30,577 nucleotides of DNA from IMG/VR virus record IMGVR_UViG_3300025872_000206, positions 1-30,577 of that record. One strand, written 5' to 3'. Positions 1 through 30,577 of this stretch are shown in pieces. The notes under the pieces were generated by a model. The model did no database searches and was not told where the DNA came from. It saw only the letters and a list, made by a program, of their open reading frames with translations. Origin of the DNA: a virus. Position numbers and translations under genes: made by a program. How positions within the stretch are numbered: the stretch's first letter is position 1; the number at the start of each line of letters is the position of its first letter.

Positions 1-1292
1 GTATTGGCGTGTTCATACAAGCCTTGTGTGGTTGTATTAGAGCTTATTACCGCCCAAGATGCAGTGCTGCCATCAGTAGTTAGATATTTACCACTATTGC
101 CTGTCTGAGAAGGCAAAGCATCTACAGATGCCCAGGAAGTGGTGGTTCCATTAGTGGTGAGATACTTGCCGTTGTTGCCCGTCTGAGAGGGGTAGACAGC
201 ATAGCCAGCACTTGCATGGTTTCCCCATCCATATGCTGTATTCCAATTGGTGGCATTGTTAGTGGTGCTATACCAAGAAGAAGCTACATATATTGGGTCT
301 GTCTCTGTAAAGCTTGTGAGGTAGCCAGCAGAGGCATGGTTGCCCCAGCCATAAGCTGTGTCTGCCTTAGTTCCTTGAGCAGCCGTTGCATAAGCAGAAG
401 AGCTAGTTGTAGCAGCACTACCCAGCCCAAGGTTGGTACGGGCTGTAGCTGTGTTGTTTAAGTCGCTTAAGTTGTTAACAGCAAGCAAAACACCAGACAA
501 TGAAGCATAAGCGGCAAGCCATAAGCTGCCATCATACACCTTCATTGAATTGGTTGTTGTATTGAAATAGAGAGCACCTGTAACAAGGGCATTCCCATCA
601 TTGTCTAATGTGGGGTCTGAAGCTTTCTGTCCTAAATATCTATCATCAAAACTATCCAGAGCAGAAAGAGCAGCATCACTAGCTGCTTGAGCACTAGAGG
701 CTGAAGAAGCTGCATTTGTAGCACTTGTGCTGGCATTGCTTGCAGAAGTAGAAGCACTAGAAGCTGAAGAAGCTGCTTGTTGAGCATTCCATTTAGCTGA
801 ATATTCTCCACCAGCTACAGGCCCAGATGTTTTAGTTGCCCAATCTTGAGCAAGCTCGGCAGAAGCTGTTGCATCGGCAGCACTAGAGGCTGCATTAGTT
901 TCACTAGTAGCAGCATTAGCAGCACTAGAAGCTGCGTTTGTTTCACTGGTGCTGGCTGCTGAAGCACTAGAGGCTGCATTTGTAGCACTTGTGCTGGCTG
1001 CTGAAGCAGATGAAGCTGCATTAGTGGCTTGTGTTGTTGCAGAAGTTGCACTAGAGGCTGCACTTGTTGCAGAAGAGGCAGCGTTGCTTGCTTGTGTAGA
1101 AGCTGTGGAAGCACTAGAGGCAGCATTGGTGGCACTGGTGGAAGCAGCAGACGCACTAGAAGCTGCACTAGTGGCACTAGACGCAGCAGCAGAAGCACTA
1201 TTAGCAGCATTAACAGCTTGTTGTGTTACTGCTGAAATAGTAGAATCATTTGTGGCATCACCAGTACCACCTATTCCACGGAAGATACCCAT
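1..1292 (-). CDS. Tail fibre / repeat-rich receptor-binding protein (partial, C-terminus outside window)
   Basis: The reading frame is open from an ATG at 1290-1292 to the left edge with no stop, giving about 430 residues. The N-terminus reads MGIFRGIGGTGDATND. It is followed by a long Ala/Ser/Thr stretch (about residues 25-215) made of degenerate units such as SAASTSATNAAS, as in the elongated coiled shafts of phage fibres. After that come a GALYFNTTTNSMKVYDG segment, two copies of AYGWGNHASAGY and two copies of QTGN(N/S)GKYLTT. These motifs are typical of phage tail fibres (family knowledge). It probably trimerises and contacts the host surface. It lies downstream of the capsid gene beyond a terminator, so it may be expressed by readthrough or less strongly. 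Which end attaches to the virion is not shown. Confidence 0.85.
   Translation of the reverse strand, partial: MGIFRGIGGTGDATNDSTISAVTQQAVNAANSASAAASSATSAASSASAASTSATNAASSASTASTQASNAASSATSAASSATSATTQATNAASSASAASTSATNAASSASAASTSETNAASSAANAATSETNAASSAADATASAELAQDWATKTSGPVAGGEYSAKWNAQQAASSASSASTSASNASTSATNAASSASSAQAASDAALSALDSFDDRYLGQKASDPTLDNDGNALVTGALYFNTTTNSMKVYDGSLWLAAYASLSGVLLAVNNLSDLNNTATARTNLGLGSAATTSSSAYATAAQGTKADTAYGWGNHASAGYLTSFTETDPIYVASSWYSTTNNATNWNTAYGWGNHASAGYAVYPSQTGNNGKYLTTNGTTTSWASVDALPSQTGNSGKYLTTDGSTASWAVISSNTTTQGLYEHAN
198..357 (-). repeat. Tandem tail-fibre motif repeat (AYGWGNHASAGY)
   Basis: Two near-identical DNA segments (about 198-234 and 321-357) encode the same 12-residue motif. 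A second pair, at about 60-130 and 125-195, encodes the QTGN..GKYLTT..SW unit. Such modules are exchanged between phage fibres. Confidence 0.7.
660..1215 (-). repeat. Ala/Ser-coding degenerate repeat array in fibre shaft
   Basis: Many imperfect copies of a unit around GCACTAGAGGCTGCATT occur on the + strand, encoding Ala-Ser-Ser/Thr blocks on the minus strand. The array opens long spurious frames on both strands. It is a protein repeat and not a CRISPR array: units are contiguous, coding and have no unique spacers. Confidence 0.75.
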
Positions 1293-1343
1293 GTTGTCTC
1301 CTTGTTATGAATAGGCATTTGAATAAATACCCATTCAAAACAA

Positions 1344-1366
1344 GGGAGCCCCTTGTGAGGGCTCCC
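1344..1366 (-). terminator. Rho-independent terminator after major capsid gene
   Basis: An 8-bp perfect stem GGGAGCCC / GGGCTCCC with a 7-nt loop is followed on the minus strand by TTGTTTTG. It lies just past the capsid stop codon and before the tail fibre, where a phage would cut transcript level after the capsid gene. Confidence 0.75.
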
Positions 1367-1371
1367 CAGAC

Positions 1372-2319
1372 TCAGGCTGCAACAGCCATCAACACGCCAG
1401 CATCGCTGCGGAGCACTTTCGTGCCATACAGCATATCGCTGGTAAACAGGGTTGCCAAGAACTCCTGCTTGTATTGCTGCTGTGAACGCACAGACATCTG
1501 CTCAACATGAACAGCCCAGTCTTTATGAGCCAACAACGCACCCTTCACACCGCTTTCGAGGGTGGGGCAGTTGCTAGACACAATGACAGGGATGCCATAC
1601 AGATTGCCCACCTCACCATTGCGAATGGTGTTAGAGGAGCCAGTTTCTCCCACAAAGGCTTGCTCGGTGTAACGAGCGTTGCCCATCAATGCATTACGCA
1701 AAGAAGGAGGAATAATAAACACACGACCGTCCATCGGCTGGTCAGCATCGTCAAGATACTGAATGGCACGGCGAAAGCCAGCGTCAGCAAAAGCACCAAT
1801 GTCAGCAGTGCCGTCAGCGTCATAAGCTTCCAGAGCACCAGTGGAGGTGTTGAACTGGAAGGAACGGCTATGAGTGTAGTCAGAGCCATCACCATCGCCC
1901 AAGCTCTTCACCAAGGCCCACAGGTCATCATCCACCTGCTTAGCCATAGCGTAGCCAGCATCGTCAGTGTAATGCTTACGCAACGAGGGCAAGCTTTGCA
2001 CTTCAACAATGTCCTCAATGAGGTAGGACACTTCTTTGTGCTTGTCCAAGTTTACAACAATTTCAGACTGAGAGAGGTTCTGCATAGTGACAGCAGCATT
2101 CTCACTCTTAGTCTGAGCAGCCAAACCACGAGAAGGATTGGGGATATGCAGAGCATCACCCTTCTTGCCTTTAAAGCTCATCTTGCGAACAAACTGAGCC
2201 AACACGAGGTTCTTTTTATATGCAGCGATGATTTCATCACTCCACAGTTCGGGCAGGAAGTTGCTGGCTTCGGTGAGGCCAACAGCACCTGTCATGGTGG
2301 GAAACGTAGAAGTTGCCAT
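1372..2319 (-). CDS. Major capsid protein (HK97-fold)
   Basis: 315 residues. It begins MATSTFPTMTGAVGLTEASNF, continues with ELWSDEIIAAYKKNLVLAQFV and a strand-rich region IVVNLDKHKEVSYLIEDIVEVQS, then a helix-rich DDAGYAMAKQVDDDLWALV segment. This N-arm / long-helix order is typical of podovirus HK97-fold capsid subunits (family knowledge). Later VFIIPPSLRNALMGNARYTEQAFVGE and IYGIPVIVSSN-like stretches match the same class. It sits directly downstream of a Glu-rich scaffold gene (22-nt gap with AAGGA ribosome site) and is followed by a terminator. Length and position both fit. It forms the icosahedral shell. Confidence 0.9.
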   Translation of the reverse strand: MATSTFPTMTGAVGLTEASNFLPELWSDEIIAAYKKNLVLAQFVRKMSFKGKKGDALHIPNPSRGLAAQTKSENAAVTMQNLSQSEIVVNLDKHKEVSYLIEDIVEVQSLPSLRKHYTDDAGYAMAKQVDDDLWALVKSLGDGDGSDYTHSRSFQFNTSTGALEAYDADGTADIGAFADAGFRRAIQYLDDADQPMDGRVFIIPPSLRNALMGNARYTEQAFVGETGSSNTIRNGEVGNLYGIPVIVSSNCPTLESGVKGALLAHKDWAVHVEQMSVRSQQQYKQEFLATLFTSDMLYGTKVLRSDAGVLMAVAA

Positions 2320-2341
2320 GTTAATTTTCCTTTACAAAATG

Positions 2342-3118
2342 TTATCTAACTCTTCCCTCAGCATAAGCTGCCATAATTTCAGGCTGCAAATCTTGATAAC
2401 GCTGAGGGTCTTTACGCATGAGGTCTATGATGTCGGAACGCCTATAAATCTTTCGACTTACACTTTCAGCAGACCCTTTAATGTTTCCTGTAGAAGCTTG
2501 CTTCACTTGCTGTTTCCTATCAGCTTTCTGAGTTTCCACTGTGCTCTTTACCAGAGCTTGGCGTTCTTTCCATGATGTGAAAAGATCGTCAGCAGCATCA
2601 AAGTCAAAACGCTGGTCAGCCCTTGATAAAAGTTCCATTCTCACTTTGCTTTTCTCAACCCACTCTTTAAAACCGGAGTCTTCAAGAATGTCTTGATAGT
2701 CTGGGTGAGCCGTATTAAGCTGCTGCAAAGCTGTTTGCTTTGCAAGCTCTGCCGCCATACGCTCGGCTTCCTTTATCTTAGGGTGCTTAGAAACAGCAAC
2801 CTCCACTGCTTTATGGGGGTCACTAAAAAAATCTACTTCTTCTTCCGTTGGGGCTTGTTTTGTAACGGTTTGAGTTTTAATAAAATCATCAACGACACGC
2901 CTGAGTTCTCCCACTTCCTTGCTGTGTCTGCCCATCAGCTTCTCAGCTTCTTGGTGCATCCTAATAAGGTCTTTAGGGGTCTTGCCTTTATATCGTTCTG
3001 GAATGTCTTGCTCTTCTTCTGCTACAGGGGTGGCCTCTTGTTGTGGCTCCTGCTCTTGCTCTTCCAAAGAAGCAATTGGTTCCTTGATTTCTTCACTCGC
3101 GTCAATAAATTGTGCCAT
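2342..3118 (-). CDS. Capsid scaffolding / assembly protein
   Basis: 258 residues, very rich in Glu, Gln and Lys, with an acidic N-terminus (EEIKEPIASLEEQEQEPQQEATPVAEEEQDIPERYKGK), long predicted coiled-coil helices (HQEAEKLMGRHSKEVGELRRVVDDF) and a basic C-terminus ending YAEGRVR. This charge layout, and its place between portal and major capsid protein, match phage scaffolds, which guide procapsid assembly and then leave. The YKGKTPKDLIRMHQEAEKLMGRHS region resembles podovirus scaffolds. No protease is encoded nearby, so the scaffold probably exits intact. Confidence 0.85.
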   Translation of the reverse strand: MAQFIDASEEIKEPIASLEEQEQEPQQEATPVAEEEQDIPERYKGKTPKDLIRMHQEAEKLMGRHSKEVGELRRVVDDFIKTQTVTKQAPTEEEVDFFSDPHKAVEVAVSKHPKIKEAERMAAELAKQTALQQLNTAHPDYQDILEDSGFKEWVEKSKVRMELLSRADQRFDFDAADDLFTSWKERQALVKSTVETQKADRKQQVKQASTGNIKGSAESVSRKIYRRSDIIDLMRKDPQRYQDLQPEIMAAYAEGRVR

Positions 3119-3170
3119 TATAGTCTCCGTGCTTAGATAGCATTATGGAAAGAAAAGAACATTGGCAACC

Positions 3171-3404
3171 TTAGTTGCTGTTCTGCTTGCGCTCTTGAGC
3201 CATTTTCTCCTTATGTTTCTTTTCCCATTTCATTGCTGCCCCAGGAAAAGAGCCTGACCATCCTTCTAGCTTAACATTAGGAGCACTAACAGCCCTCTGA
3301 GCTTTCGAGCCACATACAGAACAAGTTGTTTCGTCTATGTTAGTAGACACAAACTTCTCTGTTATGTGCTCATTGGGGCAAATAAAATCGTATGCTCTAA
3401 TCAT
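3171..3404 (-). CDS. FmdB-like zinc-ribbon protein
   Basis: 77 residues from the ATG at 3404, chosen over an upstream in-frame ATG because GAGGAG lies 8-9 nt upstream. Residues C9, H13, C28 and C31 form one CPxxH...CxxC zinc-ribbon, as in the FmdB family of putative regulatory proteins (YDFICP...C-G). A basic, disordered tail (KWEKKHKEKMAQERKQ) follows. The start overlaps the stop of the upstream gene by 8 nt, so the two are probably translationally coupled. FmdB-type proteins are common small genes in phage structural cassettes. Their role is unknown. Confidence 0.7.
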   Translation of the reverse strand: MIRAYDFICPNEHITEKFVSTNIDETTCSVCGSKAQRAVSAPNVKLEGWSGSFPGAAMKWEKKHKEKMAQERKQNSN

Positions 3405-3624
3405 TCTGCATCTCCTCATAGGCTGCTGTTATAGCATCCCTATATCCGAGAAGCGTCTGAAGAACATACACTTCGCCCTTTCTGTGCCAGAACACATCGC
3501 TGTCAGAGATGTTATGGAGAGTGTTTAAACTTTCCAAGTTCTTTTGAAGGTCTTCCTCAAAAGCTTTCCACCCTGGTTTGGCGAACAGTTCTAGCAAAGA
3601 TTCATAATATTCTGTCTCATTCAT
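3397..3624 (-). CDS. Conserved small phage protein of unknown function
   Basis: 75 residues, acidic and helical: MNETEYYESLLELFAKPGWKAFEED, then SDVFWHRKGEVYVLQTLLGYRDAITAAYEE. It is the first gene after the promoter at 3665-3693 and is preceded by AAGGAC. It looks like a small conserved protein found between portal and scaffold in podoviruses. Function is unknown; a role in head assembly is only inferred from position. Confidence 0.7.
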   Translation of the reverse strand: MNETEYYESLLELFAKPGWKAFEEDLQKNLESLNTLHNISDSDVFWHRKGEVYVLQTLLGYRDAITAAYEEMQND

Positions 3625-3664
3625 TCATTTGTCCTTATACTAGGATGAACTTATATGTGTATCT

Positions 3665-3693
3665 ATTTTACCACAAAAAAGAACTTTTGTCAA
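3665..3693 (-). promoter_or_regulatory. Sigma-70 promoter for the scaffold-capsid cluster
   Basis: On the minus strand TTGACA (3688-3693), a 17-nt spacer and TAAAAT (3665-3670). The -35 box contains the TGA stop codon of the portal gene. The context AAGCTTGACAAA and the sequence after the -10 box (AGATACACATATAAGT) match the promoter at 7966-7994, where it reads AGTACACATAAGTACAC. It would boost capsid and scaffold transcripts relative to portal and terminase. Confidence 0.8.
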
Positions 3694-5651
3694 GCTTGTT
3701 TCATCTGTTGTGTAACAATGGCTTCTTTGCTTGCAATTTCCCTTTCTTTAAGGACAAGCTCAGCCACTCTAGCTCTCTTTTCAAATTCCTTATCGTCCTG
3801 ATCTCCAGGCTGAATGTTAGCAGAGATGGCCCTAATGCGGTCATTCTCCAGACGAATTGGCACTGCCTGTGCCTCTGTGGTATATTTAGCTGCCCTTGCT
3901 TGGCTCTCTGCTGCTTGTGCCTCAAGCAAGGCAATTTGAGCCTTGGCTGTAGCAAGCTTCACTTGCAGGTCTGCCTCTTGCAAAGCCTGTGCTTGTGGGT
4001 TGGGCTGCTGTGCCTGCCTCAAAGCCTCAACAAAAGTTTCTCTGTTAGCAATGCCCATGTTGTCCACAACTGCTTGCACCAGCAGCGGATAGATGGGGCT
4101 CTGATCGCTAAGGGTTTGTAAAAGCTGCACAAGCTGTGTCACCTCATACTCACGAGCAATTACGCCCAATGAGCTAGAAGCTACAAACTTGAAGTCTTGT
4201 GCAGGAAATCTATCTGGATCATATTGCATATACCTCCAAGCTGTCTTGCTCACCAGAGGCATCAAGAAGCTTTCTTGGAAGTTGATGAGGGTGCGCTTGT
4301 GTCGCTTGATGATGGCCCCTAGAGACATCGAAACAGCACCAGCAGCAGCCTCTCCGTTGATGGAGCCGGGAATGCCAGCAGCATCAATGGCTCCTGTAGC
4401 CATCTGCACCATCTTCTGAAGCTCACCAGCCTGAGCAAATGTTATCTGGTCAATGGAGCCAAACTTAAACGGCTGCAAAATCTCTTGCGGGTTGCCATTG
4501 GTGATGATGGTTTTCCCCGGTCTGATTTCAAACTTAGCCCCTCTAGGCATCCGTGTTCCATCAATAGCCATCATGGGGTGAACAGTGAGAGCCAAGCCGT
4601 CAATACGAGCTCTTAGCTCAGCATCCAAAGCTTTCTGGCTGTTATAGCCCTTCTCACAAATGCCTCTGCCCCAGAAGCGTCCAGGGACAACATCCCACGA
4701 GAAAGCCACAACAGGACGGTCTTGCATCATGTAGGGGTTTTCTTCCACCTTCAAGCACACACCCCCGTTGCCAATGATGACAATGGCTTCTGTATATTCT
4801 TTTTCTTCCTTGTCTTCTTTCTCGTCAGCCTCGCTGCCTTCAGGCTTGTCTTCATATTCCCCAAGGTAGGCTTTATAGAGGTCTGTAGGAACCAAGCCAT
4901 AATATTTGGTGAGTCTCACTTTGTCATCTTGATAAATGACAAGGTCTTGATCGGGCTCTAGTTCTTGGTCAGGGGCTGCACTATCAATGTCTACATCTTT
5001 GTACACGCCTTGCTCTTGCAAAATTTCCACTTGATGCTTAGGAACAAACTCATCAATGGCAACACCTAAAGCCTCCTCAATGGAAGAAGCATTGGGGTCT
5101 AGCAAGAAGTTTTGTGGCAACACAGGACGTAGTTTAACAACAGTGCGAGGAGCCACCATAACACCAACAGCCATAGCAGCCCCGTCTAGGATGGGCTGAG
5201 AAGCTGGCTTAACATCTTCCACTTCTTCTAGAACAAGCTCTCCACATCCTGTGCCATACACGGCAGCATTGATGAGAATTTCAGAGACAGCTTTACGTGT
5301 CTTGGTGAAAGAAAACTCTTCTTCAAGAAGCTTGCGTGTAAGTTCAATGTCTATGTTCTGAGCATCACGAGCATCGTCTTTAATGTCAAACCATTTGCCT
5401 CTACCAAAGGTGGCTTCTTCCACCTCAGCAACAGCACTCTCTACAGCTTGCTGCAAGGCAGGGCTAATGAGCTTGCTTCTTTCGCTTTCTCTCACCTTGT
5501 CAGAAGCTTGCCATTGTCCTCTCCACAAGCGATAGTATTCCTCAAAGCGTTCCTTGTAATTGCCGTCATAATGGTTACGCCATTTCTCCACTCTCTCCAT
5601 CACCCAAGAGGCAAGTTTGTCTTCTTTAAAAGTTTCTTCTTCAAAGCTCAT
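3690..5651 (-). CDS. Portal (head-tail connector) protein
   Basis: 653 residues. It starts with a helical segment MSFEEETFKEDKLASWVMERVEKWRNHYDGNYKERFEEYYRLWRGQW and continues through SPALQQAVESAVAEVEEATFGRGKWF, a pattern typical of podovirus portals. A central acidic insertion (EGSEADEKEDKEEKEYTEA) is followed by the stem/crown-like MATGAIDAAGIPGSINGEAAAGAVSMSLGAIIKRHKRTLINF. The C-terminus is a long Ala/Gln/Glu coiled coil (about residues 555-625). Position immediately after the large terminase supports the assignment. It forms the dodecameric DNA gate and docks terminase. Its stop codon forms part of the next promoter's -35 box. Confidence 0.88.
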   Translation of the reverse strand: MSFEEETFKEDKLASWVMERVEKWRNHYDGNYKERFEEYYRLWRGQWQASDKVRESERSKLISPALQQAVESAVAEVEEATFGRGKWFDIKDDARDAQNIDIELTRKLLEEEFSFTKTRKAVSEILINAAVYGTGCGELVLEEVEDVKPASQPILDGAAMAVGVMVAPRTVVKLRPVLPQNFLLDPNASSIEEALGVAIDEFVPKHQVEILQEQGVYKDVDIDSAAPDQELEPDQDLVIYQDDKVRLTKYYGLVPTDLYKAYLGEYEDKPEGSEADEKEDKEEKEYTEAIVIIGNGGVCLKVEENPYMMQDRPVVAFSWDVVPGRFWGRGICEKGYNSQKALDAELRARIDGLALTVHPMMAIDGTRMPRGAKFEIRPGKTIITNGNPQEILQPFKFGSIDQITFAQAGELQKMVQMATGAIDAAGIPGSINGEAAAGAVSMSLGAIIKRHKRTLINFQESFLMPLVSKTAWRYMQYDPDRFPAQDFKFVASSSLGVIAREYEVTQLVQLLQTLSDQSPIYPLLVQAVVDNMGIANRETFVEALRQAQQPNPQAQALQEADLQVKLATAKAQIALLEAQAAESQARAAKYTTEAQAVPIRLENDRIRAISANIQPGDQDDKEFEKRARVAELVLKEREIASKEAIVTQQMKQA

Positions 5652-5660
5652 TGCTTCTCC

Positions 5661-6911
5661 TTAGTAGCCGCTAACAGCGTCCATTGGTTCATATTCGTCT
5701 TCTTCAAAGTGTTGGGCATAGCTTTGCTTGTTAAGTTGTTCAATGTAGCTTAACGAATCAATGAGGTCATCATGCACAAGCTTGTTTGGAAACTGGAAGA
5801 GTTCATCCAAAAACTCCATGTTCCATGTCCCCTTATTAAGCACAACCTGTCCATGCTCAAAACGCCCTTGTAAGGCCCAAACAATGCGGTCTGTCTTCTT
5901 TTTGTTTCCATGTGAAAGCTCCTCCACTCTAAAGAATGTCTGCCTTCTTCTCATCAAGTCTGACAAATAGGGCATAACAGCTTGCTTGGCAATTCCCTTT
6001 TCTATCCCTACAGCAAGGGGCTCATATTTCTTAACAGCATTAAATATCTTCTGTGCTGTCTCTTCTACACTCCATCTGCCATAGATGATGTCCTTAACAT
6101 ACCATCCCTCTTCATTGCATTTAACAACAGAAATTGCACTATTGTCTAGCTTCTTGCTCTTGCTTGCCTTGCTCTCATCTGTAAAGCCAGCAAGGTCTAT
6201 GGCAATGTAATAGTCTCCCTGAGCAGGTTCTTCTTCATCCACCTTCACCCATTCCTCTTTAAACAACTCCCCTCCCTGTGCCTCGAAAGAAGCCATAAAC
6301 TCCTGCCTAAAAGCAAAGCTGCTCATGTTCTTCTTAGCAGCCTCAATTTCATTAGGGTCTATCAGGGGGTTGTCATAGCTGGTGAACAACCAACTCTTGA
6401 AGGTGGGGTCTTCCTCTTCCTTCCCGTGCATAAACAAGTCATAGAAATGATTACGACCCATTGGTGTTCCAATGAACAAAGCACTTCCCTTCTGGTCAGC
6501 CAGAGCAGGACGTAAGATTTGTTCCCACACCTCTGGCTTCATATCTGCATATTCATCCATCACCAAATACTTTAGAGACACACCACGCATTGTCTCTGGC
6601 CTATCAGCTCCCTTTAGGGAAATGGTTGCTCCATTAACCAGCTTTATCTGTAAGTTGTTAACATGGCTTCCTGTTATAACAGAATGTCCTGTCTCCAACA
6701 ATGTCTGCCACATAATGTCCCTTGCCTGCCCTTGTGTGGGGGCAACATAGAACACATGGCCTTTCTCTGCTTGTAAGGCATTGAAGAGAAGCAAATAGGC
6801 CGCAAGCCTGCTCTTGCCTGTTCTACGCCCAGCAGCCACCACCTTAAACCTTGTCTTGTCTCCCCACACCTCTTGCTGCCAGGGAAGCAGCTTAATGTTA
6901 AACTCACTCAC
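5661..6911 (-). CDS. terL: Terminase large subunit
   Basis: 416 residues. The ATPase domain has Walker A AGRRTGKS (27-34, K33), Walker B YLVMDE (D119, E120) and the coupling motif IGTP (147-150). The RNase H-like nuclease domain starts at YYIAIDLAG (D239) and ends with HDDLIDSLSYI, which supplies acidic residues. It packages DNA into the procapsid through the portal and cuts it. The start overlaps the preceding gene by 4 nt (ATGA), and only 9 nt separate it from the portal. The nuclease acidic residues look intact. Confidence 0.95.
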   Translation of the reverse strand: MSEFNIKLLPWQQEVWGDKTRFKVVAAGRRTGKSRLAAYLLLFNALQAEKGHVFYVAPTQGQARDIMWQTLLETGHSVITGSHVNNLQIKLVNGATISLKGADRPETMRGVSLKYLVMDEYADMKPEVWEQILRPALADQKGSALFIGTPMGRNHFYDLFMHGKEEEDPTFKSWLFTSYDNPLIDPNEIEAAKKNMSSFAFRQEFMASFEAQGGELFKEEWVKVDEEEPAQGDYYIAIDLAGFTDESKASKSKKLDNSAISVVKCNEEGWYVKDIIYGRWSVEETAQKIFNAVKKYEPLAVGIEKGIAKQAVMPYLSDLMRRRQTFFRVEELSHGNKKKTDRIVWALQGRFEHGQVVLNKGTWNMEFLDELFQFPNKLVHDDLIDSLSYIEQLNKQSYAQHFEEDEYEPMDAVSGY

Positions 6912-7456
6912 GGAGCCGTGCCCAATGGATTGCCTAACAACATATTCTGGAAGTTTTCAAAGGAAGGTTCTTCTGGCATTGGCATAGGAGAAGCTTGTTT
7001 AGGAAGCATTTCCAAATAGCTTTGTCTCACCTTCTCTCCCCAAACATCAGGAGACATCCTGTTAGCATCTCTAACATCTTCTCCCCTTAGGCTCTTAATA
7101 AGCCCCCACCCTCCAACAAGGTGGGCTCCTGTCAAAAGCTTCACTTGTTCATCAGGAGAAGTGTCATCATTGATGATGCCCTTCTTTGTTAAATAGGAAT
7201 AGTTTCTTTCTGTTGCTTTTCTTAGAGCCTCGTCCTGCATTTCAGGAGAAGACAGAAATTCTTTCTTATTTCCAACAAGCCAATTACTATCTTTGTTAAG
7301 CCCTGCTTGTGTTGTTCCCTTCTTCACCATTCCAAGAGCTTGCAAATCTCTAGCACCAAATTGATAACGCCCAAGGTAGTTATATTTATTCACCTTGCTG
7401 TAGTTGTCTGTACTTTCGTGTTGTCCTAGAGCGTCTTTATACAAATCAAAATTCAT
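6908..7456 (-). CDS. Lysozyme/transglycosylase-like peptidoglycan hydrolase candidate
   Basis: 182 residues from the ATG at 7456. This start is preceded by GGAGAAG and overlaps the upstream gene by 11 nt; the longer in-frame extension upstream lies inside that gene. The N-terminus LGQHESTDNYSKVNKYNYLGRYQFGARDLQALG has the form of the SLT/lysozyme-like fold: a catalytic Glu followed by Ser (E14, S15) and the NxxGxYQFG block (about 27-34). No signal peptide or membrane segment is visible. It could be an endolysin needing a separate holin, or a virion-associated cell-wall hydrolase. Its place between small and large terminase genes is unusual. The fold call is moderately sure, the role less so. 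Confidence 0.65.
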   Translation of the reverse strand: MNFDLYKDALGQHESTDNYSKVNKYNYLGRYQFGARDLQALGMVKKGTTQAGLNKDSNWLVGNKKEFLSSPEMQDEALRKATERNYSYLTKKGIINDDTSPDEQVKLLTGAHLVGGWGLIKSLRGEDVRDANRMSPDVWGEKVRQSYLEMLPKQASPMPMPEEPSFENFQNMLLGNPLGTAP

Positions 7457-7865
7457 TGCTCTTCTCCACATATTGGACATCATCTGCTTCTTCGTTTCCA
7501 ATGATGGTGGTGTCTCCATTAACACCAGTGATAGTGATGTTAACACTAGCCCTACCAGCAACATTGTTGCTTTTCTCGAAATAGCTAAGGGGCAACATTC
7601 TGTCCATAATGAGTTTCCACGCAGCACTCTGGTTTTTATGTTCATCATTCAGGGCAGCCTCATAAATTTTCTCTAACACCTTAGAGCTTTTAGGAGAGGC
7701 TAACATTCTAGCCCTATATTCGTTGATGATGCTCTGTTCGCCCTTAGGACGGCCTACAAGCCCCCTCTTCTTGGGCATCTTTGCTACAATTTCTCCCTTC
7801 TTGGGACGTCCCCTTCCTCGTTTAACAGGGGCTGGCTGGTTCTCTAGAGCTTCTTTAATGTCCAT
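7446..7865 (-). CDS. Putative terminase small subunit (AT-hook-like DNA-binding protein)
   Basis: 139 residues, first gene of the leftward operon. The N-terminus is strongly basic with two AT-hook-like stretches, RGRGRPKKGE and GRPKGE. A helical middle (INEYRARMLASPKSSKVLEKIYEAALNDEHKNQSAAWKLIMDRMLP) and a short beta-like tail VNITITGVNGD follow. The helical part resembles phage small terminase or DNA-packaging proteins, and position two genes ahead of terL supports this. It would bind viral DNA and recruit TerL. A general DNA-binding protein cannot be excluded. AAGGA lies 6-7 nt upstream of the ATG. Confidence 0.6.
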   Translation of the reverse strand: MDIKEALENQPAPVKRGRGRPKKGEIVAKMPKKRGLVGRPKGEQSIINEYRARMLASPKSSKVLEKIYEAALNDEHKNQSAAWKLIMDRMLPLSYFEKSNNVAGRASVNITITGVNGDTTIIGNEEADDVQYVEKSNEF

Positions 7866-7965
7866 TACAAGTCCTTAGTGTCTTATATGTTTATAACAAA
7901 ACAATATAAGTAAAGCTTTATTCTTTTATGTTTATAAGAACATCCTTAGTGTACTTATGTGTACT

Positions 7966-7994
7966 ATTATAACATATAAAAACATATTTGTCAA
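7966..7994 (-). promoter_or_regulatory. Consensus sigma-70 promoter for the leftward late arm
   Basis: Minus strand TTGACA (7989-7994), exact 17-nt spacer, TATAAT (7966-7971): a full consensus match. It drives the terminase operon with a leader of about 95 nt. The leader holds two copies of TTATAAACATA(A/T)AAG and two of ACACTAAGGA, one of which contains the ribosome site. It shares AGCTTGACAAA and ACACAT..AAGT with the promoter at 3665. Confidence 0.88.
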
Positions 7995-8030
7995 GCTTTA
8001 TTTGCTGAAACTCTCTTTCTTCTATGTACA

Positions 8031-8080
8031 TCAGGGCAGCTTTTGTGTAGCTTTTATGCCATTCAGGACAGCTTCTGTGT
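8031..8080 (+). repeat. Iteron-like direct repeat pair
   Basis: TCAGGGCAGCTTTTGTGT (8031-8048) and TCAGGACAGCTTCTGTGT (8063-8080) match at 16 of 18 bases with a 32-nt period, about three helical turns. They lie just left of the DnaA boxes. Confidence 0.65.
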
Positions 8081-8103
8081 CTCCTTTAAAAGATATACAC
8101 AAC

Positions 8104-8112
8104 TTATCCACA
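8104..8112 (+). promoter_or_regulatory. DnaA box 1
   Basis: TTATCCACA is an exact match to the high-affinity DnaA consensus TTATNCACA. It has the same orientation as box 2, 30 nt away. Confidence 0.75.
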
Positions 8113-8133
8113 AATGCTAGACAAATCAATAAG

Positions 8134-8142
8134 TTATCCACA
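8134..8142 (+). promoter_or_regulatory. DnaA box 2
   Basis: A second exact TTATCCACA on the same helical face as box 1. It sits next to the phased T-tracts at 8156-8192. Confidence 0.75.
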
Positions 8143-8322
8143 TAGAATAATGCTCTTTTTTGGTGCATTTTTGTCCATTTTTGCTCTTTTTTGTACTTAG
8201 GGGGGTACACCGCTAGTGGCTTTGGAGTTTTCCCTCCCCCCCGGGTGTTGCTTTTGTGCAACAAAAATGTCACCCCATGAAATTTTACAGAGTGGCATGT
8301 GTGGGTCATAGAAGGTGCCTAT

Positions 8323-8395
8323 CAAGCCCCATTCCCGATAGTAAAATACAATGGAGAAACCATGCACAACCCCTAGACAAGGCCCATTCCTGATA
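8323..8395 (+). repeat. Imperfect direct repeat in the early promoter region
   Basis: CAAGCCCCATTCCCGATA (8323-8340) and CAAGGCCCATTCCTGATA (8378-8395) match at 16 of 18 positions, 55 nt apart. Each runs into a -10-like box (TAAAAT at 8342-8347 and TATAAT at 8394-8399). They may be tandem promoters or a paired operator. Confidence 0.6.
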
Positions 8396-8399
8396 TAAT
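8391..8399 (+). promoter_or_regulatory. Extended -10 promoter for the rightward early operon
   Basis: TGATATAAT fits the extended -10 form TGnTATAAT. A weak -35 (TAGACA, 8374-8379) lies at a short 14-nt spacing, so the extended -10 is probably what matters. It is the nearest promoter to the first rightward gene and leaves a leader of about 65 nt containing a GTAAC repeat site. Confidence 0.65.
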
Positions 8400-8440
8400 C
8401 CCCATATGCCAAGCAAAAGAGCAGGGCATCCGGCTAGTAG

Positions 8441-8456
8441 GTAACTAGCTAGTAAC
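8441..8456. promoter_or_regulatory. 16-bp dispersed motif, site 1 (GTAACTAGCTAGTAAC)
   Basis: Lies in the leader of the first early gene, between the promoter and the ribosome site (TAGGAGAG). Member of the seven-site GTWACTANNNAGTAAC family. Confidence 0.75.
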
Positions 8457-8470
8457 TTAGGAGAGAATCA

Positions 8471-9037
8471 ATGAGCAAAAAGCATCAGCACAGCCCCCAA
8501 GCAATTGGGGCACACTTCGCACAAGTGCAAAAAGACATGGGCGGCAAGCTCATGGAAACCCTGAGACAGGCAGTGTGCGAATATGCAGCAGGGCAGGAAG
8601 CAGAATACAAAGCGATGATTGAGGGGTATGGAGAGCAGGCACTTTCCCTATACGAGAAGGGAACAGCAAAAACCCGCAAAAGCGAATTCAAGCGAGTAGC
8701 AGACGCAGCAGCAAAAAGCGAAACACGCCAAACCCTGCTAACAATCATGCCCTCGTATAGTTCAGTTCAGAAGCTCGCGGCAGACCTGCGGAAGCTTGAG
8801 AAGGGAACAGCAGAGATTGACGAAGATGGAAAGGTGAAGCCAGTAAAGGCTGAGAAGGCAGAAGGGGAAGGAGAGGAAGGGGAAGGGGATGAGGTTGTGG
8901 TGAAGGTAGACTCTCAACCCGCCATGATAGATACCCTTGAGAAGGTGATGCAGGCAGTCTATGATGCTGGATACCTCAACGCGGCAGACCTCATCCAGCA
9001 GGCAATGGCCAGCATCGGGCGAGGCGAGAAGGCATGA
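8471..9037 (+). CDS. First early gene, unknown function
   Basis: 188 residues, Ala/Glu/Lys-rich and helical. The N-terminal half (HSPQAIGAHFAQVQKDMGGKLMETLRQAVCEYAAGQEAEYKAMIEGYGEQALSLYEKG) is followed by a charged linker with EGEGEEGEGDE (about 130-140) and a C-terminal helical pair (IDTLEKVMQAVYDAGYLNAADLIQQAM). No enzymatic motif or membrane segment is visible. As the first gene after the divergent promoter, with a good GGAGAG ribosome site, it is probably abundant early in infection. Roles in host takeover or DNA binding are possible but unproven. Confidence 0.8.
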   Translation: MSKKHQHSPQAIGAHFAQVQKDMGGKLMETLRQAVCEYAAGQEAEYKAMIEGYGEQALSLYEKGTAKTRKSEFKRVADAAAKSETRQTLLTIMPSYSSVQKLAADLRKLEKGTAEIDEDGKVKPVKAEKAEGEGEEGEGDEVVVKVDSQPAMIDTLEKVMQAVYDAGYLNAADLIQQAMASIGRGEKA

Positions 9038-9043
9038 GAGAGC

Positions 9044-9095
9044 GCCCCGCAAGGGGCTTGCTTAGGCAGGCCTCTTGAGGATGCACTTTTGCATC
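9044..9095 (+). other. Double hairpin between the first two early genes
   Basis: GCCCC-GCAA-GGGGC (9044-9057) and GATGCA-CTTT-TGCATC (9080-9095) fill the 74-nt gap. The first is not followed by a T-run, so this looks more like an attenuator, RNase site or mRNA stabiliser than a full terminator. Confidence 0.5.
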
Positions 9096-9111
9096 GTCAA
9101 CTGGAGCTTTT

Positions 9112-9369
9112 ATGTTTTCTACCATTCGTGAGTTTTTTGCAGCCCGTAAATATGTCCAGCAGCATGGCAATAGATTTTTGACAGTTTATGCTGGCAATGG
9201 TTTTGTCAATGGGCAAGTGTCAAGCATTGGGATGTTTTCTGTTACAATACGAAAAGCCCGCCCAGACAGCAACAGATTTGTCAAGGTGAAGCACACAAAT
9301 GTTTTGCGTGTCCACCGTGACCACATGAGGCTGAAGGTGAAGCAAGAGAAGCTTGCTTTGTGGGTGTAA
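9112..9369 (+). CDS. Small basic protein, unknown function
   Basis: 85 residues, rich in Lys, Arg and aromatic residues: MFSTIREFFAARKYVQQHGNRFLTVYAGNG, then a beta-like middle and a basic C-terminal helix (HRDHMRLKVKQEKLALWV). GGAG lies 5 nt upstream of the ATG. No known domain is recognised. The high positive charge would suit nucleic-acid binding, but nothing proves it. Confidence 0.65.
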   Translation: MFSTIREFFAARKYVQQHGNRFLTVYAGNGFVNGQVSSIGMFSVTIRKARPDSNRFVKVKHTNVLRVHRDHMRLKVKQEKLALWV

Positions 9370-9436
9370 CATATAATGCAAGAGCATTCCAACGAGTGCT
9401 TTTGCGTGGCAATGTTGCCAGCTTAGGAGCATACAA

Positions 9437-9517
9437 ATGTCCGACCTACAATTCACCCTTGCGTGTTTGTCCATTCTTGCAGCTTGGCTGCTCATGGAGG
9501 TTTTGAATGTTGTCTAA
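9437..9517 (+). CDS. 26-residue membrane micro-protein
   Basis: MSDLQFTLACLSILAAWLLM plus EVLNVV: almost entirely one hydrophobic helix. AGGAG sits 7-8 nt upstream of the ATG. Its 3' end overlaps the start of the Gp88-like gene by 11 nt, suggesting coupled translation. Function unknown; small inner-membrane peptides are common in phage early regions. Confidence 0.55.
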   Translation: MSDLQFTLACLSILAAWLLMEVLNVV

Positions 9518-10145
9518 CACATCCAAGCTTGGCTGCAAGAGCTGGAGCTTGCAAGCCATAGAAACCTGCCCTGGTTCTGTTGGAGCTAATGGGCAGCTTG
9601 TTGAGGTTTGTCAAGGCTGTTATGCCACGACAGGCAACTACAGGTTTTCCAATGTCAAGCGTGTTCGTTCTGTTAACAAAGAGGAATGGAAGCTCACAAG
9701 CTGGACACACACAATGATTGATTTGCTCAAGCACGAGAGCCATTTCCGATGGTTTGACAGCGGAGACCTCTATTCCCTTGAGCTTGCAGAAAAGGTGTAT
9801 GATGTTTGCAAAGCAACCCCGTGGTGCAAGCATTGGATTCCTACAAGGATGCACAAGTTTGTCAAGTTTCAAGAGGTGTTAGAGAGGTTGAACGCCCTTG
9901 ACAATGTTGTTGTCCGGTATAGTGGAGACAACATTGATGAAGCACCAAAGGGAAAGTGGGTGTCTCTTGTCATCAAGCCACACACAAAGCCCGACATGGC
10001 ATATGTTTGTCCCGCCTACCAGCAGGAAGGCAAATGCAATGGGTGTAGGGAGTGTTGGAGCAAGCAAGCTAGGAGCATTGCCTATCCAGCACATGGAAGG
10101 AAGATGATTAAAATTGTAACTATCAACCACAAGGAGCAGACATGA
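9507..10145 (+). CDS. Gp88-like cysteine-rich phage protein
   Basis: 212 residues with ten cysteines (10, 21, 35, 38, 101, 107, 168, 177, 180, 183). The layout includes ETCPG..., VCQGCYA, RWFDSGDLYS, HWIPTR and CPAYQQEGKCNGCRECW. The CPG/CYA pair, the R-W-x-DSGD block and the TR motif resemble the mycobacteriophage gene product 88 family (family knowledge), whose biochemical role is unknown. The C-terminal CxxCxxC cluster could bind zinc or an iron-sulphur centre; this is inference. The start is supported by GGAGG 7 nt upstream. It overlaps the next gene by 4 nt (ATGA). Confidence 0.7.
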   Translation: MLSNTSKLGCKSWSLQAIETCPGSVGANGQLVEVCQGCYATTGNYRFSNVKRVRSVNKEEWKLTSWTHTMIDLLKHESHFRWFDSGDLYSLELAEKVYDVCKATPWCKHWIPTRMHKFVKFQEVLERLNALDNVVVRYSGDNIDEAPKGKWVSLVIKPHTKPDMAYVCPAYQQEGKCNGCRECWSKQARSIAYPAHGRKMIKIVTINHKEQT

Positions 10146-10390
10146 GCAAATATGCAGAGACAAACAAACTAAAGAAGGGCACTAGAGTGGTTCTTCGCAA
10201 TGGGTGGGAAGCCATCATTGAAGACAATAAGCGTGGTGCAATTCGTATGGCAACAGTGTTTGGTACATATACAGAGATGGGGAGCATATATGCCCATGAC
10301 ATTGCAGGGTATAAAGAGGGAGAGTTTTGGGTGAAGCTTCCATACATTGGAGAGAATTTTCTGGAGCTCTTAATGAGGGAGGCAGCATGA
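10142..10390 (+). CDS. Small phage protein, SH3-like beta fold suspected
   Basis: 82 residues. The pattern KKGTRVVLRNGWEAIIEDNKRGAIRMATVFG...GSIYAHDI is an alternation of short strands like small SH3/KOW-type barrels, followed by an acidic C-terminal helix (GENFLELLMREAA). The start overlaps the upstream stop, with AAGGAG upstream. Function unknown. Confidence 0.7.
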   Translation: MSKYAETNKLKKGTRVVLRNGWEAIIEDNKRGAIRMATVFGTYTEMGSIYAHDIAGYKEGEFWVKLPYIGENFLELLMREAA

Positions 10391-10581
10391 CTATGCTAGT
10401 AGGTGGAGCAGTGGAAAACTTTCGTTTGCTTGCCCTTAGACAAGCCTTGAAGCTGGAAATTTATGGGATGCATAAGAGGGGGCGCAGTGCCTATTCCATC
10501 CTCAAGGAGATGGGTTTTAAGGGCTCTAAAGAAGAAATTTTTAAGCAGCTATCAGACATTCGTGAGGAGTTTTTAGGATGA
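10387..10581 (+). CDS. Small helical protein, unknown function
   Basis: 64 residues from ATG 10387, which overlaps the upstream stop (ATGA) and follows GGGAGGCAGC; a longer in-frame start at 10327 would lie inside the previous gene. The helical, basic segment ALKLEIYGMHKRGRSAYSILKEMGFKGSKEEIFKQLSDIREEFL resembles a helix-turn-helix pair (SAYSILKEMGFKGSKEEI). Possibly DNA-binding; unproven. Confidence 0.65.
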   Translation: MTMLVGGAVENFRLLALRQALKLEIYGMHKRGRSAYSILKEMGFKGSKEEIFKQLSDIREEFLG

Positions 10582-10712
10582 AGAGATATACACATAGCGA
10601 AATATGCAGGATGTATGACAACAACCCAAACATGACTTTGTTGCAACTGTCAAGAAAGGTTGGCATTCCTATTCGTGTATTGAAAGAAATACTAATGGGG
10701 AACAACATATGA
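10578..10712 (+). CDS. 44-residue helix-turn-helix-like micro-protein
   Basis: ATGA overlaps at both ends lock it into the operon (start 10578, stop 10710-10712). The segment MTLLQLSRKVGIPIRVLKEILM has the spacing of a helix-turn-helix, with the turn at VGIP. N-terminal KRYTHSEICRMYDNNP precedes it. It could be a small DNA-binding regulator and a candidate partner for the dispersed 16-bp sites, though no direct link is visible. Confidence 0.6.
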   Translation: MKRYTHSEICRMYDNNPNMTLLQLSRKVGIPIRVLKEILMGNNI

Positions 10713-11101
10713 AGGTGTTTGTCTATTTCAATTTACACAAGAAGCTTTTCTCTGTTAGAGCTTTGGAAGGCAAGAGCAAAGGCAAGGTTGTTGCACATTT
10801 GCCTAGCTTGTGGCTTGACACGCCTGAGTTTAAGGTGAGCAAGGCAGGCAGACAGCGTGTGCTTAGGGAGCAGGTGAAGAATGTCCATGCTGGTGTGGCT
10901 GGCTATTGGGAGGATGAAAGCTCCCTCTATTTAGCAGGCTTGACATGGCATAAAATAAGGTATAATCCCTACTTGTTTGATAGTTTTGTAGACCATACAG
11001 AAAAGCCTATATGGTTTGCAGATGTAGCTAGGCTGTGTGTTAACAATAACAAGCCTATTCTTGAAGCTGGTGTTTATGAAGGAGCATATGATGGGTCTTG
11101 A
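10709..11101 (+). CDS. Conserved phage protein, unknown function
   Basis: 130 residues beginning MKVFVYFNLHKKLFSVRALEGKSKGKVVAH, with KVSKAGRQRVLREQVKNVHAGVAG in the middle. This N-terminal pattern recurs in unrelated phages, as far as I can recall, without known function. The start overlaps the previous stop (ATGA), and the end overlaps the next gene by 11 nt. No catalytic motif is visible. Confidence 0.75.
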   Translation: MKVFVYFNLHKKLFSVRALEGKSKGKVVAHLPSLWLDTPEFKVSKAGRQRVLREQVKNVHAGVAGYWEDESSLYLAGLTWHKIRYNPYLFDSFVDHTEKPIWFADVARLCVNNNKPILEAGVYEGAYDGS

Positions 11102-11528
11102 TATGTACTTGAAAGGAAAACGCTTCATGTGGTACAAGGAGCGTGAGGACGAAGCTTGGCAAGAGCTTGACAAATACACCAAAGGTAGGAAAGTGTCTCT
11201 CATAGAGCTAGAGCTTGGCTATTGGAGGAAAGCCAATGCCATACATGGCTGGTTTGTACGCAATGTGCAGGGAAATGTAGACAACTGTGACGAATATGTT
11301 GTTAAATACAGCGATCTTGTTAAGCTCAGAGATGTGTGCTTTGAAGCTTTGGCTAACAAAAATCCAGAGCTTCTCCCACCAACAGAGGGCTTTTTCTATG
11401 GTAGCTCAGCAGTGGACGAGTGGTACTGGGGAGAAATTGACAGCACCTATGAGATGATGAAAGACCTCTGTCAAGATGAGGACATCATCAATGGTGTGGT
11501 TGATGTGTTCTACCAGAGCTCATGGTAA
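11091..11528 (+). CDS. Conserved phage protein (MGLDMYL family), unknown function
   Basis: 145 residues from ATG 11091 (AAGGAG upstream). An in-frame ATG at 11037 would add 18 residues inside the previous gene and is less likely. It starts MGLDMYLKGKRFMWYKERED, continues ELGYWRKANAIHGWFV and ends with an aspartate/tyrosine-rich region (SAVDEWYWGEIDSTYEMMKDLCQDEDII). Such MGLDMYL proteins are frequent in phages, without a proven role. The stop codon TAA (11526-11528) lies inside the second 16-bp motif. Confidence 0.75.
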   Translation: MGLDMYLKGKRFMWYKEREDEAWQELDKYTKGRKVSLIELELGYWRKANAIHGWFVRNVQGNVDNCDEYVVKYSDLVKLRDVCFEALANKNPELLPPTEGFFYGSSAVDEWYWGEIDSTYEMMKDLCQDEDIINGVVDVFYQSSW

Positions 11529-11540
11529 CTAGCGAGTAAC
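11525..11540. promoter_or_regulatory. 16-bp dispersed motif, site 2 (GTAACTAGCGAGTAAC)
   Basis: Overlaps the stop codon of the preceding gene and lies about 52 nt upstream of the promoter at 11592. One base (G at position 10) departs from the other sites. Confidence 0.7.
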
Positions 11541-11543
11541 CGC

Positions 11544-11603
11544 ATGAGCAACTGGTGGTTCTTAGTGTTGTTCATTGTCTACATTATATGCTTGACAATG
11601 TGA
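11544..11603 (+). CDS. 19-residue membrane micro-protein candidate
   Basis: MSNWWFLVLFIVYIICLTM is one hydrophobic helix. It starts 15 nt after the previous stop, immediately after a 16-bp motif. No good Shine-Dalgarno sequence is visible and its 3' end overlaps the -35 box at 11592, so it may be chance. Confidence 0.35.
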   Translation: MSNWWFLVLFIVYIICLTM

Positions 11604-11620
11604 TAAAAAGTGGATATAAT
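11592..11620 (+). promoter_or_regulatory. Consensus sigma-70 promoter for the replication genes
   Basis: TTGACA (11592-11597), exact 17-nt spacer, TATAAT (11615-11620), followed by the palindrome TACTTATAAGTA. It lies in the only non-overlapping gap of the early module before the primase-helicase. It carries the same GCTTGACAA extension as the two leftward promoters. Probably starts a second early/middle transcript. Confidence 0.85.
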
Positions 11621-11680
11621 TACTTATAAGTACATAAGAGTAGATGCTTATAATAGTAATAATACATATAAGGAATACAT

Positions 11681-11863
11681 ATGAGATGTGTTTGTTGTAA
11701 TGAAAGGCTTTCAGACTTTGAAGCCACACGCAAGAGCTCCTACTCAGGAGAATACTTGGATATGTGCAATGTTTGTTTTAACACCATAAAGGATGTTGTC
11801 GATGTTGAAGAACGAAGCGACTTACGACATGAGAGTGATGAAGCAGGAGAGGATGATGAGTGA
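11681..11863 (+). CDS. Small zinc-finger-like protein
   Basis: 60 residues with two CxxC knuckles (C3-C6 in MRCVCCNE and C29-C32 in DMCNVCF), a treble-clef-like or zinc-ribbon spacing. The C-terminal half is acidic (VEERSDLRHESDEAGEDDE). It is the first gene after the promoter at 11592, with AAGGA upstream. It overlaps the next gene by 8 nt. Function unknown. Confidence 0.6.
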   Translation: MRCVCCNERLSDFEATRKSSYSGEYLDMCNVCFNTIKDVVDVEERSDLRHESDEAGEDDE

Positions 11864-12026
11864 CGAATACCCCACACGAGAGGAATATTTTGTACACTTC
11901 TCTGTCCTAGATGCTGTTGAGAGTGCCAAGATGGTTGGATATGGGGAGTTCATCAGATGTTTTAACAGGGAGTGGCGCAGAGAGCACCCAGAAATAGACT
12001 ACCTATACCAAGAGGAAGAAAAATAA
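11856..12026 (+). CDS. Small acidic protein, unknown function
   Basis: 56 residues from ATG 11856, chosen because AGGAG lies 6 nt upstream; an ATG 3 nt earlier would also work. The sequence MSDEYPTREEYFVHFSVLDA-VESAKMVGYGEFIRCFNREWRRE is helical and charged. The stop overlaps the primase-helicase start by one base. No known domain. Confidence 0.6.
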   Translation: MSDEYPTREEYFVHFSVLDAVESAKMVGYGEFIRCFNREWRREHPEIDYLYQEEEK

Positions 12027-13639
12027 TGGCTTTTGTTAAAACCCACCTCCCATGCACAGCTTGTGAGAGCTCAGATGGGCTGTCTCTTAACGAGGATGGA
12101 AGCACCAAATGCTTTGCTTGTGATGCCTACACACCGCCTGTTTCCACCCACATGGCTACCACCCCCTCACCCACCAAAAAAGAAACGCCTGTAGAGGCTA
12201 TAAATGCCCTTGCTGCGGCTTATTTAGCCCTACCAACCCCAAGCATTGGCTCTAGACGCATAACAATGTCCACCTGTGACCACTTTGGGGTGGTTGCTGA
12301 TGGTACAAAAGCTGTGTGGTTTCCCTACCACAACCAGCAAGGCAAGATTGTTGCTGTCAAGAAACGCATGGTGGCAGAGAAGAAGTTTTTTATTGAGGGA
12401 GATTGGAAAGAGACAGGCTTGTTTGGACAGAACAAGTTCACCAAGGGAGGCAAGTATGTCACCATTGTGGAGGGGGAGTATGATGCTCTGGCTGTCTTCC
12501 AAATGCTTGGCAGCAAGTGGCCTGTTGTCTCCATCAAGAGTGGTGCAGCAGGGGCTGTCAAAGATTGCAAGGCTGCTTACGAGTGGCTCAACAGCTTTGA
12601 GAACATTGTGGTTTGCTTTGACAGTGATGAGCCCGGACAGCAAGCTTCCTCTCAGGTGGCTGCTTTGTTTGGCTCCAAGGCAAAGGTGTTCAAGCCCACT
12701 GAGGGCTTTAAGGATGGGTGTGATTGGCTCTTAGCTGGTAAGGAGAAGGAATTCATTGACCGCTGGTGGGCAGCAGAGAGGTATATGCCTGATGGCATTG
12801 TTGCTGGCTCCTCCCTGTGGGAAGATGTTAGTCGCCCTCTTGACAAGGCTGAGGTGGCCTACCCATTTATGGGGCTGAACAAGCTCACCTATGGCATACG
12901 CAAGGGAGAACTTGTCACTGTCACAGCAGGCTCAGGGCTAGGCAAGAGTCAGTTCTTGAGGGAAATTATCTGGAACATCTTGTGCAAGACAGAGGAGAAC
13001 ATTGGCTTGATGTTCCTTGAGGAGAGTGTGCGTAAAACTGGCTTGAGCTTGATGAGCCTTGCTGCTAACAAGCCTTTGCATTTGCCAGATGTAGAGGCAA
13101 CAGAACAGGAAAAGAGAGATGCTTTTGATGCTACACTTGGCACTGACCGTGTGTATATGTTTGACCATTTTGGTTCCACCAACATTGAAAACATTGTCAG
13201 TCGCACTGAAGAGTTTGCTCGTGCTTTTGGTTGTGGCTATGTGTTCCTTGATCACGTTTCAATTGTTGTTTCAGCCCAGAGTAATGGAGATGAGCGAAAA
13301 GCTTTGGATAGTGTGATGACTTCCTTGCGTACATTGGTGCAGAACACTGGCATCAGCCTCATCATTGTCTCCCACCTCAAGCGTCCTGAAAGCAAGGGAC
13401 ATGAGGAGGGGGCTGTCACTAGCCTTGCCCAGCTTAGGGGAAGTGGAGCCATTGCTCAGCTTAGTGACATGGTGATTGGTCTTGAGCGCAATGGACAGGC
13501 AGAGGATGAGACAGAGCGTAACACCACCAAGGTGAGGGTGTTAAAGAACAGGTTTAGTGGCTTGACAGGGCCAGCTTGTTCTCTGTTATACTCTAGGGAA
13601 ACTGGTAGAATGTCTGAGCTTGAGGAGGAAAAGCTATGA
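12026..13639 (+). CDS. T7 gp4-like DNA primase-helicase
   Basis: 537 residues from ATG 12026, which overlaps the upstream stop; the longer in-frame form has no support. An N-terminal zinc-binding domain has C10, C13, C29 and C32. The TOPRIM primase core shows IVEGEYDA (E149, D153) and VVCFDSDEPGQQA (D199, D201). The RecA-like hexameric helicase has Walker A AGSGLGKS (301-308), Walker B YVFLDH (D409), IIVSHLKRP and the arginine-finger-like region LRGSGAIAQLSDMVIGLERN. It unwinds DNA at the fork and primes lagging-strand synthesis. It sits upstream of the polymerase operon and shares a 4-nt overlap with the next gene. All key residues appear present. Confidence 0.93.
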   Translation: MAFVKTHLPCTACESSDGLSLNEDGSTKCFACDAYTPPVSTHMATTPSPTKKETPVEAINALAAAYLALPTPSIGSRRITMSTCDHFGVVADGTKAVWFPYHNQQGKIVAVKKRMVAEKKFFIEGDWKETGLFGQNKFTKGGKYVTIVEGEYDALAVFQMLGSKWPVVSIKSGAAGAVKDCKAAYEWLNSFENIVVCFDSDEPGQQASSQVAALFGSKAKVFKPTEGFKDGCDWLLAGKEKEFIDRWWAAERYMPDGIVAGSSLWEDVSRPLDKAEVAYPFMGLNKLTYGIRKGELVTVTAGSGLGKSQFLREIIWNILCKTEENIGLMFLEESVRKTGLSLMSLAANKPLHLPDVEATEQEKRDAFDATLGTDRVYMFDHFGSTNIENIVSRTEEFARAFGCGYVFLDHVSIVVSAQSNGDERKALDSVMTSLRTLVQNTGISLIIVSHLKRPESKGHEEGAVTSLAQLRGSGAIAQLSDMVIGLERNGQAEDETERNTTKVRVLKNRFSGLTGPACSLLYSRETGRMSELEEEKL

Positions 13640-13800
13640 GCAAGTGTAAACATTGTATGTTCCCTGAGAAATGCTCATTGAATTGGGAGTTTGGTGAGTG
13701 TTATTATTACGAGTGGCTTGAACTGAAGAGGGACGAGCTACGAGATGAATATGCTGTAGGGTTTGATAGCCCACCTGATGGAGATGAAGATGTTAGTTGA
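13636..13800 (+). CDS. 54-residue cysteine-rich micro-protein
   Basis: Starts in an ATGA overlap with the primase-helicase. Cysteines at 4, 7, 13 and 22 (SKCKHCMFPEKC...GEC) suggest a small zinc site, followed by an acidic tail ending GDEDVS. It is too short for general ORF lists, but the coupling and composition support it. Function unknown. Confidence 0.6.
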   Translation: MSKCKHCMFPEKCSLNWEFGECYYYEWLELKRDELRDEYAVGFDSPPDGDEDVS

Positions 13801-14014
13801 CATAGATGATGAGCAGGTTCCTAAAATTGTTGCTGCTTCTTTGAAGGATAGCGTACACACCTTGGGGATGTATTTGGAACAGCACAAGAAGAAAACTCCA
13901 GGGTGGGTGGCTGTCTTTTCTACAGACAAGAAGGAAGACATCAAGCAAATTAAAGAGATGCGAGAGGCACTAACTCTTGCTTTGTCATGGTATTCAACAG
14001 GAGAAGATGAATGA
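13790..14014 (+). CDS. Small phage protein, unknown function
   Basis: 74 residues if started at ATG 13790 (GGAG 6 nt upstream); ATGs at 13778 and 13784 are alternatives. The sequence MLVDIDDEQVPKIVAASLKDSVHTLGMYLEQHKKK then KEDIKQIKEMREALTLALSWY is two helical blocks. Comparable small proteins with a VDIDDEQV-type start recur next to phage replication genes (recollection). Overlaps both neighbours. Confidence 0.65.
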   Translation: MLVDIDDEQVPKIVAASLKDSVHTLGMYLEQHKKKTPGWVAVFSTDKKEDIKQIKEMREALTLALSWYSTGEDE

Positions 14015-14202
14015 CTACATCAGAGGTGGTTTTAATTCAAGAGAATGAGGACGGTAGTGCTGTCCTCCAGTTTAATTTTTCTAAGGAAGAGCTTGATGCG
14101 CTTACACGCTATGGCATTGTCACTGCGATAATGAATGGCGTTAAAGAAGCTGAGAAGCTACACCCCAATTATGGCGAAGAAGAAAAAAAAGAAGAGGCGT
14201 AA
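14011..14202 (+). CDS. Small acidic phage protein, unknown function
   Basis: 63 residues, start in ATGA overlap. Two beta-like strands (EVVLIQENEDGSAVLQFNF) are followed by helices (SKEELDALTRYGIVTAIMNGVKEAEKL) and a Glu/Lys tail. The DGSAVLQFNFS...EELDALTRYGI layout resembles a widespread small phage family, role unknown. Its last 32 bases also encode the start of a basic peptide in another frame. Confidence 0.65.
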   Translation: MTTSEVVLIQENEDGSAVLQFNFSKEELDALTRYGIVTAIMNGVKEAEKLHPNYGEEEKKEEA

Positions 14203-14293
14203 CCCTGTTGTTCTTGCCTTGTTATCAAGGCCAAAGAGAAACGCAGGGAAACATAGGAACAGAAAGAAAGAAGCAAAGGAAAAAGAAATATGA
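14171..14293 (+). CDS. 40-residue extremely basic micro-protein candidate
   Basis: An ATG at 14171, inside the end of the previous gene, opens a frame with about half Lys/Arg residues (MAKKKKKKRRNPVVLALLSR then a Lys/Arg tail) ending in an ATGA overlap with the next gene. The exact abutment supports it; the lack of a clear ribosome site argues against. If real it would bind nucleic acid. Confidence 0.4.
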   Translation: MAKKKKKKRRNPVVLALLSRPKRNAGKHRNRKKEAKEKEI

Positions 14294-14436
14294 GTGGCTG
14301 GCTTATTGCGGCAATAGGAGTGGTGTATGCTGTTGTTGCTCTTGATCTTATACGTAGTGGGAACATTGGCTTGGGGATTGCTTTTGTTGGCTATTCTATT
14401 GGCAATGTTGGACTCACGATGGAGGCAATGAAATGA
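14290..14436 (+). CDS. 48-residue membrane protein
   Basis: Sequence MSGWLIAAIGVVYAVVALDL, then IRSGNIGLGIAFVGYSIGNVGLTMEAMK, gives two hydrophobic helices with a short charged hairpin. AAGGA lies upstream of the ATG, and both ends overlap neighbours (ATGA). This two-helix form with NIGLGIAFVGY..GNVGL recurs in many phages (recollection). Role unknown; holin-like function is possible but not shown. Confidence 0.65.
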   Translation: MSGWLIAAIGVVYAVVALDLIRSGNIGLGIAFVGYSIGNVGLTMEAMK

Positions 14437-14774
14437 CACCAGAGATTTATGATGGACTTTTAGATCAGCTTAACAAGCTAACGGCGCAGGTAAAAGACTT
14501 GATTGCAGAGAATGGTGAGGTGTTTGAAGAAGATGGTATTGTTGAGCGCATCATTGATAATGACAGCGATGACAGCTATGTTCTAAAAGCAGGCGGTGGT
14601 TATACTCCTGGGGTTGATACGCTGTGCGAAATCACAGACACAGGTAACGGATACATTGCGTACTTCCCATCATATAGTAGTACCATGCAAGATAACTATA
14701 TCTGTATGGACTATAGCGAAGCAGACTACCTACGTAAACTGCTGGCGTATATTCACAAAAGGACAAGCAAATGA
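14433..14774 (+). CDS. Phage protein of unknown function
   Basis: 113 residues, acidic. An N-terminal coiled helix (TPEIYDGLLDQLNKLTAQVKDLIAENGEVFEEDG) leads into a beta-rich region with GGGYTPGVDTLCEITDTGNGYIAYFPSY, and ends in a helix YSEADYLRKLLAYIHKR. No known domain. From here to about 15.66 kb, codons such as GCG, CGC and GTC are more frequent than in the genes on either side. Overlaps both neighbours by 4 nt. Confidence 0.7.
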   Translation: MTPEIYDGLLDQLNKLTAQVKDLIAENGEVFEEDGIVERIIDNDSDDSYVLKAGGGYTPGVDTLCEITDTGNGYIAYFPSYSSTMQDNYICMDYSEADYLRKLLAYIHKRTSK

Positions 14775-14974
14775 CACCAGAAGACGAAGAATTTGAAGCT
14801 ATTGCCAAGCGACAAGCCCGTATCCAACGCGCTGAAGAAGCATTTGAATCTGCAAAGAAACATGAATGGGTTGGGCTGACGGATGAGGAAATATGGGCAG
14901 AAGGCGCTGACAATTTTATTGACCTAGCGTTTGCTAGAGACATCGAAGCCAAACTCAAGGAGAAGAACACATGA
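14771..14974 (+). CDS. Small helical charged protein
   Basis: 67 residues, charged helix (EEFEAIAKRQARIQRAEEAFESAKKHEW) followed by VGLTDEEIWAEG and a second helix. The EWVGLT(D/I) box recurs in the micro-protein at 15520-15663, suggesting a shared short module. Start and stop overlap neighbours (ATGA). Unknown function. Confidence 0.65.
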   Translation: MTPEDEEFEAIAKRQARIQRAEEAFESAKKHEWVGLTDEEIWAEGADNFIDLAFARDIEAKLKEKNT

Positions 14975-15135
14975 ATCAACCGTGGTTATACAGATTTGGA
15001 ATGTGGCTTTGTGAAAAGACGGGCCACCTTGGGGCGCGTAGCGGCTGGATTTACAACGGCTACTTCCATAGAGACTGCAAAATCTGTGGGCGCATTGTGA
15101 GTGAGCCGATCAAAGACGAGAAGAGCCATGGATGA
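14971..15135 (+). CDS. 54-residue zinc-ribbon-like micro-protein
   Basis: AAGGAG upstream and an ATGA overlap support the start. C14, H19, C36 and C39 (LCEKTGH...DCKICGR) give a plausible zinc site, with a Trp/Gly-rich middle (GARSGWIYNGYF). Function unknown. Confidence 0.6.
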   Translation: MNQPWLYRFGMWLCEKTGHLGARSGWIYNGYFHRDCKICGRIVSEPIKDEKSHG

Positions 15136-15250
15136 GGGTTACTACTGCGTGCTCTGTGGCAAATACATCGAGGCCGTCGATGGTGTGATCGTGCATGACG
15201 ACATACCACACCCGGATATGTCGTTTGACGATGAGGAGAATCCGCAATGA
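15128..15250 (+). CDS. 40-residue CxxC / HDD micro-protein
   Basis: MDEGYYCVLCGKYIEAVDGV, then IVHDDIPHPDMSFDDEENPQ. One CxxC (C7, C10) and two His (H23, H28) could bind a metal. The VIVHDD(I/V)PHP..FD.EENPQ pattern is one I associate with small proteins of aquatic phages; no role is known. Overlaps the previous gene by 8 nt and the next by 4. Confidence 0.65.
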   Translation: MDEGYYCVLCGKYIEAVDGVIVHDDIPHPDMSFDDEENPQ

Positions 15251-15486
15251 ACGAGCAACTAGCCGCCGAAATGCAAAATGAAGAGAGGGCATTAGAGTTA
15301 CAAGGGCTGGTTAAGGAGTTCTTTGAAAAGTACCTTAACCGTGTAGAGGAAAGCGATGGTGGAAAAGAGTTCAGTCCAGTCACTATCGGATGTTGTCGCG
15401 CTCACATGCTGGAGCCGTTAAACAACCTACTCGACAAAATGGCAAAGCTGTCTGGTGCGAAAGCGAGGGTGACTTATGAGTTGTAA
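15247..15486 (+). CDS. Small conserved phage protein
   Basis: 79 residues: helical ALELQGLVKEFFEKYLNRVEESDGGKEFSPVTIGCCRAHMLEPLNNLLDKMAKLSGA. The block ESD.GKEF.P.TIGCCRAHMLEPL looks strongly constrained, including a CC-x-x-H group. ATGA overlap at the start. I know similar small phage proteins but no function. Confidence 0.7.
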   Translation: MNEQLAAEMQNEERALELQGLVKEFFEKYLNRVEESDGGKEFSPVTIGCCRAHMLEPLNNLLDKMAKLSGAKARVTYEL

Positions 15487-15519
15487 ATATATTGAAACTT
15501 CAGATTAAGGAGAGAACAC

Positions 15520-15663
15520 ATGACAAACGAATTCAACCCTGATTGGATGTGCGTATGTGGCGACCTGACTACGCTAGGGATTGTCCACCGCAAGGACGGC
15601 CCCTGCTATTACCCAGACAAGCGTGAGTGGGTTGGATTGACAATTGAAGCAATGAAGGTATAA
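15520..15663 (+). CDS. 47-residue cysteine-containing micro-protein
   Basis: TAAGGAGAG lies upstream of ATG 15520. WMCVCGDLTTLGIVHRKDGPCYYP holds C11, C13, H23 and C29, a possible metal site, followed by REWVGLTIEAMKV. The EWVGLT box matches the protein at 14771-14974. Function unknown. Confidence 0.6.
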   Translation: MTNEFNPDWMCVCGDLTTLGIVHRKDGPCYYPDKREWVGLTIEAMKV

Positions 15664-15666
15664 TAT

Positions 15667-15990
15667 ATGGACAACTATTTATTGGAACAATATATGCACA
15701 ACTTAGTGAAGGCTAATGAAGAAGACCACCCAGATGTGGAAGAAACATTAGAGAAACGGGCTGAGAAATATGGAGACTATCGTGATGTAGCAGGTGTGTC
15801 ACAAGACATCAAAACTGTCTTTGTACGCAGCAAGAATTGGTATAAGATGGAGCCATTCATGCAGGAGAGCTTGCACATGATTGCCAATAAGCTTGGGCGC
15901 ATCTTGTCTGGTGACTTCTATTATGACGATTCGTGGCATGACATCTCTGGGTATGCCACTCTTGTGGTGAAACAGTTGGAGAAAAAGTGA
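15667..15990 (+). CDS. MazG-like / DUF6378-type phage protein
   Basis: 107 residues: ETLEKRAEKYGDYRDVAGVSQDIK, then EPFMQESLHMIANKLGRILSGDFYYDDSWHDISGYATLVV. The YGD..., E-x-LHMIA-K-x-GRI-SGD and DSWHDI-GY-xL blocks match a phage family related to all-alpha NTP pyrophosphohydrolases, where the acidic residues would hold Mg2+ (family recollection). A role in trimming nucleotide pools or alarmones during infection is inferred. It directly precedes the polymerase and shares a GTGA overlap with it. Confidence 0.7.
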   Translation: MDNYLLEQYMHNLVKANEEDHPDVEETLEKRAEKYGDYRDVAGVSQDIKTVFVRSKNWYKMEPFMQESLHMIANKLGRILSGDFYYDDSWHDISGYATLVVKQLEKK

Positions 15991-17696
15991 ACCTCTATCT
16001 CGACATCGAGACAAACAAAAAACATGACAAGATATGGTGTTGCTACACTTGGGATGAGAAGAATGGAATGGTATGTCATACAGAAGCAAGTACACTAACT
16101 ACATTAGTAGAAAAATCAGACAAAGTGATAGGACACAACTTAATCGGATTCGATGGAGTGGTGCTAAGAACTTGCTGGGGAGTGAAGATTTCAGCGAAGA
16201 AAGCGATAGATACATTGATACTGTCAAGGCTTTACAATCCAAGCTTAGAGGGAGGTCACAGTTTAGAGGCATGGGGGAAGAGGCTTGGGAACAAAAAGAT
16301 TGACTACCCACAAGTGTTCTTTGACAAGTATGCACAAGACGGGTTACTACCTAGTAACCTAGATTGTTGGGACACTCCAGACCTAGAGCTTCTCTTTCCC
16401 TATTGTGAGCAGGATGTTTCTTTGTTAGTTGAGCTACACAAACACCTCATTGGTTTGTTAAAAGACTTCTCTCCCAAGAGCATAGAGCTTGAGCATGAGG
16501 TGGCAATTGTTGTTCAGAAACAAAAGGAGCATGGCTTTAGGCTTGATATACCCAAGGCTCAAGGATTGCTTGCTGAGCTACAAGGAAAGATGGGAGACAT
16601 TGAGAGCCAGCTACAGAAAGTGTTTCCTCCCATCATTGAGAAGCGAGTGTCTGAGAAAACAGGCAAGCCTCTCAAGGACAGAGAAATTATTTTCAACCCC
16701 GGCTCCCGTCAACAAATTGCTGATAGGCTTGCTTCTCTTGGTGTTAAGTTTACAAAGAAGACAGACAAGGGCTCCATCATTGTTGATGAGAAGGTGTTAG
16801 AAAACATTGCTCTTCCAGAGGCTAAGCTGCTCTCTGAATATTTAATGCTACAAAAGCGTGTAGCTCAGGTGGGAAGCTGGCTTGAGGAAGTGGGTGTAAA
16901 TGGGCGTGTTCATGGTAGTGTCATCACCAATGGTGCTGTAACAGGACGCATGACACACAGCAGTCCCAACATGGCACAAGTTCCCAACTCAGGGAGCCCC
17001 TATGGAAAGGAGTGCCGTGAGCTTTGGACTGTGGATGAGGGGAATGTTCTTGTTGGTGCTGACGCTTCTGGGCTAGAGCTTAGGATGTTGGCTCATTATA
17101 TGAAGGATGAAGGCTATGTCAAGACGGTTACAGAAGGCAGCTCGAAAGACGGGACAGACGTACACACTGTCAACCAGAAAGCGGCAGGACTACAGACAAG
17201 GGATCAAGCAAAAACATTCATCTATGCGTTCCTCTATGGGGCTGGCCCATCTAAGATTGGGAGTGTTGCTGGTGGTGATGCTAAGAAGGGACAGCAACTT
17301 ATTCATGCCTTTCTTGAAAGCACTCCCTCGCTCAAGGCTTTACGCATTCAAGTTGCCAAGTATGCGAGCAAGGGCTATGTACCGGGGCTTGATGGTAGAA
17401 AGATATGGGTACGCTCCGAACACGCAGCACTTAATAGCCTACTTCAAGGGGCTGGGGCAATCGTGATGAAACAAGCCTTGGTGCTGCTAGACCAACAGCT
17501 TAGGAAACACCGTATTCCCTTTGGCTTTTGTGCCAATGTCCATGACGAATGGCAGATTGAAACAAAGCCAGAATGGGCTGATGTTGTGGGAAAGCTTGCT
17601 GTGAAAAGCATAGCTGAAACTAAAGACATCTTTAATTTAAGGTGTCCTTTGTCTGGGGAATACAAGGTGGGAAAGACATGGAAGGACACACACTAA
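15987..17696 (+). CDS. Family A DNA polymerase (T7-like) with 3'-5' exonuclease
   Basis: 569 residues from a GTG start that overlaps the previous stop (GTGA). Exonuclease motifs: DIET (D6, E8), HNLIGFDG (D56) and YCEQDV (D143). Polymerase motif A is GADASGLELRML (D359), motif B RDQAKTFIYAFLYGAG (R405, K409, Y413) and motif C NVHDEW (H519, D520, E521). Tyr413 occupies the position equivalent to E. coli Pol I Phe762 and T7 Tyr526, a tyrosine type associated with virulent phages (established link; application is inference). It is shorter than T7 gp5 (about 704), so the thioredoxin-binding loop is probably absent. It replicates the genome together with the upstream primase-helicase. Confidence 0.95.
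   Translation: MNLYLDIETNKKHDKIWCCYTWDEKNGMVCHTEASTLTTLVEKSDKVIGHNLIGFDGVVLRTCWGVKISAKKAIDTLILSRLYNPSLEGGHSLEAWGKRLGNKKIDYPQVFFDKYAQDGLLPSNLDCWDTPDLELLFPYCEQDVSLLVELHKHLIGLLKDFSPKSIELEHEVAIVVQKQKEHGFRLDIPKAQGLLAELQGKMGDIESQLQKVFPPIIEKRVSEKTGKPLKDREIIFNPGSRQQIADRLASLGVKFTKKTDKGSIIVDEKVLENIALPEAKLLSEYLMLQKRVAQVGSWLEEVGVNGRVHGSVITNGAVTGRMTHSSPNMAQVPNSGSPYGKECRELWTVDEGNVLVGADASGLELRMLAHYMKDEGYVKTVTEGSSKDGTDVHTVNQKAAGLQTRDQAKTFIYAFLYGAGPSKIGSVAGGDAKKGQQLIHAFLESTPSLKALRIQVAKYASKGYVPGLDGRKIWVRSEHAALNSLLQGAGAIVMKQALVLLDQQLRKHRIPFGFCANVHDEWQIETKPEWADVVGKLAVKSIAETKDIFNLRCPLSGEYKVGKTWKDTH
16343..16358. promoter_or_regulatory. 16-bp dispersed motif, site 3 (GTTACTACCTAGTAAC)
   Basis: Inside the DNA polymerase gene, in-frame coding for residues around GLLPSN of the exonuclease domain. 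Inverted repeat of 7-bp arms with a CC centre. Confidence 0.7.
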
Positions 17697-17890
17697 TGGA
17701 GGAGGATAAACTTCTAAACCTTATTAACACAAGTGACCAAAGCGTTTATCTTTTCGTCAAAGACGGGAAGGTGACAATGGTGTTAGACAAGCTTCTTGAC
17801 ACCGAGTTTTTAGTGAGTTTATTTTCATATGTAACTGCTGTTGTTTTGTCTTCTGATGTTGACAACAGTGGTGGAAATATGCTACACTAA
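17696..17890 (+). CDS. Small protein, unknown function
   Basis: 64 residues from ATG 17696, which overlaps the polymerase stop by one base; in-frame ATGs farther upstream lie inside the polymerase gene. MEEDKLLNLINTSDQSVYLF then VKDGKVTMVLDKLLDTEFLVSLFSYVTAVV suggests a beta hairpin followed by a hydrophobic helix. No known domain. Ends 5 nt before motif site 4. Confidence 0.6.
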   Translation: MEEDKLLNLINTSDQSVYLFVKDGKVTMVLDKLLDTEFLVSLFSYVTAVVLSSDVDNSGGNMLH

Positions 17891-17895
17891 TAGTA

Positions 17896-17911
17896 GTTAC
17901 TATTTAGTAAC
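17896..17911. promoter_or_regulatory. 16-bp dispersed motif, site 4 (GTTACTATTTAGTAAC)
   Basis: In the 40-nt gap before the ssDNA-binding protein gene. Perfect 7-bp arms around TT. A 6-T run and the AAGGAAA ribosome site follow. Confidence 0.75.
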
Positions 17912-17930
17912 ATTTTTTAAAAGGAAACAA

Positions 17931-18374
17931 ATGAAAGCACAAGTTAAAGTAGTTGGTAAATTGTTCTGGGCTAAACACATGGCTGAGCCCAATCGACAGT
18001 TCAACGAGACTAACAATAAATATGAGATTTGCATTGGCGATTTGTCAGATGCTGTTGTCCAGCGTCTAACCAATGAGCTTGGCATTAAGGTGAAACAGAA
18101 GGCAGATGATTCTTATGGAAGGGGCAAATATGTCATCGCTAAGAGCAACTATGTCATTCGGGCTGTCGATGGACAGGGCAATGAAGTTTCTCCAGATCAA
18201 ATTGGGAATGGTACAACGGCTGAATGCACCCTCAGTAGCTATAGCCATAAGCTATCTGCTCTGCATGGCAATGGTGTTAGCATCCTGCACTCCAGTTCCA
18301 GTCCCGGCTTGAAAATTAAGCAGCTTGTGGCTCCTCCTCTGCCTCAAGAAGAAGAAGCTGAAGTGTCTCTATGA
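17931..18374 (+). CDS. ssDNA-binding protein (T7 gp2.5-like OB fold)
   Basis: 147 residues from ATG 17931 (AAGGAAA upstream). The pattern MKAQVKVVGKLFWAKHMAEP...NNKYEICIGDLSDAVVQRL, then YGRGKYVIAKSNYVIRAVDGQGNEV and AECTLSSYSHK, fits the gp2.5-type OB fold seen in T7-like phages. The acidic C-terminal tail LPQEEEAEVSL is typical for SSBs that recruit polymerase and helicase. It lies between polymerase and exonuclease, as expected, and overlaps the exonuclease start by 4 nt. Confidence 0.8.
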   Translation: MKAQVKVVGKLFWAKHMAEPNRQFNETNNKYEICIGDLSDAVVQRLTNELGIKVKQKADDSYGRGKYVIAKSNYVIRAVDGQGNEVSPDQIGNGTTAECTLSSYSHKLSALHGNGVSILHSSSSPGLKIKQLVAPPLPQEEEAEVSL

Positions 18375-19069
18375 TTGCTTTAGTCGATGGTGATGTGATG
18401 TGCTATCGCATTGCTTTCGCTTGTAAGGATGAATCCGAGGGAACAGCCATTACAACAATGGCTGCTTTCTTGGAGGAAATCTTGATGGTTGACTTGGGGC
18501 TGGATAGCTGGCAAATCTTTCTAACAGGAAAAGACAACTTCCGGAAAGAGATAGCTGTCACAGCCCCATACAAAGGCAACCGTACACAAGAGAAGCCTGC
18601 ACATCTAGAGCTATTACGTAACTATCTAGTAACCTCATGGGGAGCTATAGTGAGTAATGGAGAGGAGGCAGATGATTGCATTGCCATCAAAGCTACAGAG
18701 CTTAAAGACGATTGCATCATTGTTTCAATTGACAAAGACTTCTTACAGGTGGCAGGATGGCACTACAATTTTGTGAAGAAAGAAAAACGCTATGTCTCAG
18801 AAGCAGAAGGAATTCGTTTCTTCTACAAGCAAATTTTGATGGGAGACAGGAGCGACAACATTGTTGGCATCAAGGGAGTGGGGCCAGCAAAAGCAGAGAA
18901 GATGCTTGCCAAAGCTACGACAGAGCCAGAGATGCTTGCCGTTTGCTTGGAGGCTCTGGGCAACGAAAGAACTCTTGAGAATGGGAGATTGTTATGGCTA
19001 AGAAGACAGCACCAGCAGCTTTGGGAATTCCCACAAGCTTCCAACTTGCAGGCTGTACATGGAGTGTAA
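18371..19069 (+). CDS. 5'-3' exonuclease (FEN / T7 gp6-like)
   Basis: 232 residues. Metal-binding acidic clusters are visible in order: LVDGDV (D6, D8), APYKGNR (about 65-71), GEEADD (E98-D102), SIDKDF (D121, D123) and LMGDRSDNI.GIKGVGPAKA (D159, D162 plus the helix-hairpin-helix, about 158-175). This is the standard order of 5'-nuclease superfamily enzymes. It removes RNA primers and helps degrade host DNA. The last 76 bases overlap the HExxH gene in another frame; the C-terminal tail after residue about 205 is not conserved-looking. Confidence 0.88.
   Translation: MIALVDGDVMCYRIAFACKDESEGTAITTMAAFLEEILMVDLGLDSWQIFLTGKDNFRKEIAVTAPYKGNRTQEKPAHLELLRNYLVTSWGAIVSNGEEADDCIAIKATELKDDCIIVSIDKDFLQVAGWHYNFVKKEKRYVSEAEGIRFFYKQILMGDRSDNIVGIKGVGPAKAEKMLAKATTEPEMLAVCLEALGNERTLENGRLLWLRRQHQQLWEFPQASNLQAVHGV
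18618..18633. promoter_or_regulatory. 16-bp dispersed motif, site 5 (GTAACTATCTAGTAAC)
   Basis: Inside the exonuclease gene, coding for part of RNYLVTS. Right arm TAGTAAC is exact; the left arm has A at position 3. Confidence 0.7.
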
Positions 19070-19287
19070 AAATTGTACAAGACCTACCAGACATGGGCTT
19101 GTGTGATCCAGCTAAGTATGAAATAAATATCAGAGATGGTATGAATTCTCAGGCAACGCTGGCTACATTTTTCCATGAGCTTGTTCATGCTATTAAATTT
19201 GTAATGGGGGAGACAGATCATAACGAAAAAGAAGTTGAAGGGTTTGGAAACCTCTTACACCAATGGCTTATTACGCTTAAGCTATAA
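18994..19287 (+). CDS. Small HExxH metallopeptidase-like protein
   Basis: 97 residues starting MAKKTAPAALGIPTSFQLAG, with GGGAGA 7-8 nt upstream, so the long overlap with the exonuclease is probably real. The block ATLATFFHELVHAIKFVMG contains HExxH (H61, E62, H65), the zinc motif of gluzincin-type peptidases. EKEVEGFGNLLHQWL follows and may give a third ligand (E80 or E82). It resembles ImmA/SprT-like folds in size and layout, but no certain family is recognised. The substrate is unknown. It may process a phage or host protein early in infection. Confidence 0.65.
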   Translation: MAKKTAPAALGIPTSFQLAGCTWSVKIVQDLPDMGLCDPAKYEINIRDGMNSQATLATFFHELVHAIKFVMGETDHNEKEVEGFGNLLHQWLITLKL

Positions 19288-19651
19288 CGACAGCGAGTGG
19301 ACACCGGCTAGGTTTAAAAGCTTCATCATCTCAGCATTGCGTACAGCAACGAGGAGATGGCCTCCTAAGTTTAAAGCAATGAAGGAGGCTTGCATTGGAC
19401 GCAAGACAAATAAAGCAACAAACAAACTAGCCTATCATTACAAGTGTGCACATTGTAAAAAACTTTTTGTCGCTAAAGACATACAAGTAGACCACATATT
19501 GCCTGTTGTTGATACGTCTGTTGGTTTCCAGGGATGGGACATCTTTATTAACAGGATGTTCTGTGAGAAAGAAAACTTACAGGTGCTGTGCAAGCCATGT
19601 CATTCTGTAAAGACACAGTTAGAAAAGGAAGAAAGGAAAAAGAATGGCTAA
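19235..19651 (+). CDS. HNH endonuclease (start uncertain)
   Basis: Up to 138 residues. The frame has no ATG near its 5' end; TTG at 19235 or 19244 is the possible start, and sequence typical of the family begins at RLSYNDSEWTPARFKSFI. The core shows YKCAHCKKLF, VDHILPVVD, and ENLQVLCKPCHSVKT: two CxxC pairs holding zinc around the HNH/beta-beta-alpha metal site. It may cut DNA for packaging, recombination or competition. It overlaps the HExxH gene by up to 53 nt and the next gene by 8. Confidence 0.8.
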   Translation: MKGLETSYTNGLLRLSYNDSEWTPARFKSFIISALRTATRRWPPKFKAMKEACIGRKTNKATNKLAYHYKCAHCKKLFVAKDIQVDHILPVVDTSVGFQGWDIFINRMFCEKENLQVLCKPCHSVKTQLEKEERKKNG

Positions 19652-19913
19652 GAAAGAAAAGGAACAATGGTATGTCTACCTCACCAGCTATTGGGTTCCA
19701 TTTCCTACATCAGAGTATGGAGGACTGCAAGCTGTAGTGGCTAGGAATGTAGAGGAAGCCATTGAGTTTTTAACAAAACACGCTTTCTCATGGGAGACAG
19801 CCAGCATCAAGGGAGCCGCAGAGCTAATTGAAGCAAAGCTTAAACGTGCTGTTGTGCTGGCATTGGCAGATCAATATGAGGAGCCATTCATTGCAAAGGA
19901 GTTTGTAACTTGA
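19644..19913 (+). CDS. Small phage protein, unknown function
   Basis: 89 residues: EQWYVYLTSYWVPFPTSEYGGLQAVVARNVEEAIEFLTKHAFSWETASIKGAAELIEAK. Beta-alpha-beta-alpha character is suggested by the WYVYL and EAIEFL blocks. It overlaps the HNH gene (8 nt) and thyX (TTGA), so all three are translated as a unit. Ribosome site GGAAGAAAGGAA. No known domain. Confidence 0.65.
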   Translation: MAKKEKEQWYVYLTSYWVPFPTSEYGGLQAVVARNVEEAIEFLTKHAFSWETASIKGAAELIEAKLKRAVVLALADQYEEPFIAKEFVT

Positions 19914-20539
19914 GGGTAGAACTTGTATGGAGCACACCATATGGAGAGGCTCTCATTGCTCAGATGGCTAGGGTGAGCAACCCAACAAACAAACACAACT
20001 CAGAGACAGCCTCTAAGCTTATTGCTTTTCTCATTAGAAATAAGCATTGGAGCCCATTTGAGATGGTGAATGTTTGTATGGAAATTGAAACAACAAGAGA
20101 CATTGCTCGTCAGATATTGAGACATAGAAGCTTTAGCTTTCAAGAGTTTTCCCAACGATATGCAAAGGTGACAAACATTGATGGCTTTAGTGAGGCAAGG
20201 CTACAGGACAAAGACAACAGACAGAATAGCCTGAAGACAGATGATGAATATCTGCGTAACTGGTGGAGGTATGCACAGGTAGGAGTTGCAGACCTTGCTG
20301 AGAAGTGGTATGATGAAGCCCTTGAGAAAGGAATTGCTAAAGAGGTGGCAAGAAAGCTCTTACCAGAGGGACTAACACAAAGCACCATGTACATGAATGG
20401 AACTTTGCGTAGCTGGCTGCACTACATTGACATTCGTTGTGACAAGGCCACTCAGAAGGAACACAGAGAAGTGGCAGAGCAATGCAAAGCTATAGTGTTT
20501 GAACAATTTCCTAGTGTTAAGGAAGCACTAGGTTACTAG
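19910..20539 (+). CDS. thyX: FAD-dependent thymidylate synthase ThyX
   Basis: 209 residues from a TTG start (TTGA overlap with the previous stop). The ThyX signature RHRxxSxxxxSxR is complete: R71 H72 R73, S76, S81, R83 (RHRSFSFQEFSQR). HWSPFEMV precedes it, and LLPEGLTQSTMYMNGTLRSWLHYIDIR follows, the FAD/dUMP-binding region. It methylates dUMP to dTMP using methylene-tetrahydrofolate and FADH2. With the RNR it supports phage DNA synthesis. The stop codon (20537-20539) lies inside motif site 6. Confidence 0.95.
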   Translation: MRVELVWSTPYGEALIAQMARVSNPTNKHNSETASKLIAFLIRNKHWSPFEMVNVCMEIETTRDIARQILRHRSFSFQEFSQRYAKVTNIDGFSEARLQDKDNRQNSLKTDDEYLRNWWRYAQVGVADLAEKWYDEALEKGIAKEVARKLLPEGLTQSTMYMNGTLRSWLHYIDIRCDKATQKEHREVAEQCKAIVFEQFPSVKEALGY

Positions 20540-20547
20540 CTAGTAAC
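20532..20547. promoter_or_regulatory. 16-bp dispersed motif, site 6 (GTTACTAGCTAGTAAC)
   Basis: Perfect palindrome spanning the thyX stop codon, directly upstream of the homing endonuclease. Identical to site 7. Confidence 0.8.
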
Positions 20548-20572
20548 CAATGCTTTATGTAGAAAGTTCACA

Positions 20573-21127
20573 ATGAAAGAAGAGTGGAAAGATGTTAAAG
20601 GTTTTGAAAATTACTTTGAAGTTTCTAACTTAGGTGCTGTTAAAAGTAAAAGAACAAACAAAGTTCTTAAACAGCACATACGAAAAAATGGTTACTGCAC
20701 AATAGCTACACAAATTGGTGGAAGAAAAGGAAAGCACGTATGTTTTAAAGTTCATAGACTTGTTGCTGATGCTTTTTTACCTGCTCCTTCTATTGATATT
20801 GTTTCTGCTAGTCTCAATACTTTTTACAAAAAAGTTATTGTTAATCACAAAGATGGAAACAAACAGAACAATAGTGTAGAAAATCTTGAGTGGTCTACAT
20901 ATAAAGATAATACTATACACGCATGGCAAAATAAACTTAAAACAAAAAAATATGGAATAGATAACCCCGCATCTTTCTTCAAATCTGAAAAGCAAAGAGA
21001 AAAAGCATTTAAAAACTTTCTTATCTCTGGTCTTTCTATGAGAAAATATGCAAAACAAATTGGAACAACTCATTACACTGTTTCAAGACTTATAAAACAT
21101 TACACCTCTGGTTCGTATAATGGATAA
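20573..21127 (+). CDS. NUMOD4 HNH homing endonuclease
   Basis: 184 residues. An N-terminal NUMOD4 module (EEWKDVKGFENYFEVSNLGAVKSK, about 3-26) is followed by the HNH core: VHRLVADAF (H61), VNHKDGNKQNN (N91, H92) and VENLEWSTYKDN (N104-W107). The C-terminal helices (ISGLSMRKYAKQIGTTHYTVSRLIKHY) form a helix-turn-helix DNA-reading tail. It is clearly more AT-rich than its neighbours, with AAA/AAT/TTT-rich codons, consistent with recent arrival as a free-standing selfish gene. Weak ribosome site. The last 22 bases run into the tRNA gene. Confidence 0.88.
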   Translation: MKEEWKDVKGFENYFEVSNLGAVKSKRTNKVLKQHIRKNGYCTIATQIGGRKGKHVCFKVHRLVADAFLPAPSIDIVSASLNTFYKKVIVNHKDGNKQNNSVENLEWSTYKDNTIHAWQNKLKTKKYGIDNPASFFKSEKQREKAFKNFLISGLSMRKYAKQIGTTHYTVSRLIKHYTSGSYNG

Positions 21128-21180
21128 TACAGTGCTCTTCTAAAGCACGAATGCATGTTCGACTCATGCACCAGAGACCA
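21106..21180 (+). tRNA. tRNA-Arg (anticodon UCU)
   Basis: Full cloverleaf: acceptor CTCTGGT/ACCAGAG, D-arm GTAT/ATAC, anticodon stem GTGCT/AGCAC with loop CTTCTAA (anticodon TCT), T-arm GCATG/CATGC with loop TTCGACT, discriminator A and encoded CCA. It decodes AGA and AGG, codons used freely by neighbouring genes. Its first 22 bases are the end of the homing endonuclease gene. Confidence 0.92.
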
Positions 21181-21192
21181 AGAAAGGAACAT

Positions 21193-21384
21193 ATGGAAAA
21201 TAAAATAATGTGGAAATTTACACGCATCAACCAAGAGGTAGGAATACAAAACGATTTAGCAGTTGTTCTTCCTTCTGGAATTCCGTGGACAGAAGTGCTG
21301 GAACATTTTGCTGCTTTTCTAGAGGGCTGCACATATGCTGGTGTGCATAACATCTTAGACAAGAAAGGAGTGTTTGAGAAATGA
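21193..21384 (+). CDS. Small protein, unknown function
   Basis: 63 residues from ATG 21193 (AAAGGAAC upstream; in-frame ATG 21151 would lie in the tRNA). MENKIMWKFTRINQEVGIQN-DLAVVLPSGIPWTEVLEHFAAFLEGC shows a strand then an amphipathic helix. It overlaps the phosphoesterase gene by 4 nt. No domain known. Confidence 0.6.
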   Translation: MENKIMWKFTRINQEVGIQNDLAVVLPSGIPWTEVLEHFAAFLEGCTYAGVHNILDKKGVFEK

Positions 21385-22148
21385 AGCACCTCATCATTCC
21401 TGACACACAATGTAAACCGGGGCACAGCTTTGAACACCTCTCTTGGGTGGGCAAGTATGCAGCAGAGAAGAAGCCAGATGTCATTGTCCATCTAGGAGAC
21501 CATTGGGATATGCCCTCCTTGTCCATCTATGACATAGGCAAGAAGAGCTTTGAAGGACGCACCTACAAGGAAGACATTGAGGCAGGCAAGGCAGGCATGG
21601 AAGCTTTGCTTGCCCCCATCAAGGCAGAACAGAAACGCTTGAGGGATAACAAGCACAAGCAATGGAAGCCACGCATGGTGTTCCTCATTGGCAACCACGA
21701 GGAGCGCATTGAACGGGCTATAGAGAGCGACAGAAAACTAGAAGGACTAATTGGATATAATGATTTCAAGCTTAAAGAAACTGGATGGGAAACATATCCT
21801 TTTTTACAGCCTATTGTTATCAATGGCGTTGCTTATTGTCACTACTTTACTTCTGGGGTTATGGGGAGACCAGTTAGCTCCCCTACTCTGTTGCTCACAA
21901 AAAAGCATATGAGTTGTGTTATGGGGCACGTTCAAGACAGGGGCATTGCCTTTGCTAAACGAGCAGATGGGAAGCGTATGACAGGGCTCTTTGCTGGTAT
22001 TTGTTATCAACATGATGAAGACTATCTGTCCCCACAAACCAACGGCTCATGGTCAGGTGTATGGATGCTCAACGAGGTGGATGATGGAGCCTTTGATGAG
22101 ATGCCTGTAAGCCTGACATATTTGAAGAAGAAGTATAAGGAGGCATAA
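21381..22148 (+). CDS. Metallophosphoesterase
   Basis: 255 residues. Calcineurin-type motifs: IIPDTQ (D8; the usual DxH is DxQ here), VHLGDHWD (D40, D43), LIGNHEER (N105, H106), CHYF (H154) and GHVQ (H183). The DTQCKPG and GDHWDMPSLS..YD..KKSFEGR blocks are those of a phage subfamily (recollection). It hydrolyses phosphomono- or diesters with two metals; the substrate is not predictable. It could act on nucleotides, DNA ends or cyclic nucleotides. ATGA overlap at the start, one-base overlap with the next gene. Confidence 0.85.
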   Translation: MKHLIIPDTQCKPGHSFEHLSWVGKYAAEKKPDVIVHLGDHWDMPSLSIYDIGKKSFEGRTYKEDIEAGKAGMEALLAPIKAEQKRLRDNKHKQWKPRMVFLIGNHEERIERAIESDRKLEGLIGYNDFKLKETGWETYPFLQPIVINGVAYCHYFTSGVMGRPVSSPTLLLTKKHMSCVMGHVQDRGIAFAKRADGKRMTGLFAGICYQHDEDYLSPQTNGSWSGVWMLNEVDDGAFDEMPVSLTYLKKKYKEA

Positions 22149-22309
22149 TGGCTCTCACCCTTATCGACATAGCTGACTTGCTAAAAAGACAAGACTGTGT
22201 TACAATATTAGAACTGTTAGATGTTAATGAAGATGAGCTTGTCGATAGGTTTATGGATAAGCTAGAAGAAAAAGCTGATTTTTTAGAAAGGGAACTGGAT
22301 GAGCTATGA
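22148..22309 (+). CDS. 53-residue acidic helical protein
   Basis: Sequence MALTLIDIADLLKRQDCVTI then LELLDVNEDELVDRFMDKLEEKADFLERELDEL. Two helices with a DELVDRF / EEKADFLERE repeat-like acidic pattern. Start overlaps the phosphoesterase stop; the end overlaps the RNR start by 11 nt. AAGGAGG is upstream. Function unknown; a fold as a small three-helix adaptor is conceivable. Confidence 0.65.
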   Translation: MALTLIDIADLLKRQDCVTILELLDVNEDELVDRFMDKLEEKADFLERELDEL

Positions 22310-24209
22310 AACACCGTGGAGCACTGTTGGCTACCTTACATATAAGCGCACCTATTCACGCCGCTTAGACGAAACTTCTCCCAATAGTCCGACAGAAGAA
22401 TTTGAGGATACAATTGATAGAGTGGTGAATGCTGCAAACAATCAACTGTCTTGTGGCTTCTCGTATGGAGAACAGAAACGCCTCAAGAAATACTTGATGG
22501 AACTAAAGGGGACAGTTGCTGGACGTTTCTTGTGGCAGCTAGGTACTCCCACAGTGGACAAGCTTGGTTTGTCTAGCCTGCAAAACTGTGCCTTCACTGT
22601 TGTTGACAAACCTGTTGAGCCTTTCATTTGGGCTATGGACTTGTTGATGCTGGGCTCAGGAGTGGGCTATAACATTCAGCGAACTAACGTAGAAAAGCTT
22701 CCTCCTGTGAATGCTGAGTTTAAGACACCAACTCGTTCAGACACAGATGATGCCGACTTCATTGTTCCTGACAGCAGAGAGGGCTGGGTGAGGCTGCTTG
22801 GCAAGACGCTTAAAGCAGCCTTCCTTGCTCACGAAAGCGGAAGACAAACCTTCACCTATAGCACCAAGCTTATTCGCTCCAAAGGGGCTCCTATCAAGGG
22901 CTTTGGTGGTGTAGCTTCTGGGTCAGAAGACTTGGTGTGGGGCATCTCTAAGATTGGTGAGATATTGGAGAAGAGAGCAGGCAAGAAGCTGCGTCCTGTT
23001 GATTGTCTTGATGTGATGAACATCATTGGTGCTATTGTTGTGGCTGGTAATGTTAGACGCTCTGCTCAAATTGCCATTGGAGATGCTGACGATGTGGAAT
23101 ATTTGCTTGCTAAACGATGGGACTTGGGAAATATCCCCTCATGGAGAGACAAGTCCAACAACAGCGTGGTTTGTAATGACATTGGAGATTTGCATGAGTT
23201 CTTCTGGGATGGATATGAGGGTAAGGGAGAGCCGTATGGCCTCATCAACCTTAAGCTGTCTCGAAAGGTGGGGCGTTTGGGAGACACCAACTACCCTGAC
23301 CCGGAAGTACAAGGATATAACCCCTGTGCAGAACAGAGCCTAGCTGATAAAGAAACCTGCTGCCTTGCTGAAATATTCCTACCTAACATCAAGAGTAAGG
23401 AAGAGATGCTTGATGTGGCTAAGCTTCTCTATCGTGTTAACAAACACAGCCTTGCCTTGAAGTGTCACCTCAAGAGCACAGAAGCCATTGTTAACAAGAA
23501 CATGAGGATGGGCATTGGTGTAACTGGTGTGCTGCAAGCAACAGAGGAACAGAAGAGTTGGCTCAAGGATGTGTATGAACAGCTACGGGAATATGACAAG
23601 AGCTATTCTGCACAGCATGGCTTTCCTGAGAGCATTAAGCTGACAACAGTGAAGCCCTCTGGTACACTTAGCTTGCTTTCTGGTGTCACCCCTGGTGCTC
23701 ACCCTGCTTATGCTCGTTATATGATTCGGCGTATTCGCATTGCAAGCAACCATTCATTGGTGCAGGTTTGTAAAGATCATGGCTACCATGTGGAATATCA
23801 GCAAAACTTTGATGGGACAGAAGACCACTCAACTGTTGTTGTTAGCTTTCCCTTTAGCCACCCTGAGACAGCCAAGCTTGCTAAGGATATGACAGCCATT
23901 GACCAGCTAGAGGTGGTGAAGTGGCTTCAAGAAGTGTGGAGTGATAACAGCGTAAGCTGCACCGTCTACTACAGGAAGGAAGAGCTTAATGATATTAAGA
24001 AATATCTCAAGAAACATTACAAGAACAATCACAAGAGCTTGTCGTTTTTGTTACATAGTGAGCATGGTTTCAAGCAAGCGCCTCTGGAGGAAATTACGAA
24101 AGAGGAATATGACAATATGGTGAAAGCCACTAAGCTCATCACTCAGATTGACGAGGCTAACATTGGCCTAGAAGATGAGTGTGCAACTGGTGCTTGCCCT
24201 ATCCGGTAG
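22299..24209 (+). CDS. nrdJ: Class II (B12-dependent) ribonucleoside-triphosphate reductase
   Basis: 636 residues. It carries the monomeric class II set: NCAF (C97) and C354 as the active-site redox pair, NPCAE with the thiyl-radical Cys (C343) and Glu (E345), and a C-terminal CATGAC (C628, C633) for reduction by thioredoxin. Other hallmarks are MLGSGVGYNIQ, AGNVRRSAQIAIGD and VKPSGTLSLLSG. It converts NTPs to dNTPs using adenosylcobalamin and needs no small subunit, so it works with or without oxygen if the host makes or imports B12. Slightly shorter than Lactobacillus RTPR (739). It overlaps the upstream gene by 11 nt and is the last large gene of the operon. Confidence 0.95.
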   Translation: MSYETPWSTVGYLTYKRTYSRRLDETSPNSPTEEFEDTIDRVVNAANNQLSCGFSYGEQKRLKKYLMELKGTVAGRFLWQLGTPTVDKLGLSSLQNCAFTVVDKPVEPFIWAMDLLMLGSGVGYNIQRTNVEKLPPVNAEFKTPTRSDTDDADFIVPDSREGWVRLLGKTLKAAFLAHESGRQTFTYSTKLIRSKGAPIKGFGGVASGSEDLVWGISKIGEILEKRAGKKLRPVDCLDVMNIIGAIVVAGNVRRSAQIAIGDADDVEYLLAKRWDLGNIPSWRDKSNNSVVCNDIGDLHEFFWDGYEGKGEPYGLINLKLSRKVGRLGDTNYPDPEVQGYNPCAEQSLADKETCCLAEIFLPNIKSKEEMLDVAKLLYRVNKHSLALKCHLKSTEAIVNKNMRMGIGVTGVLQATEEQKSWLKDVYEQLREYDKSYSAQHGFPESIKLTTVKPSGTLSLLSGVTPGAHPAYARYMIRRIRIASNHSLVQVCKDHGYHVEYQQNFDGTEDHSTVVVSFPFSHPETAKLAKDMTAIDQLEVVKWLQEVWSDNSVSCTVYYRKEELNDIKKYLKKHYKNNHKSLSFLLHSEHGFKQAPLEEITKEEYDNMVKATKLITQIDEANIGLEDECATGACPIR

Positions 24210-24318
24210 GACAAAGTGCTTCTTTTTGGCTAAAAAATCAAGGTCAGTTCAGGGGGTAAAACAGGGGGCTAGTACCTCCCTACATACCCCACATGAACAA
24301 CCCTGATAGAAGGGATAT
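24210..24318 (+). other. Gap after RNR, unassigned
   Basis: 109 bases with no gene. A weak inverted element AGGGGGCTAGTACCTCCCT is present, without a clear T-run. No consensus promoter is visible. Confidence 0.4.
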
Positions 24319-24486
24319 ATGAGCATTGTGTTAAACTTACGTCAAGGAATAGGCTTTGACATTGAATATAATAACGACATTCTTCATGTCATTGAAGTGG
24401 AAGGAAAGGAAACTGTTGCTGAATATGCAGGCATCATCATCAAAATACCATTCCTATCTATATACATAGGTCAGTTCTATGTATAA
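24319..24486 (+). CDS. 55-residue protein at the operon end
   Basis: AGAAGGG lies upstream of ATG 24319. The protein MSIVLNLRQGIGFDIEYNND, then ILHVIEVEGKETVAEYAGIIIKIPFLSIYIGQFYV, is beta-strand-like and resembles the short sugar/carbon-storage-regulator (CsrA) type fold only superficially. No firm family. Ends at the bidirectional terminator. Function unknown. Confidence 0.6.
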   Translation: MSIVLNLRQGIGFDIEYNNDILHVIEVEGKETVAEYAGIIIKIPFLSIYIGQFYV

Positions 24487-24515
24487 AAAAGAAGGGCTCC
24501 TAAGGAGCCCTTTTT
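24485..24515. terminator. Bidirectional rho-independent terminator
   Basis: Stem GGGCTCC / GGAGCCC (24494-24500 and 24504-24510), loop TAA. Five Ts follow on the + strand and six As precede, so it terminates both the rightward operon and the converging leftward one. Its stem core matches the capsid terminator at 1344-1366. Confidence 0.85.
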
Positions 24516-24516
24516 A

Positions 24517-24532
24517 GTTACTAGCTAGTAAC
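24517..24532. promoter_or_regulatory. 16-bp dispersed motif, site 7 (GTTACTAGCTAGTAAC)
   Basis: Perfect palindrome between the convergent operons, 2 nt after the terminator. Its last base belongs to the stop codon of the leftward virion gene. Confidence 0.8.
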
Positions 24533-26544
24533 TATTGCTGATACCCTTTTATTTCTTGTAAGCCATACTTCTCAATTAGTGCGTTATAGTATTTCTTAGC
24601 AAACACAGGGTCTGTTTTATATATTTCATTTGATAGAGCTACTCCTGCTGTTTTCTTAGCACGGCTTATAGCTTTATCCATATCCACTTCTTTTTTGTAC
24701 TTGTCCTGCTCCATAAATCTAGGATTATTTTTAAGCCTTTCAACTTCTTGAGCAATCAAAGTTCCAGACAATTCCTTAAGCCTAGAATATTGTTCTGTTG
24801 TTAGCTCCACTCCTTTAAGCTTCTTAGGAGAAGGAGCAATGTCTACATTTAGTGAAGACAGGGTTTGCTCAACTGATGTGGGAGTTACTGTTTTAATTCC
24901 AATTAAAGCATTAGAAACACTAGGCTCCTCTGGGCCACCTGTCATCTTATACTTAATTGGCAGGTTCTCTCTTAGTCCCGGTATTCTGCTTTGTGCTCTC
25001 TCAAGGAAAGTGGTAGACTCACGCTCATACTTGTCAGAAAGACGAGCAGTGGTTGCAGATATTGCTGGTACAATTGCATTAGCATAGCTAGTTAAGAAAG
25101 CCTCACCATGACGCTCAGCATCTGTCATAGCAAAGATTGCTTTAGACAATCCTTCCATAAAGCTTTTCTCAAAGATGTTATTCTTAATAGCTTCAGCGTA
25201 TGCTGATAGGTATTCTTTAGCATTCTTATCTGGGTTTTTATTATCACGATAGTCATTGATAATTTTAACCGCATCAGCAGTCATACCAAACACAGTAGCT
25301 AATGGTTCAATCTTTTGATAGCTCACCCAGCTATCTCCAACCTTTATACTAAAAGGAGGTCTTCCATCTTTAGGCTCTGAACCAGTGATTAGTCCTTGGT
25401 TTGCTAGGCTTGTTAGGTAGACAGCAGCACCAAGACCAATAGCTTGTTTAGCTAATAGTTTGCTTCTTTGCTCTGGCATTTTTAAAGCAAACTCAAACTT
25501 ACCAGAATCTCTAATTTCTTTTTTAATAAGTGGAGCAGTGCCAGGAATGTAGCTTACGCCTTCTTTAAGGATGTTGTAAGGGGTTTTAACAAAGGGAACA
25601 ATGAGCACACTCCAAGGATGTTCTGCTCGTGCATTAGCAATTGTTGCTGCAAATCCTGTAAGCTTTTCTTGGAAAACATTTTCTTTAGCAAATGCTTGAA
25701 CATCTGTAAACTTAGTTACTCCAAGGTTTTCTTTTATTTTACTTTGCCAGTTTTCTACAGTGAATCTATCTGCAATTAGTTTGTTATAAATTGCATTAGA
25801 GTCTTCTCCTGTTTTACTTGCAATGTCAGCAGCTTTTCTATAAGCTAATGCATTGTATTCCATGCGTCTAAAGATGGCTTTATTAAACTCGTCAATAAAG
25901 ATGCCAACCTTAGTTGGAAGACGAATGGCATCTCCAACTGTACCGGGAATTTGTTTCTGAGCATAGTCATAAAGCTGCGTCTTCAACATCTCTGCTCTTT
26001 CTTCTGGCAGATAATTCTCGTTAACAAATTTTCTAAACTGTCCTTCAGTCATGCCCCATGCTTTAGGGTGCATATTAACATCAAGAGGTCTGCCAGTAAC
26101 CCAACCTGATTTGGCAAAAGCCATAGCTTCTCCAAAGCCCTGCATAATGCCCCTAATCATTGCCAGCCCTTCTCCTGCATATTTTTTCTCTGCTTGAGAA
26201 TAAACCGCTGTACCATCTGGCCCCACTGTTTTAACTTTTGTAGCAGCACTTGGCATAAAAGCTTCAACTGTTCTAATGACGGGTTGAATAATCATTTGTG
26301 TTAACGCTGAAATTGCATTAACAGCAGGCGTTGCTGGGCCAGAAAGATAGCCATTGATAATAAATTCAGATGCTATTAAGCCAGCCTTTCCCGGTTGCTT
26401 AGACATTGAATTTATAATTGAGGTCATTGCCTCATCTTTTTTATTAGCAGGTAAGTCAGATAAGATGTTGTCTACTTGTGCCTGCTTATCGGCAAGAGCG
26501 TCAAACCATGTATTACAAGCGGGTGAATAAGAACCTATTTTCAT
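24532..26544 (-). CDS. Large virion / ejection protein (polyvalent-protein C-terminal-like)
   Basis: 670 residues. Segments such as FIINGYLSGPATPAVNAISALTQM (about 60-90), PFVKTPYNILKEGVSYIPG, and SIKVGDSWVSYQKIEPLATVFGMTAD with a hydrophobic helix (GLGAAVYLTSLANQGLITG) resemble the C-terminal part of large polyvalent phage proteins co-injected with DNA (family recollection). AAAGGA and a 9-nt gap link it to the upstream gene, whose end (KIGGYATPGAGCN) resembles this protein's start (KIGSYSPACN). It may be the second half of a formerly single protein. It ends next to the terminator. Enzymatic motifs not recognised. Confidence 0.7.
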   Translation of the reverse strand: MKIGSYSPACNTWFDALADKQAQVDNILSDLPANKKDEAMTSIINSMSKQPGKAGLIASEFIINGYLSGPATPAVNAISALTQMIIQPVIRTVEAFMPSAATKVKTVGPDGTAVYSQAEKKYAGEGLAMIRGIMQGFGEAMAFAKSGWVTGRPLDVNMHPKAWGMTEGQFRKFVNENYLPEERAEMLKTQLYDYAQKQIPGTVGDAIRLPTKVGIFIDEFNKAIFRRMEYNALAYRKAADIASKTGEDSNAIYNKLIADRFTVENWQSKIKENLGVTKFTDVQAFAKENVFQEKLTGFAATIANARAEHPWSVLIVPFVKTPYNILKEGVSYIPGTAPLIKKEIRDSGKFEFALKMPEQRSKLLAKQAIGLGAAVYLTSLANQGLITGSEPKDGRPPFSIKVGDSWVSYQKIEPLATVFGMTADAVKIINDYRDNKNPDKNAKEYLSAYAEAIKNNIFEKSFMEGLSKAIFAMTDAERHGEAFLTSYANAIVPAISATTARLSDKYERESTTFLERAQSRIPGLRENLPIKYKMTGGPEEPSVSNALIGIKTVTPTSVEQTLSSLNVDIAPSPKKLKGVELTTEQYSRLKELSGTLIAQEVERLKNNPRFMEQDKYKKEVDMDKAISRAKKTAGVALSNEIYKTDPVFAKKYYNALIEKYGLQEIKGYQQ

Positions 26545-26553
26545 TTTATTCCT

Positions 26554-28758
26554 TTAATTACAACCAGCACCGGGAGTGGCATATCCTCCAATTTTTTCTC
26601 CCTTCATCACCATGTCTTTAGCATGACGAAGAGCATTCATTTTTGCTGATGCTTTTGATCGTTGTCCTTGAAAGATGTTAATAACACCTAAATGCATTTG
26701 AGTTGCAGCCATTATGTTTGTCTTTATCTCATCTGTCATTTTGCCTGCTTCCCTTAACAGGTTATATTCTTTTAAAGTGTTTTTAACAAAAGCCAAGCTC
26801 TCATAAAACTGAGGGGCAACTGCTGCAATTTGATCTGATGTCCATTCATTCTTTGGGTTCTTTAGAACAAAATCAATTAAGTCAGCGTGTTCTTTTAATA
26901 TAGAAGCTTCACCAGCAGCAGCCCTTGTTGGAAAATTCTCAGCACTCATTGGGCCTTTACCTATTCCTCTTAATGTTTTCCCTGTTTCACCCAGAGCTTG
27001 CGTAACTCTATTAACAATGTTAGTAGATTCTTGATCTAACACTTTACCAACTGTCACCTTTCTAGGTTGCCATTTACTTAGAACTTTTTCAACTTGTGTT
27101 TTAAAAGGAACATCTTCTGCATACACAAGCTCTTTAGGAGTTTGAGCCGCGCCAGCAGTTTGCTTACCAAAGCCTAAGTTAAAAGCACTTGGGTTTCTAA
27201 CAAGCTGCTCAGGGGTTGGGCTCTGTCCTGCATCTATACGAGCTTGTGCAGCAGCTCTCTCCTCTGCTGTCTTAGCTGTGGCAACTACAGCCTCATCAAC
27301 TGTCTTAAAGCCATTCTCATCTAGCGTCTTCTGAATGTTAGCAACCTGAGCCTGTTGAGCGGGTGTAAGAGGAGCTTCTCCTGTTGTTTCTTTTACAGGA
27401 GGAATGTCTGCTTCTTTAGCTACAACAGCAGGAGGAGCTGGAGGAACAGGAGTAGGCTCAGGGGCTCTGCCTGTTCTTTGCATTACAGCAGCAATACGAG
27501 CATCCCTAGCAGCAATGGCAGCAGCATCAGGAGCCATAGCTTCTGCTTTTGTTGCTATTGGAAACTGAGCTGCTTGTTTCTGTCTAGCAAGCAAGGCTTT
27601 AATTTGGTCAGCTTCTGCTGTCTTCTCTGCAATAATTCTTTTGAGATAGTCTTCTGCACTGGTGAGCTTAGCTTCTTGAGGGGCAGCTCTACCTGCTATA
27701 GCTGGCTCTTGAGGGGCTGCTCTAAGCAAGGCAGCAGTTTGTCTTGGCTGCTCTCCCGGCATACGCTCAACAAGACCCATGCTTTGAGGAGTTTCTCCTT
27801 CACCCCTTGTAAGCAATGCAGCCTGTTGTCTTTCTCTAGGCTGTTGTTGCACCTCAAACAAGCGTTCTTCTGCTCTAGCAATATCAGCTTCAGTTTTAAC
27901 AAGCCTATCTTCTAGCTGTTTAACAGCACTAGTTCCCTCAAGTCCTTCAACGCCTCTACCTTCTGTCCTTCTTAGGTAGGCAGGGGTTTCAATTGTTTGG
28001 GGTACAGCTTCATCAGCAGCTCGTGTTACAGGAGCAGTCTCATCAGCAGCTCTTACAACAGACGCTGTCTCACCAGCAGCCAGCTCATCAGCAATGCGCT
28101 CTGCTGCTGTCTTAGGGGCAACCTCTGGGACAGCAGGCTTTCGTGTTAGCCTTTGAATTAGAGCACCAGCGCCCCCACCAATGGCTGCTCCTCCAGCAGT
28201 TCCTATGATAGCATTAAGGGCTCTGTCTGCATTAAATAAACCAGTGTCTGCCCCTTCTTTAGTGATGGGTTCTAATAGACCACCAAAAGCTCCCTGAGCT
28301 GCTCCTTGTTTAGCAAGAGTGCCTGTAATAGTTGCTGCTTTAAGAGGAGCAACAACAACGGTTGGAAGAGCTATGGGGTCTCCACCTGCTCCAAGAATAG
28401 TACCAGCTATAGATGTTTTAGGATAGAGAGACCCATAAATATCAGAAGCTTCTTTCTCTGCTCTTATCTGAGCATTATCAGCAATCCCAGTAATTTGTCC
28501 AATACCTTGAGCAGAGCTTCCTAGTTGTCTAATAAACTCCTGTCCAAAAGCTTTAGATGCTCCTCCTTTAAGGAGGTGAGCAATAATTTGCTCATCTGTA
28601 TAGCCTTCTTCTTTAGCTCCTTGAATGTTAAATTTATTCTTTTCTGCGAGATAGGAAGCTATAGCCTCTTTAGAATGCCCAGCCTTAAGCGCACCTACAA
28701 GATCAAACGATTCTTGAAGGGCTGTGCTTTGCTCTTCTGGAGAAAGAATCTCTGCCAT
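26554..28758 (-). CDS. Internal virion-type large protein, probably co-ejected
   Basis: 734 residues. The N-terminus has short helices (YLAEKNKFNIQGAKEEGYTDEQIIAHLLKGGASKAFG). A Gly/Ala-rich hydrophobic stretch (IIGTAGGAAIGGGAGALI, about 190-207) could insert in a membrane. A long Ala/Glu/Gln/Pro-rich region (about 215-560) follows, with short repeats (AADETAPVTRAADEA; RAAPQEPAIAGRAAPQEA), then a folded C-terminal helical domain. This fits internal or ejection proteins that leave the capsid with the genome. No lysozyme motif is seen. It lies between genes 1 and 9 nt away, in one transcript. Confidence 0.7.
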   Translation of the reverse strand: MAEILSPEEQSTALQESFDLVGALKAGHSKEAIASYLAEKNKFNIQGAKEEGYTDEQIIAHLLKGGASKAFGQEFIRQLGSSAQGIGQITGIADNAQIRAEKEASDIYGSLYPKTSIAGTILGAGGDPIALPTVVVAPLKAATITGTLAKQGAAQGAFGGLLEPITKEGADTGLFNADRALNAIIGTAGGAAIGGGAGALIQRLTRKPAVPEVAPKTAAERIADELAAGETASVVRAADETAPVTRAADEAVPQTIETPAYLRRTEGRGVEGLEGTSAVKQLEDRLVKTEADIARAEERLFEVQQQPRERQQAALLTRGEGETPQSMGLVERMPGEQPRQTAALLRAAPQEPAIAGRAAPQEAKLTSAEDYLKRIIAEKTAEADQIKALLARQKQAAQFPIATKAEAMAPDAAAIAARDARIAAVMQRTGRAPEPTPVPPAPPAVVAKEADIPPVKETTGEAPLTPAQQAQVANIQKTLDENGFKTVDEAVVATAKTAEERAAAQARIDAGQSPTPEQLVRNPSAFNLGFGKQTAGAAQTPKELVYAEDVPFKTQVEKVLSKWQPRKVTVGKVLDQESTNIVNRVTQALGETGKTLRGIGKGPMSAENFPTRAAAGEASILKEHADLIDFVLKNPKNEWTSDQIAAVAPQFYESLAFVKNTLKEYNLLREAGKMTDEIKTNIMAATQMHLGVINIFQGQRSKASAKMNALRHAKDMVMKGEKIGGYATPGAGCN

Positions 28759-28759
28759 A

Positions 28760-29785
28760 TTAAGGAGCCGTTCCTAAGGACATATCAAAAGCTGAAAGTG
28801 GTTTAGTTGGTGGGACTTTTTGTTCTGACTTTGGTGCAGCAGTAGTAGGGGTTGAAGGCATTAGTTTATTTCTAACAGCCGCTTCTTCAGCAAGCATTCC
28901 ACCACTATCCCACTGGTCTTGTGTATATGTTTTACCAGTGCCTGCTCCCATAATTTTTCCATTCTTTACTGGAATACCAATAGGAACATTTGTAAACCTT
29001 CCCGTCATATCAGCAATAGGCATTGTTATCTTTCCACTTATAGCGTCTTGTATTGCTCTAGCTTGAGATGCTTGAGCTGTTTTTAGAGATGCTTGAGCTT
29101 GCATTTCAAGAGCCTGTACTCTACGCATTTCAAGGGCTTGCTTTTGTCTGTCTTGTTCAAGGTCTCTTGCAGCTGCTAAATACTTAGCCATTGCTTCTTT
29201 ATATTCTTTAGAATCTTGAGGGGCTGTTTCCATAATTGCAGCGTTCTCTTGAATTTTCTGTTCATAGCTTTTGAGCTTGTCTGCTCTTTCTGCAATTTGA
29301 CCTCTGAGAGCCTCTAATTCTACAGGTGCTTTTTCAGCCTCTCTTTGTGCCCTGTCTTTAGAAATCTTAAGCTCTTCTTGAGCAATACCAAGACGGCCTT
29401 GTTGATACTTAATTGCTTCTTCAGCTTTCCTAGCTTCCAAGCCAGCATTACGAGCCTTCAATGCATCTTGTGTGAGCCCTCTGTTAGCAAGCTCTGTAGA
29501 CAAAGCGCCATACATTTCTGCATCGCTTGTAAGCCCAAGCCCTTGCACGGTACGCATAGCATCATCAATGCCCTTAGCCCTCACCTCATCAGCCGTCATT
29601 CCCCCAATCATGCGTCCAGCACCATAGCCCATCATAGCACCAGCGTTGCCACCAAGAGAAACCACTTGCTGCAAAAGCCCTTGAGCCCCCATCTGCTGAG
29701 GAGATGTGAGCATTCCTTCTAGATATTGCTGCCCCAGTTGTTGCTGAGTGGGCATATTAAATAGAGACATAACATCACTAGCCAT
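28760..29785 (-). CDS. Coiled-coil virion protein, unknown exact role
   Basis: 341 residues. The N-terminus MASDVMSLFNMPTQQQLGQQ-YLEGMLTSPQQMGAQGLLQQVVSLGGNAGAMMGYGAGRMIGGM is Gln/Gly-rich, then a long coiled coil (about 100-230: ARKAEEAIKYQQGRLGIAQEELKISKDRAQREAEKAPVELEAL...). It is typical of podovirus internal or tail-associated structural proteins. It is separated from the next gene by one nucleotide. AAGGAG lies upstream of the ATG. Confidence 0.7.
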   Translation of the reverse strand: MASDVMSLFNMPTQQQLGQQYLEGMLTSPQQMGAQGLLQQVVSLGGNAGAMMGYGAGRMIGGMTADEVRAKGIDDAMRTVQGLGLTSDAEMYGALSTELANRGLTQDALKARNAGLEARKAEEAIKYQQGRLGIAQEELKISKDRAQREAEKAPVELEALRGQIAERADKLKSYEQKIQENAAIMETAPQDSKEYKEAMAKYLAAARDLEQDRQKQALEMRRVQALEMQAQASLKTAQASQARAIQDAISGKITMPIADMTGRFTNVPIGIPVKNGKIMGAGTGKTYTQDQWDSGGMLAEEAAVRNKLMPSTPTTAAPKSEQKVPPTKPLSAFDMSLGTAP

Positions 29786-29796
29786 TTAGTTTCTCC

Positions 29797-30577
29797 TTAA
29801 AGGAATAAGCCTAAGTCTTGATTACCATATGCAAGACCAGTACCAAAACCAGAGCTTCCTAAACCAGTATTAGAAAAAGCAGCTTGTAAAGCATTTATAG
29901 GTTTATTAGCAAACATACCACTTAAAGACAAGCCACTACGCTGTAGCATATTAGCCTGAGACAAACCACCAGCAAGGTTGCTTTGTGCAGCACCCATGCC
30001 TCCCTGCAACAAAGCACTTGCTTGTCCTAGTCCTGCTTGTACGCCTGCTTTACCAATGTCAGCCCCTGTTGTAAGGGCTCCCATGCCTAGCTGTTCAACA
30101 CCAGCACCAGAGGAGAACAAACCTGTTCCTCTAGCAATGAGCTTATCAATGACATTCTGTCCTTGTATGCTGCTCTCTGCTGCAAGCTGAGCATTCACTC
30201 GTTCTCTTGCAAGCTGCCTAGCGTATTCATCTGGGTTCACCAAGCCAGCAGCTTCTCCAGCCCCCACCATGCCAGGAGAAACACCAAGGCCAATGCGTCC
30301 ACTACCAAGGGCTGCTTGTCTAGCAGCAATGTCCTCTTGCAAACGAGTGGGAGCAAGCAATCCCATTTGCTGTTGATAATATTTCTGAGCCTCTTGCTCT
30401 GGAGTGCCAATGCCTCCTAGAGTTTGAGAGGACAAGCCATATAGCTGGTCTCTAAAGGCAGCTAAACGAGGGTCTAGCTCATACCCTGCTGTCTGCTTAT
30501 CCGTATCAAAATAGCTTTTGCCAAAGCCAGAGGTGACACTGTATGGCTTAAACTTAGCAGCATCTGCTGCCATTCGT
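29797..30577 (-). CDS. Virion-associated protein (reaches right edge)
   Basis: At least 258 residues from ATG 30573; only four bases lie beyond, so the true start cannot be confirmed. MAADAAKFKPYSVTSGFGKS-YFDTDKQTAGYELDPRLAAFRDQLYG is followed by an Ala/Gly/Gln-rich helical body (GMGALTTGADIGKAGVQAGLGQASALLQGGMGAAQSNLAGGLSQANM) and a GNQDLGLFL end. The low-complexity, repeat-like composition is typical of podovirus internal or tail proteins. It is the upstream member of the leftward block. Confidence 0.6.
   Translation of the reverse strand, partial: RMAADAAKFKPYSVTSGFGKSYFDTDKQTAGYELDPRLAAFRDQLYGLSSQTLGGIGTPEQEAQKYYQQQMGLLAPTRLQEDIAARQAALGSGRIGLGVSPGMVGAGEAAGLVNPDEYARQLARERVNAQLAAESSIQGQNVIDKLIARGTGLFSSGAGVEQLGMGALTTGADIGKAGVQAGLGQASALLQGGMGAAQSNLAGGLSQANMLQRSGLSLSGMFANKPINALQAAFSNTGLGSSGFGTGLAYGNQDLGLFL

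Follow-up and report, generated by a model that had tools for sequence, protein, structure and literature searches.

The window, a stretch of 30,577 nt (positions 1-30,577 of the IMG/VR virus record IMGVR_UViG_3300025872_000206), contains seven copies of the strict palindrome GTWACT-N4-AGTWAC, which frame and fill its rightward gene module (Table 1). The sites recur in conserved slots in related phages, are conserved at the level of DNA rather than RNA, cluster at promoters and co-occur with two small early genes, g1 and g2. They are probably operators of a single phage-made dimeric regulator that would bind double-stranded DNA, and g1 is the strongest candidate for encoding it, whether its effect would be repression or activation.

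Table 1. Sites, candidate regulator genes and neighbouring signals in the window
Feature	Position	Strand	Context
Site 1	8441..8456		g1 leader, 14 nt 5' of the g1 ATG
g1	8471..9037	+	188 aa, first gene of the module, candidate site-binding regulator
g2	9112..9369	+	85 aa with a net charge of +12; second candidate for binding the sites, or a partner
Site 2	11525..11540		Over the g7 stop codon; upstream of the g8 promoter
g8 promoter	11592..11620	+	Perfect sigma70-type TTGACA-17-TATAAT, before g8 and the primase-helicase region
Site 3	16343..16358		Within the family A DNA polymerase gene, offset 356
Site 4	17896..17911		Leader of the gene at 17931
Site 5	18618..18633		Within the 5'-3' exonuclease gene, offset 247
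Site 6	20532..20547		Over the ThyX gene stop codon
Terminator stem at module end	24492..24512		Adjoins site 7; scored on the - strand
Site 7	24517..24532		Between the rightward-module terminator and the convergent leftward gene's stop codon

All seven 16-mers of the original prediction were found, and their number is not due to chance: at up to two mismatches the earlier pattern gave 14 strand-hits (the seven sites, each counted once per strand) where 0.86 were expected, and none of 100 shuffles reached 14. When the window was shuffled with codons preserved (n=500), GTWACTNNNNAGTWAC occurred zero times in 488 shuffles and once in 12. The consensus had to be corrected from relatives. The earlier form, GT(A/T)ACTA-NNN-AGTAAC, was over-specified, as any base is allowed at positions 7-10, and position 14, like position 3, is W; the corrected motif is a symmetric dyad in which 12 of 16 positions are fixed (ten as one base, two as A or T). 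The 'perfect palindrome' and 'direct-repeat' forms distinguished before are mere combinations of the two independent W positions, found as AT in 72, TT in 58, TA in 37 and AA in 34 of 201 contexts. These 201 are the distinct exact site contexts in the window and related IMG/VR loci, where near-identical relatives enter separately when any base differs; one-mismatch contexts numbered 7, and no one-mismatch version of GTWACTNNNNAGTWAC was present in the window. Operator sets usually contain degenerate members. None stand out here, which counts against the operator reading.

The details of placement in the window also held. Three sites overlap stop codons (11526-11528, 20537-20539 and 24532), two lie within the polymerase and exonuclease genes, and the module is framed by a first site in the leader of the first early gene and a last one just past the terminator, where a T run follows the stem on the + strand too. 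The site assigned to an 'SSB leader' does lie in a leader, but the SSB label could not be upheld: the gene at 17931-18374 has no Pfam match, and the longer frame 17841-18374 has no PHROG match. The centre of this site is at about +8.5 relative to a TTGACA-18-TACACT promoter. Upstream of site 1 an extended -10 element, TGATATAAT, was seen by eye; it was not listed by the promoter scan.

In ten contigs, the window included, the rightward module holds 77 of 80 sites while making up 43% of the length, thus the sites are far denser there than in the arms. The claim that the leftward arms have none is true for the window and for 7 of the 10 contigs (window counted) but not for some relatives, as G001 has one site in the portal gene and G026 and G027 have one each in the leftward gene p26554; G021, outside the ten-contig set, has three in its arms. 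With G021 added to the ten, the number of sites per contig ranges from 5 to 13. The recurring slots are the leaders of the first two rightward genes, the region before the g8 promoter, the interior of the polymerase and exonuclease genes, and the module end. G001, with 80% identity in the polymerase, keeps 6 of the 7 slots. The more distant G028 and G029 have syntenic genes (70% identity in the exonuclease, 84-87% in the MCP and 81-82% in TerL) and lack the sites, g1 and g2 altogether.

The slot before g8 was kept in 12 of 13 site-bearing contigs that include the early region, and also in G005 and G020. The site was present there even in G026, G027 and G039, where no match to g7 was found, and G034 has a perfect g8 promoter with no preceding site. 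In other site-bearing phages the polymerase site either has the corresponding position, lies elsewhere (offsets 662 and 1478), or is missing, with different codons. Site 4 shares its slot, among the loci examined, only with near-identical contigs (G020, L096-L099). Of 80 exonuclease loci, 39 carry the site, with an offset of 247 or 250, and are 71-100% identical; it is absent from the 41 others (63-71%). The codons CGT AAC TAY CTA GTW AC[CT] were kept in all 38 site-bearing rows, which vary only at N, at W or at positions outside the site, and all 23 rows lacking the site have other codons or residues. The site-6 slot recurs in G001, G020, G021 and G039. The site-7 slot was seen by eye beside a terminator-like hairpin in G001, G002, G006 and G007; it is also present in G020, G022-G025 and G035 and absent in G026, G027 and G034.

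Repeated palindromes were also looked for in the site-free relatives, and none looked comparable. G028 has seven copies of a GCTGCA-N2-TGCAGC dyad over its whole record (three shuffles gave up to 5), G037 six copies of a CTACTA dyad (shuffles up to 6), G038 six copies of a GTAGCT dyad (shuffles 4), and G032 a local palindrome cluster.

The sites are strongly associated with promoters. A site centre lies within -100 to +75 of 22 of 38 strong sigma70-like promoters on the + strand, against a mean of 2.9 and a maximum of 9 in 5000 rotations; the 16 strong promoters with no nearby site count against the operator reading, as do the gap before the perfect g8 promoter of G034 and the few arm sites of relatives. 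In G002, G007, G023 and G024 a pair of sites spaced by 102-106 bp, one near -76 and the other at +25 to +30, flanks the g1 promoter. The spacing of upstream sites deviated from random at 10.5 bp (Rayleigh p about 0.007, from nine non-independent values compared post hoc), which is only suggestive of helical phasing, and the downstream sites showed none. T7-type RNA polymerase (PF00940) was matched in 0 of 10 records, whereas the T7 control matched and 14 cellular controls did not; T7-type promoters were rejected on this ground, and the transcription machinery is therefore likely to be the host RNA polymerase.

As to the protein that would bind the sites, g1 and g2 are present in all 13 site-bearing contigs reaching the early region and in none of seven site-free relatives. 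Only four of these seven are close comparisons, because G036-G038 have few module genes in common. In IMG/VR 31 contigs carry g1, and all 31 have a site upstream of it, starting 21-307 nt before the matched part of the gene. The leftward genes ivp and p26554 are likewise limited to site-bearing contigs, so the co-occurrence could reflect the shared descent of one clade. The AlphaFold model of g1 is helical (pLDDT 80.5), and the protein has a conserved basic stretch, TAKxRKSEFK. It has no match to a known DNA-binding family or fold, no sequence match in PDB and no fold match at E <= 0.001 in PDB or BFVD. On a second look the Foldseek PDB matches were largely confined to the C-terminal helical hairpin (residues 141-188), and the N-terminal core was thus barely tested by fold. 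The structure model of g2 is poor (pLDDT 59.8). Another candidate binder, the 44-aa frame g5b (10578-10712) with a sub-threshold HTH_24 match, was dropped because it was found only in G000, G001 and G020.

That g1 has no recognisable DNA-binding fold would suit binding by a host protein, a regulator or nucleoid factor, with g1 and g2 as clade markers or antagonists. A strict consensus could be expected of a pre-existing host site, and HTH_3 (PF01381) was matched in 0 of 10 records, although it was found in all 14 control genomes. We nevertheless regard this as unlikely, as the syntenic G028 and G029 are free of sites and are missing g1 and g2 as well.

Still less probable is a role in DNA replication, repair, partition or packaging, for example as origin-like or parS-like marks, instead of transcription. 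The sites are largely limited to the replication module, several relatives have three or four of them in the intergenic region before g1, and in the window this region contains two DnaA-box-like TTATCCACA words. However, site-free relatives have such words too, several site-bearing ones lack them before g1, and the placement of the sites tracks promoters, leaders and gene ends. Unlike in parABS-type centromeres, ParB_N (PF02195) and ParA-type AAA_31 (PF13614) were each matched in 0 of 10 records, as were the integrase (PF00589) and resolvase (PF00239) families, and parS-like centromere and recombinase sites were both rejected.

The same recombinase result bears on the idea that the sites are enzyme targets (site-specific nicking, homing or HNH nuclease, recombination, modification), which we consider very improbable. 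Their all-or-none strictness looks enzyme-like and there are HNH genes within the module, but HNH1 is present in four of seven site-free relatives, HNH2 is in no other site-bearing contig and yet has a 36% identical counterpart in site-free G036, and the placement at promoters would be left unexplained; the nicking or modification alternative of the original prediction gained no specific support.

Least credible of all is an RNA-level role, in which the sites would form 6-bp hairpins close to ribosome-binding sites for translation control or processing. The palindrome could fold, and many contigs have a leader site of g1, g2 or the gene at 17931 that stops about 12-20 nt short of the start codon. 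However, many sites are located within genes or at their ends, and in G001 and G007 a much longer distance separates the g1 leader site from the start. The third pair is A-A or T-T in 92 of the 201 contexts, and since none of the pairs covaries across these contexts, RNA hairpins were rejected as the main reading. As pairing was found neither at W nor at core positions (complementary combinations 109 vs 102.1, 93 vs 97.3 and 94 vs 90.0 expected), the dyad is read as DNA.

If, as we favour, the sites are operators of a phage regulator, their position would determine the effect. Bound downstream of promoters, as in the leaders of g1, g2 and, in the window, the gene at 17931, the regulator would block initiation or early elongation, and since the g1 leader carries one or more sites, g1 would thereby restrain its own operon. 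At gene ends, inside the polymerase and exonuclease genes and next to the final terminator it would be a roadblock to read-through, which may shut down the early and replication module and shield the convergent leftward genes. The sites upstream of the g8 promoter may have a different effect, with the bound regulator activating the replication genes or insulating them.

The suggestion that the sites resemble dispersed operators or stoperators is still the best reading and is supported by conservation and promoter placement, but the sites differ from the mycobacteriophage stoperators. The L5-clade (Cluster A) stoperators are about two dozen near-identical sites spread over the genome, some at promoters and most not; they are conserved also in the lytic relative D29 and are bound by a phage-encoded repressor, with one site proposed to autoregulate the repressor (PMC6550527, PMC9283540, PMC5712189). 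They are 13-bp, asymmetric, oriented with transcription and monomer-bound, and their consensus differs between subclusters (PMC6550527, PMC9283540, PMC5712189). The sites studied here are similarly dispersed within transcribed regions, many away from promoters, whereas they form a strict, symmetric 16-bp dyad, and no recognisable repressor family or integrase was matched. The best reading is that they work like stoperators, presumably through a bound protein, and stand outside the stoperator family.

Among other systems, SPBRE of Bacillus phage SPbeta is a 15-bp repeat spread over the genome and located at promoter regions of the prophage; its binder escaped identification for more than two decades and then proved to be the phage protein MrpR, of an unexpected, tyrosine-recombinase-like fold (PMC10516654). 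A diverged MrpR-like protein could escape the PF00589 model, which matched none of our 10 records. Compared with lambda-type CI/Cro operators, there are dyad sites in the leader of the putative regulator gene g1, some flanking its promoter, but no HTH_3 match in the 10 records. The conserved inverted repeats of phiC31, near early promoters, and the P1 c1 operators are genome-repeated operators of temperate phages with known repressors. The repetition through the phage genome is shared, in contrast to the intragenic copies found here and to the absence of any lysogeny family looked for. In phi29 the early proteins p4 and p6 bind DNA at promoters of both classes, early and late, and bring about the early-to-late transcription switch; these are known, different proteins at one promoter region, and a dispersed strict palindrome is not among the features described in the excerpts at hand (PMC3100819). 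T7-like phages have a single-subunit RNA polymerase, which was not matched in the 10 records. The parts of the literature covered on the site letters, on phiC31 inverted repeats and, for virulent or freshwater phages, on dispersed or autoregulated operators included nothing on these sites.

Dispersed roadblock operators are known mainly from temperate phages, where they serve prophage silencing. Here a comparable network of sites occurs in a group of uncultured phages that yielded neither an integrase match nor a known repressor, and the site is written into essential-looking genes, unchanged to the letter in exonucleases down to 71% identity. A bolder proposal, which we put forward tentatively, is that g1 represents a hitherto unrecognised class of regulators that bind specific DNA sequences and that the invariant palindrome, also inside the polymerase and exonuclease genes, is a genome-wide timer, by which an apparently lysogeny-free lineage might turn off its early and replication module by roadblocks and, through upstream sites in helical phase, adjust the replication promoter. 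The sites provide a simple DNA signature of the phage group. If g1 binds them, it would represent a new family of DNA-binding proteins whose target is already solved, and would offer a handle on why a lytic phage would need module-wide transcription blocks.

The window covers the whole of the 30,577-base IMG/VR record and consists of a rightward module (~8.4-24.2 kb) between two leftward arms. The original prediction had placed seven copies of a 16-bp near-palindrome in this sequence; all seven, which fit the dyad GTWACT-N4-AGTWAC (W, A or T; N, free), were found at the predicted coordinates, and the assertion that they are too many for chance was borne out. Their number was above expectation under dinucleotide shuffling, and among 500 codon-preserving shuffles 488 had zero sites and 12 had one. 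The Phage_L5_gp82 family matched by g6 takes its name from a mycobacteriophage L5 gene.

Features of the window and slots in which the sites recur in oriented contigs
Feature	Position	Strand	Description
16-bp sites	8441, 11525, 16343, 17896, 18618, 20532, 24517		
Left arm		leftward	matches include major head, portal and terminase proteins
g1	8471-9037	+	first gene of the rightward module; no family above threshold
g2	9112-9369	+	second gene; no family above threshold
g3	9507-10145		Pfam GP88 match
g6	10709-11101		Pfam Phage_L5_gp82 match
g8 promoter	11592..11620		perfect TTGACA-17-TATAAT
Further module genes			primase-helicase, family A DNA polymerase, 5'-3' exonuclease, ThyX, ribonucleotide reductase
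Right arm		leftward	matches include internal virion protein (ivp)
Early slots			before g1; before g2; end of g3 or before g4
g8 slot			before g8 promoter; at g7 stop in contigs having g7
Replication slots			behind primase-helicase; inside polymerase gene; inside exonuclease gene
Late slots			end of ThyX; module end

Searches of viral_contigs with the polymerase, exonuclease and capsid returned at least 80 loci each. Among the 80 polymerase loci listed, sites were present in seven relatives (L007-L013, 71-80% identity); the sole two-mismatch match to GTTACTANNTAGTAAC among the other 73 was in L040, and the refined motif, GTWACTNNNNAGTWAC, was absent from 12 whole records of those 73. The positions just outside this motif prefer G and C. 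The 158 loci from the exonuclease and capsid queries (1.45 Mb, overlapping, with some copies counted twice) contained 141 exact and 10 one-mismatch copies, the chance expectation for the latter being ~11 as estimated with equal base frequencies. With duplicates removed, all loci and the window together gave 201 distinct 60-bp contexts with an exact copy and 7 with a one-mismatch copy, these being in site-bearing loci. Pairs of sites spaced by 78-108 bases and having A at position 3 of the first member were searched for in viral_contigs and found in 16 contigs, 14 of them g1-bearing members of the clade. The other two, G040 and G041, are different phages with a local cluster of motif-containing repeats. 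These contigs (L343, L346), similar to each other, have four clustered copies of the 16-mer 21-78 bp apart (mostly 46) and one more copy 559 bp from the cluster, which is possibly a set of iterons read by a similar protein. The site-free relative G032 carries five closely spaced GTCTT...TAAGAC palindromes (11287-11400), intergenic and behind TerS.

In oriented contigs the sites recur in homologous slots (see table). The polymerase site is less stable than the exonuclease site, as other site-bearing phages have a different position or different residues there. Ten contigs contain both borders of the module, and there it holds 77 of 80 sites in 43% of the length (binomial probability ~1e-24, the sites being treated as independent although inherited); this count leaves out G021, which has no readable right border and carries 3 of its 13 sites in the arms. 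In the g4 leader (G005, 732; G023, 12440) the free core of the site is AAGG; with the AG that follows, it gives the site a Shine-Dalgarno-like AAGGAG immediately ahead of the start codon. The ThyX-end site of the window is directly followed by a gene for an HNH endonuclease and by a tRNA-Arg (20573-21180); this HNH gene was not found in the near-identical G020 or the other site-bearing contigs compared. A small protein encoded at 18994-19287, retained in relatives whether or not they have sites, contains HELVH, an HExxH-like motif, and has a metallopeptidase match below threshold.

Of the 80 exonuclease loci listed, 39 (71-100% identity) have the exonuclease site, at offset 247 or 250, and the remaining 41 (63-71%) lack it. 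Since L134, given as 71% identical, is site-free, the boundary tracks the clade and not a sharp identity value. In a codon table of the window and 60 of the 80 loci (site-bearing L099 and L140 and 18 site-free loci left out), the site was kept in 38/38 site-bearing rows and in none of the 23 others. The 32 distinct site-bearing sequences have 125 invariant degenerate columns, with an invariant codon in 31; among these are Arg CGT and Asn AAC, both fixed by the site, and Leu CTA, of which the site demands only the last base. Variation is seen in the neighbouring codons and at the N and W positions.

For strong sigma70-like plus-strand promoters in 12 modules, a site centre fell within -100 to +75 in 22 of 38 (rotated-site null: mean 2.9, maximum 9 in 5000, related contigs not being independent). 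Downstream sites lie at ~+8 to +68, and upstream ones at -44.5, -51.5, -54.5, -64.5, -73.5, -75.5, -76.5, -94.5 and -95.5; a post hoc tendency to one helical face was seen with the upstream sites but not with the downstream ones. In four relatives two sites, separated by 102-106 bp, flank the g1 promoter. Ahead of g1, in the intergenic stretch, the window has two DnaA-box-like TTATCCACA words (8104-8142), and similar words occur in some relatives, both with and without sites.

All four combinations of the W positions were found, and no position pair in the site contexts covaried beyond independence. These two properties point to a site read as DNA and not as RNA, and they are best explained by a homodimer that would read GTWACT in each half of the duplex site.

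Thirteen site-bearing contigs reaching the early region were compared with seven site-free relatives, with genes taken from four source genomes (for G002 and G026, among the genes listed). Both g1 and g2 were present in 13/13 of the former and 0/7 of the latter, a distribution shown by no other rightward gene of the window (g6: 12/13 and 0/7). The leftward genes ivp (11/13) and p26554 (10/13), before which some contigs end, were likewise confined to site-bearing contigs (0/7), so shared descent accounts for part of the co-occurrence. A g1 profile search found 31 contigs, all 31 with an upstream site; a g2 profile found 32, of which 30 were among those 31 and the other two, L323 and L326, begin shortly before g2 and have two and three sites. 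No g1 was detected in the genome_contigs scan or in the cultured-phage collection. In the structure predicted for g1 (pLDDT 80.5) helices dominate; TAKxRKSEFK lies in a conserved basic one, and there are also an acidic linker and, at the C-terminus, a helical hairpin. No significant structural relative was found. Co-occurrence, position and conservation make g1 a candidate binder of the sites; the small, very basic g2 product may be an alternative or a partner. Of the seven site-free contigs, only four (G028, G029, G032, G033) also have most of the replication genes, and G036-G038 have few of them. We favour by a modest measure operators of a phage-encoded dimeric regulator, most likely g1, and regard binding by a host DNA-binding protein as improbable; that only those four contigs are close comparisons slightly lowers the confidence in the first reading and slightly raises it in the second.

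Ten site-bearing records, eight of them 38-42 kb, had zero matches to PF00589, PF00239, HTH_3, ParB_N and AAA_31; on this ground the phages look lytic, the completeness of the records not being proven. In behaviour, the nearest known system is the L5-type stoperators (PMC6550527, PMC9283540, PMC5712189), which are defined by an asymmetric, oriented site. Such a site was looked for here and not found, nor did the ten records contain the HTH_3 repressor of lambda-type operators. The sites are therefore assigned to neither class; they would work like a dispersed operator network.

Follow-up and report, generated by a model that had tools for sequence, protein, structure and literature searches.

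A free-standing NUMOD4-HNH gene with its own tRNA-Arg(UCU) in the place of a resident phage tRNA-Arg(UCU)

Comparison of sibling phage contigs shows, at the level of sequence, that a single resident tRNA-Arg(UCU) was replaced, end to end, by a NUMOD4-HNH gene and the tRNA-Arg(UCU) that accompanies it. The DNA analyzed, hereafter the window, is the full 30,577-nt stretch of IMG/VR record IMGVR_UViG_3300025872_000206, a tailed-phage contig with genes for terminase, portal, DNA polymerase, ThyX, and ribonucleotide reductase. We favor, with moderate confidence, the interpretation that the encoded protein is a free-standing homing nuclease whose targets are tRNA genes, and that it spreads as a cassette consisting of the nuclease and a replacement tRNA.

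Replacement of the resident tRNA-Arg(UCU)

The features of the locus, in window coordinates, are as follows:

19910..20539, + strand: thyX, the conserved upstream neighbor (Pfam PF02511, E 1.6e-43)
20531..20548, no strand: perfect 18-bp palindrome, a dispersed copy that flanks the cassette and lies outside it
20548..20554, no strand: left junction with the empty allele (alignment of siblings)
20573..21127, + strand: NUMOD4-HNH homing-endonuclease gene (ATG start, 184 aa; its final 22 nt fall within the tRNA)
20579..20704, + strand: NUMOD4 DNA-binding motif, residues 3-44 (Pfam PF07463, E 1.2e-14)
20825..20911, + strand: HNH_3 nuclease motif, residues 85-113, with the conserved NHKDGNK..N...LEW core (Pfam PF13392, E 8.2e-9; alignments)
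20984..21112, + strand: probable helix-turn-helix, residues 138-180 (HTH_23, E 0.0034; 17.6 bits, below the Pfam cut-off of 24.6)
21106..21180, + strand: incoming tRNA-Arg(UCU), CCA encoded (ARAGORN; Rfam RF00005)
21106..21127, + strand: 22-nt overlap of nuclease gene and tRNA, comprising six C-terminal codons and the TAA stop (coordinates, translation)
21177..21180, no strand: right junction; from the discriminator base of the tRNA onward (ACCA), the sequence again matches the empty allele
21193..21384, + strand: small ORF, the downstream neighbor in the closest relatives
21381..22148, + strand: metallophosphoesterase gene, the conserved downstream neighbor (domain searches, relatives)

The order thyX, tRNA-Arg(UCU), metallophosphoesterase is kept in relatives, with the tRNA missing from some, and the 39-40 kb contigs of the group each carry one tRNA or none. 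The HNH gene is missing from two siblings, L162 and L202, whose tRNA-Arg(UCU) in the same slot is a different one, 56% identical to that of the window. Over the aligned flanks, identity is 98.7-99.1% on the left and 98.0-98.6% on the right. Alignment of the left flank stops at 20553, among the first bases of the resident tRNA, to which there is a 4-nt ATGC match at 20550-20553. Because the tRNAs differ this strongly between nearly identical flanks, and because the breakpoints fall at the tRNA ends, the tRNA was exchanged together with the HNH gene.

The initial annotation had proposed comparing relatives that lack the HNH gene, and the empty allele was indeed found in these two siblings. It had also read the gene as having inserted beside the tRNA or captured its edge. 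Use of a pre-existing tRNA edge as a stop codon does occur in the homologue group, as the tRNA downstream shows little or no change in phages nepoznato (100% identity), Ro1 (97%), and AsFcp_4 (99%). In the window, however, the tRNA is not the pre-existing one, and the sibling comparison rules out a simple insertion next to it, leaving this account very improbable here.

More distant tRNA-bearing relatives carry the resident tRNA type and no HNH gene, and the state of the window is therefore the derived one. Presence of the HNH gene is sporadic, with the empty allele in close relatives, and alignment shows the replacement in the window lineage to be recent. The same HNH and tRNA-Arg unit was found in one further contig, the only other carrier, which differs by 19 mismatches over 6.2 kb and makes an assembly chimera unlikely. 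To the left of the junction there are 9 differences in 150 nt compared to 0-1 on the right, a density equaled in 3-4% of windows, so that any signal of a co-conversion tract is weak, a point against the cassette interpretation. Searches for a donor returned only the same HNH-bearing contig for the exact tRNA pattern in viral contigs, weak partial matches for tRNA similarity among phages, and a best identity of 43% for the HNH protein against bacterial genomes; that these searches yielded no donor also weighs against the favored interpretation.

The nuclease, its overlap with the tRNA, and the homologue group

Judged by its domains, the window protein is of the I-HmuI-like NUMOD4-HNH kind, the product of a free-standing homing-endonuclease-type gene. 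The description of an AT-rich NUMOD4-HNH gene in the initial annotation was borne out, with a GC content of 30% for the gene compared to 45% for the whole window and both domains above their Pfam cut-offs. The protein matched phrog_59 and phrog_959 (HNH endonuclease), and no Pfam match to a GIY-YIG domain was obtained. The closest solved relative is I-HmuI (structure 1u3e), aligned over the NUMOD4-HNH region (residues 4-115, E 4.7e-16), with an E of 2.2e-28 in profile comparison. The ORF is intact, and the HNH residues are conserved in alignments with both homologues and I-HmuI. The gene lies between thyX and the tRNA, outside any matched intron; an Rfam gathering search found no intron family at the locus, its sole match being the tRNA.

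Tools for tRNA detection agree that the tRNA is genuine (ARAGORN; Rfam, 56.7 bits against a gathering threshold of 29), and the 22-base overlap reported in the initial annotation proved exact, with tRNA bases encoding the last nuclease residues, S-G-S-Y-N-G, and the TAA stop. Homologous residues in the nuclease alignment extend almost to this tRNA-derived C-terminal end. Overlap with a downstream tRNA was observed for 6 of 16 close homologues, while sampled regions with tRNA clusters contained no such case among 21 non-HNH ORFs (Fisher P 0.003), so that chance packing is an unlikely cause, although stops near a tRNA are common among the short ORFs of these clusters, 6 of 21 of which end at -30 to +20 of one.

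Full-length homologues from GenBank phages were ranked by score, without regard to neighborhood, and the best were taken; all those examined adjoin tRNAs. Of 16 proteins scoring 207 bits or above with a group profile, among the matches listed, 15 have tRNA neighbors; 12 of the 16 had served to train the profile, chosen without regard to tRNAs, and the untrained members L274, L362, and L363 agree. Below 207 bits the association weakens. The listed matches of the profile scan are mostly HNH proteins outside the group. Ten of the 16 stop at -22 to +18 nt of a downstream tRNA, with varied isotypes, and six overlap it (negative distances, in nt):

Window: -22 (Arg)
Ro1: -15 (Glu)
nepoznato: -10 (Pro)
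SCTP-2: -10 (Pro)
J2-1: -2 (Trp)
Ci1: -2 (Trp)
Prophecy: +1 (Arg)
L274: +4 (Gly)
AsFcp_4: +8 (Phe)
L362: +18 (Met)

The tRNA instead lies upstream of the homologue in UB, Aci05, Ab15, R16F, and L363. In a 95-protein tree, the tRNA label changes 6 times compared to a shuffle mean of 16.6, with 0 of 500 shuffles as low, a test in which sampling differs between the two protein collections and may inflate the tRNA signal. One 22-row branch, with modest support (SH-aLRT 86), holds 17 of the 18 tRNA-labeled rows. Together, these comparisons of sequence and gene order show a group of I-HmuI-like homologues associated with tRNA genes.

Outside this group, the HNH gene Prophecy_0013 (L257 378-746) overlaps a tRNA-Pro by 10 nt, and an HNH gene of AM24 (L526 985-1401) stops 15 nt before a tRNA-Thr. 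The homologue in Raoultella phage Ro1 (L263 1501-2019), with a 15-nt overlap of a tRNA-Glu, is not annotated as a CDS in its GenBank record, probably reflecting annotation pipelines that suppress ORFs overlapping tRNAs. Nuclease genes of this kind may be under-reported, a point of caution for annotators.

tRNA turnover at nuclease sites and its possible causes

When nuclease-bearing phages were compared with nuclease-less relatives, the tRNA at the site was found to be swapped or lost in 7 of 8 comparisons. In all five cases with incoming tRNAs, a lost specificity is among them, a match that for Ab15 and UB rests partly on atypical tRNA-like genes read by eye. In the window, Arg(UCU) is out and a different Arg(UCU) is in. 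In Aci05 compared to Aci02-2 (98-99% identity), a Thr(UGU) was exchanged for another Thr(UGU) of 62% identity, while the other five tRNAs are 99-100% identical. Relative to R2096, Ab15 lacks an atypical Arg(UCU)-like gene, a Thr(UGU), and two further tRNA-like genes, and has gained Arg(UCU), Thr(UGU) (78%), and Met. In Ro1 compared to DP, one Gly(UCC) is replaced by another, in a region that is generally variable, and in UB compared to PBECO4 an Arg(UCU) has taken the place of two genes, one for Ser(UGA) and one Arg(UCU)-like. The tRNA-like genes of Acinetobacter phage R2096 (L524 980-1330) and Escherichia phage PBECO4 (L525 625-711) received no ARAGORN call; by eye, their acceptor, anticodon, and T arms are intact, the D arms are atypical or missing, and long extra segments are present.

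The remaining comparisons brought in no substitute tRNA. The HNH gene of nepoznato exactly replaces the tRNA-Gln of ECML-183-2, leaving the adjoining tRNA-Pro unchanged, and no match to the Gln tRNA was found elsewhere in the nepoznato genome. In AsFcp_4 compared to Ah1, a His tRNA and its upstream spacer are replaced, and no match to the lost tRNA was found elsewhere in AsFcp_4. These two losses run counter to spread as a cassette with a replacement tRNA, and suggest that loss of a tRNA is not always costly. Prophecy, compared to Rouille, has an insertion in a short spacer without tRNA loss, both neighbors being kept and Arg(UCU) showing 90% identity; this case, too, speaks against the cassette. 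The pair Ci1 and S13 is too diverged (~80%) for alleles to be judged. Taken together, the alignments show repeated displacement of tRNAs, as read from present-day sequences, at the sites of this nuclease group.

It is possible that these changes reflect ordinary mosaic recombination in a tRNA hot spot, with the HNH gene a passenger or dead relic and not the driver. Consistent with this, tRNA alleles also change where no nuclease is present, as for the Prophecy tRNA-Thr (L257 3880-3954; 63% identity to its counterpart) and the tRNA-Arg of L167 and L172 (87%, with a left flank of 96%), and this likewise counts against the cassette; such changes may be traces of past homing or independent exchange. 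Gly alleles also differ among HNH-less Mydovirus phages. The isotypes in the three single-gene swaps have a chance product of ~2.5e-4 given the isotype frequencies in these loci, but orthologous recombination would likewise keep the isotype. On the other hand, among the four cleanest pairs of cultured phages, 3 of 4 nuclease sites showed swap or loss compared to 1 of 37 elsewhere (P 0.0015), the ORF in the window is intact with conserved HNH residues, and the breakpoints lie at the ends of the replaced tRNA. We regard a passenger role as unlikely, although still deserving of weight.

A further alternative is that the new tRNA-Arg(UCU) is itself the selected cargo, either resisting a host tRNA-cutting defense or suiting a new host, and that the nuclease only aids its spread. 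Phage tRNAs can evade tRNA-targeting defenses (PMC10264068, PMC11555353), and amplification of a tRNA by SegB under Septu pressure is described in PMC13096335; moreover, the incoming tRNA differs over most of its length. However, the anticodon loop, CTTCTAA, is identical in the resident and incoming alleles, and neither nepoznato nor AsFcp_4 gained a tRNA. Selection on the cargo is, in our estimation, decidedly improbable as the main cause.

Under the favored interpretation, spread of a nuclease with a replacement tRNA, the events would unfold during mixed infection. The nuclease would nick or cut the HNH-less allele within the resident tRNA gene or next to it, and repair templated by the HNH-bearing genome would carry over the HNH gene along with the tRNA that adjoins it. 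Since the incoming tRNA shares its anticodon with the resident one yet differs from it in sequence, decoding would be kept while the target is destroyed, amounting to "cleave and rescue", and the incoming tRNA would presumably be immune to the nuclease. AGA is the most frequent Arg codon in the genes sampled from this phage (92 of 273), and retention of an AGA-reading tRNA would therefore be favored. Where the phage tRNA is dispensable and lost, the nuclease alone could take its place. Where the nuclease stop falls within the tRNA, a cut by RNase P at the 5' end of the tRNA would strip the nuclease message of its stop codon, which might act as a brake on expression. A broader version, in which the HNH group hits phage tRNA genes of any isotype as a cleave-and-rescue unit with RNase P maturation limiting the nuclease, is put forward only tentatively and seems to us rather doubtful.

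Relation to known systems and further observations at the locus

SegB, studied by Brok-Volchanskaya in 2008 (cited in PMC10448857), is reportedly a free-standing homing endonuclease encoded in the tRNA region of T-even phages (T4/T6). According to PMC2988022 and PMC13096335, it lies between phage tRNA genes and is tied to preferred inheritance of the tRNA region, and its homologues are enriched near tRNAs of many isotypes. For T6 SegB, SITE-seq placed breaks inside tRNA genes, with the motif RAWTSGAAC (PMC13096335), a precedent for the proposed attack on the resident tRNA gene. The reverse complement of this motif, GTTCSAWTY, resembles the tRNA T-loop consensus. The window nuclease is similar to SegB in setting, being free-standing and located at tRNA genes, but not in family: SegB is a GIY-YIG enzyme, whereas the window nuclease belongs to the NUMOD4-HNH kind. 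For SegB, the sections consulted describe neither replacement of a tRNA by one of matching specificity within the unit nor placement of the stop codon inside a tRNA, both of which are seen in the window.

I-HmuI is encoded in an intron of SPO1 and acts on a protein gene. The NUMOD4-HNH region of the window nuclease is similar to it by sequence; unlike I-HmuI, the window nuclease has no intron match, and its partner is a tRNA gene. The T4 Mob proteins are free-standing HNH enzymes encoded between phage genes, some Mob ORFs overlap the upstream neighbor gene, and the insertion sites listed are not tRNA genes (PMC2988022). Like Mob, the window nuclease is a free-standing HNH enzyme between phage genes, but it overlaps the downstream tRNA in place of an upstream ORF.

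In engineered cleave-and-rescue drives, a nuclease travels with a recoded version, resistant to cleavage, of the gene that it destroys. The likeness to the window cassette is one of logic only. The putative substitute for the displaced gene has the same anticodon and a good tRNA model; if the proposal is true, it would be a natural parallel to these drives. Nuclease-linked tRNA regions are known from SegB. No description of nuclease-linked, same-specificity tRNA replacement by HNH enzymes was found in the open-access literature searched. The locus would connect HNH enzymes with a function that has until now been ascribed to SegB, an unrelated nuclease.

Carriage and fast turnover of phage tRNAs are usually explained by codon usage or by escape from tRNA-cutting defenses. 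Selfish nucleases that replace tRNA genes, perhaps bringing substitutes, would be a third, testable cause, and the window and its siblings offer two almost identical alleles well suited to a cleavage assay.

A second HNH gene (window 19235-19651), two genes upstream, looks like a resident phage gene and not a sporadic homing gene because it is present in most relatives. The ribonucleotide reductase (window 22299-24209) is 77-99% identical in some relatives and ~27% in others, in which the adjoining metallophosphoesterase is still ~80% identical, suggesting at the sequence level that the reductase was replaced by another type.

Finally, the perfect 16-bp motif that the initial annotation had placed at 20532, before the HNH gene, is real, but it belongs to the 18-bp palindrome GGTTACTAGCTAGTAACC. 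Six copies of this palindrome and its variants occur in the window at up to 3 mismatches (8440, 11524, 16342, 18617, 20531, and 24516; 0.01 expected), in and between genes, and it is therefore not specific to the HNH gene. As a dispersed phage palindrome, it was ruled out as an insertion or target site. It was absent at the loci of three tRNA-less relatives, and is also located upstream of the resident tRNA in most of the tRNA-bearing, HNH-less relatives inspected; it is possibly an operator or promoter element.
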